NCBI RefSeq assembly: GCF_000242915.1
Contig: NZ_AFRZ01000001.1
Location: forward strand, 1,364,001 to 1,428,000
Direction of reading: 5' to 3'
DNA: 64,000 bases
Origin: Sulfurimonas gotlandica GD1
GTDB taxonomy: Bacteria; Campylobacterota; Campylobacteria; Campylobacterales; Sulfurimonadaceae
This document shows, piece by piece, positions 1 through 64,000 of the stretch (positions within the stretch are counted from its first letter, which is position 1; each line of letters opens with the position of its first letter). The position numbers and the translations under genes are program-made. The notes below the pieces were generated by a model. That model ran no database searches, was not told the origin of the DNA, and worked only from the letters and a program-made list of their open reading frames with translations.

Positions 1-709
1 TATGAGCATCTTTGTCTATTATGGCTACATGGAAAAGTTCAGATTCCATAACTTCTTCTAAAATTTTCTCCATAAAAATATTGATTATTAGCATACCTCT
101 GAATTCATCATTAAAGTAATATGGCTTAGCTATACGTAATGTTGGTTTAATCGGCTGTACAATTTCCCCACGTTCCATATTTAAATCTATCTTTGAAAAC
201 CATATTGTCCCTTTAGTCATCTTTTTAACATCTTTAAAGTAATAACGATCTGCTTTATTTTGAAGATCTTTTTCATCTACTTGATAAGGAGAATCAGCAA
301 TGGAGTCTCGGTCAATTCTTATAGCTTCACATCCATGTTTACCAAGAAATCTAAACTGCATAATATTTGAATCGGAGTGAGCTATAGCCATCATAATGCT
401 AGTAATTTGTTTTTTTTCTTGTGTAGAATCTGTTGGATTGCTTTGTATAAAACGTTCGAATTCTATTGTTCTATCCACAGCCCTAAGATAATTTCTGAAA
501 TTATCAGTTTGTGTGTGTATAAAGTCTTTTTTGTAAGCAAGAGTTCTCTTTGCTGAAACATCAAACTCTTTATGAATCGTATTTAACTGGTAATATCCAC
601 TAACAACTATTGAGATAGTCGAAATAATAAAACCGACAGCCACAAATAGCATGATAAGGACTAAACGGTAGTGATATTTACTTGTTTTAGGAATCAGTTT
701 TGATAACAA
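1..709 (-). CDS. Membrane sensor protein with extracytoplasmic cache-like domain (partial, N-terminus only)
   Basis: I translated about 236 N-terminal residues; the frame stays open to the left edge, so the C-terminal output domain lies outside the window. The start is a TTG at 707-709 preceded by AGAGGGG about 7 nt upstream, reading LSKLIPKTSKYHYRLV. A membrane segment follows (about residues 16-38, LIMLFVAVGFIISTISIVV). Next comes a long hydrophilic region with the look of a periplasmic cache-type ligand domain, including MMAIAHSDSNIMQFRFLG and FNDEFRGMLIINIFMEKIL. Such N-termini belong to sensor kinases, chemoreceptors or GGDEF proteins; which one cannot be seen here. It is transcribed in the same direction as the cobalamin genes but separated from cobQ by 63 nt, and looks functionally unrelated to them. 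Confidence 0.7.
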   Translation of the reverse strand, partial: MLSKLIPKTSKYHYRLVLIMLFVAVGFIISTISIVVSGYYQLNTIHKEFDVSAKRTLAYKKDFIHTQTDNFRNYLRAVDRTIEFERFIQSNPTDSTQEKKQITSIMMAIAHSDSNIMQFRFLGKHGCEAIRIDRDSIADSPYQVDEKDLQNKADRYYFKDVKKMTKGTIWFSKIDLNMERGEIVQPIKPTLRIAKPYYFNDEFRGMLIINIFMEKILEEVMESELFHVAIIDKDAH

Positions 710-772
710 AAGAACACCCCTCTTTGTAGCTATATAAGTATATTATATATCAAGAAAGCTGATTTTACAATC

Positions 773-2158
773 TTAGCTATTTAACTCTTTGACTATTTTG
801 TCCATATCTATATGCTCCTCAATATGAGATGCAAACTCTTTTATGGCTTTGGCTTTGAACTTTTTAAAGTTGTAGCCTTTGTAGTTAGGATTTATCTCGC
901 TAAAGAGCATCTCTCTTATTTCATCGCTATCAAACAGACCGTGGATGAAAGTTCCATAGAGATTTTCTTTAGACTTGCATCTCTTCTTTGCGATGCCGTT
1001 ATGAATCTCATAGCCATCGACTATACATTTAAAGATTCTGTAACTACCTTTTTTTACAATCTTTTCTTTCTGGAAAGTCACATCGCCTTTTAGTCGTCCG
1101 AAGCCTTTTGTAATCTCTGCATCTGACTCAACTTTATCTGGGTCTAAAATACGCTCAAACATCATCTCGTAACCACCACAGATAGCAACTACTTTTTGCT
1201 CCGTAGAACTAAGTTTCTCTTCAAAACCACGCTCACGTAACCAAGCCAAATCATCCACAACTCTTTTACTTCCTGGAAGAACAACTAAGTCACAAGTCGC
1301 CATATCTCCAGCGTTTGAGATGAAAGAGAGTTCTACTTCTCTATCAACTACGAGAGGCTCAAAATCTGTAAAGTTACTGATGTGAGGAAGCTTGATAACT
1401 CCGACTTTGATGATAGCATCTCTAGTATCCTGAACATAGTTCATAATCGACTCGCTGTCTTCAAACCCAAGGTTAAAAGGTTTAAAAGGAACAACTCCAA
1501 GAACAGGAATCTTAAACTTTTTTTCTATGATTTTAACACCCTTATCAAAAAGGCTCATATCTCCCTGAAACTTGTTTACGATGACACCAATGACATTCTT
1601 CTGCAGTTTTTTTGGAAGTAGGTGATATACCCCATAGATGGACGCAAAAACACCACCTCTTTGTATGTCGGCAACTAAGATGATTTTTGTGTTAAACTCA
1701 TCTGCAATGTAAATGTTAGATAGGTCTTTATCCATCAAGTTTAGCTCAACTGGACTACCTGCACCTTCAGCTACGATGCAACCGTATTGCTTTTGAAGTT
1801 TTAAAAATGCACGTTTGACATGTGGCCGAAGAGTTTTGATATCACGGTAATAATCCCAAACATCTTTGTCCCCAACACTCTTACCATTTACAATCATGTG
1901 GGCTTTTGACTTTCCACCTGACTTTAGTAAAATAGGATTCATATCCGGAGTAGTTTTCAGTCCAATCGCTCGTGCGGCAAAATACTGAGGAATAGCAATC
2001 TCACCACCAGCATCTGTAACTTGTGAATTGTTAGAAACATTCTGAGCTTTGAAAGGTGCAACGCTAACACCACGATGGTGAAGCAAGTAAGTTATGGCAA
2101 AAGAGAGAGTAGATTTTCCAGCATCACTGCTTGTTCCGAATATGCTAACAGAATTCAT
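773..2158 (-). CDS. cobQ: Cobyric acid synthase (glutamine-hydrolysing)
   Basis: CobQ amidates the b, d, e and g side chains of adenosylcobyrinate a,c-diamide using glutamine and ATP, in the cytoplasm. At 461 aa it is slightly shorter than the usual ~480-500. The N-terminal dethiobiotin-synthetase-like P-loop reads GTSSDAGKS (residues 8-16) and is followed by KAQNVSNNSQV, a CobQ signature. The C-terminal class I glutamine amidotransferase domain has its nucleophile at Cys327 (AICGGYEMM) and a histidine in TFIHGLFD. It is the last gene of the cobalamin operon, and its start overlaps the end of the preceding decarboxylase gene by 14 nt, which suggests translational coupling. Confidence 0.95.
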   Translation of the reverse strand: MNSVSIFGTSSDAGKSTLSFAITYLLHHRGVSVAPFKAQNVSNNSQVTDAGGEIAIPQYFAARAIGLKTTPDMNPILLKSGGKSKAHMIVNGKSVGDKDVWDYYRDIKTLRPHVKRAFLKLQKQYGCIVAEGAGSPVELNLMDKDLSNIYIADEFNTKIILVADIQRGGVFASIYGVYHLLPKKLQKNVIGVIVNKFQGDMSLFDKGVKIIEKKFKIPVLGVVPFKPFNLGFEDSESIMNYVQDTRDAIIKVGVIKLPHISNFTDFEPLVVDREVELSFISNAGDMATCDLVVLPGSKRVVDDLAWLRERGFEEKLSSTEQKVVAICGGYEMMFERILDPDKVESDAEITKGFGRLKGDVTFQKEKIVKKGSYRIFKCIVDGYEIHNGIAKKRCKSKENLYGTFIHGLFDSDEIREMLFSEINPNYKGYNFKKFKAKAIKEFASHIEEHIDMDKIVKELNS

Positions 2159-3140
2159 TTAGTGCCTTTTTTAGTTTGTTATGAGCCTTAGAGTCTTTGA
2201 CTGCGAAGCGTAGATAGTCATTTGTCAAAAAGTCAAAACTTCCACAAGTCCGCACTAGTATTTTATGATGTAGTAGATGCTCAAATATCTCTTTGGATTT
2301 TTCTGATTTTACCATTACAAAGTTAGAGTCACTTTTGTAGATTTTACTAAAAAGTTTTGAACCTATCAAAATACGAAGAAGTTCTTTTTTGTGTCTTTTG
2401 TGAAGCTTCCTGCTTTGCTCGTCAAAGTCTTTGTCTTTAAGTCTTTCTTCTAAGAATTCTGCATCGTATGCTGAGAGGTTCCACATTGGTGTTTTTAGCA
2501 TTTGAACATTCTCTTTATTTGAAAATATTGCACCAATTCTCACTCCGCCACAGCCATAAAATTTAGTAAATGATTGGATTATATAGAGTTTTTTGTAAGA
2601 ATCGATTTGGTTTCTCAAAGATTTGAGGTTTTGGAACTCTAAAAACGATTCATCAAGAACAACTGTACACTTCTGCTTTTTCCAGATGCCAAAAAGCTTA
2701 GCTAAAGAGTAGTGTTTTGCATCGGGGGTGGAAGGATTTACAAAGACTACTATGGAACCTTTTTTTGGCTTTTTGTAGAGGTTTTTAAAGCGGTTTATTT
2801 TGATGATTTTCTTATCATTTGGTACTGCTTTTTCATACTCTCCATACAGAGGCGCATAGAGGTAAACTCTCTTCTCCCTCAAGTGTTTAAACAGCTCAAA
2901 AATAGCAGAAGTTGCTCCGTTGTAAAGAGTGATTTGAGACTTTTTTATCTCGTACTTTTTTGTAATTGTTTTTTTTAAAGAGCTGTAATTTGAGTCTGGA
3001 TACTTAACTAACATGTTATTTGTAGGTGTTATGGTTATGCTTGGATGGTAGCTGTTTATGTTTGAGGAGAAGTCAATAATCTCCCCAGATTTACAGCCTA
3101 ATTCTTTTGCGTATTTATAAATATTTGCACCGTGTTTCAT
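2145..3140 (-). CDS. cobD: PLP-dependent CobD-like decarboxylase (threonine-/serine-phosphate decarboxylase)
   Basis: This 331-aa fold-type I PLP enzyme resembles CobD, which decarboxylates L-threonine O-3-phosphate to (R)-1-aminopropan-2-ol phosphate for the nucleotide loop. The start MKHGANIYKYAKELGC matches the family opening (HGGN-like). Asp163 (LDESFLEF) and Lys193 (SFTKFYGCGGVRIG) fit the PLP-pyridine and Schiff-base residues. A CobD homologue from another campylobacterote, Sulfurospirillum, is known to use serine phosphate and yields norcobamides, so the substrate here could be either. It sits between cobQ and a kinase gene, overlapping each by a few nucleotides. Confidence 0.85.
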   Translation of the reverse strand: MKHGANIYKYAKELGCKSGEIIDFSSNINSYHPSITITPTNNMLVKYPDSNYSSLKKTITKKYEIKKSQITLYNGATSAIFELFKHLREKRVYLYAPLYGEYEKAVPNDKKIIKINRFKNLYKKPKKGSIVVFVNPSTPDAKHYSLAKLFGIWKKQKCTVVLDESFLEFQNLKSLRNQIDSYKKLYIIQSFTKFYGCGGVRIGAIFSNKENVQMLKTPMWNLSAYDAEFLEERLKDKDFDEQSRKLHKRHKKELLRILIGSKLFSKIYKSDSNFVMVKSEKSKEIFEHLLHHKILVRTCGSFDFLTNDYLRFAVKDSKAHNKLKKALNEFC

Positions 3141-3934
3141 TTTAGTAATTCTTTTGCTCTTGAAGTGTTTTTATACTCATGGACTCTTTTTAGTGCGAAG
3201 AAATTTGCAGCAAATTTCATCTTTTCTTTGACAACTTTTTTACTCAGTTTTTTAGGTGCGTGTTGGTTGTAGTTTTTCAAAAAAAGATTTATATAGTAAT
3301 CGTGACGCTCTCTTGCATCAAAACCTACAAGTGTAACTGCAACGTCATAAGCAAAAGTTCCGCATGATGAATCTATGAAATCTATTACTCCGATTTTTCT
3401 GCCGTTGAAAATGGTGTTGTCTTTAAAAATATCTCCATGAATGATAGCCTCGTGTTTATGAGTAAAATTTTTCAGGAACTCAAATCTTTTGTAGTAAGCA
3501 AAGAAATTTTCTTTTACATACTTTAAAGATTGAGTTACTTCATCTTCGATGATTCTGTTGGAGTCGCATCTCATTTTTGAAGTCTGAGAGTGCATCTTTG
3601 CCAAAAATCTACCAAGAGCTTGGATGTGATAGCTTTTAGTATTTGTTGGCTGTTTGCCTTCTAGTTTTTCGTAGATGTACCAGCCGTAATTGCTATCAAG
3701 ACAGGCAGGAACATTTAGCCCGACTGATTTTAACTCATTAAGCAGTTTTATATCCAGCTCTATTTTACGCGTAATATCTCGCTCATATCTTTTTAGAATA
3801 TAACCAGTTGTCTCGTTGTGAATTATGTAAGTCGTGTCGATGATGCCAGATATAGTTGGTTTTATTTCTGTGAAACCGTAAGATGGGAAAAGCTGGTTTA
3901 ACTCATGAAGTGAGAGTTGTGTCTTTACGCCCAT
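3137..3934 (-). CDS. APH/homoserine-kinase-type-II fold phosphotransferase in the B12 operon
   Basis: A 265-aa protein of the aminoglycoside/choline/homoserine kinase (APH) superfamily. The catalytic Brenner loop is HGDIFKDN (residues 166-173), and the metal-binding DFG-like motif is IDFID around Asp185. I chose the ATG at 3934 (MGVKTQLSLHELN) because GGAG lies 5 nt upstream; an upstream ATG at 3979 would give a longer overlap with bluB and has no clear ribosome site. It lies directly upstream of the CobD-like gene with a 4-nt overlap. No PduX/BluE (GHMP) threonine kinase is visible nearby, so a role making threonine or serine phosphate for CobD is a reasonable inference. Homoserine kinase (ThrB-type) is the main alternative. 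Confidence 0.75.
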   Translation of the reverse strand: MGVKTQLSLHELNQLFPSYGFTEIKPTISGIIDTTYIIHNETTGYILKRYERDITRKIELDIKLLNELKSVGLNVPACLDSNYGWYIYEKLEGKQPTNTKSYHIQALGRFLAKMHSQTSKMRCDSNRIIEDEVTQSLKYVKENFFAYYKRFEFLKNFTHKHEAIIHGDIFKDNTIFNGRKIGVIDFIDSSCGTFAYDVAVTLVGFDARERHDYYINLFLKNYNQHAPKKLSKKVVKEKMKFAANFFALKRVHEYKNTSRAKELLK

Positions 3935-4557
3935 GAGTTCTCCACTACACATTCGTCTAATGATTTTTCTTTTTTCCATTTTAGAGTTTTTAGTTCAGGT
4001 TCTTGGCAAAATTCATTTACATAACCAAGACAGAGGTAGGCTATGAGCTGAGTGTTTCTTGGAGCGTTTAGAGTCTTTAAAACTTTCTCTTCATCCAAGA
4101 TGCTAACCCAGCCAAGCCCGATGTCTAAAGCTCTTGCCATCAGCCACATGTTCTCAATTGCACAGACGACACTATATTCACCCATTTTATACATACTTGT
4201 CATTCCAAGCGTAGGATTTTCTAAGCTTTCATATAAAACAGCGATGTTTATGGGTGCTTCTTTGATACCTTCTAGTTTTAGGCTTTTGTATATCTGGCTG
4301 TCCTTGAAGATCTCTTTTGCTTTTGTGTTTTCGCACACGAAATTTTGATGTATATTTTCTTTTATATTTTCATCTTTTATGAGCACAAATTTCCAAGGCT
4401 GAGAGTAACCCACAGATGGAGCTGAGATGCCGGCTTCTAAGATGAGTTCTATTTTTTCATCTTCTATGGCTTCATTTAAAAATCTGTTTCCGCGAACATC
4501 TCGTCTGCTTTTCATGATGTTTAGCAAAGTCTGTGCATCTTCTTTTGTAAAGGTCAC
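3925..4557 (-). CDS. bluB: 5,6-dimethylbenzimidazole synthase
   Basis: BluB is a flavin-destroying nitroreductase-fold enzyme that converts FMNH2 and O2 to 5,6-dimethylbenzimidazole, the lower ligand of cobalamin. The 210-aa protein opens with the FMN-binding motif SRRDVRGNRFL, followed by APSVGYSQPW and GLGWVSILDEE, all typical of BluB rather than general nitroreductases. It lies between btuC (4-nt overlap) and the kinase gene (10-nt overlap). Because BluB requires oxygen, its presence suggests an organism that meets oxygen at least at low levels. Confidence 0.92.
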   Translation of the reverse strand: MTFTKEDAQTLLNIMKSRRDVRGNRFLNEAIEDEKIELILEAGISAPSVGYSQPWKFVLIKDENIKENIHQNFVCENTKAKEIFKDSQIYKSLKLEGIKEAPINIAVLYESLENPTLGMTSMYKMGEYSVVCAIENMWLMARALDIGLGWVSILDEEKVLKTLNAPRNTQLIAYLCLGYVNEFCQEPELKTLKWKKEKSLDECVVENSWA

Positions 4558-5519
4558 TTTCTGCTCCTAGAGATTATCAGGTAGATAAAAAATGGTCCAC
4601 CGATAAGAGCTGTAACTATCCCGATAGGGAGTTCACTTTGAGTCTGCAGACCTCTTGTGATAGTGTCACAAAAGACTAAGAAAAAACCACCAAATAGTGC
4701 CGTTTTAACTATGCGTTTGTTGACAGTTTCGGGGTGAAGTTTTGAGACTATATGAGGAACTACAAGCCCCACAAAACCGATAGGACCGCTGATGCTCACA
4801 AGTGTTCCTATGGCAAAAGATGAGACTATGAGAAGTGTCAAAGTCGTCTTTTTTGTGTTTACCCCGCGAAGCGTGGCACTCTCATCTGAGATGCTAAGAA
4901 GTTGTAGTTCGTAGCGGTAGAGATAGATAGCCAAGAAAAGTATGAACGCTATGATGCCCACACTAATGGGATGCATCCAGCCGATGATGGAGAGTGAACC
5001 CATGGTAAAGCGCAGAAGTATATCGTTTTGCATCGTGTCGCCAAGGTAAAAAACTACCATAAGTGCAGAGGTGTAAAAGAGTGAAAGAGCGATACCTAAA
5101 AGCAGAAGTGACTCAAAGTGTGAGTGCTTTAAAAACTTCGCTAGATAGATGAGTAGAAACACGGTTAGCATAGCTCCCATAAAACCAAAGATACTAACAG
5201 CAGCGATGCCAAAAACAAGACTTCCGAGTCCCAGTTTTATGGCAACTCCTGCACCCAAAACTGCACCGCTCGAGATGCCCAGAGTATATGGAGTCATAAG
5301 TGCATTTCTAAATAGTGTCTGAAAAAGAAGACCACTAAGTGCTAATATAGTTCCAGCAGCAAATGCAAACAAAACTCGTGGAACTCTTAGGTCAAAAAAG
5401 ATAGAGTGCTGAAGTGTTCCAGATGTGAAAACCTCACTAAAGTTTAGTGAGACTGCGCCGATAAACGGAGATGCCATAAGTACCAAAAATAGTAAAAACC
5501 AAACAAGATACTTACTCAT
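4554..5519 (-). CDS. btuC: FecCD/BtuC-family ABC permease (cobalamin uptake)
   Basis: A 321-aa polytopic inner membrane protein of the FecCD family, with about ten hydrophobic segments and the family motifs RVPRVLFAFAAGTILALSG, GISSGAVLGAG and GPIGFVGLVVPHI. In such importers the permease dimer pairs with an ATPase (next gene) and a periplasmic binding protein (btuF, upstream in the operon). Siderophore permeases belong to the same family; the cobalamin assignment rests on the surrounding cob genes and btuB. Confidence 0.85.
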   Translation of the reverse strand: MSKYLVWFLLFLVLMASPFIGAVSLNFSEVFTSGTLQHSIFFDLRVPRVLFAFAAGTILALSGLLFQTLFRNALMTPYTLGISSGAVLGAGVAIKLGLGSLVFGIAAVSIFGFMGAMLTVFLLIYLAKFLKHSHFESLLLLGIALSLFYTSALMVVFYLGDTMQNDILLRFTMGSLSIIGWMHPISVGIIAFILFLAIYLYRYELQLLSISDESATLRGVNTKKTTLTLLIVSSFAIGTLVSISGPIGFVGLVVPHIVSKLHPETVNKRIVKTALFGGFFLVFCDTITRGLQTQSELPIGIVTALIGGPFFIYLIISRSRK

Positions 5520-6243
5520 ACTTCACCGCCAAAGCTTCAAACTCAACACCGTAAAGCTCTTGCAAAGTAGATGAGTTGAAGAACTCTTCTTTCTCCGCAA
5601 AATAAGTCGCATCCGAGTCTTTTATGAAAAGTGTAGGAGAGTCGATGAAAGATGCCAGATGCAAGTCATGTGTGATGAGTATAACTTGATGATAATCTTT
5701 TAAACCCTTTATGTGTTGCGCGATTATCTTAGCATTATGTGGGTCTAGGTTAGCAGTCGGTTCATCAAAGATGATGATTTTACTCTGCGCTGCCAGTGCT
5801 CCTGCAATGAGGACGAGTTGAGCCTCCCCCGAGCTTAGAGAGTTTAGAGTGTGCTTTTTCAGATGCGAGATCTTTAAAAATTCCAGAGTGTTTTGAGATA
5901 TCTTTTTGTCTTTGTCTGAGTAGTCAAGAAAGTTCTTTTTGTGAGCAAATCTGCCAAGAAGTACAAACTCTTCAACACTGATAAAAGGGTCATAGACTTC
6001 GAGTTTTGCAGGGATATATGAGACGACTTGCGCGCGCTCTTTTAGTGTCATCTCTTTGATATTTTTATCATTCATGCTAACACTTCCCTCATACTCTATG
6101 AGGTTACAAAGTGCCTTTGCCAAAGTGCTTTTTCCAGAACCATTTGCTCCAAGGATGCTTAGATGATTATCAACACTTAACGAGATATCTTTTAGTATGC
6201 TTTTATCGTCATACTTAACACTGAGAGCATCTAGTCTAATCAT
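5512..6243 (-). CDS. btuD: ABC transporter ATP-binding protein (BtuD/FepC family)
   Basis: This 243-aa ATPase powers the BtuC-type permease. It has Walker A GANGSGKS, a degenerate signature LSSGEAQLVLIAG, and Walker B IIIFDEPTANLDP. I place the start at the ATG at 6243 (MIRLDALSVKYDDKS), which overlaps the cobC stop by 8 nt; the frame is open another 26 codons upstream, but that stretch only re-reads the cobC 3' end and does not look like an ABC N-terminus. LSSGE instead of LSGGQ is common among iron/B12 importer ATPases. Confidence 0.87.
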   Translation of the reverse strand: MIRLDALSVKYDDKSILKDISLSVDNHLSILGANGSGKSTLAKALCNLIEYEGSVSMNDKNIKEMTLKERAQVVSYIPAKLEVYDPFISVEEFVLLGRFAHKKNFLDYSDKDKKISQNTLEFLKISHLKKHTLNSLSSGEAQLVLIAGALAAQSKIIIFDEPTANLDPHNAKIIAQHIKGLKDYHQVILITHDLHLASFIDSPTLFIKDSDATYFAEKEEFFNSSTLQELYGVEFEALAVKYE

Positions 6244-6799
6244 GAATATCCAGCTTTTTAGTTTCACTATTATACACAACATACGAAGCATAGGGAATGG
6301 AGATGCCAAAGGCTTCTTCAAGGCTTATATCTTTTAGAGTGGTGATAAAAGTTTTAATTACACCACTGTGAGTAACAAGTAAAATATTTTCTTTTTTTAG
6401 CGTTGGAAGATACTCAAAGATAAACTTCTTTACTCTTAAAGTGTATTCCTCAACATCTTCTCCATCTAAAGCATTTAGCCACTGCTCAAAATTTATATAT
6501 TGTATTTCGTTTTGGGCGATAATAGCATCAAAACTAAGTCCCTCATGTTTGCCCCATGATTTTTCTCTTAGCTCTTTTGTGTAGATAACATCGTCAGAGT
6601 TTATAAACTGTTTTAGAGTCTCTTTAGTACGAATAAGGTCAGAGCAAAAGATGGCATCAAAATCAGATGTATTGAAGTGCTTTGCTAAAGCTTTGGCATC
6701 TGCATAACCTTTTTCGGATAGCCCGATATCTAGATGCCCGTTGTAGCATCCGATGTAAGGCTCTTTGACTTCTCCGTGGCGTACAAGAGTTATAGTCAT
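6236..6799 (-). CDS. cobC: Alpha-ribazole phosphatase-like histidine phosphatase
   Basis: A 187-aa histidine phosphatase superfamily member with the catalytic RHGE motif (residues 7-10) and a second histidine in VTHSGVIKT. In the nucleotide-loop pathway CobC removes the phosphate from alpha-ribazole-5'-phosphate or the cobalamin phosphate. GCYNGHLDIGLSEKGYADA is typical of the CobC/phosphoglycerate-mutase-like group. The family is broad, but its place between cobS and the BtuCD genes supports the B12 role. Confidence 0.85.
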   Translation of the reverse strand: MTITLVRHGEVKEPYIGCYNGHLDIGLSEKGYADAKALAKHFNTSDFDAIFCSDLIRTKETLKQFINSDDVIYTKELREKSWGKHEGLSFDAIIAQNEIQYINFEQWLNALDGEDVEEYTLRVKKFIFEYLPTLKKENILLVTHSGVIKTFITTLKDISLEEAFGISIPYASYVVYNSETKKLDIHD

Positions 6800-7518
6800 A
6801 GAGCAAGACCAAGGAGGATAGCGTTTAGTAAAATAAGCTCAGTTATTTCAATAGTAAAGCCGTAGATATCACCGCTAAAACCACCGTAGCGTCTGATGAA
6901 AAAAGTTTTGATAAGAGACAAAACTAAAAGACTAAGTACAAAAAGACCAAGTGTTGAGATGCTAAGAAGTGTCACGTATATGAAAGCTATAAGAACCTGC
7001 TTCCCTTTTAGTTCCTCTTTTGCTAAAGTTCCCATCCCGTTTTGGCTGATGTATGGGAAAAAGTAAATCGCCAATACTGCGTTAAAACGAGAAAGCAGAA
7101 GAACCACAGGCAGAAGATAAAAAGCGTCAAAAACAGCTAAAGATGAGGCTTTAAGTATCAGAAAAGTCACTGTGAATATCATGCCCATTCCACCGGTATT
7201 TGGGTCTTTCATGACTTCTAAAGCTCGCTCTTTTGAGACAAATAAACCGTCAATAGTGTCACTCAGACCATCTAGATGCAAAGCTCCTGTGAGTATTACC
7301 CAGAGAGTAAAGATGATGATGCCCAGATGTAAGTCTGTAATGTGTACTTCTAAAAGTGAGTGAGTTGTCCACAAAATGAGACCTAGTAAAAAACCTACAA
7401 GCGGGTAAAACAAAACCGCATAACCGTTTATGCCCTTGTTAAAATCGTGAACCTTGAAAAAAGGAATGCTTGTTAGCATTGAGACAGCTAGAGCGAAACC
7501 TTTGAAGAAGTTTTTCAT
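6796..7518 (-). CDS. cobS: Adenosylcobinamide-GDP ribazoletransferase (cobalamin synthase)
   Basis: CobS is an integral membrane enzyme that joins adenosylcobinamide-GDP with alpha-ribazole (phosphate), completing cobalamin. The 240-aa protein has several membrane segments and the acidic metal-binding motif ALHLDGLSDTIDGLF near residue 80, followed by KDPNTGGMG, both CobS hallmarks. ATGA-type overlaps link it to cobU upstream and cobC downstream. Confidence 0.94.
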   Translation of the reverse strand: MKNFFKGFALAVSMLTSIPFFKVHDFNKGINGYAVLFYPLVGFLLGLILWTTHSLLEVHITDLHLGIIIFTLWVILTGALHLDGLSDTIDGLFVSKERALEVMKDPNTGGMGMIFTVTFLILKASSLAVFDAFYLLPVVLLLSRFNAVLAIYFFPYISQNGMGTLAKEELKGKQVLIAFIYVTLLSISTLGLFVLSLLVLSLIKTFFIRRYGGFSGDIYGFTIEITELILLNAILLGLAL

Positions 7519-8009
7519 TTTATCCTCGTTGAGATGCCGGCAATGGTATGATAGACTTCATCACATTCACTAGCAATTAGTTGAGAGAGTTTTCCGCTTG
7601 CATCTATGAAGTCACGGGAAAGTTTATTGTCAGGTATGATTCCGCTACCTACATCATTTAGAACAAAGACAATATCTTGGTTTAGCTCCAAAATTTTTGT
7701 AAGTTCTTTTTTCATATCTTCAAGTGAAAAACTGTGATAGAACATATTATTTATCCACATGCTAACACACTCTACTAACACTGGATTTTTGTTAGTCTTT
7801 ATGACTTCATAGATTTTTAAAGGCTCTTCAAGAGTTTCAAAGTCATCACCTCTATTTTCTATGTGGGCATCTATACGCTCTTTCATCCCTGCATCTACAA
7901 ACTCGGTAGTCGCCAGATAAGTAGGTTTTGTAATAGAGTTTTTTAGTATATGCTTTTGAGCGTTTATAGATTTTCCGCTTTTAATGCCACCGATAAATAG
8001 AGTTTTCAT
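7515..8009 (-). CDS. cobU: Adenosylcobinamide kinase/adenosylcobinamide-phosphate guanylyltransferase
   Basis: This bifunctional enzyme phosphorylates adenosylcobinamide and transfers GMP from GTP, giving adenosylcobinamide-GDP for CobS. The 164-aa length and P-loop GGIKSGKS (residues 7-14) fit the CobU/CobP family, as does the LNDVGSGIIPDNKLSRDF segment. It overlaps cobS by 4 nt and starts 7 nt after the cobT stop. Confidence 0.93.
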   Translation of the reverse strand: MKTLFIGGIKSGKSINAQKHILKNSITKPTYLATTEFVDAGMKERIDAHIENRGDDFETLEEPLKIYEVIKTNKNPVLVECVSMWINNMFYHSFSLEDMKKELTKILELNQDIVFVLNDVGSGIIPDNKLSRDFIDASGKLSQLIASECDEVYHTIAGISTRIK

Positions 8010-8016
8010 TTTTAAC

Positions 8017-9072
8017 CTACATGCTGTATATCAGAAGCTCAATCGCATCTAATAATTCTTTGTTTGTTGTACCGTTTGTGTTGGCGTAGGCAAGAGCAGC
8101 ACCTGCTCCAACGCCCTCTTTAGCCTCTCCTTCATCATAGAGTTTGAGTACAGGAATCTCAGTATCTGCAAATGAGAAGCTTGTATGAACAGCGTGAGGA
8201 GTGTAACTTAGAAGAGAGAGAATATGTTTGATGTCTGAGTTTTCATCGTTGGCTACCCATGAGGTAGTAGCAAGTGTAATATTGTCGCTTTTTATTCTCA
8301 TAAGAACGTCTTCTTTTAGTTTGTCTGCCACTAAAAGACAAGCCGCCATCTGAGTTCCACCGGCTAAAACTACATGAAATCTTCTTGAAGCTTCTAGAAG
8401 AAAACCTGCATAAAAGATAAGCATATTGTCACTAACAAGAGAGAGCTTTTCAAAGTTAGTCATATCTTCATCCAAGAGAGAAAGTGCTTCGTTAATAGTT
8501 TTCTCTTTGATAGAATCTGGAGAGTTTAAAAAGCTCGAAGAGAAATCATTTCTACAGTCATATCCTAAAGCTAATGCTGTGGTGGTAGCGGTAGTAGTTC
8601 CGCCAGGAGTACTCTCTGCTAAGATGAGATAGTTTCCTTTTAGCTCGTAGTTTTTTCCTGCAATCATCCCTTTTTCGAACACAGTTCTTGCATCTATATT
8701 TGCTCCAGATGCAACTGAGCCTGAAGGATAGATGTCAAAGCTCTGAATAGGTGTTTTTTGCGGAACCGCATCTAGACCAAGGTTTAATACTTCTATGTTA
8801 GAGTAGGGTGTAAGCTTATGTACTGCTCTAGTAATAAGTGCAGGAGTCGGTACACCTTTTGGAGTCTCTGCAAGCTCAGGCATAGAGAATACTTTTTCAT
8901 TTGTTATAAACTCAGCATCTAGAGTCGGTGTAAGAGGAATCTTTCCTGGAATACCGGCTTGTGTAATGCCCTCTATCTCACATGTTCGTGTAACAGAAGC
9001 AGCTAGTAAAAAGTCTGCCTTTCCCTCTGGAAGAGAGTCTGGTTGGTTTGTAAATATATTGAGCGTTTTCAT
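8017..9072 (-). CDS. cobT: Nicotinate-nucleotide:dimethylbenzimidazole phosphoribosyltransferase
   Basis: CobT activates the lower ligand base by transferring phosphoribosyl from nicotinate mononucleotide, giving alpha-ribazole phosphate. The 351-aa sequence fits the variant family found in archaea, cyanobacteria and campylobacterotes more than enterobacterial CobT: key parts are ASVTRTCEIEGITQAGIPG, GVPTPALITRAV, SGANIDAR and ESTPGGTTTATTTALALGY. It lies between btuF and cobU, with BluB (base supplier) and CobS (next step) in the same operon. Confidence 0.9.
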   Translation of the reverse strand: MKTLNIFTNQPDSLPEGKADFLLAASVTRTCEIEGITQAGIPGKIPLTPTLDAEFITNEKVFSMPELAETPKGVPTPALITRAVHKLTPYSNIEVLNLGLDAVPQKTPIQSFDIYPSGSVASGANIDARTVFEKGMIAGKNYELKGNYLILAESTPGGTTTATTTALALGYDCRNDFSSSFLNSPDSIKEKTINEALSLLDEDMTNFEKLSLVSDNMLIFYAGFLLEASRRFHVVLAGGTQMAACLLVADKLKEDVLMRIKSDNITLATTSWVANDENSDIKHILSLLSYTPHAVHTSFSFADTEIPVLKLYDEGEAKEGVGAGAALAYANTNGTTNKELLDAIELLIYSM

Positions 9073-9074
9073 AC

Positions 9075-9908
9075 TTAGTTTCCTAGTCTGTAATTTTTGT
9101 TCATCTCAGTTGAAAGTTTCTTTATAGTTAGAGCTACTCTGTGAGATGGGATATGCAGGTAGTTTTCATCTACTATGGAGATATTGTTGTTTCTCGAAGC
9201 ATTTGTCGGAATGCTTTGCCAAGCTTTGAGTGCTTTTATTACATCTACATTTGGTTCTGTCGCATGTGAATGCAAAATGATAATCTGATCTGGATTAATT
9301 GCTATGATATTTTCATAACTTAGAACAGGCTGTTCAGTTGAGGTCGTTATATAAGCATTTGTATTTCCGCTAAGTCTTATAATATCTTCAAAAAAGATAC
9401 CGTGTCCCGCTATATAAATAGATGAACGCAGGTCGTCTCTAAGTCCGTAGACTATCATGACAGAGTGAGGTGTTTTGTTCTTTGAAGCGTTTTTTATCTC
9501 ATTGTCTATCTCTTTAATGAGTTTTATGTTTGAGTTAGAGTTTATCTCTTTTGCAACTGCATTTATGGATTTTTTTATATTTTCTATAGTATTTAGGTTT
9601 AGCATCACGGTCTTGATTTTAAAGTATTTTAGTTTGTCTAAAGTACCTTGATTGAAGTCTTGACCAACTACTACAGTCGGTGCAAGGGCGAGAATCTTTT
9701 CTATATTTGGATTTGAATAGTTTCCAACTATAGGAAGATTTTGTGCTTCTTTTGGATGCAGGGAATATGTAGATGTTCCCACAAGAGAGCTTCCCTTATC
9801 CAGTGCATAAACTATCTCAGTGATAGATGGGCTAAGAGAGATGATTCTCTCATTTGCCCATAGGTTTAGTGTGAAAAACAGTATGAAAAGAAAAGTTTTT
9901 ATACTCAT
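9075..9908 (-). CDS. btuF: Periplasmic cobalamin-binding protein
   Basis: A 277-aa type III substrate-binding protein with an N-terminal signal peptide (MSIKTFLFILFFTLNLWANE) and the BtuF-like opening RIISLSPSITEIVYALD. Later comes GNYSNPNIEKILALAPTVVVG, typical of iron/B12 binding proteins. It would carry cobalamin from the outer membrane receptor to BtuCD. It lies 10 nt downstream of btuB and 2 nt upstream of cobT. Specificity for B12 is inferred from the operon. Confidence 0.87.
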   Translation of the reverse strand: MSIKTFLFILFFTLNLWANERIISLSPSITEIVYALDKGSSLVGTSTYSLHPKEAQNLPIVGNYSNPNIEKILALAPTVVVGQDFNQGTLDKLKYFKIKTVMLNLNTIENIKKSINAVAKEINSNSNIKLIKEIDNEIKNASKNKTPHSVMIVYGLRDDLRSSIYIAGHGIFFEDIIRLSGNTNAYITTSTEQPVLSYENIIAINPDQIIILHSHATEPNVDVIKALKAWQSIPTNASRNNNISIVDENYLHIPSHRVALTIKKLSTEMNKNYRLGN

Positions 9909-9918
9909 AACACAACCT

Positions 9919-11826
9919 TTAGTATTTTAGTTTGAATCCAACAATAGCAGTTCTTGTAAAGTTTATAGGGTAGATGTTGTCATTCTCTATCCATAAACCA
10001 TTTTTCTGATTAAAAAGATTGTTTATTTTAGCAAAAACTTCCCAACTTTTCATTGTGTATGTTGCAGAGATGTCTGTGCTCATATAAGCATCTTGCTTTT
10101 GAGAGAAGTTGTTGTTAAAGTCATCTGCCGCATAAGTTTCTGAGCGGTAAACCTGAGTCACAGAGATAGTGCTAAATTTATTTGGTAAAAAGCCTAGAGT
10201 CGCTTTTATGTTGTGATCTGAAACACCGGGAAGATGATTTCCTGCATAGTTATCTGAACCTTCTTTTTCTTCATCTATAATGGCTTGAATATAGTTGTAG
10301 TTTAGAGCAATATTCCATTTTTCTGTTATGAGCCATTTGTCATATATGTCAAGGCCGTATTTATGTGATTTGTCTATGTTTGTATTGTCGCCTGTCCAAG
10401 GACCTGTTTTATGATAGTAAATCTCATCTTTGAGATCAATATAAAAAGCAGATATTTTAAATTTGTTATTTGAGACAATATGATTAAAACCAATGCTGTA
10501 ATTGTTTGCCTGAGCTGGATTAACATAACCTGTAAATGCACCTGTAGTCCAGTTAAAGAGTCTGTCTAAGTCCGCTGATTGATAAGAGTGAGCATAGTTA
10601 ATGAAGAGAGATTTTTCTTTGTCATAAGAGTAGTTATATCCAAGTTCCGCACCATGAAGCGTGTCGTCTTGATTATCTCCTCCTCTGCTCTCAAATGAGA
10701 CTTTTTCATATCTGTAACCTGCTTTTATGACACTGTTGCCAAGTTCAAAATTACTCATAATGTATCCGGCATTATTTCTCTTTGTAATTTCGTTAGTAGC
10801 ACTTGTTCTGTCGTTGTTGTAGTTGTCATAACCTACAGAGAGTTTTAAAAAGTCACTCTCATAGTTTATTTTTGCTTTGATAGAGTCGTAAACATAATAA
10901 GCTGGATTAGATGTACCATATTTAGATTTTTTGTTCTCTCTTGTGGCATCTGCATTGAAGTTTAGTTTATCACTTATGTCATAGCCTAAACCAGCGTTGA
11001 ATGCATCTGTATCATAAGATTGTTTTACAGAATAAGCACCTTTTTGAGTAGGGTCATCATTGTACTGAGCCTCAGTTAGTCCACTTGCATAGATCATCTT
11101 TGTTCTTGCACTTGTCGCTCCGGCTCTTAGTTCCAAGGCTTCTATAGGATTGTATAAGAGATTGAATGTACCGGTAGTGAGTTTACTTTCATCTTTGTTC
11201 CCTGCAGAGTCAATGTTACGGATACCATCATTCTTTTGTGCTTCACCACTTGCAGAAATAGCTAGTTTATCGCCTTTGTGACCAAGATAAAATGAACCGT
11301 CAAAAGTTCCGTAACTTCCGCCATAAATAGTAAACTCTTTGTCATTACTTTTTTTAGTAGTGATGTTGATAACACCCGCATTTGCACCGTCTCCGCCAAC
11401 AACGATACCGCTTGATTTTATGATTTCAATACGGCTGATAGATGCCGGAGAAATAGATGAAAGTAGTTGAGACACCATATCTACGTTGTTTAGTCTTCTG
11501 CCATTTACATTGATGACTATGTTTTGGTAACCATCAGTAATGCCAAATCCGCGCATATCTATCTTTTGGGCAAAAGGATTTCCATATCCAGGCATAGTAA
11601 TAACAGAAGTCTGAGAATTTAAAAACTCATAGACATTTCTTACATGAGCTTTTTCTATATCTTTTTGTGTATATATTTCTACTGCATCTGTAGATTTTAA
11701 CTCATCAGTTTTTATGGCAGTTGATGTGATGCTCAGGGGTTCCAGAACAACTGTTTTTGCATCAGTAGCGTGAAGTGAGCTTAAAAAAGCAACTAGAATT
11801 ATTGAAAATTTTATAGTATTTTGCAT
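9919..11826 (-). CDS. btuB: TonB-dependent outer membrane receptor, BtuB-like
   Basis: A 635-aa TonB-dependent receptor: signal peptide (MQNTIKFSIILVAFLSSLHA), a putative TonB box in VVLEPLSITST, a plug domain (about residues 45-155, ending GVVVGG..ANAGVINITTKK), and a 22-strand-type barrel ending in an aromatic residue (VGFKLKY). It is the first long gene of the cobalamin locus, so B12 or cobinamide uptake is the natural role. Its Shine-Dalgarno AAGG (11833-11836) sits 6 nt before the ATG and falls inside a hairpin described separately. Confidence 0.9.
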   Translation of the reverse strand: MQNTIKFSIILVAFLSSLHATDAKTVVLEPLSITSTAIKTDELKSTDAVEIYTQKDIEKAHVRNVYEFLNSQTSVITMPGYGNPFAQKIDMRGFGITDGYQNIVINVNGRRLNNVDMVSQLLSSISPASISRIEIIKSSGIVVGGDGANAGVINITTKKSNDKEFTIYGGSYGTFDGSFYLGHKGDKLAISASGEAQKNDGIRNIDSAGNKDESKLTTGTFNLLYNPIEALELRAGATSARTKMIYASGLTEAQYNDDPTQKGAYSVKQSYDTDAFNAGLGYDISDKLNFNADATRENKKSKYGTSNPAYYVYDSIKAKINYESDFLKLSVGYDNYNNDRTSATNEITKRNNAGYIMSNFELGNSVIKAGYRYEKVSFESRGGDNQDDTLHGAELGYNYSYDKEKSLFINYAHSYQSADLDRLFNWTTGAFTGYVNPAQANNYSIGFNHIVSNNKFKISAFYIDLKDEIYYHKTGPWTGDNTNIDKSHKYGLDIYDKWLITEKWNIALNYNYIQAIIDEEKEGSDNYAGNHLPGVSDHNIKATLGFLPNKFSTISVTQVYRSETYAADDFNNNFSQKQDAYMSTDISATYTMKSWEVFAKINNLFNQKNGLWIENDNIYPINFTRTAIVGFKLKY

Positions 11827-11833
11827 TGTCGAC

Positions 11834-11879
11834 CTTAATCTTTTGTATAGTTTTTTGTATATTGTGTAGAAAGATTAAG
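11834..11879 (-). promoter_or_regulatory. Hairpin covering the btuB ribosome binding site
   Basis: A perfect 10-bp inverted repeat, CTTAATCTTT (11870-11879) and AAAGATTAAG (11834-11843) read on the minus strand, encloses a 26-nt loop. The 3' arm contains the first bases of the btuB Shine-Dalgarno (AAGG, 11833-11836), so folding would mask it. The 5' arm contains the TAA stop of the short upstream ORF. The pairing is seen directly; the regulatory role is inferred. Confidence 0.55.
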
Positions 11880-12027
11880 CTGCGGGGGGAGAGGCTATTT
11901 TTATAGTTAGCGGTTTTCCACTTAGAGTTGATGCAGATGCACACATCGCCACAATTTTTTGTTGTGATACATGGGCTTGTATTGCTGCTAGTGAGAAGTA
12001 ATTCTTACCAAAACCTTTAGGTTGCAT
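11875..12027 (-). CDS. Putative 50-codon leader ORF upstream of btuB
   Basis: An ATG at 12025-12027 opens a 50-aa frame beginning MQPKGFGKNYFSLAAIQAHV and ending in KIASPPAA, with its stop at 11875-11877. I recognise no family. The composition (Ala/Ser/Lys rich, with sensible hydrophobic pattern) resembles a real protein or a fragment of one, but the ribosome site is weak (AGAGA about 11 nt before the ATG). It lies on the btuB transcript and ends within the hairpin that masks the btuB ribosome site. It may be a translated leader peptide, a gene remnant, or chance. Confidence 0.35.
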   Translation of the reverse strand: MQPKGFGKNYFSLAAIQAHVSQQKIVAMCASASTLSGKPLTIKIASPPAA

Positions 12028-12171
12028 CTGCGTTATTATCTCTTTATTGAATTTTCATCTAATTGTAGTCAAATACTTTTAATTCTCAATGAAAAGGGGA
12101 TAAATGAATGTTAAATTTATTTTTTTTGAGATACAATCTAAAGACACTAAAAACAACAGTAGGTATGCAGC

Positions 12172-13869
12172 ATGAATAAAGAGCACTTTGATAGTCTAAT
12201 AAAGAGTACTAAAAAACTCAGTATACTCTATGTTGAAGATGATAAACTTGCTAGAGACTCTACGCTAAAATTTTTAGAAACATTTTTTTTAAAGATAGAT
12301 ATTGCAGTAGATGGTGAACAGGCCTATGCAAAAAAACAGCTAAAAAAATATGACATAATCATTACAGATATAAATATGCCAAAGTTAAATGGTATAGAAC
12401 TTATAGAAAAAATTCGCAAACATGATGCATCTACCCCTATCCTAATTCTTTCAGCTTATGATGACAGAGACTATTTTGTGCAAAGTATAAAGTTTGGTGT
12501 AGACGGCTATATTTTAAAGCCTGTAGAGTTAGGACAGTTTAACACTATCATCTCAAAGATAGTAAAGAGAATAGATCTGGAGAGATCTCTTTCAGAGTAC
12601 CAAAACAACTTAGAGCAAAAAGTAGAAGAGAAGACTAGAGAGCTTAGATACAGATGTTACCATGAGTTTCACACTGACCTGCCAAACTCTCAACAACTTC
12701 AAGCAGATATACTGAAAAAAGATTTTAGTTATATTCTGCTTTTAGATATCTCACACTTCTCTACTATAAATAAAGAGTATGGAAAAGTCTTTGCAAATCA
12801 TGTTCTAGTAAGAACAGCCCGCATGTTAGAGTACCATATACATAAAAAAGCAAAACTCTATAAAATAGAATCAGACAGATTTGTCATAATGTTAAAAGAT
12901 GCAACCTCAGAAGATGTGCATGAGTACTGTAATCAGATAGTTGCATTTTTTGATAATAAAAATGTAAAAGTTGATGAGGCTGAGTTAAGCATCACCTTTA
13001 ATATCGGTGTTGCAAAAATACAAGATGATATAACAGAGACTCTTATCAACTGCGAATATGCACTAGATAAGTCTAAAGATCTTGGAAGTAGAAGATACGA
13101 AGTATTTGATGATGAAATCAGCTGTTTTAGAGATGAAAAAGAGGCTATTAGATGGTTAAGAACAACAAGAATGCTGATCTTAGAAGACAAGATAGAGCCA
13201 TATTTCCAACCAATACAGGATATAAAAACTAATGAGATACTAAAGTATGAGGTTTTAGCCAGAGGTATCTTAGGCGATAGAATAGTATCTCCTATATACT
13301 TTATACCTCCAGCTGAAAAACTTGGACTTATTACCTCAATAACCAGAATCATGATAAATAAAAGTTTTGCATTTTTTCAAGATAAAACACATCAATTTTC
13401 AATAAATATCACAGAACGAGATCTGCTGGAGAGCTATCTGGTGGATTTTTTAAATGAGAAGATGGCGACATATAACATCTCTGCAGATAGAGTTACATTT
13501 GAGATACTTGAAAACATAACCTTAGTAAAAAACAATGCAAAAATAACAGAGCAGTTAAACGGACTAAGAGCTATGGGATTTAAAATTGCTATAGATGATT
13601 TTGGAATTGAGAATTCAAACTTTAGCAGACTTTTAGAGATAAATTTAGACTTCATAAAAATAGATGGAGTCTTTATAAGAAATCTAAAAGAAAATGCTAG
13701 AAACAGGACTATTACTAAAGCCATCGTAAATCTATCTAAGACTTTAGGTATTAAAACTATTGCTGAGTTTGTAGAAGATGAAGATATTTATAACATTATT
13801 AAAGAGTGTGGTATTGACTATGCTCAAGGTTATTATATAGGTAAACCAGAGGCTGTATTAATCAGCTAA
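12172..13869 (+). CDS. Response regulator with degenerate GGDEF and EAL phosphodiesterase domains
   Basis: A 565-aa three-domain protein. Residues 15-130 are a receiver domain with phosphoacceptor Asp66 (ITDINMP) and Lys116 (LKP). Residues 160-310 are a GGDEF-like domain whose signature reads ESDRF (233-237), so it is not expected to make c-di-GMP. Residues 325-560 are an EAL domain with EVL at 360-362, INITERDL, FEILE (Glu444), IDDFG (Asp475-Asp476), IKIDG (Lys496), AEFVE (Glu532) and QGY (Gln552). The metal and catalytic residues therefore look intact. The likely job is phosphorylation-controlled c-di-GMP breakdown. Its 3' end overlaps the convergent sensor kinase gene by 12 nt, and that kinase is the obvious candidate partner. 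Confidence 0.9.
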   Translation: MNKEHFDSLIKSTKKLSILYVEDDKLARDSTLKFLETFFLKIDIAVDGEQAYAKKQLKKYDIIITDINMPKLNGIELIEKIRKHDASTPILILSAYDDRDYFVQSIKFGVDGYILKPVELGQFNTIISKIVKRIDLERSLSEYQNNLEQKVEEKTRELRYRCYHEFHTDLPNSQQLQADILKKDFSYILLLDISHFSTINKEYGKVFANHVLVRTARMLEYHIHKKAKLYKIESDRFVIMLKDATSEDVHEYCNQIVAFFDNKNVKVDEAELSITFNIGVAKIQDDITETLINCEYALDKSKDLGSRRYEVFDDEISCFRDEKEAIRWLRTTRMLILEDKIEPYFQPIQDIKTNEILKYEVLARGILGDRIVSPIYFIPPAEKLGLITSITRIMINKSFAFFQDKTHQFSINITERDLLESYLVDFLNEKMATYNISADRVTFEILENITLVKNNAKITEQLNGLRAMGFKIAIDDFGIENSNFSRLLEINLDFIKIDGVFIRNLKENARNRTITKAIVNLSKTLGIKTIAEFVEDEDIYNIIKECGIDYAQGYYIGKPEAVLIS

Positions 13870-15414
13870 AGAAAACTTATTTGGGTCTAGTGTTATTTTA
13901 AACCTAGCACCTTCTTGAGTGTTAAAACACTCTATGGACCCTAAACAGTGGTTCTCTATGATAGTTTTACTCATATATAGACCCAAACCTGTTCCGCTTT
14001 TTTTATCTTTTGTTGAGAAGTAAGGATCAAAGATTTTGGACAATATTTCTACATCTATTCCTCTGGCATTATCTGAAACTTCAAAAATGGCATCTGTACC
14101 ATGCCTATATGTTTTAATCTCTATTAGGCCATGGCTGATTCCATTTTCTATAATCGCATCTTCAGCATTTTTAATCAGATTTAAAATAACCTGCTTAAAC
14201 TCATTTTCATAGATGCAAAGCTCATCTTTAAAATCATTATGTATGACTAAGATTGTGTCGTGATCTTGAAGAGATGTTTTAACGATTTGAACAGTGTCAT
14301 CTATAATATTTTCAAAAGTTGTTTTTGTAACCACCTTGGAATCTTTAAAGAAGTTTCTAAAATCATTAATAGTGAGACTAAGATGCTGTGAATATGCTTG
14401 AATATCTTTTATGCCTGCAGTAAATACAGGCTGATCATAATCATCCATAATAAGCTTTAACTCTAGTGTAGATGCAGTCGAAGAGATAGCGGCTAATGGT
14501 TGTCTCCATTGGTGAGCAATCATACTTAGCATCTCACCCATTTGTGCCATTTTACTCTGCTGAAGCATATGTAGTTCTTTCTCTTTAGCTTGAGTTATTG
14601 CTTTTGAAGTTTCATTTTTTAGGTTTATAAATTCATCTTGAAGTTGATCATTCGCATCAAGTAACTCTTTTTCTCTCTTTGCTAAAATATAAGATAAATA
14701 TATTACTAAAACAAAGCCTATGATGGAGATGAAAATAAGCATGTTGTCTCTAGCTTCTAGGTTTGACTCAATAACATCCTCAAGAGAAGTTATAACTTCG
14801 ATTACTCCCCTTTTGTCACCTAGTTTCCATTTGTCCTCTGTCCATGTTCTTTGGGGATGTGAATTGTGACAATCTACACAAGCCTGGTCAGTCATAAAGT
14901 CAGTTACTGCAACTCTTAAAACAGGTTTATCATCTATAAAATCCTTTTTTATGTAGATACCGTCATCACTATTTTTAGTATATTCTATTGCTTCTTTTTG
15001 AAATTCACTTAGTTCTCTCATCTTTCTAAAGGCAAAAGGGTATTCACTGTAAAGATTGTACTTTATTCCACTGTTATCGCTAAATATTCTACTTAGATCA
15101 TGCAGAGCAGTTGCTGGAAGTGGCAGAGAGTTATTTAGACCCTTGTGGTCATAACTAAACTGCATATTTGGTGCATACTTTTTAATATCTTTTACAACAG
15201 CATCTACATAATAAGCACGTGTTAGTTTCATCTGCTCAACAGCGGTAATAGAGTGTTTTGTGGCCATTTTAATAGAATTTTTTTCTGTAATATATGGAAT
15301 GTAAAAGAAAACAGTTATATAAGTGGCAAGAGAGGCTAATATGATAGGCGTGATGATTTTACTATCGCGAAGAATTTTTAGTGCTGAGTTTATTTTTTTA
15401 TTCATTATCTTCAT
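13858..15414 (-). CDS. Sensor histidine kinase with periplasmic Tll0287-like (DUF3365) haem-type domain
   Basis: A 518-aa membrane kinase. Order: TM1 (about 20-40), periplasmic domain (about 45-220) with Cys179-x-x-Cys182-His183 (ACVDCHNSHP), TM2 (about 225-245), a coiled-coil linker, a HisKA motif with His301 (MIAHQWRQPLAA), and a HATPase domain ending in GTGLGLYMSK. The CxxCH in a DUF3365 domain is a c-type haem attachment motif, pointing to redox or gas sensing; bound haem is inferred. The start could be ATG 15414 or ATG 15405; neither has a strong ribosome site. Gene order, tail-to-tail with the EAL response regulator, suggests one signalling pair. Confidence 0.88.
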   Translation of the reverse strand: MKIMNKKINSALKILRDSKIITPIILASLATYITVFFYIPYITEKNSIKMATKHSITAVEQMKLTRAYYVDAVVKDIKKYAPNMQFSYDHKGLNNSLPLPATALHDLSRIFSDNSGIKYNLYSEYPFAFRKMRELSEFQKEAIEYTKNSDDGIYIKKDFIDDKPVLRVAVTDFMTDQACVDCHNSHPQRTWTEDKWKLGDKRGVIEVITSLEDVIESNLEARDNMLIFISIIGFVLVIYLSYILAKREKELLDANDQLQDEFINLKNETSKAITQAKEKELHMLQQSKMAQMGEMLSMIAHQWRQPLAAISSTASTLELKLIMDDYDQPVFTAGIKDIQAYSQHLSLTINDFRNFFKDSKVVTKTTFENIIDDTVQIVKTSLQDHDTILVIHNDFKDELCIYENEFKQVILNLIKNAEDAIIENGISHGLIEIKTYRHGTDAIFEVSDNARGIDVEILSKIFDPYFSTKDKKSGTGLGLYMSKTIIENHCLGSIECFNTQEGARFKITLDPNKFSLAD

Positions 15415-15475
15415 TAGTGAGGCATTATATATATGTTGTACTTAAAGTTGTTTTATATCTGCTAAACTATCATTT

Positions 15476-16801
15476 ATGAAACTCTCACACTTAATACAAA
15501 TAAAAAACTATCTACAAAAATTTCAAAAAATTTCAGCAATATATAGAGTAAGTGACACAATAGTCAAAGTATCATTCGATAGAGACGATGAAATCTTCTT
15601 TGAGATGCAACGCTCAAACTCTAAGATGTTTAGATGCAGCTCTTATGCCCGCTCAAAAGTTTATAATGCTCCATTTGATGTGCTTTTAGCAAAACGATTT
15701 AATCGTGCAAATATTTTGAGTGTAGAACTTATAAATGAAGATAAAATCTTAAGATTTAAAACCTCAATCAGTTCTGCATACAAAGAGGAAACAACATTAC
15801 TGCAGTTTGAATTTACAGGTAAATATACAAATGTAATCATTTTAGATGAAAATGAAGTGGTACTTGAAGCTCTTCGTCATGTTGATCTCTTTTCTTCATT
15901 TCGTGAAGTAAGGGTTGGACAGAAGCTACTGAATGTCCCAACTGCTCCATTTATAGCAAAAGAGTACCCGCTAGAAGATGTAGAAAAGTTTTTGCATGAT
16001 GAGTATGCTCAAGATATTGAGGATAAACTAGGATCTCTAAAAAAGCAAAAACTCTCTTTTCTTGGTAAAAAGCTAAAAAAATTGCAAAAATTGTACGATG
16101 TGCTTGAAGATGAAGAAAAACTTGAAGCTGAGGTGCAAATGTGTCAGCATCATGGAAACTTACTTTTAGCAAATATTCATAATATTAAGCCATATAAAAA
16201 GAGCATAGAGGTGAGTGACTATGACGGAACTCCTGTTACAATAGAGTTTCACAAAGACTTCTCAAGCCCCGCACAGATGGCAAATTCTCTATTTACAAGA
16301 AGTAAAAAAGCTAAACAAAAAGTATCGCATCTGCATATAGAAAAAGAGTCTCTTAATTCTAAAATAGAGCATATGAAACTATTTATGTCTGCTGTAGAAG
16401 AGGCAAAAGATATAGCCAAGATACAACTCTTGTTCCCAAAAAAGATTCAATCGAAAAAGATAAAAACAAATGATTCTATAGAGACTTTCTGGATAGATGG
16501 TTATAAAATTCAGCTTGGCAAAAATGAAAAGGGTAATGTAGAAGTCCTTAAAAATGCAAGAGCAAAAGATATTTGGGTTCATATGAAAGATAGACCATCA
16601 GCTCACGTAATCATCACAACAGATAAGCAAAATATCCCTATGAATATCATCGAAGGGGCTGGAAGATTGTGTGTTGATTTTACAATAGCTCAAAAAGATA
16701 AGTTTTTGGTCGATTATACTCCTAGACGAGAAGTTACTATTCAAAGTGGTGCGAGTGTGCTTTATAATAAATATAAAACTATCGAGATAGATACACGGTG
16801 A
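15476..16801 (+). CDS. rqcH: NFACT/RqcH-family ribosome quality control protein
   Basis: A 441-aa NFACT protein (formerly annotated as fibronectin-binding protein A). Bacterial RqcH binds the 50S subunit with peptidyl-tRNA from stalled ribosomes and adds C-terminal alanine tails. The N-terminal NFACT-N domain includes FEFTGKYTNVIILDEN and LEALRHVD; a coiled-coil region follows (about 185-320); and the C-terminal NFACT-R domain has DIWVHMKDRPSAHVII. The protein is short compared with ~560 aa in Bacillus. Family membership is clear; activity is taken from studied members. Confidence 0.85.
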   Translation: MKLSHLIQIKNYLQKFQKISAIYRVSDTIVKVSFDRDDEIFFEMQRSNSKMFRCSSYARSKVYNAPFDVLLAKRFNRANILSVELINEDKILRFKTSISSAYKEETTLLQFEFTGKYTNVIILDENEVVLEALRHVDLFSSFREVRVGQKLLNVPTAPFIAKEYPLEDVEKFLHDEYAQDIEDKLGSLKKQKLSFLGKKLKKLQKLYDVLEDEEKLEAEVQMCQHHGNLLLANIHNIKPYKKSIEVSDYDGTPVTIEFHKDFSSPAQMANSLFTRSKKAKQKVSHLHIEKESLNSKIEHMKLFMSAVEEAKDIAKIQLLFPKKIQSKKIKTNDSIETFWIDGYKIQLGKNEKGNVEVLKNARAKDIWVHMKDRPSAHVIITTDKQNIPMNIIEGAGRLCVDFTIAQKDKFLVDYTPRREVTIQSGASVLYNKYKTIEIDTR

Positions 16802-16827
16802 TAGTAGATTAAAGTGAGGAGGATGTT

Positions 16828-17139
16828 ATGTCAATTGGAGCGATAGGAAGTGCTGTTTTTACTAATCAGATGACTGCTAATGTGTCCTCTGTGCAAAATG
16901 CTCATAATAATCGTGTGGATTTTCAAAATATGGTTGCGCAAGCGGCTGCTCAAGAGAAAGACGAGAAGGTTCTTGAAGTCCGTCCAACTGAAGAAAATCA
17001 TGAAGTTGATCCAGATCGTGAACATGAAAAAAATGAAGCTGATCAAGAGACTGCCAGAAGTAAACATGAAGAACATGAGAGTGAAGAAGAGGAAAAAAAG
17101 AGTGAGTTTCCAATTCATAAACTAGATATTAAAGTCTGA
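16828..17139 (+). CDS. Small acidic protein of unknown function
   Basis: A 103-aa protein behind a very strong ribosome site (GAGGAGG about 5 nt before ATG). The first ~45 residues (opening MSIGAIGSAVFTNQMTANVS) are uncharged and look ordered; the last ~55 are rich in Glu, Lys, Asp and His and probably disordered. No signal peptide or membrane segment. I do not recognise the family. It follows rqcH by 26 nt and precedes cdsA, but neither suggests a role. Confidence 0.7.
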   Translation: MSIGAIGSAVFTNQMTANVSSVQNAHNNRVDFQNMVAQAAAQEKDEKVLEVRPTEENHEVDPDREHEKNEADQETARSKHEEHESEEEEKKSEFPIHKLDIKV

Positions 17140-17167
17140 TTTGGTATAATCCTTTCAAAGGAAACTC

Positions 17168-17932
17168 ATGGGATTTTTAAAAGCACTTACCTCAAGTAAA
17201 GAGAGAACTGTTACTGGTCTTTCGCTGATAGCAGTCGTTTTAATTATTGGTTTTATTGATAATTTTTTTCTTATGTGGGCAGTTCTTGGAGCTGTTTATC
17301 TAGTAGCATTTGGCGAGGCGGTGAAACTTTTTCAAGTTGAAAAAGACTCATTGACGATTTATGCTGTTGGCATCTGGCTTCTGGCTGGTGTCTATCCCTA
17401 TGGCGATGACCTCTTTGTTTTGGCCGGTGTTGCTTATGCAAGTGCTGTGGCTTTTGACAAAGAACTTAAATGGAATGACTTTTTTCCTTTTATCTACCCC
17501 ACAGCAGGAATGCTGTTTATCTTCACAATGTATCAAGAATACGGAGTACTTTCATTATTGTGGCTTTTAGTAGTTGTTGCAATGACTGATGTCGGGGCTT
17601 ACGCTGTAGGAAAAAGCATCGGAAAAACTCCTTTTTGTGAGACTAGTCCAAACAAGACTATGGAAGGCGTAGTCGGTGGCATTATAGTTGCTACTTTCAG
17701 TGGTATGTTTGTAGGGCTTAGTATTGTTGACTTAGGTGTTGCTTTTATCATCTCTTTTATGGTTGCGACTAGCTCTATTTTTGGAGATCTTTTTGAGAGT
17801 AGCCTCAAAAGAGCTGCCGGTGTAAAAGACAGTGGAGATATACTTCCAGGTCATGGTGGTGCTCTTGACAGAATAGATGGTTACCTCTTTGGTGCTATTG
17901 TTATGCTTGTGCTTCTGAGAGGACTTGTGTAG
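17168..17932 (+). CDS. cdsA: Phosphatidate cytidylyltransferase
   Basis: CdsA makes CDP-diacylglycerol from phosphatidate and CTP at the inner membrane, feeding all phospholipid synthesis. The 254-aa protein has about eight membrane segments and the C-terminal family signature GDILPGHGGALDRIDGYLF, plus SIFGDLFESSLKRAAGVKD. A clear ribosome site (AAAGGA) precedes the ATG. It is followed at once by dxr, an arrangement also known in other campylobacterotes. Confidence 0.95.
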   Translation: MGFLKALTSSKERTVTGLSLIAVVLIIGFIDNFFLMWAVLGAVYLVAFGEAVKLFQVEKDSLTIYAVGIWLLAGVYPYGDDLFVLAGVAYASAVAFDKELKWNDFFPFIYPTAGMLFIFTMYQEYGVLSLLWLLVVVAMTDVGAYAVGKSIGKTPFCETSPNKTMEGVVGGIIVATFSGMFVGLSIVDLGVAFIISFMVATSSIFGDLFESSLKRAAGVKDSGDILPGHGGALDRIDGYLFGAIVMLVLLRGLV

Positions 17933-17933
17933 T

Positions 17934-19004
17934 TTGGTACTGCTAGGCTCAACAGGTTCTATAGGTGTAAATACACTCGAAGTAGCTAAAAAATTTAACA
18001 TAGATGTTGAAGTCTTAGTCTGTGGAAAAAATATAGAACTATTAAACAAACAGATTTTAGAACACTCTCCTAAAGTTGTTGTAATCGCAGATGCCCATGA
18101 CATACACAAAGTAAATCACTCTAATGTATTTTCAGGCTCAGATGCTATTTTAAAAGTTATAGAAGATTCAAGTTCGGAGTTAGTTGTAAATGCGCTTGTT
18201 GGTTTTTTGGGTCTTCGTCCGACACTCACAGCTCTGGGTTGCGGTAAAAAAATAGCTCTTGCAAATAAAGAATCATTAGTCGCTTGCGGTGATTTTATAG
18301 ATGTAAGTAGAATCCAGCCAATAGACTCTGAGCACTTTGGTCTTTGGTACCTGATGCAAGATAGACCTGTTGAGAAGATGATTATCACTGCATCTGGCGG
18401 AGCATTTCGTGATTGGGATATAAATAAACTTCAAAATGCTACTCTAGCAGATACTCAAAAACATCCAAACTGGTCAATGGGACAAAAGATTACAATAGAT
18501 TCTGCCACTATGGTAAATAAGATGTTTGAGTTATTAGAAGCCAGATGGCTCTTTGGAAAGGGTGAGTACGATGCAATCATTGAGACAAAGTCGCTTATTC
18601 ATGCACTAATTGATTTTAAAGATGGCTCAACTACGGCACACTTTGCTCATGCTTCTATGCAGCTTCCAATCGCTTATGCACTTGATGAAAAGATGAATGA
18701 GAATATCTTAGGGCATGTTGACTTGCTAAAAGTCGGCTCTTTAGAGTTTCGTGAAATCACTACTGATAGATATCCAGTTTGGCAGATTAGAGAAGAGTTG
18801 CTTAAAAATCCATCTCGTGGGGTTGTAGTAAATGCAGCAAATGAAGCAGCGATCCAGAAGTTTATAAATAAAGAGATAGGCTTTATGGATATCAGTAAGA
18901 CTATAATAGAGGCTTTTGAGAAGTTTACAGAGATGCCAAAAAATGTTGATGATGTATTTGACATAGATGCTCAAGTTCGTAGAGAAATTGGGAAAAGAAA
19001 ATAA
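17934..19004 (+). CDS. dxr: 1-deoxy-D-xylulose-5-phosphate reductoisomerase
   Basis: Dxr (IspC) converts DXP to MEP with NADPH, the committed step of isoprenoid synthesis. Starting at the TTG at 17934 the protein opens VLLGSTGSIG, the expected NADPH-binding motif at the very N-terminus; a TTG at 17925 is also in frame but lies too close to the GAGAGGA ribosome site (17917-17923) and inside cdsA. Further motifs are LANKESLVACG, TASGGAFRD, and SATMVNKMFELLEA. Length is about 356 aa, slightly short of the typical ~390. Confidence 0.95.
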   Translation: MVLLGSTGSIGVNTLEVAKKFNIDVEVLVCGKNIELLNKQILEHSPKVVVIADAHDIHKVNHSNVFSGSDAILKVIEDSSSELVVNALVGFLGLRPTLTALGCGKKIALANKESLVACGDFIDVSRIQPIDSEHFGLWYLMQDRPVEKMIITASGGAFRDWDINKLQNATLADTQKHPNWSMGQKITIDSATMVNKMFELLEARWLFGKGEYDAIIETKSLIHALIDFKDGSTTAHFAHASMQLPIAYALDEKMNENILGHVDLLKVGSLEFREITTDRYPVWQIREELLKNPSRGVVVNAANEAAIQKFINKEIGFMDISKTIIEAFEKFTEMPKNVDDVFDIDAQVRREIGKRK

Positions 19005-19129
19005 TGACTAATCAAGTTGAGAAAGCTACGAGTGGTGGTGACTTACTCACTTGGGGCATAATGTTTGGTCTGCTTGTGATAGTAGCTGCAGGTTTAGCTA
19101 TTTGGGATATAAAAAGTAGAAAGGAATAG
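19004..19129 (+). CDS. 41-aa single-pass membrane protein
   Basis: This small gene starts at an ATG that overlaps the dxr stop by one nucleotide (TAATG). It encodes an N-terminal polar stretch ([13 protein letters not shown]), one membrane helix ([19 protein letters not shown]) and a positively charged tail (DIKSRKE). A run of five nucleotides separates it from tsaD, whose ribosome site overlaps its end. The tight coupling and orderly membrane topology support a real gene. Function unknown. Confidence 0.7.
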
Positions 19130-19133
19130 GGCT

Positions 19134-20111
19134 ATGATATTAAGCATAGAAAGCTCATGTGATGATAGCGCCATTGCAATTACAGATATAAAAACAAAAA
19201 AACTTCTTTTTCATAAAAAAATATCTCAAGAACTTGAGCACTCTATTTATGGTGGAGTTGTTCCAGAACTAGCTGCCAGACTTCATGCTGAAGCACTACC
19301 AAAGATACTTGCAGAGTGTGAGCCATACTTTAAAGATTTAAAAGCAGTAGCAGTTACATCAACTCCAGGTTTAGCTGTAACACTTGTCGAAGGGGTGACT
19401 ATGGCTAAGGCTGTGTCTGTTGCTTTAGGCATTCCCCTTATAGGGGTTAATCATCTTGTGGGACACATCTACTCTCTTTTTATAGATAAAGAAACACGGT
19501 TCCCTTTGACTGTTCTTTTAGTATCGGGTGGACATACTCAAGTTATGGAAGTAAAATCATTGCAAGAGATAAAAACTGTTGCTAAAAGTATGGATGACAG
19601 TTTTGGAGAGAGTTTTGACAAGTGTGCAAAGATGATGGGGCTTGGCTACCCTGGTGGACCGCTTATAGAAGAATTGGCAAAAGATGGAGATAGAAAAAAG
19701 TATGATTTTACAATTCCTCTTTCGCAATCAAAACTGATTGCGTTCTCATACTCAGGACTTAAAAATGCAGTTAGGCTTGCAGTTGAAAAAGGTAGTGAAG
19801 AAGACTATAAAGATATAGCCGCTTCATTTGAGCATATTGCGACTATGCATCTGACTCAGAAATTAAAAAAGTATTTTAAAACTGTTCAACCAAAAACTTT
19901 TGCAATAGTCGGTGGAGCAAGTGCTAACTTGTATCTTCGCTCACAGATTCAAGAACTTTTAAGGCCTCATGGAGCAGATTTACTTCTTAGTGAACTAAAA
20001 TATTGTTCTGACAATGCAGCTATGATAGGTAGAGTAGCAGTTGAAATGTATGATAAAAAAATGTTTAGTAATATGCAAGACCTAGATATATCTCCAAGAA
20101 GTAGTATATAA
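19134..20111 (+). CDS. tsaD: tRNA N6-adenosine threonylcarbamoyltransferase
   Basis: TsaD (formerly Gcp/YgjD) transfers threonylcarbamoyl to A37 of ANN-decoding tRNAs together with TsaB and TsaE. The 325-aa protein begins [16 protein letters not shown] and contains the metal-binding HLVGHIYS (H-x3-H), VSGGHTQ and GLGYPGGP motifs. AAGGAATAGGG lies just before the ATG. It closes the cdsA-dxr gene group; no TsaB or TsaE is seen in the window. Confidence 0.96.
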
Positions 20112-20242
20112 TACTACAGACTAAAGCATTTAAACCCTTTAGCAAGGTTAGATTAAGAGAGTTAGTGTGAGAGATAATCTTAAGTGAAACTTAGTTAAAA
20201 ACACAATAAATCTAAATAAGAGTATTTTTATCCGATTTGACT

Positions 20243-20284
20243 TATAATTCTCTTGTCCAATTAATAAATCACGAAAACGTGATT
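20243..20284 (+). promoter_or_regulatory. Likely tpx promoter -10 and 5' UTR stem-loop
   Basis: TATAAT at 20243-20248 is a perfect -10 on the plus strand, about 100 nt before the tpx ATG. In the resulting 5' UTR a 7-bp stem AATCACG/CGTGATT (20267-20273 and 20278-20284) closes an AAAA loop. AAGGAG (20341-20346) is the ribosome site of tpx. The rest of the 240-nt gap after tsaD shows nothing I can name. Confidence 0.55.
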
Positions 20285-20351
20285 AACTTTTTACTCAGCA
20301 AAACTGAAGTAACAAAGTAAAATAAAAAAATAAAAAAATTAAGGAGCCAAA

Positions 20352-20867
20352 ATGGCAACAGTAACATTCAAAAACGACATCGTATGTAATTTAGCAGGTA
20401 ACGAAATCAATGTAGGTGATACAGCACCAGTAACAACAGTAGTAAACTGTAACCCAATGCTTCAAAATGAGCAAATCGGTGGAGAAGGTAAAGTTCAATT
20501 AGTTGTAGCAGTACCATCTTTAGATACAGGTGTTTGTGACGCTGAAACAAGAAGATTTAACACTGAAGCAGCAGCTTTATCAGGTGTTGAAGTTATTACT
20601 GTTTCTATGGATTTACCATTTGCATCTGCTAGATGGTGTGGAGCAGCTGGAATTGAAAACTTAAAAGTTTGTTCTGACTTCAGAAACAAAGATTTCGCTA
20701 ACGCTTATGGTGTTCTTTTAGCTGATGGTCCTTTAGCTGGTATCACTGCAAGAGTTATTTTTGTAATTGGTAAAGATGGAAAAGTTTCTTACAAGCAAGT
20801 TGTTCCAGAAATTACAACTGAGCCTAACTACGAAGAAGCTATCGCTGCTGCAAAAGCTGCACTTTAA
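20352..20867 (+). CDS. tpx: Thiol peroxidase (atypical 2-Cys peroxiredoxin)
   Basis: Tpx reduces hydrogen peroxide and alkyl hydroperoxides using thioredoxin. The 171-aa sequence has the peroxidatic Cys62 in PSLDTGVCDAETRRFN and resolving Cys96 in SARWCGAAG, as in the family. It is monocistronic, with its own promoter and strong hairpins downstream. Codon choice is strongly biased, as expected for an abundant protein. Confidence 0.97.
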   Translation: MATVTFKNDIVCNLAGNEINVGDTAPVTTVVNCNPMLQNEQIGGEGKVQLVVAVPSLDTGVCDAETRRFNTEAAALSGVEVITVSMDLPFASARWCGAAGIENLKVCSDFRNKDFANAYGVLLADGPLAGITARVIFVIGKDGKVSYKQVVPEITTEPNYEEAIAAAKAAL

Positions 20868-20899
20868 TCAACACTCCTTAGACATTTTAGGTAATTTTC

Positions 20900-20950
20900 A
20901 AAAGCTACTTTCTTCCCCTGTAGTAGCTTTTGGCGCCTTTGGTGCCAAAA
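20900..20950 (+). terminator. Tandem hairpins after tpx
   Basis: Two adjoining perfect or near-perfect hairpins: AAAAGCTACT/AGTAGCTTTT (20900-20909 and 20922-20931), then TTTTGGCGCC/GGTGCCAAAA (20928-20937 and 20941-20950, one G-U pair, loop TTT). They share TTTT, so they are alternatives or stack. The first has a short U-run after the stem; together they fit transcription termination of tpx. Confidence 0.7.
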
Positions 20951-20989
20951 CGAAGTGAGCCGATAACTCATTTTATTCTTCCTCCTTTT

Positions 20990-21007
20990 TTAGGGCTTCG
21001 GCCCTAA
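20990..21007 (+). terminator. UUCG tetraloop hairpin
   Basis: TTAGGGC-TTCG-GCCCTAA is a 7-bp stem closed by an unusually stable TTCG loop, followed by TATTTATCTCTTT. It is probably a second, back-up terminator for tpx read-through ahead of the promoter of the barrel gene. Confidence 0.6.
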
Positions 21008-21044
21008 TATTTATCTCTTTAAGTTTACTACTAAAACACTCTGA

Positions 21045-21050
21045 TATAAT
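21045..21050 (+). promoter_or_regulatory. -10 element of the outer membrane barrel gene
   Basis: TATAAT at 21045-21050 in an AT-rich run lies 28 nt before the ATG at 21078; TTGGAG follows as the ribosome site. Campylobacterota promoters often lack a clear -35, and none is evident here. Confidence 0.55.
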
Positions 21051-21077
21051 TGTATAAAACAACATTGGAGATTTTAA

Positions 21078-21827
21078 ATGAAAAAAATTTTTACAGCCTT
21101 GACGTGTGCAGGTCTTTTAGCCTCAACTGTTAGTGCAGATTTTGGAAGAGTTGAGATGGGTGTTGGTGCCTGGGCACAAAAAACTAGTGGTAAGATTAGC
21201 TACACTGATAATGGAGCAAACGGTACATATACATCAAGCGAAAAAGATGTTTCTCAGCTTTATGTATGGGCACTAATAAAACATCCTATACCAGTTGTTC
21301 CTAACCTTAGATTGGAATATGTAGCTTTAGAAGATAAAGGTACTGCTACTGGTCAGTTTAAAGATTTTAATATCGGTGGGGTTAGTACTACTATGGCTTA
21401 TGACATGAAACAATACGATATTATTCCATACTACAACATCTTGGATAATACTGCATGGATTACTCTTGATCTTGGTTTAGATATTAAAGTAGTTGAAGCG
21501 TCATACAATGCAGCTCCACAAACTCCTTTTACTGGTTATAGCGGCAGTGAGACAATAGCTCTACCACTTCTTTATGTTAGAGGTCGTGTTGAGATTCCTT
21601 CAACTAATATTGGTATTGAAGCAGATGTGAAATATGTGACATATAGTTCAAGTACTGTCTATGATGCTCGTGCAAAAATTGATTATACTTTAGATTTTAT
21701 ACCTGTAGTTCAGCCGGCAATAGAAGTTGGCTATAGAGTTCAAAAAATTGATCTTGCAGATGATAGTTCTTTAAATGTTGATTTAGAGTTTTCAGGTGTT
21801 TATGCAGGTTTAATGCTTCGTTTCTAA
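21078..21827 (+). CDS. TIGR04219-type outer membrane beta-barrel protein
   Basis: A 249-aa protein with a signal peptide (MKKIFTALTCAGLLASTVSA) followed by DFGRVEMGVGAWAQKTSG, the usual opening of the TIGR04219 barrel family. Alternating hydrophobic residues and a C-terminal aromatic (YAGLMLRF) fit an outer membrane barrel of about eight to ten strands. The function of the family is not known to me. It is monocistronic between two terminators. Confidence 0.85.
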   Translation: MKKIFTALTCAGLLASTVSADFGRVEMGVGAWAQKTSGKISYTDNGANGTYTSSEKDVSQLYVWALIKHPIPVVPNLRLEYVALEDKGTATGQFKDFNIGGVSTTMAYDMKQYDIIPYYNILDNTAWITLDLGLDIKVVEASYNAAPQTPFTGYSGSETIALPLLYVRGRVEIPSTNIGIEADVKYVTYSSSTVYDARAKIDYTLDFIPVVQPAIEVGYRVQKIDLADDSSLNVDLEFSGVYAGLMLRF

Positions 21828-21840
21828 AAAATAGTCTAAA

Positions 21841-21866
21841 TTAAGAGGCTAAAAAAAGCCTCTTAA
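21841..21866. terminator. Bidirectional terminator between convergent genes
   Basis: TTAAGAGGCT (21841-21850) pairs with AGCCTCTTAA (21857-21866) around a loop of six A. A-rich and T-rich flanks exist on both sides. It sits between the barrel gene and the DUF4405 gene, whose stop codon directly adjoins it. Confidence 0.85.
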
Positions 21867-22679
21867 TTATAGTGTTTTTAATTTTTCGTAGAGTTTATAC
21901 GGAGTTACACCTAAGGCTTCTGCCGCTTCTTTCATTTTAGTATCAGACGATGCTTTAAAGCCTTGTTTTTCTAAAAATTCTATAGACTTTTCCAAACTTA
22001 TTTTATTAAGACTTGCTAGCTCATCCAGTGTTCTGCGTCCTAAAAAATCTATTTTTTCATCATTTGAATTTTGCTTTGGTCTTATTATGTCATAAATTAC
22101 TTTTGAAGCAATTCCATTTTCTTTTGATATTTCCAATAGTGTCTGCTCTATTGAATCTACTTTAATATTACTGTCTTTTAAGAGTTTTACAGCGTTATCA
22201 GTATCTGCACCTATTCTTTTTGAAAAAGATTTTAAAGAAGATTCTTCTGCGTGTCCATATGGCGGTGAACCATATTCTTTCTCCCAATAAGATTTGATAT
22301 CATCATTTAAATCAAGTACACTCTGAAAAGGCTGGATGCCACTTAATGTCCCTGCTACAAAAAGTATGTTGAGGCCAAGTGCGATTAAAAGTTCTTTTTT
22401 GAACAGTGTAATCTTCTTTGCACTATCTCTCATGTAGCTTACAAGCGGCTTCCAATTGTAATATATATGCCAAATTGTTACAACTAAAAAAAGAATCATC
22501 GAAGTTATATGAATATCACCGTATTGAGTCTTAGTAAGTCCAAACATCTGCCAGTTAGCCCAATAAGCAATCTTGCCCTTTGGAACAATATAGAGCATTA
22601 TGCCAGTGATACTCATAACAAGAAACGAAAAAGCAAGTGTTAATGAGATAATCTTTTTCATTACAATTTTATTGTCCAT
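21867..22679 (-). CDS. DUF4405 membrane protein with C-terminal helical region
   Basis: A 270-aa protein. The first ~115 residues hold three or four membrane helices with histidines at HITSMILFLVVTIWHIYYNW, the pattern of DUF4405, which resembles b-type cytochrome subunits. The last ~100 residues are soluble and end in a segment of the type SDTKMKEAAEALGVTPYKLY that looks like a helix-turn-helix or DUF4405-associated repeat. The start is ATG 22679 or the ATG six codons later (MKKIISLTLAFSFL). It begins directly after the EF-hand gene stop, so the two are probably co-expressed. Haem binding is inferred. Confidence 0.75.
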   Translation of the reverse strand: MDNKIVMKKIISLTLAFSFLVMSITGIMLYIVPKGKIAYWANWQMFGLTKTQYGDIHITSMILFLVVTIWHIYYNWKPLVSYMRDSAKKITLFKKELLIALGLNILFVAGTLSGIQPFQSVLDLNDDIKSYWEKEYGSPPYGHAEESSLKSFSKRIGADTDNAVKLLKDSNIKVDSIEQTLLEISKENGIASKVIYDIIRPKQNSNDEKIDFLGRRTLDELASLNKISLEKSIEFLEKQGFKASSDTKMKEAAEALGVTPYKLYEKLKTL

Positions 22680-23006
22680 TTAGCGATTACTTCCCTGACC
22701 ACGTCCCATACCTTGACCACGTCCACCTTTTCGGTTTGCTTGGTGGGTTTGAAATTCTTCTTTATCAATGTTCCCATCAGCGTTTGCATCTATATCATTA
22801 AATTTAGGTGCATTATCGGCATTACGCATCATACGACCAGATTCAGCTTGTTTTTGCATACGTTTTTCTTGAGTAAAGTTAAACTCTTTTTGAGTGATTT
22901 TACCATTACCATCAGTGTCAAAATCTGAATATGACGGCATTGTATTTGCCGGTACTATAGCTAGAGCGCCCGTAACTATTAATGTTACTATAAGTAAAGT
23001 TTTCAT
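22680..23006 (-). CDS. Secreted EF-hand protein
   Basis: A 108-aa protein with a signal peptide (MKTLLIVTLIVTGALAIVPA) and two canonical calcium-binding loops, DTDGNGKITQKEF and DANADGNIDKEEF, then a Gly/Arg/Gln-rich tail. Likely periplasmic, binding Ca2+. It is cotranscribed with the DUF4405 membrane protein. The ribosome site AAGGAG precedes the ATG. Confidence 0.88.
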   Translation of the reverse strand: MKTLLIVTLIVTGALAIVPANTMPSYSDFDTDGNGKITQKEFNFTQEKRMQKQAESGRMMRNADNAPKFNDIDANADGNIDKEEFQTHQANRKGGRGQGMGRGQGSNR

Positions 23007-23067
23007 CTTAAACTCCTTGTTTTTTATCTATATGTGCATATTTTATAATGTTAATATTAACGAAATC

Positions 23068-23862
23068 TTAACCTAAATACCTCTTGTCTAAGATTACAAC
23101 TTCACACTCTAGTGAGATACCGAACTCATCAAGCACCCTTTTTTGAGCCTCTTCAATTAGAAAGATGGCATCTTCAAAAATACCACCTCCACAGTTAACT
23201 AAAAAGTTTGCATGTTCAGTGCTAAACTCCATTCCGCCAACTCTTTTTCCCTTTAATCCAACAGCTTCTATTAGTCTTCCGGCATAATCACCCTCTGGAT
23301 TTTTAAAGCAGCTTCCAGCACTTGGAATACTTGGTTGGTTTGAACGCATCTTTTTAAACAGCGCTACTTTTTCTTCATCAAAACCATACTCAAGAGCAAA
23401 GGTAGCTTCTAAAATAGGCTCTTTTATATTTGTAAATCTGTACCCAAAAGTTATATCATCTTTGTGCAGGGCGGCTTTAGTTGTTTTAATGCTAATCAGA
23501 TAGTTAAATATTTCATACTCTTTAAGTCCAGCGTTCATATATACCAAACCGCCAAGAGTTCCAGGTAGATGTGAAATAAATTCAAAGTTTGCGATATTGT
23601 GTTTTTTACAAAATGAGGCTATTTTCCCTGAAGGGGTTGCTGCGCCAATTTTAAGTACGCTGTCTTCTATTTTTATATAGTCGTAACTTTTTGAAAGTTT
23701 CATGAGTTTTGGAGGTTGTGTCCCCATAAGAATGTTGTTACAAGATCCTATGAGAAAGTGTTGTGGGGTCAAGTCATTTGGATTTTCTAAAAGAGAAACT
23801 TCAAGAGTATCTCCAATATTTATGGAAGAGAATTTGGAAAAGTCTATTTTTTTCGTTTTCAT
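23068..23862 (-). CDS. murB: UDP-N-acetylenolpyruvoylglucosamine reductase
   Basis: MurB reduces UDP-GlcNAc-enolpyruvate to UDP-MurNAc for peptidoglycan. The 264-aa protein has FSKFSSINIG near the start, the FAD-binding GSCNNILMG (39-47), and SIPSAGSCFKNPEGDYAGRL with the catalytic serine region. I set the start at the ATG at 23862 (MKTKKIDFSK), which overlaps the fliQ stop as ATGA; the open frame extends 23 codons further but only over fliQ. Short MurB forms (~260 aa) are usual in campylobacterotes. Confidence 0.94.
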   Translation of the reverse strand: MKTKKIDFSKFSSINIGDTLEVSLLENPNDLTPQHFLIGSCNNILMGTQPPKLMKLSKSYDYIKIEDSVLKIGAATPSGKIASFCKKHNIANFEFISHLPGTLGGLVYMNAGLKEYEIFNYLISIKTTKAALHKDDITFGYRFTNIKEPILEATFALEYGFDEEKVALFKKMRSNQPSIPSAGSCFKNPEGDYAGRLIEAVGLKGKRVGGMEFSTEHANFLVNCGGGIFEDAIFLIEEAQKRVLDEFGISLECEVVILDKRYLG

Positions 23863-24128
23863 CACTCTATGAATTCTGGCATCATATTGAAGATATTGGT
23901 CGCAAAGTCGGTCATAGAGTTTAGCATCCAAGGCATAGTCAAGATTATAACTATAACAACACCAATAATCTTAGGAATAAAAGAAAGAGTCATCTCGTTA
24001 ATCTGAGTTGTAGCTTGAAATATACTAACTGCCAAACCTACGAGCATACCTGTTAAAAGACCAGGAAGAGCTAATAAAAGAGCGATCTTAAATGTTTCAA
24101 TTCCTAGTGCAATTAATTTGGCTTCCAT
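23862..24128 (-). CDS. fliQ: Flagellar export apparatus protein FliQ
   Basis: An 88-aa protein with two membrane helices and the FliQ pattern ALPGLLTGMLVGLAVSIFQA..TQINEMTLSFIPKI. FliQ is a core subunit of the type III export gate of the flagellum. It lies 4 nt after mqnD and overlaps murB by one start/stop codon. Confidence 0.95.
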   Translation of the reverse strand: MEAKLIALGIETFKIALLLALPGLLTGMLVGLAVSIFQATTQINEMTLSFIPKIIGVVIVIILTMPWMLNSMTDFATNIFNMMPEFIE

Positions 24129-24132
24129 GACG

Positions 24133-24996
24133 CTATGAGTTCCTAAGCTCTTTGTACTCAGTAGGAATCATAAAATCTTCTACTTTAACTTGTGAGTCAT
24201 AAAAACCATGTTTGTGTCCAAGTTCAAACAGTTTGTCTATTGCTTTGTATTGAATATCACTTAGAGTGATTGAGTCGTCATTTGCATAAAGCTCTAAGTA
24301 TTTATCTAGTGTCGGAGCATCTATACGTACTAAATCACGTTCAATTAGCATTTTAGAAAGTCTATCTTTGTGATCTCTTGCAACTTGAACCGCTTTAGTA
24401 AGAGTTGCTTCATATTCAATAGCTTTATTTAGAGGAAGTGAGCGGCGAATTGCCATACCACCAAGAGGAAGAGGAAGTTCATCTCCGGCTAGTTCTTGCC
24501 AGATATCCCACATCTCACGTTCTACTTCAAGAGCATTATCATAAGTCAAAATGCTCTCATGAATTAAAACGCCTGCATCTACATTGCCATCAAGAACAGC
24601 TTGCTCAATCTCTAAAAAGTTCATATAAGTAACTCTTGCGTCAGGATAAGCTATGCGAAAAAGCATCGCATTTGTAGTGTGTTTTCCACTAAGTGCAACC
24701 TTAAAGTTACGTTTTAGTTTTACACCTTTTTTCTTGATGAGTTTTGGTCCATAACCTTCACCAAAACTTACAGCAGTTCTTAGCGGTGCATATTCTTCTT
24801 TTATGTGCGGATAGAGAGCAAAGCTTATAGCAACAATGTCATAAACACCGTTTAGTGCATCTTCATTTAGTGTTTGGATATCTTTAGCAATGTTATCAAA
24901 TAGGGTGTTTTTCATATCAACCCAGCCAAATTTGATAGCATAATACATGAAGATATCATCAGCATCTGGGGAGTGTGCAATTAAAGTTCTTTTCAT
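24133..24996 (-). CDS. mqnD: 1,4-dihydroxy-6-naphthoate synthase (futalosine pathway)
   Basis: A 287-aa periplasmic-binding-protein-fold enzyme of the MqnA/MqnD family. It opens MKRTLIAHSPDADDIFMYYA and has ELPLPLGGMAIRR, placing it nearer MqnD, which acts on cyclic de-hypoxanthinylfutalosine in menaquinone synthesis. MqnA (chorismate dehydratase) is the close alternative. The start at 24996 fits the family; the frame is open 33 codons further upstream but over the promoter region shared with recA. Menaquinone by the futalosine route is typical of campylobacterotes. Confidence 0.85.
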   Translation of the reverse strand: MKRTLIAHSPDADDIFMYYAIKFGWVDMKNTLFDNIAKDIQTLNEDALNGVYDIVAISFALYPHIKEEYAPLRTAVSFGEGYGPKLIKKKGVKLKRNFKVALSGKHTTNAMLFRIAYPDARVTYMNFLEIEQAVLDGNVDAGVLIHESILTYDNALEVEREMWDIWQELAGDELPLPLGGMAIRRSLPLNKAIEYEATLTKAVQVARDHKDRLSKMLIERDLVRIDAPTLDKYLELYANDDSITLSDIQYKAIDKLFELGHKHGFYDSQVKVEDFMIPTEYKELRNS

Positions 24997-25073
24997 AAAG
25001 TTGATTTTAGCCAAAAAGGGATAAAATCTCACTAATTTGTATATAGAATATTTTGTATAAAAAGAAGTTGGCA

Positions 25074-25102
25074 AAATAATATGACAATATGTCATATTAT
25101 TT
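25074..25102. promoter_or_regulatory. Perfect 13-bp palindrome between mqnD and recA promoters
   Basis: AAATAATATGACA (25074-25086) and its exact reverse complement (25090-25102) are separated by only ATA. The element lies in the divergent intergenic region, its centre about 36 nt upstream of the recA -10. It could be an operator for a dimeric repressor or a cruciform/hairpin. It does not follow either gene's 3' end, so a terminator role is unlikely. Confidence 0.6.
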
Positions 25103-25123
25103 ATAAAGCATCGAAAAATTACC

Positions 25124-25129
25124 TATAAT
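25124..25129 (+). promoter_or_regulatory. -10 element of recA
   Basis: TATAAT at 25124-25129 lies 30 nt before the recA ATG and follows an AT-rich stretch with no clear -35. It would give a short leader of about 25 nt. Confidence 0.55.
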
Positions 25130-25159
25130 TACTCAAAATTTAAAATAAGTGAGCCCAAG

Positions 25160-26197
25160 ATGGACGCAAATAAACAAAAATCATTAGACTTAGCGATGAA
25201 ACAAATCGACAAGGCATTTGGTAAGGGTGCTTTAATGAGACTTGGAGACAAAGATATAGAGCCAATTAAATCAATAAGTACAGGTTCTCTTGGGCTTGAC
25301 TTAGCGCTTGGTATAGGTGGTGTTCCTCAGGGAAGAGTTGTTGAGATTTATGGACCTGAGAGTTCTGGTAAAACAACTTTAGCACTTCAGATAACTGCAG
25401 AATGTCAAAAAAATGGCGGTGTTTGTGCATTTATAGATGCTGAACACGCTCTTGATGTTGTATATGCTAAAAATCTTGGTGTAGATGTTGAAAATCTGCT
25501 TGTTTCTCAGCCTGATTATGGCGAACAAGCTTTAGACATTGTTGAAACTATTGCTCGTAGTGGAGCAATTGATTTAATAGTAATAGATTCAGTTGCAGCT
25601 TTGACTCCAAAGTCTGAGATTGAAGGCGAAATGTCTGATCAAAATGTTGGTGTTCAAGCTCGTCTTATGTCAAAAGCTCTTCGTAAACTGACTGGTGTTA
25701 TCAGTAAAATGAACTGTACCGTTATTTTTATAAACCAGATTCGTATGAAAATTGGTATGATGGGCTATGGCTCTCCGGAGACAACAACTGGTGGAAATGC
25801 TCTAAAATTTTATGCATCAGTTCGTATTGATGTAAGACGTATAGCTTCTCTTAAGCAGGGCGAAAGTCAGATTGGTAATCGTGTTAAAGCTAAAGTTATC
25901 AAAAACAAAGTGGCACCACCATTCCGCCAAGCAGAGTTTGACATTATGTTTGGAGAAGGTATCTCAAAAGAGGGCGAGCTAGTTGACTATGGTGTTAAAT
26001 TGGATATCATAGATAAAAGTGGCGCCTGGTTCTCTTACGAAGAGACTAAACTTGGTCAAGGACGTGAAAATGTTAAAGCTAAGTTCAAAGATGAGCCTGA
26101 ATTGGCAAGAGAGATAGAAGAAAAAATCAAAGTAGCTATGGGCGTAAGTAATGTCATGATTATGGACACTACTGATATAGAAGACTTAGACGAATAA
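25160..26197 (+). CDS. recA: Recombinase RecA
   Basis: A 345-aa RecA with Walker [10 protein letters not shown], Walker [11 protein letters not shown], and DNA-binding L2 region [20 protein letters not shown]. RecA forms filaments on ssDNA and drives strand exchange. I see no LexA-box-like element in the promoter. An inverted repeat lies after the stop. Confidence 0.98.
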
Positions 26198-26218
26198 CCA
26201 TAACCTTCCCTTGTTCCT

Positions 26219-26250
26219 AAGTTGCACTTGGGAACACTCTCTTGCAACTT
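26219..26250 (+). terminator. Weak inverted repeat after recA
   Basis: AAGTTGCA (26219-26226) pairs with TGCAACTT (26243-26250) around a 16-nt loop that could itself pair (GTTCC/GGGAAC overlap). There is no long U-tract, so termination efficiency is uncertain. Confidence 0.4.
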
Positions 26251-26345
26251 AAGTATTATACCTTTCTTCTAAACCATAAATAATATTCATCTTAAGTAGT
26301 TTTAGATAAAATTGCGGCAATAATATGTAACATATAGGATTATAA

Positions 26346-27611
26346 ATGTATATTGAAAACGTAAGCGCAATCGAAGTAATGGATTCTCGTGGAAATCCAA
26401 CGGTTAAGGCGACGGTAGAGTTAAGTGACGGGACAATTGAAAGTGCAATCGTGCCTTCGGGTGCTAGTACTGGTAAACGCGAGGCTTTAGAACTTCGTGA
26501 TGGCGGAGATCGTTATATGGGCAAGGGTGTTTTGCAGGCAGTTGAAAATGTAAACTCTCAAATCTCTGATGCATTAATCGGTCAATCACCTTTTAATCAA
26601 GCAGTTATCGACGCTACAATGAAAGAACTTGACGGTACTGATAACTATGGTAACCTAGGAGCTAATTCTGTTCTAGGTGTTTCTATGGCTGTTGCTCGTG
26701 CGGCTGCTAAAAGTTTAGGTATGCCACTTTATCGTTACCTTGGTGGTGCTAATGCTATGGTTATTCCTACTCCAATGTTAAACATTATCAATGGTGGTTC
26801 TCACGCTGATAACTCAGTTGACTTTCAAGAGTATATGATTGTCCCTGTTGGATTTGAAGATTTTGCGGAGGGTTTACGTGCTTCTGCTGAAGTTTATCAC
26901 AACCTAAAAGCTATTTTGAAAGCTAAAAAACATAACACTGCACTTGGTGATGAGGGTGGTTTCGCACCAGACCTAAGCTCAAATGAAGAACCTATTCAGA
27001 TAATCATGGAAGCAATCGAGAAAGCTGGTTACAAGGCTGGTGAGCAAATAGCTATCGCACTTGACGTAGCTGCATCTGAGCTTGTTGTAGATGGCGGATA
27101 TAGACTAGACTCTGAAAACCGTACAGTAACAAGCGAAGAGTTAGCTAACTACTATGTTGACTTATGTTCTAAATATCCAATCGTATCTATAGAAGATGGT
27201 CTTAGTGAAGATGATTGGGATGGTTGGAAAATTTTAACTGAAAAGCTTGGCACTAAAGTTCAACTTGTTGGTGATGACCTTTTTGTTACAAACGTAAACA
27301 TTTTAAATGAAGGTATCGTTAAAGGTATCGCTAACTCTATTCTTATCAAACCAAACCAAATCGGTTCAGTTTCTGAGACTATGCTTACAGTTAGACTTGC
27401 TCAAAGAAATGGTTACACTTGTGTTATGAGTCACCGCTCTGGCGAGAGTGAAGATGCTTTTATCGCTGATTTTGCTGTTGCGCTTAACTGTGGTCAAATC
27501 AAAACAGGCTCAACTGCACGTGGTGAGAGAACTGCTAAATATAACCGTCTTTTAGAGATTGAAAACGAAGTTGTTTATGGTGAATACTTAGGTTCAGCAA
27601 TTTTCAACTAG
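26346..27611 (+). CDS. eno: Enolase
   Basis: A 421-aa enolase converting 2-phosphoglycerate to phosphoenolpyruvate. Motifs include [36 protein letters not shown] and SHRSGESED with the active-site His and Lys residues expected of the family. It starts its own transcript after recA and is followed 11 nt later by the FtsB-like gene. Confidence 0.98.
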
Positions 27612-27622
27612 GTCATACTCTG

Positions 27623-27919
27623 ATGAACCAAGAAGAACTTTATGAAGATATAGACAACTCTCAAAGTATCACTCAAAGATACTTGGGACTCTCTTTAGCA
27701 AAGTTCTTAAGTTTATTATTAATTGTCTTAGCACTTGGGGTTTATCTCGGTGTTCTTCTGTATGGAACTAACTCTGTAGAAGTTCTTTTTGGACTTGAAG
27801 ATTATGAAAATTATCTTCAGGATGAAGTTCATAGATTAAAAAATGAAAATGCAGAACTTCAAAGAGAGTATTTTGAACTAAAAGAGATTTCTGCACCAGT
27901 AAGCCCCAAATCAAAATAA
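27623..27919 (+). CDS. FtsB/DivIC-like septum formation initiator
   Basis: A 98-aa bitopic protein: a short cytoplasmic N-terminus, one membrane helix (about 28-48, LSLLLIVLALGVYLGVLLYG), and a periplasmic coiled coil (VHRLKNENAELQREYFELKE). This is the FtsB/DivIC layout of the divisome. The position after eno matches ftsB in many bacteria. Confidence 0.8.
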   Translation: MNQEELYEDIDNSQSITQRYLGLSLAKFLSLLLIVLALGVYLGVLLYGTNSVEVLFGLEDYENYLQDEVHRLKNENAELQREYFELKEISAPVSPKSK

Positions 27920-27957
27920 ACTTGATATAATGCTTGTAAATTAATTCAGGGGTAGTT

Positions 27958-28623
27958 TTGATTAGAATTTTATTTATTTTATTTTATTTATTAATCATCT
28001 CAGAAGCTCGTGAAAACCCTTTTTTCCCTTCAAAAGGTGAAAAAGATATTCCCTACACTTCAAACCAAGTTAAACCTGCTACACCTCTAAAGCGTTCATC
28101 GATAACTCTTCCTTCATCGGCTAGAATGATTAAAAAAGTCACTATTGAATATGAAAATCTAGATGCTACTATTGAAAAAAAGAGTATTGATCTTGACAAC
28201 TCTATAGACTGGCATCTACCTATTTTCGTATCTCAAAATTATGCCCAAACTGAGACAGAGACAAAGACTCAGGATAATGTACAAAAAGTAGATACAGAGC
28301 CTAAGAAAAACAAAATTATTAAATACAAAGAAATTGCTTCAGTTAAACATGCAAAGTTTTTATCATCAGACAAAACTCTCAAAATCATAACAGAAGATAA
28401 AATAATCAGAAACTTTATGCTTGTAAAACCACATAGAATAGTTGTTGATTTTAAAAGAGATACTAACCTAAAAAGTTATGAAAAAGAGAACCTAAAAGGT
28501 GTCTTTTGTAAGGTTAGAGTCGGAAATCATTCTGGCTATTACAGAGCTGTTGTTGAACTTGACGGACTCTACAGATATGAGATGCAAAAAGTTTCTGATG
28601 GGTATACTTTTAAACTACGTTAA
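27958..28623 (+). CDS. AMIN-domain protein
   Basis: A 221-aa exported protein. The start is a TTG at 27958 with AGGGG shortly upstream, giving a signal peptide (IRILFILFYLLIISEA). A variable, charged middle region is followed by a C-terminal AMIN-like domain (KIITEDKIIRNFMLVKPHRIVVDF), which in other proteins targets the cell envelope or peptidoglycan. It follows the FtsB-like gene by 38 nt, in keeping with an envelope role. The precise function is unknown. Confidence 0.75.
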   Translation: MIRILFILFYLLIISEARENPFFPSKGEKDIPYTSNQVKPATPLKRSSITLPSSARMIKKVTIEYENLDATIEKKSIDLDNSIDWHLPIFVSQNYAQTETETKTQDNVQKVDTEPKKNKIIKYKEIASVKHAKFLSSDKTLKIITEDKIIRNFMLVKPHRIVVDFKRDTNLKSYEKENLKGVFCKVRVGNHSGYYRAVVELDGLYRYEMQKVSDGYTFKLR

Positions 28624-28655
28624 ACACCTTCTAATATAATCAAAATAATATAGAT

Positions 28656-29240
28656 TTAGTTTAAATCCCCATCTTTCCAGTATTTTGTCCCCTGTATAGT
28701 AGCTTGAATTGCCAGACCATTTTGAGTAAGTTTATAGAGTCTAATACCTGGAGCAACTGTAATGGCTGCATTTACTGCCCCGCCTTCTTTTCCAGCTTTA
28801 GCCGCTGCATCTGCTTGTGCATTTGCTTCCCAGCCAGAGTTTACAAAACTATCAAAAACTTTTTTGTTTTCAAACAAAAAGATTGCTCTGAAATCTTTAA
28901 CTCCAAGACCAAAGCCAACACCACCAGAACCCATATTCATATAGATATTTTTTCCAGTTTTGTTATTATGAGCCATACCTTTTCCACCTTCAGCAGATAA
29001 GATAATAAGATTTACACCAACATTTGTAAAAGTTGCATATCCATAAGAGTTTTCAATCATTTTCTTAGACTTAGGCGCATACTTATAGAGCTTTTTTAAA
29101 GTCTCATTACTTGTTTTTTGTCTCTCTTTTCTAGCCTCATTATTTTCAGCTTTAACATCTTTGTCACTTTTACCTGACCAGAACCCAGACAACATTAGCA
29201 CTGCAATCGTTAGTGAAAGAAGTAATTTTAAACTTTTCAT
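28656..29240 (-). CDS. YSC84/SYLF lipid-binding domain protein
   Basis: A 194-aa secreted protein with a signal peptide (MKSLKLLLSLTIAVLMLSGF) and a SYLF domain: NSYGYATFTNVGVNLIILSA, GSGGVGFGLGVKDFRAIFLF and AAITVAPGIRLYKLTQNGLA. SYLF proteins bind phospholipids or phosphoinositides in eukaryotes; bacterial roles are poorly known. It lies downstream of the pigment cluster in the same direction but 62 nt away. Convergent with the AMIN gene. Confidence 0.85.
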   Translation of the reverse strand: MKSLKLLLSLTIAVLMLSGFWSGKSDKDVKAENNEARKERQKTSNETLKKLYKYAPKSKKMIENSYGYATFTNVGVNLIILSAEGGKGMAHNNKTGKNIYMNMGSGGVGFGLGVKDFRAIFLFENKKVFDSFVNSGWEANAQADAAAKAGKEGGAVNAAITVAPGIRLYKLTQNGLAIQATIQGTKYWKDGDLN

Positions 29241-29302
29241 AGCTCATCCTTTAAGAATTTGAATTATCAATGATACTATAAAAAAGATTTTATTATATAT
29301 CT

Positions 29303-30487
29303 TTAAAAAATAACTTTTCCCATCGCTGAGTAGTTAAGATTATCTACATAATCAACTTTAAATGGTATTGTTAGTGTTCCATAATTTTGTGCTATTTTAT
29401 CTTTTATAAGTCGCTTGTCTATTTTCTGTTTTGCTTGTAGAGTAATTAATATCTGCTCACTTCTTAGTAACTCTTTTTTATATATCAAACTTACAACCGC
29501 TTTTTCTACATCTTCTATCGTCTCGATAATTGATTCTATCTCAAGTGCAGATATTCTCTTTCCTGCAATTTTTATAAGTTTATTCGCACGTCCGAGAAGG
29601 GTAAAAGAATCACCATTTATGGCAACAATGTCTTGAGTTTTAAAGGGCTGTTTTAATTCTATGATTTTATTCTCTAAAAGGTATTTTGATATAAAAGGAG
29701 AGCTAAGAGTCAGTCTCTCATCTTCACTTTGGATACTAACGTATTTTAGACTTTTCCACTTGTTACTCACTCCTTTTTTATAAGCGATGCCACCAGTTTC
29801 AGTAGAGCCAAATAGTTGCATGACAGTTGTTTTGTATCTCTCTTGAAATAGAGTTACATCATCTAGATGCAGAGGTCCTGTAGAAGATATAAAGAGGCTC
29901 TTCGTTAGTTCTTTGTTGTCACTAACTTTTGCAAGTGCTTTTATGAATAGCGGAGTAGTAATGACAAGTGTATTATCCACTGAAGCTTCTTCTAATATCT
30001 CATAAGGCAAAAAATCATCCTTAACTATTAGTGTTATATCATTTAGATGCAGAGGTAGAAGAAGACCCGCTAATATTCCGTATATATGAACAAAAGGTAC
30101 GCTTACAACAACGCGCTCGATATTAAAACTCTTAAGCAAATCTTTTAATACTTCTACTTCTTCTAAAAGATTTTGTCTACTTTTAAATGCACCTACAGGA
30201 AATCCGCTGCTACCTGATGTGAAAAAAAGAAGTTGAGCTATTTTGTTTACTTCATCAATGTCTTCAAAATTATTCAAATCATTTTCTTCGTAAAACTTTT
30301 GAAGCTTAGTGTGGTTCTTATCAAATAGAACTATTTTCTGTCCACTTGAAAAAGCTGAAAAAAACTCTTTTATAAACTCTTTTTTTGAAGTTGAGTTTAT
30401 ATTTATCCACTCATCTGATGTCTCTTTGTTTAGAGATATATCTATGATTTCTCTTGAAGAGTCTTTGTTGATGTATTCAATAATCAC
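29303..30487 (-). CDS. AMP-dependent acyl/aryl ligase of the aryl polyene cluster
   Basis: A 394-aa member of the acyl-adenylating superfamily, shorter than typical CoA ligases (~500 aa). Motif A3 reads LLFFTSGSSGFPVGAFK and A5 reads LFGSTETGG; a catalytic lysine candidate is near the C-terminus (YSAMGKVIF). In aryl polyene clusters such a ligase loads the aromatic starter onto an ACP (ApeH-like). Here the starter would be the cinnamic or coumaric acid from the ammonia-lyase. It is the last gene of the main cluster operon and overlaps the exporter gene by 4 nt. Confidence 0.85.
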   Translation of the reverse strand: MIIEYINKDSSREIIDISLNKETSDEWININSTSKKEFIKEFFSAFSSGQKIVLFDKNHTKLQKFYEENDLNNFEDIDEVNKIAQLLFFTSGSSGFPVGAFKSRQNLLEEVEVLKDLLKSFNIERVVVSVPFVHIYGILAGLLLPLHLNDITLIVKDDFLPYEILEEASVDNTLVITTPLFIKALAKVSDNKELTKSLFISSTGPLHLDDVTLFQERYKTTVMQLFGSTETGGIAYKKGVSNKWKSLKYVSIQSEDERLTLSSPFISKYLLENKIIELKQPFKTQDIVAINGDSFTLLGRANKLIKIAGKRISALEIESIIETIEDVEKAVVSLIYKKELLRSEQILITLQAKQKIDKRLIKDKIAQNYGTLTIPFKVDYVDNLNYSAMGKVIF

Positions 30488-32589
30488 TTCATGCTCCTAA
30501 TAAGTATAAAAATAGAAATAATTCCTAAAGATATAACCATTCCGATTGACTCTAAAGCTACAATTGAACTAAAGACTAATACTCCAAAACCGGCAAATGT
30601 ACTAAGAAGAGAGTATCTGATGGCTAAGACTGTATTGGCTTGCTCTTTTGTGTTACTCATATAGATTCCATAATCAATACCGATGGCAATAAGTATGATA
30701 AGTGAGAATAGATGCATTAAGTTTATGGTGTAAAAAACACTTAAAACAGCCAGCACTAAACTTGATGGAAATATTATGTAGTTAAGTGCATATAAAAATT
30801 TAGCTTTAACACTAAAGAAAAGAAGTACAAAAACTGCAAGTATGACTAAGCTAGAGTAGAGTGCCAGATCATCATACATCTTATTGGCTTGTTTTTTAAA
30901 CATCTCTTTTGCATCTATGTTTGTTACAAAATTAAATGATGAAGCTTTTGATATATTATCTACTAAAGCTATAGTAGAGTAAGAGTTTTTATCATTATAA
31001 GCATATAGATTGTAGGAGTTAAATATATCTAGCTTAGGTATTTTACACTCTGCTAGATTTTCTGTAAAGCTGTATGACTCCTTGAAATAGCCCTTTTTAA
31101 AGCCTATCTTTGCAGCGTGTTCATTAATAATAGAATTGAGTCTTGAAAAATCATAATTAGTGAGCAGTTTTCTCTTTTTTTCACAGCTCTCTTTATCTTG
31201 AACAAATGTAGCAAGTGAAAAGCTATTTGGCACTCTTAGATGCAGTAGATGCAAGTTAGTTATGAGTTCTTCTTTTGATTTTGCTTGGACGATAATAGGC
31301 TTTAGATTTGTTTTGATAGATGATTTAAAGAACTCTTCTTTGTCCATAAGTTTAGTGTTTTGATAGTCTAGATTTCTGATATTATTATCTAAAGATAGAT
31401 TATAAATACTAAAGCTCAGTAGTAAGATAGAGAGTGTAAAAAACAGAGATGCTGAGAGTTTTTTTGAACTCTTTTTTATGATAGTTTCTTGTTTATACTC
31501 TTGAATTTGTAATTTTGGAAATATAAATGTGAATAGTAGATAAGCAAAAGAGAGCGAAGCAACTGCAAAAAAACTGATTTGTGAAATGATAGGAATAGGG
31601 ATAAAAGAGAAAATCACAAAAGCGACAGTTGTAGTTAAAAATCCATAAAGAACATTTTTGTCTATTTTTTTACCGCTTTGAAAAAAGTTATGAAAATAAT
31701 AGTGAAGCAGATAATCAATGCTCACAGCTGTTACGCTCATCCCGAAGGCTAGAGACAGAATATTGAAATTCGAATATATAAGAGTACTTACAAGCGTTGC
31801 AAAGAGCATTGACGAGGAAAGGGCCAATAGTGTATGTGATAGCAGACGGATATTTTTTATGAGTATGTAGTAGATTAGAATTAGAACTAAACTAGAGAGT
31901 ATAATTATCCACTTAACATCATTTTTTATCTTTGTGGAATTTTCAACTGTATAAAAAAATGGAGCAAAGGCAACTGCATCTGGATACTCTTTTAGAACTA
32001 AATGTACTTTTTCATATAGAATCTTAGCTTCGTTCATTTGAGATGCAGATACATCTGTGCTAACACGAATCAGATAACCAAAATCTCCTAGTGCTAAAAA
32101 ATCCCCCTTATGAGAAAGGTTTGATTGGTGAGTATTACTTATGTTAAAAAGTTTTAGAGGATCATTTTTGTCAACACTTGTATAAAAAATATTTGTAGTC
32201 ATTGAGTTGTATAACTCTTGGAGTTGTCGCTTTACGCTTTGAACGCTCTGTTCCTTATCATCAAATGAAGCAATTAGTGCAAAGTTATTTTTGTAGTATT
32301 GTAGTTGTGCATCTGATGGCGTCAGTGTTGATTGAACGCTTTTAATCCCGTCAATAGTTTTTAATTTTTGTGAGAGGGAATAAACTTTTGTTTTTGCAGA
32401 GTTGTCAAAGCCCTTTATGGCGATTAGCATCTCTTTTGAGTAACCAAGTTTAGATGCAATACTTAACTTCTCTATGGACTCTTTTGAAGCAAATAACGAG
32501 AGTAGATTTGTAGAGATGTTTATATGCTCTTTTAGTAAGAAAGCTGCCCCAAGAAGGAGGGTTAGGATTATGTAATTAGCGTATTTCAT
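30484..32589 (-). CDS. MMPL/RND-family exporter of the pigment cluster
   Basis: A 701-aa protein with two sets of about six membrane helices, each preceded by a large periplasmic loop, the MMPL layout. Segments such as AFGMSVTAVSIDYLLHYYFH and ILIAIGIDYGIYMSNTKEQA carry the conserved acidic residues (D in IDY) of helix 4 and 10. MMPL proteins in aryl polyene clusters are thought to move the lipid-linked product from the inner membrane. It overlaps the LolA-like gene by 14 nt, suggesting the two act together. Confidence 0.88.
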   Translation of the reverse strand: MKYANYIILTLLLGAAFLLKEHINISTNLLSLFASKESIEKLSIASKLGYSKEMLIAIKGFDNSAKTKVYSLSQKLKTIDGIKSVQSTLTPSDAQLQYYKNNFALIASFDDKEQSVQSVKRQLQELYNSMTTNIFYTSVDKNDPLKLFNISNTHQSNLSHKGDFLALGDFGYLIRVSTDVSASQMNEAKILYEKVHLVLKEYPDAVAFAPFFYTVENSTKIKNDVKWIIILSSLVLILIYYILIKNIRLLSHTLLALSSSMLFATLVSTLIYSNFNILSLAFGMSVTAVSIDYLLHYYFHNFFQSGKKIDKNVLYGFLTTTVAFVIFSFIPIPIISQISFFAVASLSFAYLLFTFIFPKLQIQEYKQETIIKKSSKKLSASLFFTLSILLLSFSIYNLSLDNNIRNLDYQNTKLMDKEEFFKSSIKTNLKPIIVQAKSKEELITNLHLLHLRVPNSFSLATFVQDKESCEKKRKLLTNYDFSRLNSIINEHAAKIGFKKGYFKESYSFTENLAECKIPKLDIFNSYNLYAYNDKNSYSTIALVDNISKASSFNFVTNIDAKEMFKKQANKMYDDLALYSSLVILAVFVLLFFSVKAKFLYALNYIIFPSSLVLAVLSVFYTINLMHLFSLIILIAIGIDYGIYMSNTKEQANTVLAIRYSLLSTFAGFGVLVFSSIVALESIGMVISLGIISIFILIRSMK

Positions 32590-33061
32590 CAGCTATTTTT
32601 ATAGTTATTTTGTCACTATTTTTTAAAAATAGTTTTATCTCTTTGAGCTTTTTTTCACTTTTTTCTAGCTCAATAGAATTGACGAAGTGACGTAAGCTTC
32701 CCTTTGGTTTTAGCAGAGTTTTATCAGCATGAATCTCAACATCAAACATACTTTTTAGTAGTTTGCCATCTCCACTGTGAAGTAGGATTATTGTCTCAAG
32801 GTATTGAATTATATGTTGGGTTTGTGATTCATCAAGAATTATCTCTTGTCCATCTTCTTTATATGTAAGTTTTGAATCTTGCAAACGCAGATTCTTTTTA
32901 CTCTCTTTATAGTTGATAGAGAGTCCATTTTTTAAGAAACTTATTTCGCCATTGAGCTCCATGCTTCTACCCAGAGCATCGCTATATCTTAGTTCTGTGA
33001 AGTTGAAGCTATCTGCATTTGCAATTAAAAAGCTTAAAATTAGGATGATTATTTTTGACAT
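32576..33061 (-). CDS. LolA-like outer membrane lipid carrier
   Basis: A 161-aa periplasmic protein with a short signal peptide (MSKIIILILSFLIANA) and an LolA-like beta-rich body (ELNGEISFLKNGLSINYKES). Clusters for aryl polyenes and flexirubins usually contain such a LolA relative next to the MMPL exporter; it likely ferries the lipid product across the periplasm. Sequence similarity to true LolA is weak, so the call leans on context. Confidence 0.72.
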   Translation of the reverse strand: MSKIIILILSFLIANADSFNFTELRYSDALGRSMELNGEISFLKNGLSINYKESKKNLRLQDSKLTYKEDGQEIILDESQTQHIIQYLETIILLHSGDGKLLKSMFDVEIHADKTLLKPKGSLRHFVNSIELEKSEKKLKEIKLFLKNSDKITIKIADEIR

Positions 33062-33774
33062 GACTCACTCATAATATTGTGTGTGTATTTTAACATATCG
33101 CTCTCGTTGGAAAACTTATCAGGATATATCGGTTCTAGCATCTGGACTTTTATATTGGCTTTTTTAGTGCCGGAGAAACAAAAATTACCTTTTGCAAGTA
33201 TATCTGCTGAGCCGTCGATTACGATTGGGATAATTGGTTTATTAGTCTTCATTGCAAGTCTAAATGCACCCTTTTTAAATCTTCCAAGTCCTTTTCCACT
33301 ACCGCGAGTTCCCTCTGCAAAGAAGACTACGTTTCTATCTTCTTGGAGCATCTGCTCAAACTCACCATAGGTATCACTGATGTTGCCAAGGTTATTTTTG
33401 TCTAAATGTCTTATGCCTATTAGATGCCCGACTTGTGAAATAAAAGGGATTTTTTTAAAGTTCATCGTAGTCATTATGAGATACTTTTGTATGAAATATC
33501 CAAGGATTGGATAGTCTAAGTTTGATTGATGAGTTGATACATATACAGCACTTTTTGGGAGTTCTTCAAGTAGTTTTATATCTAATTTTATTCTTGGTAT
33601 AGAAAAGAAAAATATTTTATAGATAACACTTGATAGATACTGAAATCTGTCTTGCGGGTACTTTACAAATGGATAAGAGATGCCGTAGATGAGTAGTGAT
33701 GGAATTACAAATAATCCTATAAGACCAAAAAACAGTATAAAGGCAAAACTACTTGCTATGCATCCTAATCGCAT
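33049..33774 (-). CDS. 1-acylglycerol-3-phosphate acyltransferase-like protein (PlsC family)
   Basis: A 241-aa lysophospholipid acyltransferase family member with the catalytic HQSNLD (H-x4-D) motif in STHQSNLDYP and the substrate-binding EGTRGSG. An N-terminal membrane helix anchors it. I chose the ATG at 33774 (MRLGCIASS) because GGGAGG lies 4 nt upstream; an ATG four codons earlier has no ribosome site. In this cluster it probably attaches the polyketide chain to a glycerolipid. Confidence 0.87.
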   Translation of the reverse strand: MRLGCIASSFAFILFFGLIGLFVIPSLLIYGISYPFVKYPQDRFQYLSSVIYKIFFFSIPRIKLDIKLLEELPKSAVYVSTHQSNLDYPILGYFIQKYLIMTTMNFKKIPFISQVGHLIGIRHLDKNNLGNISDTYGEFEQMLQEDRNVVFFAEGTRGSGKGLGRFKKGAFRLAMKTNKPIIPIVIDGSADILAKGNFCFSGTKKANIKVQMLEPIYPDKFSNESDMLKYTHNIMSESCQK

Positions 33775-34291
33775 AGAGCCTCCCATAGAGTACTTGAATT
33801 ATTAGAGCTAAAAAGAAGAAGATGTACCAGCCAACAGAGCTGTAGAATGCCCATAATACATCATCATAAAAAGTTAAAGCAAATTGCATTAAAGTAGATA
33901 TAGATACAGCCCAAATCCAATACTTATCTCCATCTCTTAAAAAAGCAATCTCTCCTTCACTTAACTTCTTTGGATAAAATTTTTGTGTAAATTTTAGTAT
34001 AAATTCTCTTTTATTGATAGTAGCATCTATAAAAATGCTCAAAAACATAAGTGAGACTAAGACTGGTATAAATTTAACCATTGCGAAACTGGCATAAAAA
34101 AAAGAAAATACTAGAAGTAAAAAGTAGATTATTGGAACTATCAACTCTTTTGATATTTTATATTTGATATATGTAAAAAGTAGAAGTAGAAGGGATAGCG
34201 CAATGTATAGAGTAACGACTACCTCAAATTCAAAGTAGTGTAGAAATATTAGAAAGGTTGGTGCGAAAAGTAGTGTAAAAACACTACTCAT
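33749..34291 (-). CDS. COG4648-type membrane protein of aryl polyene clusters
   Basis: A 180-aa protein with about six membrane helices and the segment NKREFILKFTQKFYPKKLSE in a cytoplasmic loop. This pattern, next to an ACP gene and a PlsC gene, matches the COG4648 proteins seen in aryl polyene clusters (ApeG-like). Biochemical role unknown. Overlaps its neighbours by 8 and 26 nt. Confidence 0.75.
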   Translation of the reverse strand: MSSVFTLLFAPTFLIFLHYFEFEVVVTLYIALSLLLLLFTYIKYKISKELIVPIIYFLLLVFSFFYASFAMVKFIPVLVSLMFLSIFIDATINKREFILKFTQKFYPKKLSEGEIAFLRDGDKYWIWAVSISTLMQFALTFYDDVLWAFYSSVGWYIFFFLALIIQVLYGRLYAIRMHSK

Positions 34292-34532
34292 TATTACTTG
34301 TAGCTAAAACAAAATCACACACGTCTTTTACTGTTCGTATATCTTTCATCTCTTCAGTTTTAATCTCTATTCCTAACTCTTTATCTAGAGTTACCATAAG
34401 GTCGATAGCATCTAAAGAGTCAAGTTCCAAATCTGTAAACAGGTTGGCATCTACATTGATGTCATCACTATCAACTTCAAATTCTTCAACTAATACAGAT
34501 ACTATTTTGTCATATACTTCTTCTTGAGTCAT
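34284..34532 (-). CDS. Acyl carrier protein 1
   Basis: An 82-aa acyl carrier protein with the phosphopantetheine attachment Ser39 in DLELDSLDAID. It sits directly after a ketosynthase gene (one-nucleotide overlap). One of three ACPs in the cluster; dedicated ACPs for starter and extension are known in aryl polyene systems. No phosphopantetheinyl transferase is visible in the window. Confidence 0.92.
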   Translation of the reverse strand: MTQEEVYDKIVSVLVEEFEVDSDDINVDANLFTDLELDSLDAIDLMVTLDKELGIEIKTEEMKDIRTVKDVCDFVLATSNNE

Positions 34533-35764
34533 TAACTGTTGCCTTTATATTTTTTAAAAATCAGTGAGCTATTTATCCCACCAAATGCAAAATTATTATT
34601 CATCGCAATTGTAATATCTTTTTGCATATTTTCTCCTAAAACATTAATATTAGCACACTCTTTATCTAAGTTTTTAAAATTCATTGTTTTTGGAAGAAGA
34701 GATTTATTTAAAGCGATGAGACAGATAATAGATTCAACTACTCCACACCCGCCAAGAAGATGTCCCATATGACCTTTTGTGCTACTAACAGGAGTCTTAG
34801 AACCAAAAAGGCTAAAGGTAGCATTAGATTCTGCTATATCTCCCATTTGAGTCGCTGTAGCGTGAGCGTTTATATAATCAATATCTTGGGCATTTATAGA
34901 GGCATCTTCTAAAGATGTCTCCATTACTTGCATCATTCCCTCTTTTGATGGAGTTGTAATATGTTCACCATCACATGAAGTTGCATAACCTATTACTTCT
35001 CCATATATCTTAGCTCCACGAGCCAGAGCGTGATCAAGCTCTTCTAAAACAACAGCACCGCTTCCTTCACCTAAGACTAAACCATTACGACTCTCATCAA
35101 ATGGACGAGAAGCCAGTTCAGGTTCATCATTGTGTTTCGTAGAAGCAGCTCCCATAACATCAAAAACACCAGCTGCCAAATAGTGAAGACCTTCAGCCCC
35201 TCCACATATCATAATGTCACTCATGCCGTATTTAATACTTTCATAGCCAGCGCCTATTGCTTGAGCTGATGAAGTACAAGCTGAACAAGTTGGAATGTTA
35301 CGCCCTTTGATTGAGAACATTTGGGCTAAGTTCGCAGCTACTGTATGACTCATTATTTTTAAAAAGGCCATTGAGTTTTGTCCACGAAAGCTCATACTCT
35401 GTTTTACTTCTGGAACATATTCAAAAAGAGTCTCATTTCCACCCATAGTTGAGCCAAAGGCGATGCCACATCTTTTTGAGCTGATAATCTCTTGTGCCAG
35501 ATTTGCATCTGCTATTGCATCTGCGGTTGAGATTGCGCTGAGTTGAGCAACTCTATCCATAGAACGGCGGTACTTTCTTGGGATTGATTTCAGATCGACG
35601 TCTTTTACGATGCCGGCAACTTTTGTACCTAGATGGTCTATCTCTTCCCACTCAGGTATATATTCAATTCCGCATTTCTCATTTTTTAAACTCTCGTACA
35701 GTTCGTCATAACTATTTCCAAGTGGTGAGTTTAGTCCTACACCAGTTATTACAACTCTTCGCAT
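34532..35764 (-). CDS. Beta-ketoacyl-ACP synthase (FabF-like KS 1)
   Basis: A 410-aa ketosynthase with a complete active site: Cys163 in TCSACTSSAQAIG, a histidine in NAHATATQMGD and the second in KGHMGHLLGG. It performs decarboxylative condensation in chain extension. It has the normal FabF length, unlike the shorter KS partners elsewhere in the cluster, and may be an ApeR-like enzyme. Its start overlaps the stop of the radical SAM gene (TAATG). Confidence 0.93.
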   Translation of the reverse strand: MRRVVITGVGLNSPLGNSYDELYESLKNEKCGIEYIPEWEEIDHLGTKVAGIVKDVDLKSIPRKYRRSMDRVAQLSAISTADAIADANLAQEIISSKRCGIAFGSTMGGNETLFEYVPEVKQSMSFRGQNSMAFLKIMSHTVAANLAQMFSIKGRNIPTCSACTSSAQAIGAGYESIKYGMSDIMICGGAEGLHYLAAGVFDVMGAASTKHNDEPELASRPFDESRNGLVLGEGSGAVVLEELDHALARGAKIYGEVIGYATSCDGEHITTPSKEGMMQVMETSLEDASINAQDIDYINAHATATQMGDIAESNATFSLFGSKTPVSSTKGHMGHLLGGCGVVESIICLIALNKSLLPKTMNFKNLDKECANINVLGENMQKDITIAMNNNFAFGGINSSLIFKKYKGNS

Positions 35765-37200
35765 TATGCTCTAACCTTTTGCATTATTTTTGTCTTCATA
35801 AATCCTAGAAAAAAGAGTAAAAGTCTTTTTATATGAGTTGGATTTGAAAGCGCCATATTCTGATAGTGAAGTAGTATTTTAACACGTTTATAAAAAGTGG
35901 CTATTACTTCTTTGTACTCTTTGTCCAATTCTTCTTGTGTAAAAGCCTCTGCTTTATATACAAAGTTCATGCCGTTTAGCCTATCCCAGTCCTCTTCTCT
36001 AATAGATGTCCCGTATAGCTTTTTATAGATTGGAGAGCCTGGATATGGAGTGAACTTTGAGAGATTCATAGTTGTCAGTGGCAGACCTTTTATAAACTCT
36101 TTTGTAGTTTGCACACTCTCTTTTGTCTCTCCAGGATAACCAAGCATAAAGAGTCCTTTGACTCTGATGCCAGCTTCGCTTGTCCACTTAACAGCTCGAG
36201 CAGAGACTTCTGCTGTGATTGATTTTTTCATCTCTCTCAGCATCTCGTCAGAACCGCTCTCAAGACCAAAACTTATTTCCCAGCATCCAGCCTTTTTCAT
36301 CATAGCCAGAGTCTCAGGTTTTACCGTGTCAACTCTAGCTGTACAACTCCAAGTCATATCTATTTTATTAGCTATTAAAAGTTCACAAAGTCTTAAAACA
36401 TGTGCATTGTTTGCAACAAAGAGATCATCTACAAACTGTAGATGCTTTACTCCATACTCTGTGCTTAAGTGCTTCATAATCTCATAAACTTTCCCAGGAG
36501 AGTTATATCTTATCTTTGAGCCGAAGGTAGAAGTGTCACAAAACTCGCATTTAAAAGGACAACCTCTTGAAGCTGAGTAAGTAGCCACAGGAGCTCTAGG
36601 ATAATCAAAAATAGCAGGAAGATATCCTTTTGGAAAGTTAGGCAGAAGATCCCATGCAGGCATAGGTAGGCTATCGAGCTCTTTTATGCTTGGAGGTGGA
36701 GTAGTTGTTTTTAGAGAGTTATCTGTATCTCTATAAATAATACCTTGAACATCTTCTAAGGGATCTCCATTTTCAATGCTAGAGAGTAGTTTATTAAGTA
36801 TCATCTCTCCCTCATACAGAGCAGCTATATCAAAACTATTAAACTTTTTCATAGTCTCATAACCCATAGAAGAGATATGTGGTCCACCAACCATAATCGT
36901 GATGTCAGGATTTTTCTCTTTTATAAGAGTGGCTATGATAGAAGCGTTAAAAACACCTACTGTAAAGAGTGTAATTCCTACAAATTTTGGGTTAATCTCT
37001 AAAACCATATCAGCAACAGTCTGTGCTGATAAGTTTTCTAAGTCACTCTCTATGATTTGAGGAGAGTAACCATCTTTTCTAGCTTGAGCAGCAAGAAGCA
37101 AAAGTCCTAAAGATGGAGATCTGTTTATGACATGTTTTACGTGGTCATTCCCAGGTGCGATTTGTTCATAAGGAGGATTTATAAATATGATATCGCTCAT
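35764..37200 (-). CDS. B12-binding radical SAM enzyme
   Basis: A 478-aa class B-type radical SAM protein. Residues 1-145 form a B12-binding-like Rossmann domain (FINPPYEQIAPGN, GITLFTVGVFN, VGGPHIS); residues 200-420 hold the radical SAM barrel with Cys214-x3-Cys218-x2-Cys221 (RGCPFKCEFCDTS) binding the 4Fe-4S cluster. Relatives carry out methylations, cyclisations or ring formation. No classical DxHxxG cobalamin-binding motif is evident, as is common in this class, so cobalamin use is inferred. Encoded in the middle of the pigment cluster, between KS 1 and the FAD enzyme. Confidence 0.88.
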   Translation of the reverse strand: MSDIIFINPPYEQIAPGNDHVKHVINRSPSLGLLLLAAQARKDGYSPQIIESDLENLSAQTVADMVLEINPKFVGITLFTVGVFNASIIATLIKEKNPDITIMVGGPHISSMGYETMKKFNSFDIAALYEGEMILNKLLSSIENGDPLEDVQGIIYRDTDNSLKTTTPPPSIKELDSLPMPAWDLLPNFPKGYLPAIFDYPRAPVATYSASRGCPFKCEFCDTSTFGSKIRYNSPGKVYEIMKHLSTEYGVKHLQFVDDLFVANNAHVLRLCELLIANKIDMTWSCTARVDTVKPETLAMMKKAGCWEISFGLESGSDEMLREMKKSITAEVSARAVKWTSEAGIRVKGLFMLGYPGETKESVQTTKEFIKGLPLTTMNLSKFTPYPGSPIYKKLYGTSIREEDWDRLNGMNFVYKAEAFTQEELDKEYKEVIATFYKRVKILLHYQNMALSNPTHIKRLLLFFLGFMKTKIMQKVRA

Positions 37201-37211
37201 TTTATCAAGCC

Positions 37212-38534
37212 TTACTTAAAGTAGTTCATTACTTTTTGAGCGCCAAGATAGCATCCTAAAAGACCTGGTGCTAAGGCACTCTCTCCTGCTAAGTACAAGT
37301 TTTCTACCCTTGTTTTTGGCATAACCATAGAGAGACTTTTTTGTTTAGCAGAGCATAAAATACCATAAGCACTGCCCTTATAGCCACTTGAATAGTGCTG
37401 TTTTGTAAGTGGAGTAGAACAGTCTATAACTTCGATGTTGCCAAAGTCATATAGCTTTTTTAGTGCAGATATATGTTGCTCACACTCTTTTTGTTTAAGT
37501 GCTTTATACTCTTGCTTATCAAGGTCTTGGTAATCCTCATACCTGCTTCTTGCTATAACGGTTACTGTACTTTTTCCATCTACTTTTGATGATGGTAAAA
37601 CAGAGATGCAGTCATCACCATAAAAGTAAAGATTTGATTTTATGTCCGTCTCTACAAGACAGAAGATTGAAAAAAATGTTGGTGACTCTTCAAGCTCTCT
37701 TACATGTTTAGCATATCTTTTGAGCTTTTTACTTTCTAAATTTAAAAGAAAGATTGTTGTTCTTGGATGCAGAGTGCTTATAACAGCGTCATACTCTTTA
37801 ACTCCATCTTTGCATCTAAGTGCATTAGCCCCATTCTCATCATAGAGTATTTCGGATACTTCATTTCTTGTTATGATAGTTGTTTTATGCAATTCACTTT
37901 TTAAAGCATCCACAATTGCTCGACCATTTCCTCTTATTTTTCTAGTTCCATCAAGCATGTTTATCATGATTTTCGCATAGATCTCAAATGATGCATCTTC
38001 GTATTGTACATCTGCGTAGAAGATAGTAAAGTGCAGAAGTATTTTTCTCAAAATTGGATTCTTAATATCAATCATAACACTATTTAAAGAGCGAGAGTCT
38101 ATGTTTGTATAGTCATCTTTTAGTTCTAGGGTTATTTTTGAAGCTTCATAACATTTGTTAAAAAAGTTCTCTAAAGCGTCTTTTTCGTCTTTAAATAATG
38201 CTTGAAGTTTTTGCTTAAACTCTATAGAACTGCTTGGGATGCCAAATTCTGTATCATCAAAATACAGAGTGTCAAAATCTCTCTCATACTCATAAAGCTC
38301 AAACTTTTCTAAAAGGTTATATCTTTTAAACTCTTCATATAAGAACTGCCCTGGTGCTAGTGAACCGGAGTAGTGAAAACCGACATCAAACATGATTTTT
38401 TTAGTTTTAAAAGAGTCAATGACTCCTCCAACTTTAGGAAGCTTCTCATAAATAGTCGGTGAGTAGCCTTTTTTTTCCAGAAGAAAAGCACATAGAAGCC
38501 CACTGAGACCTCCTCCAACTATGGCAATGTTCAT
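37212..38534 (-). CDS. FAD-dependent oxidoreductase related to phytoene desaturase (CrtI-like)
   Basis: A 440-aa flavoprotein with an N-terminal dinucleotide-binding motif IAIVGGGLSGLLCAFLLEKK and a C-terminal FAD-contact segment RVENLYLAGESALAPGLLGC, the layout of carotenoid desaturases and isomerases. In the pigment cluster it may desaturate, isomerise or oxidise the polyene or resorcinol. Substrate unknown. It overlaps the ketoreductase gene by 4 nt. Confidence 0.85.
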   Translation of the reverse strand: MNIAIVGGGLSGLLCAFLLEKKGYSPTIYEKLPKVGGVIDSFKTKKIMFDVGFHYSGSLAPGQFLYEEFKRYNLLEKFELYEYERDFDTLYFDDTEFGIPSSSIEFKQKLQALFKDEKDALENFFNKCYEASKITLELKDDYTNIDSRSLNSVMIDIKNPILRKILLHFTIFYADVQYEDASFEIYAKIMINMLDGTRKIRGNGRAIVDALKSELHKTTIITRNEVSEILYDENGANALRCKDGVKEYDAVISTLHPRTTIFLLNLESKKLKRYAKHVRELEESPTFFSIFCLVETDIKSNLYFYGDDCISVLPSSKVDGKSTVTVIARSRYEDYQDLDKQEYKALKQKECEQHISALKKLYDFGNIEVIDCSTPLTKQHYSSGYKGSAYGILCSAKQKSLSMVMPKTRVENLYLAGESALAPGLLGCYLGAQKVMNYFK

Positions 38535-39223
38535 CTAACCATTCCACCACTGATATTAATAGTCTCACCAGTTACATAACTTGCTTTGTCGCCTAGAAAA
38601 AATACACATTCGGCTACATCTTCAGGCTTGCCGATTCTCTTTAATGGAATCGCTTTTTTCATCTCTTTAAGATCTAAGCTATGTGTCATCTCAGACTCAA
38701 TCAGCCCAGGCGCAACTGCATTTACTCTGATGTTGTATCTTGCAACTTCTGCACAGAGGGCTTTTGTAAAAGCTATCATAGCACCCTTTGCTGCGGAGTA
38801 GTTTGTCTGTCCTGCATTTCCAACAAGACCTGAGACAGATGCAACATTTATGATAGAGCCTTTTTTGTTTGCAATCATATTTTTAAGAACTGCTTTTGTT
38901 ACATAAAAAGTTCCATTTACAGAGGTGTCAATTACATCGCTCCACTCTTCATCAGTCATCCAAAAAAAGAGATTGTCTTTAGTTATACCTGCATTATTTA
39001 CTAAAACATCAAGTTCTAGTTCTGCTAGGGCACTTACAACTTCATCTTTTTTTGTGATGTCAAACTGCATTATTTGAGAGTTACTAAGTTCTTTGTATAG
39101 CTCTTTCGCTTTTGCCTCTTGAGAGCGGTAATGAAGGTATACAAAATACCCATTGTCATGAAAGTATCTTGCACAAGCTTCACCAATCGCGCCTGTTGAA
39201 CCAGTTACAAGAACTTTTTTCAC
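38531..39223 (-). CDS. 3-oxoacyl-ACP reductase (FabG-like ketoreductase)
   Basis: A 230-aa short-chain dehydrogenase with TGSTGAIGEACA for NADPH binding, NNAG, a catalytic serine in SVSGLVGNAG and YSAAK. It would reduce each 3-oxo group to a 3-hydroxy group before dehydration, giving the conjugated polyene. It is the only ketoreductase in the cluster (ApeQ-like), so it must serve all ACP/KS sets. Confidence 0.92.
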   Translation of the reverse strand: MKKVLVTGSTGAIGEACARYFHDNGYFVYLHYRSQEAKAKELYKELSNSQIMQFDITKKDEVVSALAELELDVLVNNAGITKDNLFFWMTDEEWSDVIDTSVNGTFYVTKAVLKNMIANKKGSIINVASVSGLVGNAGQTNYSAAKGAMIAFTKALCAEVARYNIRVNAVAPGLIESEMTHSLDLKEMKKAIPLKRIGKPEDVAECVFFLGDKASYVTGETINISGGMVR

Positions 39224-40734
39224 GAGAAAAGCCCTTCTCTAATCATCTTATTAACTACTTTAATGTCTAAATCCATTCTTCTATCGTTTGTAAGTTTTTC
39301 TACTTCACTTCTGATAGTCTCATAGTTCTTTTGTAAAAATAGAGAACATTTGTCTTTACCTCTTAAGTCAACTCCCTGTGCCATTCCCATAAGGGCGATA
39401 CTTAGCATGTTTGTTAAGTCTGGTAACTGCTTTGCAAAGTGAAGAGCGGCGGTTGTTCCCATACTTACCTTATCTTGGTTAAATGATTCTGTAGGACGAG
39501 AGTGTAGAGATGCTGGTACAGTGTTCATGATTACATCTGCAGTCAGTGAACTAAGAGTTATTTGCATCGCTTTAAAACCGTGGTGAGTTGATTTTGCATT
39601 TAGTTTTAGAGATTCACCTAGACCTTTGTTGAACTTATGATCAACCAAAAGACCAAACTCTTTGTCAAGCAAATCAGCTAAGTTTCCAACACAGATGCGC
39701 ATAGTATCCATAGCATGAGCAATATAGCCACCGTAAAAGTTTCCAGATGTATAGATTCTCTTACCGATATGGTCTATAAGGGGGTTGTCATTAACGCCAT
39801 TTATCTCTGTTTCTATCCATTTTTTTGCAATCTCTAGGTTATCGTGTATTACACCTAAAACCTGAGGCGAACAGCGGATAGAGTATCTGTCTTGAATGTT
39901 TTGTTCTTTTTCTAAATGAAAGTTTTCATATCTGCTGAATGCTTCATGTGTAAGAGATGAGTTTTCACATTTTTTAAGTATATTAGCTGCTGCACGTCTC
40001 TGACCTTCAAAAGGTTTAGAGTCATGAACAAATGGCTCAAGCGGAGTGATGTCACAGAGTAAAAGCTCAAAGATAGATGCTACAAAACTCTCAGAAGTAT
40101 CAAGTAAAACTTCAAATTTTTCAATAGCATCTATGGCAATAGCACTCATCGCTGCAGTCCCGTTCATTATTGCCAGAGCTTCTTTTGGTTTGAACTTGTA
40201 AGGAGTGATGCCTAATTCTTTGTAAACTTCACTAGTTGGTCTTTCTTTACCATTATAAATAACTTCTCTCTCTCCTGCAATCGCGGCAGCTATATATGAG
40301 AGTGGAGTTAAATCTCCACTAGCACCAACAGAACCTTGAGATGGGATAAGTGGATAGATTTTTTTATCTAGTAAAAGCTCAAACCTCTTTAGTAAATCGT
40401 AACTGATTCCACTCTTGCCTTTAGAAAGACTAATCATGCGGATTGTTACCATTATACGTGATACTTCTTGGCTTAGATAATCACCAACACCACAACCGTG
40501 AAAAGAAAAAAGATTGTACTGAAGCTCTTCTGCTTCTTCAAAAGCTGCATAATTTTGCCCAGCTTCACCATAACCTGTAGTTACACCATAAATTGGGCGA
40601 CCATTACGAATGTTTTCGATTAAAAACTCATGTCCAGCATTTATAAAATCAATAAACTCTTGAGAGTCATTTAGCTTGATATTTCCTTCTTTTATGAAGT
40701 CCTTATAAGATACTGTGCTGTTGTCTACTGTCAT
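39220..40734 (-). CDS. Aromatic amino acid ammonia-lyase (HAL/TAL/PAL family)
   Basis: A 504-aa MIO-dependent lyase. Ala138-Ser139-Gly140 in GSVGASGDLTPLSY is the self-cyclising triad. Flexirubin clusters use a tyrosine ammonia-lyase to make 4-coumarate for the polyene head, so tyrosine is the expected substrate. The selectivity pair after LQYNLFS is Phe78-His79, which matches neither the His-Leu of Rhodobacter TAL, the Phe-Leu of plant PAL, nor the Ser-His usual in histidase, as I recall those alignments. Histidase itself is a remaining alternative; no other hut gene is nearby. Overlaps the ketoreductase start by 4 nt. Confidence 0.88.
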   Translation of the reverse strand: MTVDNSTVSYKDFIKEGNIKLNDSQEFIDFINAGHEFLIENIRNGRPIYGVTTGYGEAGQNYAAFEEAEELQYNLFSFHGCGVGDYLSQEVSRIMVTIRMISLSKGKSGISYDLLKRFELLLDKKIYPLIPSQGSVGASGDLTPLSYIAAAIAGEREVIYNGKERPTSEVYKELGITPYKFKPKEALAIMNGTAAMSAIAIDAIEKFEVLLDTSESFVASIFELLLCDITPLEPFVHDSKPFEGQRRAAANILKKCENSSLTHEAFSRYENFHLEKEQNIQDRYSIRCSPQVLGVIHDNLEIAKKWIETEINGVNDNPLIDHIGKRIYTSGNFYGGYIAHAMDTMRICVGNLADLLDKEFGLLVDHKFNKGLGESLKLNAKSTHHGFKAMQITLSSLTADVIMNTVPASLHSRPTESFNQDKVSMGTTAALHFAKQLPDLTNMLSIALMGMAQGVDLRGKDKCSLFLQKNYETIRSEVEKLTNDRRMDLDIKVVNKMIREGLFS

Positions 40735-40777
40735 GTTTTGTGTTCCTGAGCTTCATCAATTTATTTAAGAGATTCTA

Positions 40778-41587
40778 TCAAATTATCTTAGTGAGTAAGT
40801 TTAATTTTAATACTTTATATTTTTTATCATAAAAATCTATATAAACTAAATTTACGCGATTGTTGATATGTTTGTTTATTATAGAACTGGCAATTGTTTC
40901 ACAAAACGCAATCTCATTATCTTTGTAGAACTCTTTACATCTACTAGAGAAAATTACTTTTGTTTTGTTTTCATCAAGAAAGGTTTTAATTTCATCTTGT
41001 GAATAGATTTTTGTATCAAACTCTATCTCTGCAATAGCTTTTTCTTTTGATAGTGAGAGTTTTTGATAATTAACACTACTGACAAGATTACAATCTTCAC
41101 TGACTCCAAGTATTCTTTTTATAATCTCATCAGGCTCACTTACTAAGTCAATAGAGCCTAAAATTGCATTTTTTTTAGATGAGTACAGAGAAGCGTAGAT
41201 AGATATTAGAGAGTTTATAAAGGTAAAATTATCTGAGATTTGAAAGAGACTTTTACCTTTAATGTTTAGTGATTTAGAAATGTAGTAACTTGTTGTATTT
41301 CCAAGCATATTTATAAAGTCAAATATCTTCATAAATTCATTTTTATGAATAGATTCTGTAGCTTCTTGAACTACGTCGATATTGCCGACTCCACTTGTGA
41401 TATAGAGTTCGTCATTTACGTTTATGTTTACTTCATCTTGAAGTTTTTTAGCACCGAATATTCCAAGGTGAATAAAATCATTTTGACGTCTAGTATCTAA
41501 TTTGTACTTCTTTTTTAATTCATTTTTAATATCTATATCATTCTCATCACTTCTATAAGAACTGATACCAGTTATATATAACTTCAT
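40778..41587 (-). CDS. Ketosynthase-like chain length factor lacking the active-site cysteine
   Basis: A 269-aa protein with a thiolase-like N-terminal half but no catalytic cysteine. Aligning FQISDNFTFINSL with TINTACTSSANAL of the neighbouring ketosynthase puts Asn120 where the Cys should be. The expected GHT histidine region is also absent, and the protein is ~100 residues shorter than its partner. It overlaps that ketosynthase gene by 4 nt, the classic arrangement of a KS/chain-length-factor heterodimer, which would set polyene length. Divergent, so the family call rests partly on context. Confidence 0.65.
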   Translation of the reverse strand: MKLYITGISSYRSDENDIDIKNELKKKYKLDTRRQNDFIHLGIFGAKKLQDEVNINVNDELYITSGVGNIDVVQEATESIHKNEFMKIFDFINMLGNTTSYYISKSLNIKGKSLFQISDNFTFINSLISIYASLYSSKKNAILGSIDLVSEPDEIIKRILGVSEDCNLVSSVNYQKLSLSKEKAIAEIEFDTKIYSQDEIKTFLDENKTKVIFSSRCKEFYKDNEIAFCETIASSIINKHINNRVNLVYIDFYDKKYKVLKLNLLTKII

Positions 41588-42711
41588 AGTGATTCTTTCT
41601 TGATTATAAGTGATGTGTTGTTACCGCCAAAACCAAAATAGTTACACATAAAGATTCCGCTATTGCACTGTTGATGTGCATTTATCGGTATATAATTCTC
41701 CATTATTGGATTAGTACAAGAAAGTGTCTTTGGAATAAAACCATCATCAATGCAAGCCATAAAAAGGGAGAGTTCTAAAACACCACAAGCACCTAATGTG
41801 TGACCGACATAAGGTTTAAGAGAGGTAAATACTATCTCTTTGTCGTAAACTTTTGCTATTGCATTTATCTCTGCTAAATCATTTGAATTTGTAGAAGTTC
41901 CATGAGTTTTAAGGGCTAAAATATCTTCTGCTCTTAGTTGTGTGTTTTTTAAAGCTAAGTTCATTACCTCTGCGAACTCATCACCACTTTGGCTGGCTGC
42001 AGTTATATTTAAAGAATTAGAACAGTTCGCTCCACCTTCAAGTGACCATAAAGTGTCTTTTTTTGAAAGTAAAACACCAGCGAATCCTTCTCCTAATACC
42101 ATGCCGTCACACTCTTTATCAAATGGTTTTTGGTTTTCTTGTGAGAGTAGCTGCATAGCATTGAAGCCTCTGCTCATTATTTGTGAGAAGACTTCTATTC
42201 CAAGCACTATTACATTCTCAAAAAGTGATGCATTTATAAGGTTAGAAGCTTCAAGAAGAGCATTTGCACTTGAAGTACAAGCGGTGTTTATTGTCATTGT
42301 AAAATTATTTAAACCGAACTCTTTGGAGAGCTCTTTAGCATAAGAGTCTATGCTGTTTTTTTTTGAGTTGTACTCTTTTTTAGGCTCACTGTAGAGTGTT
42401 GCTTCTATTGCATCTACCAGATACCAGTCTATGATAGAAGTACCTATGATTATAGCGGTTGATTTTCTTTGTGTCTCATCAAGTTCGCATACAAGCTGAG
42501 AAACTAACTCTTTAAGCTCTGCGTAGATGCTGTGTTGATTGTCTTTTACTTCATCTTCAAATAAAAAGTAGGGAGCTGTGATGGTTTCCATAACTGCAGG
42601 GATATTTTTTGAAGATATTTTAATATTTTCATTTTTTATGGAGTTTAGTGTTTGCTGGAGATTGCCTTGCGAAGATTTTATAACATATTTTGAGATGCCA
42701 ACACTACTCAT
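41584..42711 (-). CDS. Beta-ketoacyl-ACP synthase (KS 2)
   Basis: A 375-aa ketosynthase with Cys145 (TACTSSANALLEA), LKTHGTSTNSNDL and YVGHTLGACG. The first ~80 residues are divergent. It is placed between ACP 2 and the cysteine-less partner, with overlaps of 8 and 4 nt, so the three are likely one functional unit. In flexirubin systems such sets build either the polyene or the saturated dialkylresorcinol arm; which one applies here is not clear. Confidence 0.9.
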   Translation of the reverse strand: MSSVGISKYVIKSSQGNLQQTLNSIKNENIKISSKNIPAVMETITAPYFLFEDEVKDNQHSIYAELKELVSQLVCELDETQRKSTAIIIGTSIIDWYLVDAIEATLYSEPKKEYNSKKNSIDSYAKELSKEFGLNNFTMTINTACTSSANALLEASNLINASLFENVIVLGIEVFSQIMSRGFNAMQLLSQENQKPFDKECDGMVLGEGFAGVLLSKKDTLWSLEGGANCSNSLNITAASQSGDEFAEVMNLALKNTQLRAEDILALKTHGTSTNSNDLAEINAIAKVYDKEIVFTSLKPYVGHTLGACGVLELSLFMACIDDGFIPKTLSCTNPIMENYIPINAHQQCNSGIFMCNYFGFGGNNTSLIIKKESL

Positions 42712-42970
42712 TTTGCTCTTTTATAAACTCTGATAAAGCATCTATTGTTGTTACTACTCTTCTAAACTCTTTAGGGTCAACAAGTCTTATGCCATATTTT
42801 TTTTGTATGGACATTGAGATTTGCAGTGCATCAAGAGAGTCAAGTTCTAAACCACTTTCATCTGAGAAGAGCTCAACATCATTTTCTATCTCATCTGGTG
42901 TAATATCTTCTTTTTCACACTCGGTGATAATCATCTCTTTTAAATCATGTTTTAATTGCTCTATATCCAC
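42704..42970 (-). CDS. Acyl carrier protein 2
   Basis: An 88-aa ACP with Ser46 in GLELDSLDALQ. I place the start at a GTG (42968-42970) that overlaps the stop of the ABC permease gene as TAGTG, with AAAGG upstream; the longer open frame runs back through the permease coding region and does not look like an ACP. Located between the exporter and KS 2. Confidence 0.88.
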   Translation of the reverse strand: MDIEQLKHDLKEMIITECEKEDITPDEIENDVELFSDESGLELDSLDALQISMSIQKKYGIRLVDPKEFRRVVTTIDALSEFIKEQNE

Positions 42971-44055
42971 TAAAGACCTTTGTTTATTCTTTGCTGTAAT
43001 ATTATCATAGATGCTATTAAAGCGATGAGTCCAAAGGTAAAGAGCATTGCTACATCTTTTATTATCATTGAAGCATCTGCGGCCTTTAGAAATATATCTA
43101 AAAACCCATCTAAGCCCCATGACATAGGGGAGAAGTCTGCTATTCTTTGCATGGATTCAGGCATGATATATTTTGGAACCATAACACCACCGATAGCTCC
43201 TAGGAGAATATTTAAAATTCCGCCTATAGTTGTGGCTTGCTCGCTAGAACTTGCACTTACAGCTATAAGGGATGATACACCAATGGCTGAGACACTTAAA
43301 GCGAGTGAAATGGCTATTATCGCTCCAATTGAGCCATTAATCTCTAATGCCGGAGTATCAAAGAGCGGTACCAGGAAAATTCCGACTCCCAGCATTATCC
43401 AAACCTGTATTTGATTTATCGCAAGGTAGGGTATGCTTTTTGAGAGGGTCATGGAAAGAATAGACACATTCATTGAATTCAGACGAGAGAGAGTGTTCTG
43501 TTTTCTCTCATTTATATATATAGTTGACATAGGGATAATGATAAAAAACATACCAAAGACTATCCAAGCTGGTACACTTTGCTGAGTAGAGTTTGGTATT
43601 GCCTCATTGTTATTATATTTTACTTCAAAGAGTTCACCAAGTTCTCCAAACATTCCAAATTTTATATTTAAAATATGCTTTGACAAGAGAGATTTGAATA
43701 TCTCTATTTGATTACTTTTTAAAGCATCTTTGACCATAAGCTTTAAAGCAGTTGTTGTGTTTGGAGAGTAATCTTTAGGAATCTCAAGTAAAAACTGTGC
43801 ATTTTCTTTATCTGTTACAAGTAGTATATTTTTATCTTCTTGGATTTTTGAAATTAACTCTTGGCTTAGTTTAGAGTTCTCAATATTGTTAATATATAAA
43901 CTAAATTCTAGCTCATTTGTAGAAAATTGATTTTTCATGGCAACAGACATTATGAGTATAAATATAGCGGGCATTACAAAAAGAGCCAAAAGTGCATGTC
44001 TGTCTCTTAAAACAAGTAAAAGCTCTTTTTTAATCATAGCACTAAGCATTTTCAA
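42970..44055 (-). CDS. ABC-2 type permease of the pigment cluster
   Basis: A 361-aa ABC-2 permease: one N-terminal helix (LLALFVMPAIFILIMSVAMK), a ~140-residue extracytoplasmic domain, then five or six helices (VFGMFFIIIPMSTIYINERK, GAIGGVMVPKYIMPESM). It forms an exporter with the ATPase encoded upstream (14-nt overlap). In flexirubin clusters ABC exporters of this kind are usual and may move lipid intermediates to the periplasmic side. Confidence 0.88.
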   Translation of the reverse strand: MKMLSAMIKKELLLVLRDRHALLALFVMPAIFILIMSVAMKNQFSTNELEFSLYINNIENSKLSQELISKIQEDKNILLVTDKENAQFLLEIPKDYSPNTTTALKLMVKDALKSNQIEIFKSLLSKHILNIKFGMFGELGELFEVKYNNNEAIPNSTQQSVPAWIVFGMFFIIIPMSTIYINERKQNTLSRLNSMNVSILSMTLSKSIPYLAINQIQVWIMLGVGIFLVPLFDTPALEINGSIGAIIAISLALSVSAIGVSSLIAVSASSSEQATTIGGILNILLGAIGGVMVPKYIMPESMQRIADFSPMSWGLDGFLDIFLKAADASMIIKDVAMLFTFGLIALIASMIILQQRINKGL

Positions 44056-44884
44056 AACCTGTTATGTCTAGAAAGTGTTTTTCTAAATTTGTAGAGCCAT
44101 ATCTAATCTGCTTTATTGCAACTTTCTGTTTTTTCAGTAAATTAAGTGTATCAAAAAGCTTATCTTCACTTGTTTGAATAAAAGAAGAATCTTTGCTTAT
44201 TATCTCTATGGTGATTTTATCGCTTGTTTTATTTGAAAGTAGGTTATCAAGAGTGTTTTGTTCAACAAGTTGTCCATGATTTATAATGGCTACTTCATCA
44301 CATATTTTTTCTATCTCTGCCATATAGTGGCTTGTATATATAACTGTGATACCGAGTTTTTTATACTCCTTAATAGAATCAAGTATCTCATTTCTACTCT
44401 TTGGATCAAGCCCAACTGTTGGCTCATCAAAGTAGATAATTTTTGGATTGTTTAGCAGTCCTATGGCTATGTTTAATCTTCTTTTTTGTCCACCAGAAAG
44501 AGTAGCTGCTCTTTGCTTTAGAAAGTTTTCAAGAGAGTTGATCTCAACAGCTTTGTTATAATCTTCTTTTTTTGCATTTTGTATATCTGCAAAAAAATCA
44601 AGATTTTCTTTAACCGTAAGATTTTCATAAAATGCCAGATGCTGAGGGATAATAGAGCTTATCTGCTTAATCTCTCTTTTTTGGTTTTTAAGATTTAAAC
44701 CAAAGATTTCTACATCACCGCTGTCAATCTCTACAAGACCATTTAAAATAGAGAGGAGGGTTGTTTTACCTGCTCCATTTACACCCAAAAGACCAAAAAT
44801 AGTTCCCTCTTTAATCTCTAAAGAGAGATTGTCTAAGGCTTTTATATCTGCATATGATTTTGAGATATTGGATATTCGTATCAT
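44042..44884 (-). CDS. ABC transporter ATP-binding protein of the pigment cluster
   Basis: A 280-aa ATPase with Walker A GLLGVNGAGKTT, signature LSGGQKRRLNIAIG and Walker B IIYFDEPTVGLDP, of the type that pairs with ABC-2 permeases. The last ~70 residues form a small accessory domain. It begins one nucleotide after the BtrH-domain gene ends. Confidence 0.92.
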   Translation of the reverse strand: MIRISNISKSYADIKALDNLSLEIKEGTIFGLLGVNGAGKTTLLSILNGLVEIDSGDVEIFGLNLKNQKREIKQISSIIPQHLAFYENLTVKENLDFFADIQNAKKEDYNKAVEINSLENFLKQRAATLSGGQKRRLNIAIGLLNNPKIIYFDEPTVGLDPKSRNEILDSIKEYKKLGITVIYTSHYMAEIEKICDEVAIINHGQLVEQNTLDNLLSNKTSDKITIEIISKDSSFIQTSEDKLFDTLNLLKKQKVAIKQIRYGSTNLEKHFLDITGFENA

Positions 44885-45889
44885 CTATTTGTTGCCGTTA
44901 AACTCTAGCATTTTTTTATAGACTTTTGACTCTTCATCGCAGATGAAAAGTAGCATCTTAGAGATAGCTTTGAAGTCTATCTCTTTTTTAGACCTAATTG
45001 ATTTTGCAATCATGAGTGCAAACTCTCTCCATTTATCTCCAACTTCAAGCATCATTTTTGAAGCCTCTATCAGAGTCTCGTCATTCTCAAATAAAAGACT
45101 TGATTCTTGTAAAAAAGAGGCATAAATATATCTAAAACCAGCTCCACCTGTACCTATCTCTTCTTGCATCCGTACGATGTGACCAAGGTATAGTTTTGCA
45201 TACCTTGTATCTTTTGACTCTAGTTTTAAAATTGATTTAGCCAGAGATTTCATAGCCTTTAATCCAGATATAGGAACAGGAGTATTTAGCATAGACTTGG
45301 CTGTTTTTTTAATACTTTTAATAATTGCAGGTTTGATGTCAATATCTGTAGGGACATCAGTAGGATAATATAAAAGACCCTTTGGAGCCATAAGCCCTTT
45401 TGCAAACCTGGCTTTAGACAAAGATGCTCTGTCACACTCAACACTATGTTCAAAAACAGGATCACTGATGAGGTAGTTATCAGCTTCTTTAGCAAATATT
45501 ACCAAGTTATGAGCATTGAAATGAAAGCGCATCTCAGGTGGAAAATATGGAAGCCAATATACAGAAGACTGTGCTCCTACAACTTTTCCTTCATCTAGGA
45601 GTTCATTAAGTCGATTTTCACCCTTTTCTTTGTTTGAGAAGTTCTCAAGTTTCATCTTGATTTTTAGATTTTTCTGAATATTTTTGATGATAGATTTTGG
45701 TAGAGTTCTGTAAGCTACAAGAGGCATACCACCAATCTTAACAAAGGGAAGATACGCAAAGGTTAGTGCTGAAGATAGACCAAAAATCATAGGCTCACTA
45801 AGATTTAGTCCATAGTGCCTAAGAAGTGATGCCATTACACCACTCTCACAATGTGCAGAGTGTGTGTGTTTAAAATCAGTTGCAATCAT
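44885..45889 (-). CDS. BtrH N-terminal domain (DUF4872-type) protein
   Basis: A 334-aa protein opening MIATDFKHTHSAHCESG, with Cys14 as candidate nucleophile, followed by FHFNAHNLVIFAKEADNYLISDP with a histidine and aspartate. This cysteine-protease-like fold is shared with BtrH, an acyl-transferring enzyme of butirosin synthesis that takes an acyl group from an ACP. A role moving an acyl or aryl chain from ACP to another group (for instance joining polyene acid to resorcinol) is plausible, and such genes are common next to darAB. Overlaps the upstream 138-aa gene by 14 nt. Confidence 0.8.
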   Translation of the reverse strand: MIATDFKHTHSAHCESGVMASLLRHYGLNLSEPMIFGLSSALTFAYLPFVKIGGMPLVAYRTLPKSIIKNIQKNLKIKMKLENFSNKEKGENRLNELLDEGKVVGAQSSVYWLPYFPPEMRFHFNAHNLVIFAKEADNYLISDPVFEHSVECDRASLSKARFAKGLMAPKGLLYYPTDVPTDIDIKPAIIKSIKKTAKSMLNTPVPISGLKAMKSLAKSILKLESKDTRYAKLYLGHIVRMQEEIGTGGAGFRYIYASFLQESSLLFENDETLIEASKMMLEVGDKWREFALMIAKSIRSKKEIDFKAISKMLLFICDEESKVYKKMLEFNGNK

Positions 45890-46292
45890 AATCTATATCT
45901 TCCAATACTTGTAATTCTTCTATTGTTTTTCCTAGAGCATCTGCATATACAGACAATCTTTTATTACTTATCTTTTTAAATATTTCTGGTCTGAAATCAC
46001 GGCGTATGGTCCACTTAAAAAAACTGGTTGTCTCGTGCAAAAGCTGTAAATCCATTCTCTCTTTATACATATAATAATATAGAGGCGATTTAATGCCTTT
46101 TTTGACTTCACAGTATGCTGTATGTGCACTATGCTCTAAATCTTCAAGCGCTTGTTTTGTTACAGTCTCTTCAACATTCCAGCCAGTAGAACCAACTACT
46201 TTTATCTCACCATTTTCGCTTTTTGCATAAATGGCTTTTTTGTTGTTTGCATATGTTGAACTATCGTCTTGTGGAACACTATTTATATCCAT
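45876..46292 (-). CDS. Conserved-looking 138-aa protein of the darAB subcluster
   Basis: A 138-aa soluble protein with no signal peptide or membrane helix. The central part, including VTKQALEDLEHSAHTAYCEV and ISNKRLSVYADALGKTIEE, is alpha-helical in character; the segment SPLYYYMYKERMDL is aromatic-rich. I do not recognise a family. It sits between darB (one-nucleotide overlap) and the BtrH-domain gene, so it likely belongs to dialkylresorcinol assembly or transfer. Confidence 0.7.
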   Translation of the reverse strand: MDINSVPQDDSSTYANNKKAIYAKSENGEIKVVGSTGWNVEETVTKQALEDLEHSAHTAYCEVKKGIKSPLYYYMYKERMDLQLLHETTSFFKWTIRRDFRPEIFKKISNKRLSVYADALGKTIEELQVLEDIDYDCN

Positions 46293-47440
46293 TATACAGC
46301 CTCCAGTAGCATAAAAGCTGTTGAAAATCGTCCGCTTTCAGGAATGTAGCATAAAAGCTTATCGCCTTTTTTTACTTTGTTTGAATTAAATAGTTCTTCC
46401 AGCATGATATATATAGATGCTGAGCCGGTATTTCCCTTTGATGAGAGATTGGTAAACCATTTTTCCTGTGGTATGTCACAACCAGCTTTAATCATTTTCT
46501 TATAGACTTCATCTCTAAAGTAATTTGATGAGTAGTGAGGTAAAAACCAGTCTATTTCTTCTGGTTTAAACATCTTTTTTTCCAGCATCTGAGTCAGAGG
46601 TTTTGCTACCGTGTATTCAACTATATTGTCATTTAATAATTTTACATCCTGTTTTAGAGAAAATATAGACTTGTTCAACCACTCTTGTGGAGTATATTGT
46701 CCCCAGCCTTTTAGTGAACCGTCTTCAAGTTTCTCGCATCCGCCATACATGCAGGTATCTAAAACATTTGCATAAGATATAGAAAAAATTTTATCTATTT
46801 TAAGACAAAGAGAGGTCTCATTTGGTTTAGCACTAAGTGCCATAGCTCCAGCGCCATCACTTAGCATCCATCTTAAAAAGTCTTTCTCAAATGCAATCTC
46901 TTGATTTTTCTCCAGCATCTCTACGCTACTCTGAATCTCAGGAGTAAAGTTTTCAGCTCTCATAATTGCTGATGAGTTTTCACTGCCAGTTGCAATTGCA
47001 ACATCTGCATCACCAGATTTGATAGAGGTGTAAGCATACTTTAAAGCGGTAATCCCACTAAGGCAGATTCCAGCAGTAGATACAACTTCAAGAGGCTCGC
47101 ATCCAAGCTCTCCATGAACCATAATGGCATGATTTGGCATAAGTTGATCAGGCAGTGTTGTTCCACATGCTAAAACATCAACACTGTCTAAATCAAGACC
47201 ATCTTTTTGAAGCCCTCTTATCGCTTGGGCTGTTAGCTGAGTGTTAGTATGAGTTGCTTTTCTAGTCTTTGGGTCAATCGCATAATATCTGTTTATAATC
47301 TTGTTTGATTTAAGTATTATTCTTCTTGCACGAGATGGTCTATCTCCAACTTGTCCAAGTACTTTTTCAATATTTTCATTGTCAATTGGATCATTTGGCA
47401 GGAATGCTGAAATCTTATTTATATATACTTCTCTCAACAT
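46292..47440 (-). CDS. darB: KAS III-like ketosynthase (DarB type)
   Basis: A 382-aa FabH-like enzyme with Cys126 in STAGICLSGITALKYA, His in FLPHYSSNYFRDEV and Asn in SSKGNTGSASIYIML. Its N-terminus (MLREVYINKISAFLPNDPID) and length differ from housekeeping FabH (~325 aa). DarB joins two beta-keto acyl units en route to the resorcinol ring, working with DarA. darA lies six nucleotides upstream in the transcript. Name taken from context and resemblance. Confidence 0.85.
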   Translation of the reverse strand: MLREVYINKISAFLPNDPIDNENIEKVLGQVGDRPSRARRIILKSNKIINRYYAIDPKTRKATHTNTQLTAQAIRGLQKDGLDLDSVDVLACGTTLPDQLMPNHAIMVHGELGCEPLEVVSTAGICLSGITALKYAYTSIKSGDADVAIATGSENSSAIMRAENFTPEIQSSVEMLEKNQEIAFEKDFLRWMLSDGAGAMALSAKPNETSLCLKIDKIFSISYANVLDTCMYGGCEKLEDGSLKGWGQYTPQEWLNKSIFSLKQDVKLLNDNIVEYTVAKPLTQMLEKKMFKPEEIDWFLPHYSSNYFRDEVYKKMIKAGCDIPQEKWFTNLSSKGNTGSASIYIMLEELFNSNKVKKGDKLLCYIPESGRFSTAFMLLEAV

Positions 47441-47446
47441 AAGCCC

Positions 47447-48358
47447 TTATCTTCCACTTGGTAATTCATAATGTTCTTCCATCGTTTTAAGTTTTTCTTT
47501 TTGAAATATGTTTAAAATTTTTCTAGCAATTATATTTATTGGTATAACTGTTAATATCAGAGTAATTAAAAAAGTTACATATATTGTTATCGTTATCTTT
47601 CTCCCAAGTGAGTACTTTTTTCCTGATGCTTTTATAAGTTTGCTCCAGATTTTAAAGCTTCTGTCTGCTATTTTCTCGGTAGCTATAAGTTTTCCATTTA
47701 CAGTTGCCGCACCTAAGTTTTTAAGGAGTGCTTCACCAGTTTTTTCTCTGTCTTGATGAAGTGCTTCGTTTAATCTTTTACCAAATCTCGAAGCTTCTTG
47801 TATTTCAGACTCTTTGATTCCCGCAGGTGGAAAAAATGCAAATGATTCTTTATTGCCAGTTAGAAGAAATTTTGGAAGTGTTACAAGGCTAAGAACACTG
47901 CCTCCTTGATCTGTTAAAGCTACATGGTCTATGAGCTTTGCATCAACTGTTTGTAGCATATCTTTGATTTTTTCTTGAGCTAAAACCCACATGTCACGAC
48001 AGGCTACGAGTGTAACGACAGGCTTGTTTTTAAAGATTTGTTTTGCTTGAGCTGATTGCATAAAAGCAGTGATGGGAATAGATGGAGCCATATACCAAAC
48101 TGTATATCCTAAGATAATCAAGTCATAATCATCTTCTAAATCTTCAAGCTCATTAATCTCGCAACCATCCATAAAAACTGACTCTGGAAATTCATCAAAG
48201 AATTGGTAAAATGGCCAAGGAAAAGGGTACTTTACTTTTGGTGTAATTGCTTTTATGTCCAGTTTTATCTCTTCATCTGATAAATCAGATACAAAACTAT
48301 CAATAACGCGTTTAAGCTGTCCTGTTTGTGAGTAGTAAAGTACTAAAACTTTTTTCAT
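47447..48358 (-). CDS. darA: Flavodoxin-like dialkylresorcinol condensing enzyme (DarA type)
   Basis: A 303-aa protein. The N-terminal ~190 residues look like flavodoxin (VLVLYYSQTGQLKRVIDSF, an FMN phosphate-loop pattern; ILGYTVWYMAPSIPITAFM). The C-terminus has two membrane helices (about 255-285, ITIYVTFLITLILTVIPINI). This matches proteins annotated as DarA next to darB in Bacteroidetes flexirubin and dialkylresorcinol clusters. DarA is thought to close and aromatise the ring. It overlaps the acyltransferase gene by 4 nt. Confidence 0.8.
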   Translation of the reverse strand: MKKVLVLYYSQTGQLKRVIDSFVSDLSDEEIKLDIKAITPKVKYPFPWPFYQFFDEFPESVFMDGCEINELEDLEDDYDLIILGYTVWYMAPSIPITAFMQSAQAKQIFKNKPVVTLVACRDMWVLAQEKIKDMLQTVDAKLIDHVALTDQGGSVLSLVTLPKFLLTGNKESFAFFPPAGIKESEIQEASRFGKRLNEALHQDREKTGEALLKNLGAATVNGKLIATEKIADRSFKIWSKLIKASGKKYSLGRKITITIYVTFLITLILTVIPINIIARKILNIFQKEKLKTMEEHYELPSGR

Positions 48359-49206
48359 ACATTTGTCTTTTTAAAAAAATCATAAAAATTATACCATTGA
48401 TTAGGATGTTTTTTTATTGTTTTCTGTAAGATATTCGTATAATCTTGAGACATTTGCTCTATAGAGCCATCTTCAATCAGTTCTAAGTTTATGTCGTATT
48501 TATTTAGTGAATAATTTGTAACAAAGATAGCTACAAGAGGCTTTTTAACTCTAAGAGCAATTTCAAATGGGTTTTTATTTATTAGTACATTTTTATTTAA
48601 AAACTCTACTTTTACAGTTTTAGTTTTATCTACAGCTCTATCTGCCATCATCGCTACTAACTCTTTGTTCATTAGAGCATTTGCTATTTGAATATTTGCA
48701 GAGATTGCACCTTGATTTAGGTCTATAATCTTTACTCTTTGCTCATTCTCTCTTTCATTGTTTTTCTCTACTTGTTGGATGTTTTCTTTTGTGTTTTCAC
48801 GCATAACTATGCTCATTGGTGGAAGTTCATCGTTTAGACAGTGAGCGGCACTTGCCCAACTTCCAACATGAGAAAGCAATATAATGCCACCATTTTCATT
48901 GAGTAGTTTTATGACGTCACTATTGTGTACGCAAAAAGTCAAATCTTCAGGTTTTATACGAGAGACAAATCTATCAAAGATTGAGATAGCAAACATTTTT
49001 AAGTGATTAAAATAGCTTTTATTGGTTAGTTTTATCCCTTGATTGTCATAATAGCTTTTCATAGACTTTTTTACACTTGGTGCAAAAAAGAGGTAATAAA
49101 GAGCGACAAAGTTCAGTATAAAAGCAACTAAGTTATAGCCAAAAATATTATATGCAAAGAGTAGCAGTTTATACCCATATGCATTTCCTCGTTGCTTTAT
49201 TTCCAC
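48355..49206 (-). CDS. LpxL/HtrB-like lipid acyltransferase
   Basis: A 283-aa membrane-anchored acyltransferase with the H-x4-[D/E/S]-like motif in LLSHVGSWASAAHCL and VAMMADRAVD, typical of the lipid A acyltransferase superfamily. In many aryl polyene clusters this activity is fused to a glycosyltransferase; here it is a separate gene overlapping the glycosyltransferase gene by 10 nt. It probably adds acyl chain to the lipid anchor of the product. Confidence 0.82.
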   Translation of the reverse strand: MEIKQRGNAYGYKLLLFAYNIFGYNLVAFILNFVALYYLFFAPSVKKSMKSYYDNQGIKLTNKSYFNHLKMFAISIFDRFVSRIKPEDLTFCVHNSDVIKLLNENGGIILLSHVGSWASAAHCLNDELPPMSIVMRENTKENIQQVEKNNERENEQRVKIIDLNQGAISANIQIANALMNKELVAMMADRAVDKTKTVKVEFLNKNVLINKNPFEIALRVKKPLVAIFVTNYSLNKYDINLELIEDGSIEQMSQDYTNILQKTIKKHPNQWYNFYDFFKKTNV

Positions 49207-49883
49207 AACCAGCCTCTAAGTAGAAGATATCTCTGCATAAGCAGTTTTATGTGAAGCAGAGTTATATGTACATTGTCCCAAAGTTTATCAAAGTGAGAAA
49301 CTCTTTCTCCGTGCGGTGGATAGTAGCACTCAACTTCTACATCTTTAATCTTCCCGCCCCTGTATGAGTGATGTACCAATATCTCAACTTCAAAATCAAA
49401 ACGACGATTCGTAAGTGGGAGTTCCAGTATAGAAACAGGGTACATTCTAAAACCGCTCTGTGTATCACTTAGAGATTTTAGAGTCTCGAGCATAATCCAG
49501 AAGTTACTGAATTTTCTGCCAAACTTTGAACTATTTGGAATATTTTCCTGCTCGAAGTTACGGTTTCCTATAACAATGGTCTCATCTTCGTATGCATCTG
49601 TCAGCTTTTGAATCTGTGAGCTTAGATGCTGTTTGTCTGCATCTACACTCACAAAAGAGTCATAACCCAACTCTTTTGCTTTCTTTGCCCCACTTAAAAT
49701 TGCTTCACCCTTACCCATATTGATAGGATGCGTAACTAATTCTATATCCAAATTTTCAGCATCTACGGGCTTGTCTGAGCCATCATCTACAACTATAACT
49801 TTGTAGCCATAACTTAAAACATCTTCAATGACTTCTTTGATGTATGGAGAGTTGTAAACTGGAATAACTATACAAAAATTCAC
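49197..49883 (-). CDS. Family 2 glycosyltransferase
   Basis: A 228-aa GT2 enzyme: FCIVIPVYNSPYIKEVIEDV, VVDDGSD, the DxD metal site in VSVDADKQH, then TQSGFRMYP and FDFEVEILVHH. It has a C-terminal amphipathic helix (LHIKLLMQRYLLLRGWLW) that may bind the membrane. Members of this group in aryl polyene clusters are thought to decorate the lipid anchor. Sugar donor unknown. Confidence 0.87.
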   Translation of the reverse strand: MNFCIVIPVYNSPYIKEVIEDVLSYGYKVIVVDDGSDKPVDAENLDIELVTHPINMGKGEAILSGAKKAKELGYDSFVSVDADKQHLSSQIQKLTDAYEDETIVIGNRNFEQENIPNSSKFGRKFSNFWIMLETLKSLSDTQSGFRMYPVSILELPLTNRRFDFEVEILVHHSYRGGKIKDVEVECYYPPHGERVSHFDKLWDNVHITLLHIKLLMQRYLLLRGWLWK

Positions 49884-50173
49884 AGGCTGAAACTTGCTAC
49901 TTCTGCATCTTGGCAGAATACTCTGAATTTGTTGTCATTTCTTTCATATTTGATTGTCTGAGAAGGAGTGATTATTTTAGTGAATTTTGCCTTTTTTATC
50001 GTAGTGATATCGAGGTCAAAAACATCTGCAACTATTTCAAAATGCACAAATCCAGGTAAAATTGGTTGAGTTGGAAAGTGGGCTTTAAAAATCGGGTGAT
50101 TTTCATCACAAAATTCCACTATAGCACTTGCTTCGTCTTTGTGCAAGAGCGTGTATAACTTATCAATTAGCAT
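49880..50173 (-). CDS. Hot-dog fold 3-hydroxyacyl-ACP dehydratase (ApeI-like)
   Basis: A 97-aa FabZ/FabA-like single hot-dog domain with the catalytic HFPTQPILPGFVHFE loop containing the conserved His and the proline-glycine pair. It would dehydrate 3-hydroxyacyl-ACP to a trans-2-enoyl unit. It is the first gene of the main cluster transcript; its ribosome site AAGAG lies 4 nt before the ATG. Confidence 0.85.
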   Translation of the reverse strand: MLIDKLYTLLHKDEASAIVEFCDENHPIFKAHFPTQPILPGFVHFEIVADVFDLDITTIKKAKFTKIITPSQTIKYERNDNKFRVFCQDAEVASFSL

Positions 50174-50270
50174 ATTACTCTTTTTAAAATTTATAAATTA
50201 TTTTACCCTGTTTATGCTAAAAATAAACAAAGCTTTAGTACAATTGATACAATTTTAAAAAGGCAAAATC
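50174..50270. promoter_or_regulatory. Divergent promoter region of the main pigment operon and the lipoprotein gene
   Basis: This 97-nt AT-rich gap drives transcription both ways. On the plus strand TACAAT repeats (around 50239 and 50248) are candidate -10 elements; on the minus strand TAAAAT/TATAAA near 50190-50205 fit. All twenty-three genes from 49880-50173 down to 29303 are close or overlapping, so this may be the one main promoter for over 20 kb. Exact sites are a guess. Confidence 0.45.
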
Positions 50271-50468
50271 ATGAAATATTTTTTTATATTAATAGCAGCA
50301 TTATTACTTACTACAGGCTGTACAAAAAAAGAGTTTAAAACAAATTGGCATAATGTAAAAGATGGTACATCAAAGAGATGGAATGATGGCAAAAAAGATT
50401 TTAAAAAGTCTACAGAAGAGTATGAAGAGAATAAGAAAAAAGACACTAATACAACTAAAGCTAACTAA
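50271..50468 (+). CDS. Small lipoprotein
   Basis: A 65-aa protein with a signal peptide and lipobox LLLTTGC (Cys17), leaving a highly charged mature chain rich in Lys, Glu and Asn. A good ribosome site (AAAGG) precedes the ATG. It is linked to the methyltransferase gene by a TAATG overlap. Function unknown. Confidence 0.75.
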   Translation: MKYFFILIAALLLTTGCTKKEFKTNWHNVKDGTSKRWNDGKKDFKKSTEEYEENKKKDTNTTKAN

Positions 50469-51532
50469 TGTTTGAAAGTGATGACATAAGCGGAGAAAAA
50501 GCTCTTTTAGAAGCTCAAAAAATTGCTTTTGGTCCAGTAGTTTTTCAAACGGCAAGATTACTTCGTGATTGGGGAGTTTTTGAACTACTTCAAAATAACA
50601 GAAAAGGCTTTAGTGTAGAAACTATTTCAAACAAGCTTGGCTTAACGCTTTATGCGGCACAAATCTTATGTGAGTCAGGTTTCAGTATGGGTGCATTGAA
50701 GTTAGAAAATGATATTTACACATTAACAAAAATTGGTTATTTCCTACTAAATGATGAGATGACAAGAGTTAATATGGACTTTAATCATGATGTGAATTAT
50801 CAAGGGCTATTCTTCTTAGATGAAGCACTTAAAACACAAAAACCATCAGGACTACACGAAACATTTTCAAAAGAGGAAACGATTTATCCTATACTATCTG
50901 AACTACCGCCAAAGGCAAAGCAGAGTTGGTTCGCTTTTGATCACTTCTACTCAGATGCTGCCTTTGTGAAGCTTGTGGATATTATGAGTCAAAAAGGTAT
51001 TAAAAAGCTTCTTGAACCTGGTGGAAATACTGGAAAATGGTCTATCGCATTAACTAAAGTATCACCTGATACTACGGTTACAATCCTTGATCATCAAGGT
51101 CAAATAGACGTTGCTATACAAAATGCAGATGCAAACGGTGTTGGTGAGAGAGTTGATGGTATTGCTATAGACTTGCTTGATCACAGCATACCTTTTCCAA
51201 ATGGGTTTGACGGTGTTTGGATGAGTCAGTTCTTGGATTGTTTTGCTCCGCAAGATATAATCGCACTTTTAAAACGTTCCAAAGAAGCCTTAAACAAGGA
51301 TGGAAGAGTTTATATAGTTGAACCATTTTGGGATAGACAAAGTCATGAGATTGGTTCATACTGTCTCATAAACACATCACCATATTTTACGGCTCTTGCA
51401 AATGGAACAAGTAAAATGTATAGAGCAAGCGAAATGAAAAAGTTTGCAAATGAAGCTGGTCTTGAGGTCGAAGAAGAAATAAATGGTCTTGGCTTTGGTC
51501 ATACTTTAATGATATGTAAGGTTAAGGGATAA
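50468..51532 (+). CDS. SAM-dependent (O-)methyltransferase
   Basis: A 354-aa class I methyltransferase with an N-terminal winged-helix dimerisation region (FQTARLLRDWGVFELLQN, FSVETISNKLGLTLYAAQIL) and a SAM-binding motif LLEPGGNTGKWSIALTKV, then VTILDHQGQ. This layout is that of plant-type O-methyltransferases and crtF-like enzymes. Because it sits next to the pigment genes, methylating a phenolic or resorcinol hydroxyl is a fair guess. It is transcribed away from the cluster. Confidence 0.85.
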   Translation: MFESDDISGEKALLEAQKIAFGPVVFQTARLLRDWGVFELLQNNRKGFSVETISNKLGLTLYAAQILCESGFSMGALKLENDIYTLTKIGYFLLNDEMTRVNMDFNHDVNYQGLFFLDEALKTQKPSGLHETFSKEETIYPILSELPPKAKQSWFAFDHFYSDAAFVKLVDIMSQKGIKKLLEPGGNTGKWSIALTKVSPDTTVTILDHQGQIDVAIQNADANGVGERVDGIAIDLLDHSIPFPNGFDGVWMSQFLDCFAPQDIIALLKRSKEALNKDGRVYIVEPFWDRQSHEIGSYCLINTSPYFTALANGTSKMYRASEMKKFANEAGLEVEEEINGLGFGHTLMICKVKG

Positions 51533-51555
51533 CCTTACATTTTTACTTGTAGATA

Positions 51556-52122
51556 TTAAGTAGCCCCACCAATAATTTCTACAACTCTGTTATCTTGAAA
51601 TTTATATTGAGAAGTTTTAAATCGGTGATCCCAATATTTCCATAAATCAGCTTTTAGAGAAAGGGTCTGGTGTAAAGGTGGATAACCGCGAGCCAGTAAA
51701 ACCTCGTCTTTTGTCATACCTACCACGACTTTACCATTTTTAATATTTTCTTTTACAGCTTCATCATATTTAGATAAATCTACTGTGCTTTTAGCAAACA
51801 ATCTATTTAACATCTCAGAGGTATCAATCTTTGTGTATTTAGTTGATGTAGTATACGTTATTTCAGCACCAAGATATTTAAATACAATGCCATTATTACT
51901 GGCACTTATAATTTTAACTTGTGCGTTTATTGGTATAAGCAAACCTCTCGAAAAGTTAAGACCTTGTACTTTATTTTTTTCTGTCCACATAGCCACCTGT
52001 GTGTATAGTGAAGCTTGAGAATCTACTAAAGTTTGCTGTGCAGGTGTCAGTTTGGCCGGGCCACAACCAAGCATAATAAGTGTTGTAAAAAATAATACTA
52101 GAACCGAAAGTGTTTTTTTCAT
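51556..52122 (-). CDS. Lipoprotein of unknown function
   Basis: A 188-aa lipoprotein with lipobox IMLGC (about Cys18). I start at the ATG at 52122 (MKKTLSVLVLFFTT), which has AAGGAAAA about 6 nt upstream; the open frame extends 32 codons further but not as plausible protein. The C-terminal half, with VVGMTKDEVLLARGYPPLHQ, resembles SmpA/OmlA-like (BamE) folds in which a Gly-Met-Thr start of a helix is followed by a 'G.P' turn. No clear partner nearby. Confidence 0.75.
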   Translation of the reverse strand: MKKTLSVLVLFFTTLIMLGCGPAKLTPAQQTLVDSQASLYTQVAMWTEKNKVQGLNFSRGLLIPINAQVKIISASNNGIVFKYLGAEITYTTSTKYTKIDTSEMLNRLFAKSTVDLSKYDEAVKENIKNGKVVVGMTKDEVLLARGYPPLHQTLSLKADLWKYWDHRFKTSQYKFQDNRVVEIIGGAT

Positions 52123-52244
52123 TGTTTTTTCCTTGAAAAATTTAATATCATGGTATTTAAAATATTCTTTTGTGTTGCTGAATATATAGTGAAGTAATTT
52201 TAGTAAATTAATAAACAATAGTTTTAAAAATAAAAATAAAATGA

Positions 52245-52250
52245 TATAAT
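52245..52250 (+). promoter_or_regulatory. -10 element of the caspase-like operon
   Basis: TATAAT at 52245-52250 lies 25 nt before the ATG at 52275, with AAGGG as the ribosome site. The 152-nt gap also contains the promoter of the opposite lipoprotein gene; nothing else stands out. Confidence 0.5.
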
Positions 52251-52274
52251 TAAAACAAAAATAAGGGTTTTTTC

Positions 52275-53474
52275 ATGTTAAAAAAAATATTAGTTTCGGT
52301 GCTATTTGTCGGATTGTTTTTTCAGGGATGTACTAAGCAGGTTTTAAATCTTAGCAATGTGCCTATTAAACAAAAAGTTCCGATGGAAGACGTAACAAAA
52401 GCAATTCAGGCAGGTGCTTTCCAAAAGGGTTGGACTACTAGAGTAGTAAAACCAGGAGAGATTGAGGCTGAGATAGTAATTAAAAACTATATGGCAAAAG
52501 TAAAAATAAATTATGATACAACTAATTACAGTATAAGTTATATGGATAGTAAAAATCTAAAATATGATGGAACAAAAGTACATAGAACTTATAACTCTTG
52601 GGTGGCAAACCTTAAAAAAAATATAGATGCTAGATTAGCATTGGATAATTCTAATGCACAGATAGGTACTCCATTGGCTGTAAATGGAAATCATAAAGCA
52701 AAAAATGGCAGTTCTTCAGGTTACCCATATACATTTAAAAAATCTGTCAAAGAAAAAGAAGATTCTTTCGCACTTGTAATAGGGATAAGCAGGTATCAAC
52801 AAAATACTCCGGTTGAATACGCAGATACATCGGCTCTAGCTTTTGCAGAACTGGCAAATAAAACCTTCGGTATACCAAAACAAAATATTATAACCCTTGT
52901 AAATGATGAGGCTACATCTGGGCAGTTAAAAGCAAAGATTGAATTATTAAAAGAGCTTGCAGATAAACGAGGCAATATCTATATATATTTTGCCGGACAT
53001 GGTGTTCCTGGTAAAGATGGTAGCACATATATGTTGCCATATGATATGACTGCAGATGGCATACATTTGGAGCCAAGCTTGAAACTGGATAATATTTATG
53101 CAAAACTATCAACATTAAATGTAAAAAATGTATTTGTGTTTATGGATAGTTGTTTCAGCGGGAAAGATGATAAGGGAGGCTTGTTATACAGAGGTGTAGC
53201 ACCAGTTCTTAAGAGCAAAAAAACTGTTATAGATGCGGATAACATTACTATTATTACAGCAGGTCAATCAACTGATTTCGCAAATGACTATAGAGACAAG
53301 GGACAAAGAATGTTTTCTTACTATCTTATAAAAGAGTTGTCTGATGGCGAAACTAATCTAAATAAGATTTATCCTGAAATAAAAAGCAGTGTTAAGAGAT
53401 CATCGTTAATGAAGGGAATTGGTTATAAACAAGTTCCTCAAATTTACGGAAATAAATCGGTGCTGTTATATTAA
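52275..53474 (+). CDS. Caspase-fold (C14) lipoprotein
   Basis: A 399-aa exported lipoprotein (lipobox LFFQGC, Cys19). Residues 30-120 are a small domain ending SYMDSKNLKYDGTKVHRTYN, a pattern seen in other short bacterial lipoproteins. Residues 163-399 are a caspase/metacaspase domain: FALVIGISRYQ, then the catalytic His242 (YFAGHGVPG) and Cys293 (FMDSCFSG). The dyad is intact, so it may be an active protease on the outer membrane or in the periplasm. It overlaps the next gene by one nucleotide. Confidence 0.9.
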   Translation: MLKKILVSVLFVGLFFQGCTKQVLNLSNVPIKQKVPMEDVTKAIQAGAFQKGWTTRVVKPGEIEAEIVIKNYMAKVKINYDTTNYSISYMDSKNLKYDGTKVHRTYNSWVANLKKNIDARLALDNSNAQIGTPLAVNGNHKAKNGSSSGYPYTFKKSVKEKEDSFALVIGISRYQQNTPVEYADTSALAFAELANKTFGIPKQNIITLVNDEATSGQLKAKIELLKELADKRGNIYIYFAGHGVPGKDGSTYMLPYDMTADGIHLEPSLKLDNIYAKLSTLNVKNVFVFMDSCFSGKDDKGGLLYRGVAPVLKSKKTVIDADNITIITAGQSTDFANDYRDKGQRMFSYYLIKELSDGETNLNKIYPEIKSSVKRSSLMKGIGYKQVPQIYGNKSVLLY

Positions 53475-54430
53475 TGAATAAAATATTTTTTCTTTTTCTT
53501 GTACCAATTTTGTCTTTTGCATCACCTGCGTGGATGTTTAATTTAAAACATGATAAAAATTATATTATCGGGTATGGAATGGATACTTCACTTGAAAAAG
53601 CAAAGCAGAATGCTATGATGGATATCACACATTCCATATCTGTAAGCGTAGAGTCAAATGTTGATATATCTACAAAAGACAACAACGGTAAAGCCAGCAA
53701 TAATTCTTCTGTAGATTTACACACTCGCTCAAAAGCTATATTGAGTGGTGTTGAATTTATAAAAATCGAGCAAAACAAAGATTTATGGTGGGTAGCTGCA
53801 AAATATGACAACTCTCCTGTTGAGATAAAGTTTAGAAAATCTTTGCCTGAGACTTTTAAAGATGAAAATCAAAACAGATATTTAAAAAATACTCCTCTTG
53901 GTAAAAGCATAGATGCTGAGTTAAAACATAAGCTTAACTATAATGTAGTCAGAAAAGACAACCTTTGGCAGTTAAAGTATAGAGATGTGCTGGTTCCGAT
54001 AAACCAAGTGAACTTCTATAAACTATTTTCAAATCAAAAAACTAAAGCTATCTCAATGAAAGCAAATCAAAAGATTTATGTTACTCATGATGAGATGTTC
54101 TTTGAATTGGAGCACAAAAAGAGTGGGTATATATCTATTTTATATGTTGAGCATAATGGAAAAGTAGGTGTTCTTTTATCAAATAAAAAATCAGACAAAT
54201 CTTTTAAATATCCTGATGCAAAAAATGAAGATGTTTTTAAAATAGCAAATCCATACGGTAAAACTATACGAGAACTTTATGTAGCAATCTATTCGAAAGA
54301 ACCTATAGATCTCAATCAGTTTGAAAATGTTGGTCACAGTCTTCTTGATGATAGTAACTTTGCTTTTGAGAAGTTACTATCTTTGTTACAGGAGTATGAT
54401 TACTCTACGTATGCAATAAAGATTAGATAA
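53474..54430 (+). CDS. LPP20-like/DUF4384 exported protein, partner of the caspase lipoprotein
   Basis: A 318-aa protein with signal peptide (MNKIFFLFLVPILSFA), an LPP20-like N-terminal domain (about 20-115, with GYGMDTSLEKAKQNAMMDI) and a C-terminal domain (about 205-300: EMFFELEHKKSGYISILYVE, IRELYVAIYSKEPID) that fits DUF4384. DUF4384 is often joined to caspase domains, which supports a partnership with the preceding gene. Start and stop overlap (TAATG), indicating coupling. Confidence 0.75.
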   Translation: MNKIFFLFLVPILSFASPAWMFNLKHDKNYIIGYGMDTSLEKAKQNAMMDITHSISVSVESNVDISTKDNNGKASNNSSVDLHTRSKAILSGVEFIKIEQNKDLWWVAAKYDNSPVEIKFRKSLPETFKDENQNRYLKNTPLGKSIDAELKHKLNYNVVRKDNLWQLKYRDVLVPINQVNFYKLFSNQKTKAISMKANQKIYVTHDEMFFELEHKKSGYISILYVEHNGKVGVLLSNKKSDKSFKYPDAKNEDVFKIANPYGKTIRELYVAIYSKEPIDLNQFENVGHSLLDDSNFAFEKLLSLLQEYDYSTYAIKIR

Positions 54431-54431
54431 T

Positions 54432-54803
54432 TTACTGCAAGGCTATAACAAAAACACCAGATGCTATAAGTTTCTTAGAATGACTTGCTTCAAAACTGAA
54501 ATAAGTCAATGCATCTAGAGCATGCTGGTAAGTTACTCTAATATCGTACTCTAAAGATTCTGCTTTTTTTATAAGCTTGACATTCTTTAGAGTCACTAAA
54601 AACCCCATCTTTCCTTCGCCATCACTAAATGCAGCACTACTTTGTGCGGCTGCTTCAACAAGCATGGAAAGTGTTGGTAAAGATTCAAACTCAGCTCTTA
54701 CAAGAGCTGAAGTCTCATCTTTTGAGATAATATATTTTGCAAATCTTACAGGTGCCTGATGAGGTAGATTTAACTCTTTCACAGCTCTACTTCTATTATG
54801 CAT
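54432..54803 (-). CDS. Hot-dog dehydratase (ApeP-like)
   Basis: A 123-aa hot-dog protein with NLPHQAPVRFAKYI (catalytic His) and LSMLVEAAAQSSAAF helix, typical of the COG4706/ApeP dehydratases that work with aryl polyene ketosynthases. The ATG at 54803 is used here; a GTG at 54782 giving a 4-nt GTGA overlap with the preceding gene is an equally likely start and would remove seven residues. Last gene of the four-gene minus-strand block that ends 2 nt from the LPP20 gene. Confidence 0.82.
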   Translation of the reverse strand: MHNRSRAVKELNLPHQAPVRFAKYIISKDETSALVRAEFESLPTLSMLVEAAAQSSAAFSDGEGKMGFLVTLKNVKLIKKAESLEYDIRVTYQHALDALTYFSFEASHSKKLIASGVFVIALQ

Positions 54804-55420
54804 CTATCATTTTCTTTACACAAATCATATAAGTTTTTCATCCATTCTAAAGAGTTTGGTACACCAGCAAGAGCGTTATTTTGTATTATTAAGTTTGCTG
54901 AATCTTCTGTTTTTTTAATGACAAAAGCTATACCGTATTCAAGTTCATCTTTACACTTGTTTAAAACATCAACACCATCAAAATTCATAGCTTCAATTGC
55001 GCATACAAAAACTTGCGTCTTGCTTTGCAGAGCTAAAGCACCTTGTTGCATAACAGTGTATGAAGTATTGTCACCAGATGATAAAGTAAGTATTTCATCT
55101 GTATTGCACTCAACTATAGAGTGATAAGAGGGAGCAGTATTGTAAACAGAGTTTTGAAAGGCGGTTGGGCTTACTGCTTCTTTAGAATTTATAGCTTCTA
55201 ATATAGCTACACTATCTCCAAGTTCTCCATAGGCACTTCCATAAACTATAGCACCTTTTTGAAAGTCACATTCATGTGCAAGGTAAATCAGTATTTTTGA
55301 ACTTCGACTTAGCCTACGTCTGATCATCATCTTTGTGACAAGCTCTTTTTCATTGAGGTTTTCAATTTTTAAAGGGTGATGAATAATAGCCTTTTTTATG
55401 ATCTCAACATTAACTTTCAT
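54779..55420 (-). CDS. Beta-ketoacyl synthase chain length factor (ApeC-like)
   Basis: A 213-aa protein with SPTAFQNSVYNTAPSYHSI and LTLSSGDNTSYTVM, the signature of the short ketosynthase-like chain-length-factor family (Pfam PF13723). The usual active-site Cys is absent. The ATG at 55420 has GGAG 6 nt upstream and overlaps the ketosynthase stop by 11 nt; 15 further codons upstream are unlikely. ApeC forms a heterodimer with the ketosynthase ApeO in aryl polyene synthesis, matching the gene order here. Confidence 0.83.
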   Translation of the reverse strand: MKVNVEIIKKAIIHHPLKIENLNEKELVTKMMIRRRLSRSSKILIYLAHECDFQKGAIVYGSAYGELGDSVAILEAINSKEAVSPTAFQNSVYNTAPSYHSIVECNTDEILTLSSGDNTSYTVMQQGALALQSKTQVFVCAIEAMNFDGVDVLNKCKDELEYGIAFVIKKTEDSANLIIQNNALAGVPNSLEWMKNLYDLCKENDRCIIEVEL

Positions 55421-56513
55421 TAACAACTCCAAAAACAAGTGCAACATTATTTCCGCCAAAAGCAAAAGAGTTGCTGAGTGCGTACTCTATCTTTGATTCT
55501 CTTGCATCTGATATTAGGTTTATATCTTTTTCTTTTTGTGTGCAATCGAGTTGAGGAGGCATTAGTTGTTTTTTTAGAGCTTCTACGCATATTATTGCTT
55601 CTATGGCTCCGGCAGCACCAAGAGTATGGCCTAAGTTTGATTTTGATGAACTAACAGCTACTTCATTGCCAAATATTTCAAGTATTGCATTTGCCTCTGA
55701 TTCATCGTTTGCCTGTGTGCCAGTTCCATGAGCATTGATATAGCCAATTTGATTTGCTTCTATATTAGCATCTGATAGTGCTTTATTTATAGCAGATATT
55801 GCTCCAGTTGAAGTTGGATCTGGATTCGCAATATGGTAAGCATCACTGCTTGCACCACAACCACATAACTCCACAGAGTTTTTAGTTGGAAAATTTTGAA
55901 GCAGTAAAGCGCCGATGCCTTCGGCTACATTCATCCCTTTTCTCTCACTCTTAAAAGGTGTACAAATTTCATCAGATAAAATGCCTAAAGAACTAAAACC
56001 AAAAACAGTAGTAGAACATATCTCATCAGCACCTACTACTAAAATATTTTCATATGCATTTATAGCAATAAGCTCTTTTGCAGTTTTTAGCGCATTTGCA
56101 CTAGAGGTACAAGCGGTTGAATATGAGCGATGTGATAAGAAATTAAACTTAGCATCTAAAGTAGAAGCTATGACGTTTATAGTGTGTTTTTGCGGATTGA
56201 TATTTTTGTAGTTTTTATCTTTAAAAAGGATCTTTTCTGTTGTTGCCATACCACCAACTGATGAGCCTACAAGCAGAAGGGTGTTTGAAAAATCTTTTAA
56301 GTTAGAAGCATTTAGAACTTCTTTAACACTTTTAATAAGAAGTTCATCGAAGTTAAAACCTTTTTCAAACTTTCCTATACATACTTTTTTTTCACTGACA
56401 ATATTATCATAAACGCTTAAAGCACTTTTTTTATGAAACACAGCGTCTAAAGTCTTTTTAGTGTCTCCTGAAGCGCTTTGCATGGCACAAGCAGTTATGT
56501 ATGTTTTACTCAA
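55410..56513 (-). CDS. Beta-ketoacyl-ACP synthase (KS 3, ApeO-like)
   Basis: A 367-aa ketosynthase with Cys135 (STACTSSANALKTA), NAHGTGTQANDE and LGHTLGAAGAIEA. With the chain-length factor, ACP 3 and the ApeP-like dehydratase it forms a complete aryl polyene elongation block. It starts 4 nt inside the end of the ACP gene. Confidence 0.92.
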   Translation of the reverse strand: MSKTYITACAMQSASGDTKKTLDAVFHKKSALSVYDNIVSEKKVCIGKFEKGFNFDELLIKSVKEVLNASNLKDFSNTLLLVGSSVGGMATTEKILFKDKNYKNINPQKHTINVIASTLDAKFNFLSHRSYSTACTSSANALKTAKELIAINAYENILVVGADEICSTTVFGFSSLGILSDEICTPFKSERKGMNVAEGIGALLLQNFPTKNSVELCGCGASSDAYHIANPDPTSTGAISAINKALSDANIEANQIGYINAHGTGTQANDESEANAILEIFGNEVAVSSSKSNLGHTLGAAGAIEAIICVEALKKQLMPPQLDCTQKEKDINLISDARESKIEYALSNSFAFGGNNVALVFGVVNES

Positions 56514-56767
56514 TTTTTTAATTGCTCATTTATGTATGCTGTTAATGATTCACAAGAAGCGAATATATTTTCAGCTTCAGCCATATTAGTAACTTTAACA
56601 CCAAATTCTTTTTCTAAAATCAGAGTTAGCTCAATAGCATCTACGGAGTCTAGTCCAAGACCTTCATCCCCAAAAAGTGGCATATCATCTTCTATCTCAT
56701 CTGGGCTAATATCTTCAAGGCTTAAGCCTTGAATAATTTTGTTTTTTAAATCTTCAATATTTACCAT
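56510..56767 (-). CDS. Acyl carrier protein 3
   Basis: An 85-aa ACP with Ser41 in GLGLDSVDAIEL. It resembles ACP 2 (both open with [L]-[D/N]-I-[E]-x-L-K and contain SPDEIE/TPDEIE), suggesting duplication. It heads the separate four-gene block and shares the upstream gap with mgtE, transcribed the other way. Confidence 0.92.
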   Translation of the reverse strand: MVNIEDLKNKIIQGLSLEDISPDEIEDDMPLFGDEGLGLDSVDAIELTLILEKEFGVKVTNMAEAENIFASCESLTAYINEQLKN

Positions 56768-56900
56768 AATAATTTTTCCTTTTATGAAGATATATTATAC
56801 ATTATTACTCTTTTAACTTAATTATGAATGTAATGGTATAGGCATCTTAAATATTACTTTGATTTGAATTTAACGTATCATGACAATTAAGTAATTAGGG

Positions 56901-56906
56901 TATAAT
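56901..56906 (+). promoter_or_regulatory. -10 element immediately before mgtE
   Basis: TATAAT at 56901-56906 is followed by only 8 nt before the mgtE ATG. With transcription usually starting 6-8 nt after a -10, the mRNA would be leaderless or nearly so. No ribosome site lies in the proper window (AGGG is about 15 nt away). Confidence 0.5.
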
Positions 56907-56914
56907 TCCAATAT

Positions 56915-58243
56915 ATGAATAAGTTAAAAGAGTATTTAAATTCTCATGAGATTAGTGAGATTCACCCATCCGATATTGCTAAAATTTTAAAGCAGCTAGA
57001 TGATAGCGAGTTTACTGACGCCATAAAACTAGTTCCAAAAAATTTGATTGGTGATGTTGCTCTTGCCCTTCCTGATAGATACTTTGATGATGTTGTTGAG
57101 TCTCTTAGTGTAGACGAGTTGTCTCACGCTGTTAGTGAACTTGAATCTGATGATCAGTTAGAGTTTATGCAGGGGCTTGGAGAAGTTGATGAGAATGTAG
57201 CATCTCAGGTTTTTGATACTTTGCATGAAGATGACAGGCAAGAGATAACGAAGCTTCAAACATATGACGAAGACGAAGCCGGCAGGTATATGCAGCTGGA
57301 AGTTTTCACTGCTTTGAAAGATGAGATAGTACATGATGTAGTAAAACGATTTGCTGCTCTTAGAAAGGCTAATGAGCTTGAAAATGTTCAAAATCTATTT
57401 ATTACAAATAAAGAGAATAAGCTTCGATATACAGTTGGTTTAGATGATTTGTTGATATTTGATTTTACTAAAACATTAAAAGAAAATATTGAAGATAGTG
57501 ATGATAGTTTTGAGCCAAAAATAGCTTATGACAGAGATGATATAAAAGAAGTAGTTCACTACTTTGAAGAGTATGACCTCTCTGTTATGCCAATTGTAAA
57601 TGCTTATGGTGTTTTACTTGGTCGTATTACTTCAGATGATATCTATGACATCATCAATGAACATGCAACAGAACAGATGTATAACCTTGCCGGGGTTGAT
57701 GATGAAGCGGAAGAGGATGATGAGATATTAAAAGCTGGACGTAAGCGTGCTACTTGGTTGTCTCTTAACCTCTTTACAGCTATCGCTGCTTCTTTGGTAA
57801 TTGGTATGTTTTCAAATACGCTTGAGAGCATGGTTGCACTTGCTGTTCTTATGCCAATTGTTGCATCTATGGGTGGAAATGCTGGAACTCAAAGTTTAAC
57901 AGTTGTTGTAAGACAATTAGCACTTGGTGAAATATCACAAGGCGATGCAATGAGGATTATAAAAAAAGAGGTAAGTATTTCTCTTGGTAATGGCATCTTA
58001 TTTGCTATAATTATGGGTTTTGTTGCTGCTGCATGGTTTGACATGTCAATGCTTGGAGTAGTCATCGCCCTTAGTATGGTCATAAACCTCCTTGCCGCAG
58101 GCTTTTTTGGTGCAATAATACCTCTATTTTTACAGAGAATGGATATTGATCCAGCCATAGGAAGTACAGTTATTTTAACAACTGTAACAGATGTTGTAGG
58201 GTTTTTGAGTTTTCTAGGTCTTGCAACACTAATTTTATTATAA
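56915..58243 (+). CDS. mgtE: Magnesium transporter MgtE
   Basis: A 442-aa MgtE: an N-terminal superhelical domain (IHPSDIAKILKQLD), two CBS domains (VMPIVNAYGVLLGRITSDDI) that sense Mg2+, and five membrane helices with LMPIVASMGGNAGTQSLTVV lining the pore. It imports Mg2+ under CBS control. The N-terminus MNKLKEYLNSHEISEIHPSD agrees with the family, so the near-leaderless start appears genuine. Followed 21 nt later by the CNNM-type gene. Confidence 0.95.
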   Translation: MNKLKEYLNSHEISEIHPSDIAKILKQLDDSEFTDAIKLVPKNLIGDVALALPDRYFDDVVESLSVDELSHAVSELESDDQLEFMQGLGEVDENVASQVFDTLHEDDRQEITKLQTYDEDEAGRYMQLEVFTALKDEIVHDVVKRFAALRKANELENVQNLFITNKENKLRYTVGLDDLLIFDFTKTLKENIEDSDDSFEPKIAYDRDDIKEVVHYFEEYDLSVMPIVNAYGVLLGRITSDDIYDIINEHATEQMYNLAGVDDEAEEDDEILKAGRKRATWLSLNLFTAIAASLVIGMFSNTLESMVALAVLMPIVASMGGNAGTQSLTVVVRQLALGEISQGDAMRIIKKEVSISLGNGILFAIIMGFVAAAWFDMSMLGVVIALSMVINLLAAGFFGAIIPLFLQRMDIDPAIGSTVILTTVTDVVGFLSFLGLATLILL

Positions 58244-58264
58244 TTTAAAGGATATTCAAAATAA

Positions 58265-59368
58265 ATGGATTTATTAATTCTATTTTTCGTTTTGTCAGTG
58301 AGTGTTTCGTTTTTGTGTTCGATTTTAGAGTCTGTACTTTTATCGGTAAATATGTCATATATTTCGGTGTTAGAGAAAGAGAAGCCAAAAATTGGAAGAT
58401 ACTTAAGACTTCATAAAGAAAATATTAATAAATCAATTGCCTCAATTTTAATATTGAATACAATTGCAAATACATTAGGTGCAGCAGCAGTTGGAGCACA
58501 AGCTTCCATTCTTTTTGGAAATGAAGCAGTAGTTTATGTATCAATAGTTTTAACATTCGCTATTTTATTTCTATCAGAAATTATTCCTAAAACTATCGGA
58601 GCAATTTATTGGAAGCAGTTAGCTCCTATGTCGGCTCAATTTATTAGAGTTTTTATCTTTATAACTTATCCAATCATTTTAAGTACACTTTTTGTTACAA
58701 ATAGAATATCTAGAGGAAAGCAAAATGCAAATAGTTTAACGAAAGAAGAACTACTTCACAGTATGCTTCTTAGTGAAGATGACGGTATTATTGACGAAAA
58801 AGAATCTGATTTTATTGAGAATATTTTAAATCTGAACAAAATAAAAGTAAGAGATGTCCTTACCCCTAGAAGTGTTGTTTTTGGAATTGATGAAACGATG
58901 AGTGTTAAAGAGATTTTAGAGACAAAAGGCGCTATATTTAAGTTTTCTCGTATTCCTGTATACAATGGTTCTCTTGAAGATGTGACGGGAATAGTTTTAA
59001 CTAAAAAGATATTTAAACAAGCATTGAAAGATGATAGTGTTAGTGTAGGTTCTATAAAAAAAGATATATTTACCATCAATGAAAACATTCCAGTTTCAAA
59101 GGCTCTAGACCTATTTATATCTAAAAAAGATCATATGTTCTTAGTAATAGATAACTATGACCAAACAGAAGGAATACTTACTTTAGAAGATTGTGTTGAG
59201 ACAATTTTAGGTGTAGAGATCGTAGACGAGAGTGATACTACAGAAGATATGCGCGAACTTGCAAAAAGAAGAATGAAACAAAAAAGAAAAAATAAGGCAA
59301 ACAGCGAAGCTAAAGAAAATGCCTTGAGGTATGAAGCAACTAACATGTCTACAGATATAAAAAAGTAA
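58265..59368 (+). CDS. CNNM/CorC (DUF21-CBS) membrane protein
   Basis: A 367-aa protein: DUF21 transmembrane domain (about 1-150, LFLSEIIPKTIGAIYWKQLA), then a CBS pair (RDVLTPRSVVFGIDETMSVK, FLVIDNYDQTEGILTLEDCV). The C-terminal CorC/HlyC domain is missing; instead a short Lys/Arg-rich tail ends the chain. Relatives export or regulate Mg2+ and Co2+ (CorB/CorC) or were called haemolysins. Pairing with mgtE supports a Mg2+ role. Confidence 0.87.
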   Translation: MDLLILFFVLSVSVSFLCSILESVLLSVNMSYISVLEKEKPKIGRYLRLHKENINKSIASILILNTIANTLGAAAVGAQASILFGNEAVVYVSIVLTFAILFLSEIIPKTIGAIYWKQLAPMSAQFIRVFIFITYPIILSTLFVTNRISRGKQNANSLTKEELLHSMLLSEDDGIIDEKESDFIENILNLNKIKVRDVLTPRSVVFGIDETMSVKEILETKGAIFKFSRIPVYNGSLEDVTGIVLTKKIFKQALKDDSVSVGSIKKDIFTINENIPVSKALDLFISKKDHMFLVIDNYDQTEGILTLEDCVETILGVEIVDESDTTEDMRELAKRRMKQKRKNKANSEAKENALRYEATNMSTDIKK

Positions 59369-59475
59369 TACCGCACCCTAAAGGGGAAAGTAGTACGGTA
59401 TTGCTTTGAATCTAAGGGAAGTGACCGAAAGAAATCTATACTTCATGAGGACATAAAGTCCTATATTTCTCTTTC
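59367..59475. other. Structured intergenic region with three inverted repeats
   Basis: AATACCGCAC/GTACGGTATT (59367-59376 and 59393-59402, one mismatch) overlaps the preceding stop codon. Then GAAAGAAAT (59427-59435) faces ATTTCTCTTTC (59465-59475), enclosing AGGAC-ataaa-GTCCT (59448-59462). The first may end mgtE/CNNM transcripts; the nested second structure could terminate the convergent flavoprotein gene or be part of a small RNA. Neither has a long U-tract. Confidence 0.45.
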
Positions 59476-59532
59476 TTGACTCGTATTGTAAAGTTAAAAA
59501 GTGTGGATAAAGTGTGAGTTATGAACATTATA

Positions 59533-60717
59533 TCAGATACCTGGTATTCTTGGTATCTTGTTTAGTTTAGATAGTTTGCAGTACACACCCCATCCTTTTT
59601 TTAGCCAATGACCAACTATAGGAAGAGGAATCATAAGAGCTCTTTTATTATCTCTATAAATAAATGAAGCACCATTGCCACTATCCATGATACAAAGAAT
59701 ATTTATGTGCTCTTGGTAACCTTTGAATTCTGATTTTCCTTGATCTTTTTGCGCAATATTAAAAGCGACATTTCTAGCCATTATTTCTGCAACATGACCT
59801 TGTTTAGCTCTCCAGTCTGCTCCTTCTAAAGCTGCAATATCACCTATGGCATAAATATTAGTTGGCATATCACTCTCATTAAATACAACATGACACTGAT
59901 CGTCAATAGTTATAAATCCAGCTTCATTAGTTGGAAGGTCTGACTCTCTTACAATATTATGACCATCTCCGGCAGCAATGAACATTGTAAAGTCTGATTC
60001 TAATTTTGTATCATCTTCAAATATAATACCATTAGCTTCAAATGCTTTGATTTTTTTACCAAAATGTTGGTTAATACCAAGTTTTTTAAAAAATACTGCC
60101 ATCATTTTAAGAGCTTTTTGACCCATTCTTTTTCCAGGTTCGGGCATTGGTGCAAAAAATGTCAATTCAAAATTATCTCTAATCCCTTTCTTCTTTAAAA
60201 GGTTATGAATATTAAAAAGTAGCTCAAATGCTGGTCCTCCACGAACAGCAGAAGTGTCTTTTGGATTTCCTCCAAAACCGAAGCAGATTTTACCGCTTCC
60301 TTTTTCTATAAGGGCTTCAATAGAATCTCTAATTTGTATAGACTGCTCAGGTGCACCACAGATAGATAGTGTATTTTCTATACCTTTATGCTTCATCTTT
60401 GAAGCACCCATAGCTAGTATAACATGGTCGTAATCTTTTAAAACTTCTCCAGAAGCCAGTGTGTAAAAGTTTTGTTTTGCATTTATATTTACAAGAGCAT
60501 CAACCACTAAGTTGAAGCCGTGTACTTTTTTTAGTGCATTTAAATCTATACAAACATCCTCAAAAATTTGTTCTCTAGTTGGAATCCAGATTGAAGTAGG
60601 GTAGATGAAGAAGTAATCTCTTTCACTTACTAAAGTGACATCATAATTTGATTTTCTTAAAAAGATTGCAGCTTCAAGACCAGCAAAGCCACCCCCAATA
60701 ATTAAAACAGTTTTCAT
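59533..60717 (-). CDS. FAD-dependent oxidoreductase of the sulfide:quinone oxidoreductase superfamily
   Basis: A 394-aa flavoprotein: VLIIGGGFAGLEAAIFLRKS (FAD site), IYAIGDIAALEGADW (second FAD contact), and an amphipathic C-terminus (HWLKKGWGVYCKLSKLNKIP) that could bind the membrane. Cys120 and Cys342 (ILCIMDSGNGASF) fit two of the three SQR cysteines, but the middle one is replaced: GGPAFE is preceded by Arg159 where SCFGPAYE-type enzymes have Cys. So the substrate may not be sulfide, or it is a divergent SQR type or FccB-like enzyme. Start at ATG 60717 with AAAGG upstream. Confidence 0.8.
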   Translation of the reverse strand: MKTVLIIGGGFAGLEAAIFLRKSNYDVTLVSERDYFFIYPTSIWIPTREQIFEDVCIDLNALKKVHGFNLVVDALVNINAKQNFYTLASGEVLKDYDHVILAMGASKMKHKGIENTLSICGAPEQSIQIRDSIEALIEKGSGKICFGFGGNPKDTSAVRGGPAFELLFNIHNLLKKKGIRDNFELTFFAPMPEPGKRMGQKALKMMAVFFKKLGINQHFGKKIKAFEANGIIFEDDTKLESDFTMFIAAGDGHNIVRESDLPTNEAGFITIDDQCHVVFNESDMPTNIYAIGDIAALEGADWRAKQGHVAEIMARNVAFNIAQKDQGKSEFKGYQEHINILCIMDSGNGASFIYRDNKRALMIPLPIVGHWLKKGWGVYCKLSKLNKIPRIPGI

Positions 60718-60778
60718 AAGTACCTTTGTATAAAACATAATAATAAAAAATATTACAACAAGTGATATTAAAACTCTA

Positions 60779-61642
60779 TTAATTCTTTTTATTTATAAAA
60801 TAAACGGCAATAAGGCTAAGTGAGCCACCGATAAGTATGTGGGACTGTATACTCTCTCCTAAGACAGCCCAAGCTACTAGAAGAGAGAATATTGGAACTA
60901 AAAACATAAACGAACTTGTTTTTTGGCTACCTAATTTTGCAGATGCTACAAAGAAAATAGTAGTGGCAATAGTTTGTCCTAGAACAGCTAAGTAAATCAT
61001 AGCAATCCAGAATTTTATTCCTTGATCAAAGACACTCATCAAGTCACTGTTGAGTGCATATATTAACGATGCAATTGTTGCTACTACAGATATGTAAAAA
61101 CTATAGTGTACAGGGTGAATATGCTTGTTTGAGTATTGTGAGAGTAGAGTAACTCCAGCCCAGATAATAGCACATATAACAAAGTATATATTTGAGCTAT
61201 TTAGAAATATACTAAAATCATTTAGCTCTAAGATAATGACCCCGCCAATCAAACCAATTATCAGCCCAATGTATTGAGAAGTAAATAATTTAGTTTTAAA
61301 AATAATGGCAACCAATAAAAAAGTCATCAGAGGTGCCAGTGTTGTAATAATTACCCCGCCATTTCCCGCAAACCCATACTTTACACCCAAGAATGAGAAT
61401 ATCATAAAGGATATATTTAAAACAGAGCTAGATGCTACAAAGCTCAAACTGGATTTGTTGAGAGTTAGCGGTATTTTCATAAAATATAAAATAGGAAGAA
61501 AGGAGATGCTCATAAGAAAAAAACGCCAAAAAATTATGATCTCTATTGATGTGTCGTAAGTAAGAATTTTTAAAGCACTCCAGCCTCCGCCCCATAAAAA
61601 CATTGCCAAAATAAGAAGGTAGGTAAAGTGTGAGTTTTTCAA
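60779..61642 (-). CDS. EamA/DMT-family transporter
   Basis: A 287-aa protein with ten membrane helices in two EamA repeats; the first has FLWGGGWSALKIL and GFAGNGGVIITTLAPLMTFLLV, the second AIIWAGVTLLSQYSNK and FMFLVPIFSLLVAWAVLGES. DMT transporters export small metabolites; the substrate cannot be told. The start is a TTG (KNSHFTYLL follows) with a weak ribosome site. Confidence 0.87.
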   Translation of the reverse strand: MKNSHFTYLLILAMFLWGGGWSALKILTYDTSIEIIIFWRFFLMSISFLPILYFMKIPLTLNKSSLSFVASSSVLNISFMIFSFLGVKYGFAGNGGVIITTLAPLMTFLLVAIIFKTKLFTSQYIGLIIGLIGGVIILELNDFSIFLNSSNIYFVICAIIWAGVTLLSQYSNKHIHPVHYSFYISVVATIASLIYALNSDLMSVFDQGIKFWIAMIYLAVLGQTIATTIFFVASAKLGSQKTSSFMFLVPIFSLLVAWAVLGESIQSHILIGGSLSLIAVYFINKKN

Positions 61643-61721
61643 AGTTTAGTCTTTTGCAATATTTTGCTATTTTCTTGGCATTATAGCTTAAATCATTTCA
61701 CTTTTTTAGGTAATATACTCT

Positions 61722-62144
61722 ATGAGTTATACTAAATGGTTCGATGCCCATGCGTTTAAGCATAAAAAAATTATAGATAAATTAGTAGAATCAGATTACT
61801 CAAAAGAAGAGATAGTTGAGTATTTTGATTTTGATAACATGGTAGAAAAAGAGTTGGATTTTTGTCCTCTTTATAAAGATAATAAAAAATGTCATAACAT
61901 GGAGAAGTTAAATTGTTATACATGTGCTTGTCCAAACTTTAGATTTAATGACGATGGACTAGGAACATATAATGAGTTTAAAATATTAAGCACGTGTGAT
62001 ATAGACAATGGTGAAGAGTTTGCAGGTAAAGGCGTTATTCACCAAGACTGCTCATCATGCACTGTTCCACACCATAAAGCCTATGCTCTAAAAAACTTCT
62101 CTCTAAATTGGTTAGAGATGATGAAAAATTGTAAACCCAAATAA
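61722..62144 (+). CDS. Cysteine-rich small-domain protein
   Basis: A 140-aa soluble protein with nine cysteines. The pattern CPLYKDNKKCHNMEKLNCYT followed by CACPNFRF fits the Cys-rich small domain family, sometimes encoded near cobalamin genes in other bacteria; metal or Fe-S binding is likely. Two more cysteine pairs are in QDCSSCTVPHH. It precedes the Sel1 gene by 11 nt. Confidence 0.75.
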   Translation: MSYTKWFDAHAFKHKKIIDKLVESDYSKEEIVEYFDFDNMVEKELDFCPLYKDNKKCHNMEKLNCYTCACPNFRFNDDGLGTYNEFKILSTCDIDNGEEFAGKGVIHQDCSSCTVPHHKAYALKNFSLNWLEMMKNCKPK

Positions 62145-62155
62145 GAAGGATTCTA

Positions 62156-62860
62156 ATGTTTAAGTATATATTATCTCTGTTGTTGTTAATGTCAGTATCA
62201 TTATTTGCAGATACTAAAGAAGCTCTTGAAGCTTTTAAGAAAAAAGATTATGAGAAAGCATTTAAGTTATATGAAAAGAGTGCTATAGCTGGTGATACAA
62301 CAGCTCAAAACGCTCTTAGTTATTTGTACTTAAACGGTATTGGAGTGCTTAAAGATACAAAAAAAGGTATAAACTGGCTAGAGAAAGCTGCTAATAGTTC
62401 AGATGCCAGAGCACAAAATGATTTGGGTATGATGTACTTAACAGGACAGAATGTTGCTCAGGATTCTAAGAATGCATTCAAATGGCTTAAAAAGGCCTCA
62501 GATGCAAAGAATCAAAATGCTCAGTATAATTTGGCACTTATGTATTACAGAGGTGATGGGGCAGATCAGAACGTTACGAGAGCATCTGAACTCTTAGAAG
62601 ATTCTGCACTTCAAGGCAATGAACAAGCCATTAAAAATATAGGTCTTGTTTATATGCAACTTCTTAAATTTGATAAAGCTGCAGAGTGGTTAGAAAAAAA
62701 TGCACAGATGGGTGATGAAAGAGCATATTATTTGTTAGCAGAGATTTATTGTACAAATGAGAATTTTGAAAAAGCAAAAAAATGGGCAAAGAAATCTAAA
62801 GACAGTGGAAATAAAGATGCTGAGCTTCTCTGGCTTAAGTATAATCTAGAAAAATATTAA
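62156..62860 (+). CDS. Exported Sel1-repeat protein
   Basis: A 234-aa periplasmic protein: signal peptide (MFKYILSLLLLMSVSLFA) and about five Sel1-like (TPR-type) repeats, each resembling AQNALSYLYLNGIGVLKDTK and ending in W.EKAA. Sel1 proteins act as scaffolds in signalling or envelope stress; in campylobacterotes they form the Hcp family. Ribosome site AAGGA precedes the ATG. Confidence 0.87.
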   Translation: MFKYILSLLLLMSVSLFADTKEALEAFKKKDYEKAFKLYEKSAIAGDTTAQNALSYLYLNGIGVLKDTKKGINWLEKAANSSDARAQNDLGMMYLTGQNVAQDSKNAFKWLKKASDAKNQNAQYNLALMYYRGDGADQNVTRASELLEDSALQGNEQAIKNIGLVYMQLLKFDKAAEWLEKNAQMGDERAYYLLAEIYCTNENFEKAKKWAKKSKDSGNKDAELLWLKYNLEKY

Positions 62861-62888
62861 TTATTTGAAGAGATATTATATGTATACT

Positions 62889-62915
62889 AAAATCAGAATT
62901 ATAAATTCTGATTTT
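62889..62915 (+). terminator. Strong terminator after the Sel1 gene
   Basis: AAAATCAGAATT-ATA-AATTCTGATTTT is a perfect 12-bp hairpin ending in TTTTG, between the convergent Sel1 and response-regulator genes. Usable in both directions. Confidence 0.8.
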
Positions 62916-62997
62916 GTACAATATGTTTGTGAATCAAGGAGATATTAAAAAGTCTCAACAGTAATTATAATCTAAGACTTTGTCATATTTAGTCAGT

Positions 62998-63690
62998 TTA
63001 CTTAAGCACTATCTTGTAACCTAAGCCATATTCATTTTGTATTAGGTTCTCTGGTAACTTGGCTCTAAGACGTTTTATAAATGATGTTACAGAGTACTCA
63101 GAGAACTCTTTTTCTCCTTGTTCTCCATAGATATGGTAAAAGATATTTTCAGCTGTAAAGGCATGATTTGTTTTAGAACATAGTAGTTTAAACAGCATCA
63201 GTTCTTTTTCTTTTAAAGATATTTGTTTTTCAGAATTCCACAGAGTAGAAGACGCTTTATCCCAAAAAATTTCATGACTTAGGTAAATTCTTTTTTTAGA
63301 ACTTCTTAGTTTATCAACAAGAGATATTAAAACATCTTTTAACTTTTGTGAGTTAATAGGCTTTATGAGATAAGTAACAAGTTTAAGCTCTATTGCCTGA
63401 AGAAGTTTCTCTTGTTCAGAGTGTGCACTCATAATGATTATATCAGTTTCACTGTCACGCTCTCTGATGCGTTTAATCATAGATAGCCCATCTAAATTTG
63501 GCATATTTATATCGCTTAGAATAATGTCAGGTCTTTTTTCTAAGTACTGTATGTATCCCTCATGTCCACATTTTGCGACGTATACTTTTTTAAAAAATAA
63601 CTGTAAATATTCTTGAAGATATTCTCTAAGTTCTGATTCGTCTTCGGTTATGAGAATTGAAATATCTTCAATTAATTCATTACTTTTCAT
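62998..63690 (-). CDS. OmpR-family response regulator
   Basis: A 230-aa two-domain regulator. The receiver domain holds Asp60 (ILSDINMPNLDG), Ser/Thr in IIIMSAHS and Lys in YLIKPIN. The C-terminal winged-helix domain (about 140-230) ends EFSEYSVTSFIKRLRAKLPE..YGLGYKIVL. It overlaps the downstream part of the kinase gene by 11 nt, so the two form a two-component pair. Confidence 0.92.
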   Translation of the reverse strand: MKSNELIEDISILITEDESELREYLQEYLQLFFKKVYVAKCGHEGYIQYLEKRPDIILSDINMPNLDGLSMIKRIRERDSETDIIIMSAHSEQEKLLQAIELKLVTYLIKPINSQKLKDVLISLVDKLRSSKKRIYLSHEIFWDKASSTLWNSEKQISLKEKELMLFKLLCSKTNHAFTAENIFYHIYGEQGEKEFSEYSVTSFIKRLRAKLPENLIQNEYGLGYKIVLK

Positions 63691-64000
63691 TCTTCATCCT
63701 TATTGTAAATGTTGCACCATATTCGTTGTTATAAGCGCTAAGTAAGCCACCCATATTGTCTTCAATAATCATTTTTGCAATGTGTAGACCTAGCCCTGTT
63801 CCAATTGATTGATGTTTAGTTGTGAAGTATGGATTAAAAATCTTTGGCAGAATATCTACATCTATTCCACCGGCATTATCGCTAATAGATAAAATAGAAT
63901 CATCTTCATCTCTTTGCATGGAAATATCTATTTTTATATCAGGAATAGCTCTAATTTCTCTAATATCATATATATTAGATAAAATGGAAACTATTACTTG
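63680..64000 (-). CDS. Sensor histidine kinase, C-terminal part (partial)
   Basis: About 106 C-terminal residues are visible; the frame is open to the right edge, so the sensor and HisKA domains lie beyond. The HATPase domain shows the N-box region (VSILSNIYD), the G1 box DNAGGID and G2 box GTGLGLHIAK, close in style to the kinase at 13858-15414. Partner of the response regulator that follows it. Confidence 0.88.
   Translation of the reverse strand, partial: QVIVSILSNIYDIREIRAIPDIKIDISMQRDEDDSILSISDNAGGIDVDILPKIFNPYFTTKHQSIGTGLGLHIAKMIIEDNMGGLLSAYNNEYGATFTIRMKNEK

Follow-up and report, generated by a model that had tools for sequence, protein, structure and literature searches.

Does a campylobacterote carry the genes for a membrane pigment akin to the yellow-orange Bacteroidetes flexirubins, in which an aryl polyene (APE) is esterified to a dialkylresorcinol (DAR), and by what route did it acquire them? 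The question is raised by a 27.5-kb gene set at positions 29303-56767 of the 64,000-nucleotide stretch of Sulfurimonas gotlandica GD1 DNA analyzed here (the window), which comprises an APE assembly line and a DAR operon. Thirty-one open reading frames (ORFs) between these positions were chosen as likely genes from a mechanical ORF list (Table 1); 30 of the 31 were scanned against Pfam and 28 against NCBIfam. Family matches and gene order uphold the claim of an earlier, sequence-only reading that this is a hybrid APE-DAR cluster, and we consider it likely that the genes direct the synthesis of a flexirubin-like APE-DAR ester, started from the ammonia-lyase product and placed in the cell envelope.

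Table 1. Likely genes of the cluster (window positions; bit scores as score/cut-off; percentages are identities; CFT073, APE cluster of E. coli CFT073)
Position	Strand	Assignment	Evidence
29303..30487	-	AMP-dependent ligase	PF00501 E 2e-12; 27% to CFT073 acyl-CoA synthetase
30484..32589	-	MMPL-type exporter	phmmer 2e-25 to CFT073 MMPL; no Pfam match
32576..33061	-	LolA-position secreted protein	position, precedes MMPL in several clusters; no family match in Pfam or NCBIfam
33049..33786	-	glycerolipid-type acyltransferase	PF01553 E 3e-23
33749..34291	-	180-aa membrane protein	phmmer 6e-6 to CFT073 C_RS05620
34284..34532	-	acyl carrier protein ACP1	PF00550; 48% to a CFT073 ACP
34532..35764	-	ketosynthase KS1	PF00109/PF02801; 42% full-length to CFT073 C_RS05565
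35764..37200	-	B12-binding radical SAM enzyme, accessory	PF04055 + PF02310; CxxxCxxC intact
37212..38534	-	FAD amine-oxidase/CrtD-like flavoprotein, accessory	PF01593 E 1e-21; CrtD-like NCBIfam score far under cut-off
38531..39223	-	ketoreductase	SDR; FlxB model 270/340; 37% to CFT073 reductase
39220..40734	-	MIO-type aromatic ammonia-lyase	PF00221 E 1.9e-142; ASG motif intact
40778..41587	-	chain-length-factor-like protein beside KS2, DarK position	AlphaFold pLDDT 82.5, thiolase fold
41584..42711	-	ketosynthase KS2, DarJ position	PF00109/PF02801; TACTSS
42704..42970	-	acyl carrier protein ACP2, DarC position	PF00550, PRK09184-like
42970..44055	-	ABC-2 permease, DarI position	PF12698
44042..44884	-	ABC ATPase, DarF position	PF00005
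44885..45889	-	DarH, BtrH-related acyltransferase (BtrH_N/DUF4872)	NF053550 498/300
45876..46292	-	DarG-family protein	NF053536 169/70
46292..47440	-	DarB/StlD-type ketosynthase	NF005293 605/450; StlD 5gk0 E 2.5e-130
47447..48358	-	DarA candidate	flavodoxin-like domain + helical tail; AlphaFold pLDDT 90.2
48355..49206	-	LpxL-type acyltransferase	PF03279
49197..49883	-	GT2 glycosyltransferase	PF00535; 34% to CFT073 GT2
49880..50173	-	hot-dog dehydratase DH1	FabZ/ApeI-like by profile
50468..51532	+	FlxJ/ApeB-type methyltransferase	NF053543 443/560; 44% to CFT073 methyltransferase
51556..52218	-	lipoprotein, no assigned role	relatives at several clusters; no family match in Pfam or NCBIfam
52275..53474	+	lipoprotein, ApeA-like N-domain fused to caspase (C14) domain	PF00656; residues 38-122 40% to CFT073 C_RS05650
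53474..54430	+	LPP20/DUF4384 protein	PF02169; no match at E 1e-4 in other cluster loci compared
54432..54803	-	putative second dehydratase DH2	near KS3/KSN2 or ACP3 in other clusters; nothing in Pfam to E 0.5 or PDB sequences to E 1
54779..55465	-	ApeC-type chain length factor	PF13723; 6qsp_B (ApeC) E 1.3e-5; also matches CFT073 chain length factor
55410..56513	-	ApeO-type ketosynthase KS3	6qsp_A E 5e-49, third best among matches listed; 42% over two thirds to CFT073 C_RS05580
56510..56767	-	acyl carrier protein ACP3	PRK09184-like; 45% to a CFT073 ACP

Gene content of the cluster

The sequence-only reading had listed an ammonia-lyase, an aryl ligase, three ACPs, three ketosynthases, one ketoreductase, an ABC-2 exporter (permease and ATPase), a BtrH-domain protein, a DarB-like enzyme, acyltransferases (two) and a glycosyltransferase, all of which were found, together with its two chain-length-factor-like proteins. 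One of the latter is the ApeC relative; the other, beside KS2, is predicted to adopt a thiolase fold, its model retrieving chain B of the ishigamide KS/CLF and other thiolase folds in Foldseek, and its sequence has no cysteine at the active-site place. Three further assignments are in part tentative: DH1 is FabZ/ApeI-like whereas the proposed second hot-dog dehydratase found no Pfam or PDB match, the MMPL half of the MMPL/LolA pair is identified by homology and LolA by position, and the DarA-like enzyme stands in the darA position and has a predicted flavodoxin fold but matched no DarA model in NCBIfam. Neither the 54432 ORF nor the LolA-like protein has family support. Four genes had been overlooked, namely those for the B12-binding radical SAM enzyme, the CrtD-like flavoprotein, the FlxJ/ApeB-type methyltransferase and the caspase-domain lipoprotein.

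Catalytic motifs are intact in the ketosynthase, ACP, lyase, reductase, radical SAM and DarB proteins, and all three ketosynthases are of the FabF type with an active-site cysteine (TACTSS in two, SACTSS in KS1). ApeO, ApeC and StlD are among the nearest solved relatives of window proteins, and matches to ApeO/ApeC, CFT073 APE proteins and FabZ/ApeI identify an APE-type KS:CLF pair, ketoreductase, ACPs and dehydratase. The selectivity pair of the ammonia-lyase is F-H and fits none of the classical pairs (TAL, H-L; PAL, F-L; HAL, S-H), which makes any proposed starter, including the 4-coumarate of flexirubins, tentative here. In several relatives, only the part of the longer ACP2 ORF from residue 51 onward shows homology.

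The protein encoded at 47447 is a candidate DarA on the strength of its modeled fold, which matches WrbA and flavodoxins in Foldseek, and of its neighborhood: it adjoins DarB in 21 of 22 loci (the 22nd ends at a contig end) and in three Streptomyces plasmids as well. The plasmid search with DarB also returned StlD-like proteins with no adjoining DarA in Prevotella and Pseudoalteromonas. The LPP20/DUF4384 protein is probably an unrelated passenger. No Rfam match was obtained over 28000-58500, and promoter-like sites were fewer than in shuffled sequence (23 observed vs 32.1).

Known relatives and a proposed pathway

A close parallel for the polyene block is the APE cluster of E. coli CFT073, which carries the complete gene set for making its polyene (PMC8253772, in part) and in which neither DAR genes nor an ammonia-lyase are annotated. 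Leaving the DAR operon aside, 13 proteins of the window match CFT073 APE proteins (E 0.01; three weakly), with counterparts for KS1, ACP1, ACP3, KS3, the chain length factor, ketoreductase, methyltransferase, MMPL, GT2 and ligase; C_RS05620 and C_RS05650, matched by the 180-aa membrane protein and the caspase-domain lipoprotein, hold the ApeG (COG4648) and ApeA positions, respectively (PMC8253772, in part, with table 1 for ApeG). A homologue of the MMPL-type exporter occupies the same position in other clusters.

Flexirubin clusters of Chitinophaga pinensis and Flavobacterium johnsoniae consist of flx and dar genes and, as far as their partial description goes (PMC3992019), have in common with the window an ammonia-lyase, acyl-CoA ligase, several ketosynthases, reductases, dehydratases, acyltransferase, LolA, glycosyltransferase, exporter and darA-darB. 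Compared by description and NCBIfam models, however, the window falls short of the flexirubin cut-offs for FlxA (341/700 bits), FlxB and FlxJ (Table 1), flexirubin_DarG (118/170) and the strict DarB model (529/550), and the claim that this gene set defines flexirubins was therefore too strong, all the more so as the DAR genes are ordered as in an arcuflavin producer. The operon follows the annotated darA-B-D-E-F-I-C-J-K order of Azoarcus sp. BH72, with D and K placed by position, and lacks two internal Azoarcus genes (Phd- and PilT-like). The Azoarcus arcuflavin clusters comprise arc and dar genes and yield a polyene-DAR hybrid (PMC3949708, in part, for order and product alike); unlike in Azoarcus, polyene and DAR genes lie together in the window. 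A Pfam scan covering 30 of the 31 ORFs revealed neither a chorismatase family, which would have pointed to the XanB2-type starter supply of arcuflavins and xanthomonadins, nor a halogenase family.

From gene content, intact motifs, conserved neighborhood and co-occurrence we infer the chemical steps in the host and the nature, location and role of the product. The ammonia-lyase would convert tyrosine (or phenylalanine) to an arylacrylate, to be loaded by the AMP-dependent ligase, which likely activates the aryl starter; KS3 with the ApeC-type chain length factor, KS1, the ketoreductase and the dehydratase(s) would elongate the ACP-bound starter into a conjugated polyene, and the FlxJ/ApeB-type enzyme would likely methylate the aryl ring. 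ACP2, KS2 and its Cys-less neighbor may form a second set supplying an acyl chain, which DarB would condense to a cyclohexanedione and DarA aromatize to a resorcinol. DarH, likely the ester synthase, would join polyene and resorcinol, and the ABC and MMPL exporters and the acyl- and glycosyltransferases would deliver the product to the envelope; there, by analogy, it would probably act as a membrane antioxidant. No pigment of S. gotlandica was found in the literature searched.

Competing readings and the radical SAM enzyme

It is improbable that the locus makes two separate products, an outer-membrane aryl polyene from the APE block and a free dialkylresorcinol or cyclohexanedione from the DAR operon, with clustering reflecting co-regulation. 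The DAR operon does have its own exporter, and a lyase relative (E 1e-30) occurs in none of 11 DAR-bearing Desulfobacterota-side genomes, while an Aliivibrio metagenome-assembled genome (MAG), the 12th genome searched, has two; yet the presence of DarH and the polyene-DAR hybrid of Azoarcus argue for a joined product, as does the lyase gene, which lies no more than 20 kb from dar genes in every one of 13 other Campylobacterota neighborhoods compared, out of 20 further DarH-positive genomes.

The ladderane and Desulfotalea FASII clusters, like the window, combine a B12-domain radical SAM enzyme with a phytoene-desaturase-like flavoprotein (PMC2649909, in part), and in Desulfocapsaceae/Desulfobulbaceae loci L015, L021 and L026 a flavoprotein, a radical SAM enzyme and a FabF adjoin the DAR operon. 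The radical SAM enzyme, CrtD-like flavoprotein, KS1 and ACP1, whose genes adjoin one another in the window, might constitute an independent module for anaerobic poly-unsaturation within the pigment cluster, of the sort proposed for ladderane lipids and Desulfotalea hydrocarbons, a reading with little to recommend it: KS1 and ACP1 resemble ordinary E. coli APE proteins, the window radical SAM enzyme is ~25% identical to its counterparts at the three loci and falls under the cut-off of the ladderane family TIGR04072 (108/360 bits), and two genomes (G203, G299) have the radical SAM gene inside a pigment cluster with no CrtD, KS1 or ACP1 match in the 35 to 38 kb compared. As a main reading it was rejected on the APE-like KS1 and ACP1 and the placement of the radical SAM enzyme outside TIGR04072. 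A silent or decaying cluster, for which its patchy distribution and the interrupting caspase-domain and LPP20 genes, absent from other clusters compared, might speak, is scarcely credible against open ORFs, intact motifs and the 69-93% identity of lyase, radical SAM enzyme, KS1 and DarB in the five congeners that have the radical SAM gene.

On the preferred reading of a single APE-DAR ester, the radical SAM enzyme is the most unusual gene product of the cluster. It is an addition relative to flexirubin clusters, "radical SAM" being absent from the text of the flexirubin paper (PMC3992019), and such an enzyme for flexirubin-like pigments was not described in the literature searched. Its orthologues occur in at least four of 397 Campylobacterota genomes, all DarH-positive (hypergeometric 5.9e-6, kinship ignored; two of the four share a genus), and in six of 135 genomes of the genus, adjoining polyene genes every time; the CrtD-like flavoprotein occurs in at least two of the 397. 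Because they are absent from several otherwise similar clusters, the radical SAM enzyme, the CrtD-like flavoprotein, KS1 and ACP1 are not core components. Outside the phylum, radical SAM matches at E 1e-20 were found in eight of 10 DAR-operon genomes, and four of five stretches compared contain such a gene, with only weak GT2 or CrtD matches adjoining; the best full-length relatives are 34% (G502) and 32% (G505) identical. None of this was read as support for a donor. The enzyme, accompanied in some clusters by the CrtD-like flavoprotein, would tailor the polyene, most likely by C-methylation. More tentatively, the flexirubin-like lipids of Campylobacterota may form a class of their own, not yet described, whose polyene is modified without oxygen by the cobalamin radical SAM enzyme (C-methylation or BchE-like water-derived oxygenation). 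The gene would then have entered pigment clusters at two different places: in Sulfurimonas next to CrtD and KS1, and in a second family with the 180-aa membrane protein on one side and LolA on the other.

Distribution, probable exchange between phyla and significance

The cluster is an island, because in two cluster-free congeners only 3.3 and 5.0 kb separate the flanking genes. Nor is it confined to the strain: of the 397 Campylobacterota genomes sampled, 21 encode DarH, spread over 13 of 68 genera and falling into two clades, and lyase and dar genes stand side by side in 14 genomes from 12 genera. In a DarH tree of 56 rows, built without sequences of <85% coverage, identical copies, cut duplicates (L051, L053, L055, L067) and sequences of 24-26% identity (L131, L133, L143, L144), the group of Campylobacterota sequences that includes the window (set 1) joins Desulfocapsaceae and allied MAGs with support 99/98; the AU test was marginal (p 0.05), and eight more Desulfobacterota-side rows lie elsewhere in the tree. 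The DarB tree, from which 17 locus ids that copy kept rows were excluded (L119 and L120 repeat L015 and L016) and in which the window protein stands as its shorter copy of 361 residues, agrees with this placement at lower support (94/91). A single origin of the operon in Campylobacterota was rejected, though with the AU test only marginal. The nearest DAR relatives outside the phylum among those sampled are Desulfocapsaceae, allied MAGs and one Aliivibrio MAG, and a contig search with the window DarB returned no Bacteroidetes flexirubin cluster. The earlier suggestion of inter-phylum exchange thus finds support for the DAR operon in two trees and a marginal AU test, on a sample without Bacteroidetes flexirubin clusters.

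In chemotaxonomy, flexirubins are taken to mark Bacteroidetes (PMC3992019, in part). If the product is confirmed, the 14 Campylobacterota genomes with adjacent lyase and dar genes would weaken that use, and chemolithotrophs living along sulfidic redox gradients would have an antioxidant-type pigment that need not be kept there for protection against light. For the search for new polyene chemistry, lastly, the radical SAM enzyme is a clearly defined target.

Gene content and its nearest known counterparts

The cluster at 29303-56767 lies in a window spanning positions 1364001-1428000 of a 2.95-Mb single-contig genome, and contains 31 ORFs judged likely to be genes; the minus strand carries 28 of these. 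Profile scans covered 30 of the 31 ORFs with Pfam and 28 with NCBIfam, and recognised an aryl-polyene (APE) assembly line together with a dialkylresorcinol (DAR) operon, recovering both parts of the gene set that had been proposed from the sequence alone. The DAR operon runs in the order DarA candidate, DarB, DarG family, DarH, ABC ATPase, ABC permease, ACP, ketosynthase (KS) and a Cys-less KS-like protein. The closest named relative is the Sulfurimonas metagenome-assembled genome (MAG) OB8, with 87% identity in DarB.

Three of the curated NCBIfam models were passed, namely DarH (498 bits, cut-off 300), DarG family (169, cut-off 70) and StlD/DarB family (605, cut-off 450). Scores fell below the cut-off for strict DarB (529 bits, cut-off 550), flexirubin_DarG (118, cut-off 170), FlxB (270, cut-off 340), FlxA (341, cut-off 700) and FlxJ (443, cut-off 560). 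Solved relatives of the cluster proteins include ApeO and ApeC (6qsp) and StlD (5gk0), and the structure model of the DarA candidate has a long helical tail attached to a flavodoxin domain. The sequence-only reading had counted two hot-dog dehydratases; DH1 is indeed FabZ/ApeI-like, while the second candidate was not confirmed by Pfam or PDB-sequence searches. A 269-aa protein, modelled from 13 sequences at pLDDT 82.5, gave thiolase-fold matches; among the 50 matches listed, the top TM-scores (0.62-0.66) belong to the ishigamide KS/CLF, chain B.

Window proteins were compared with all 18 proteins encoded by the APE cluster of E. coli CFT073, which is described in PMC8253772.

Positions of features in the window and their matches to the E. 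coli CFT073 APE cluster
Feature	Position	Match to CFT073 APE cluster
Left flanking genes, to SYLF lipoprotein	25160 to 28656	
ACP1	34284	48%
KS1	34532	42% identity, whole length
B12-binding radical SAM protein	35764	
CrtD-like flavoprotein	37212	
KR	38531	37%
269-aa protein	40778	
DH1	49880	weaker match
Lipoprotein-caspase fusion	52275-53474	
Second dehydratase candidate	54432	
KS3	55410	42% identity, two thirds of length
ACP3	56510	45%
mgtE	56915	
Methyltransferase		44%
Chain length factor		34%, half of length
GT2		34%
Ligase, MMPL, two acyltransferases		weaker matches

For the DAR part, the Azoarcus operon is listed in table 1 of PMC3949708 as darA, B, D, E, F, I, C, J, K; judged by annotation, its order is the same as that of the window operon, but it includes, inside the operon, Phd- and PilT-like genes that the latter lacks.

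An island at a site shared with some relatives

The cluster is an island. In genome G441 the left flanking genes and the genes from mgtE onward are collinear with those of the window and separated by a gap of 3.3 kb. Genome G319 has no SYLF gene, and there the distance from gene 27958 to mgtE is 5.0 kb. No cluster protein had a match at E 1e-5 in either stretch, and DarH was not found in G319. Genome G426 carries the cluster between the same flanks, minus the SYLF gene, and G487 carries it elsewhere, with the radical SAM gene at 45015 and the left flank gene at 1085969 of one contig. The G404 stretch has no mgtE and a different arrangement. The GC content of the cluster (32-37%) resembles that of its flanks, as the sequence-only reading had noted.

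One protein within the island joins a lipoprotein domain, common to ApeA-position and set-2 cluster proteins (set 2 being one of two Campylobacterota clades in the DarH tree), to a C14 domain of caspase type, in which GHG and DSC motifs are present; among the other fetched clusters none matches it past the N-domain. At the cluster-less site of G319 (L200, 7256-7867) there is also a caspase-domain stretch of weak similarity (20%, E 8e-5), and for this reason a caspase gene may be older than the island.

Distribution and histories of the two parts

In the open-access (PMC) pigment papers covered, most of them judged by title, no member of the phylum is named as having such a cluster; subscription papers may list some, among them a survey of DarAB clusters from 2013 (Fuchs and others, cited in PMC3992019) and an aryl-polyene study from 2016 (Schoner and others); the consulted part of PMC7699628, which names both aryl polyene and Campylobacterota, mentions the phylum in general terms only.

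DarH (NF053550) was detected in 21 of 397 Campylobacterota genomes, representing 13 of 68 genera, and in none of 14 control genomes. It also occurs in 22 of 198 genomes (12 above cut-off) in the phylum of a Desulfocapsaceae MAG, and in 11 of 299 (8 above cut-off) in that of an Aliivibrio MAG. In the DarH tree (56 rows) Campylobacterota split into two clades: set 1, comprising the window, Sulfurimonas, Sulfurovum, Sulfurospirillum and other MAGs, groups with Desulfocapsaceae, allied MAGs and the Aliivibrio MAG (support 99/98), and set 2 stands apart. The DarB tree (47 rows) agrees (support 94/91), and DarA identities of 54-57% to the Desulfobacterota side versus 46-51% to set 2 are in line with both, so that the exchange between phyla read earlier from gene content finds support for the DAR operon, although a single Campylobacterota clade for DarH is rejected only marginally (AU test, p 0.05). 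Bacteroidetes, the partner suggested at first, may still have been involved.

The ammonia-lyase follows a different pattern. It lies within 20 kb of dar genes in all 13 neighbourhoods fetched from the 20 other DarH-positive Campylobacterota genomes. Its identities are 73-93% in set 1, 61-63% in set 2, and 40% and 30% for the two relatives in the Aliivibrio MAG. The latter was the twelfth genome searched at E 1e-30; the other 11, DAR-bearing genomes of the Desulfobacterota side (MAGs, possibly incomplete), yielded no lyase relative. Because these identities depart from the DarH, DarB and DarA pattern, the polyene block and the DAR operon seem to have had separate histories.

The set-1 lyases of G219, G387 and G363 (loci L050, L052 and L057) have an F-C in place of the F-H selectivity pair, as do those of L011, L013 and L014. 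The clusters of the former three also have no matches to KS1, ACP1, the CrtD-like or the radical SAM gene, which together with the F-C pair hints at a different starter or product.

A B12-binding radical SAM enzyme beside the polyene genes

Overlooked in the earlier inventory was a B12-binding radical SAM protein with the CxxxCxxC motif, whose closest solved relative is AprD4 (E 2.5e-26) and whose best models (ApyD, HpnJ and BchE) all scored far under cut-off. Within the genus, 6 of 135 genomes have an orthologue at E 1e-60, in every case adjoining polyene genes; five of the six have dar genes on the fetched stretches, and the sixth, G470, was covered for 20.0 of 29.6 kb. At least 4 of 397 genomes in the phylum, apparently the same draw as that searched for DarH, have an orthologue, and the four found are all DarH-positive (hypergeometric 5.9e-6, kinship ignored). 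A 180-aa membrane protein on one side and LolA or MMPL on the other flank the gene in G203 and G299; in G393 it sits on a separate contig, where its neighbour is related to that membrane protein at 25% identity. Fewer genomes in the phylum draw (at least 2 of 397) encode the CrtD-like flavoprotein, and in G105 its gene occurs in a cluster with no radical SAM match.

A second flavoprotein, 25-28% identical to that of the window, is encoded in three of the Sulfurimonas clusters that have the radical SAM gene (L078, L081 and L082); the L082 copy (13311-14936, 541 aa) is CrtI/carotenoid-isomerase-like. The DAR operons of three Desulfocapsaceae/Desulfobulbaceae MAGs (L015, L021 and L026) adjoin CrtD-like flavoprotein, B12-radical SAM and FabF genes, a gene company that recalls the Desulfotalea/ladderane cluster type.

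C-methylation is the commonest chemistry in the B12-binding radical SAM class. As the gene in the window adjoins polyene genes and not DAR genes, we infer that the enzyme acts on the polyene, most likely by C-methylation.
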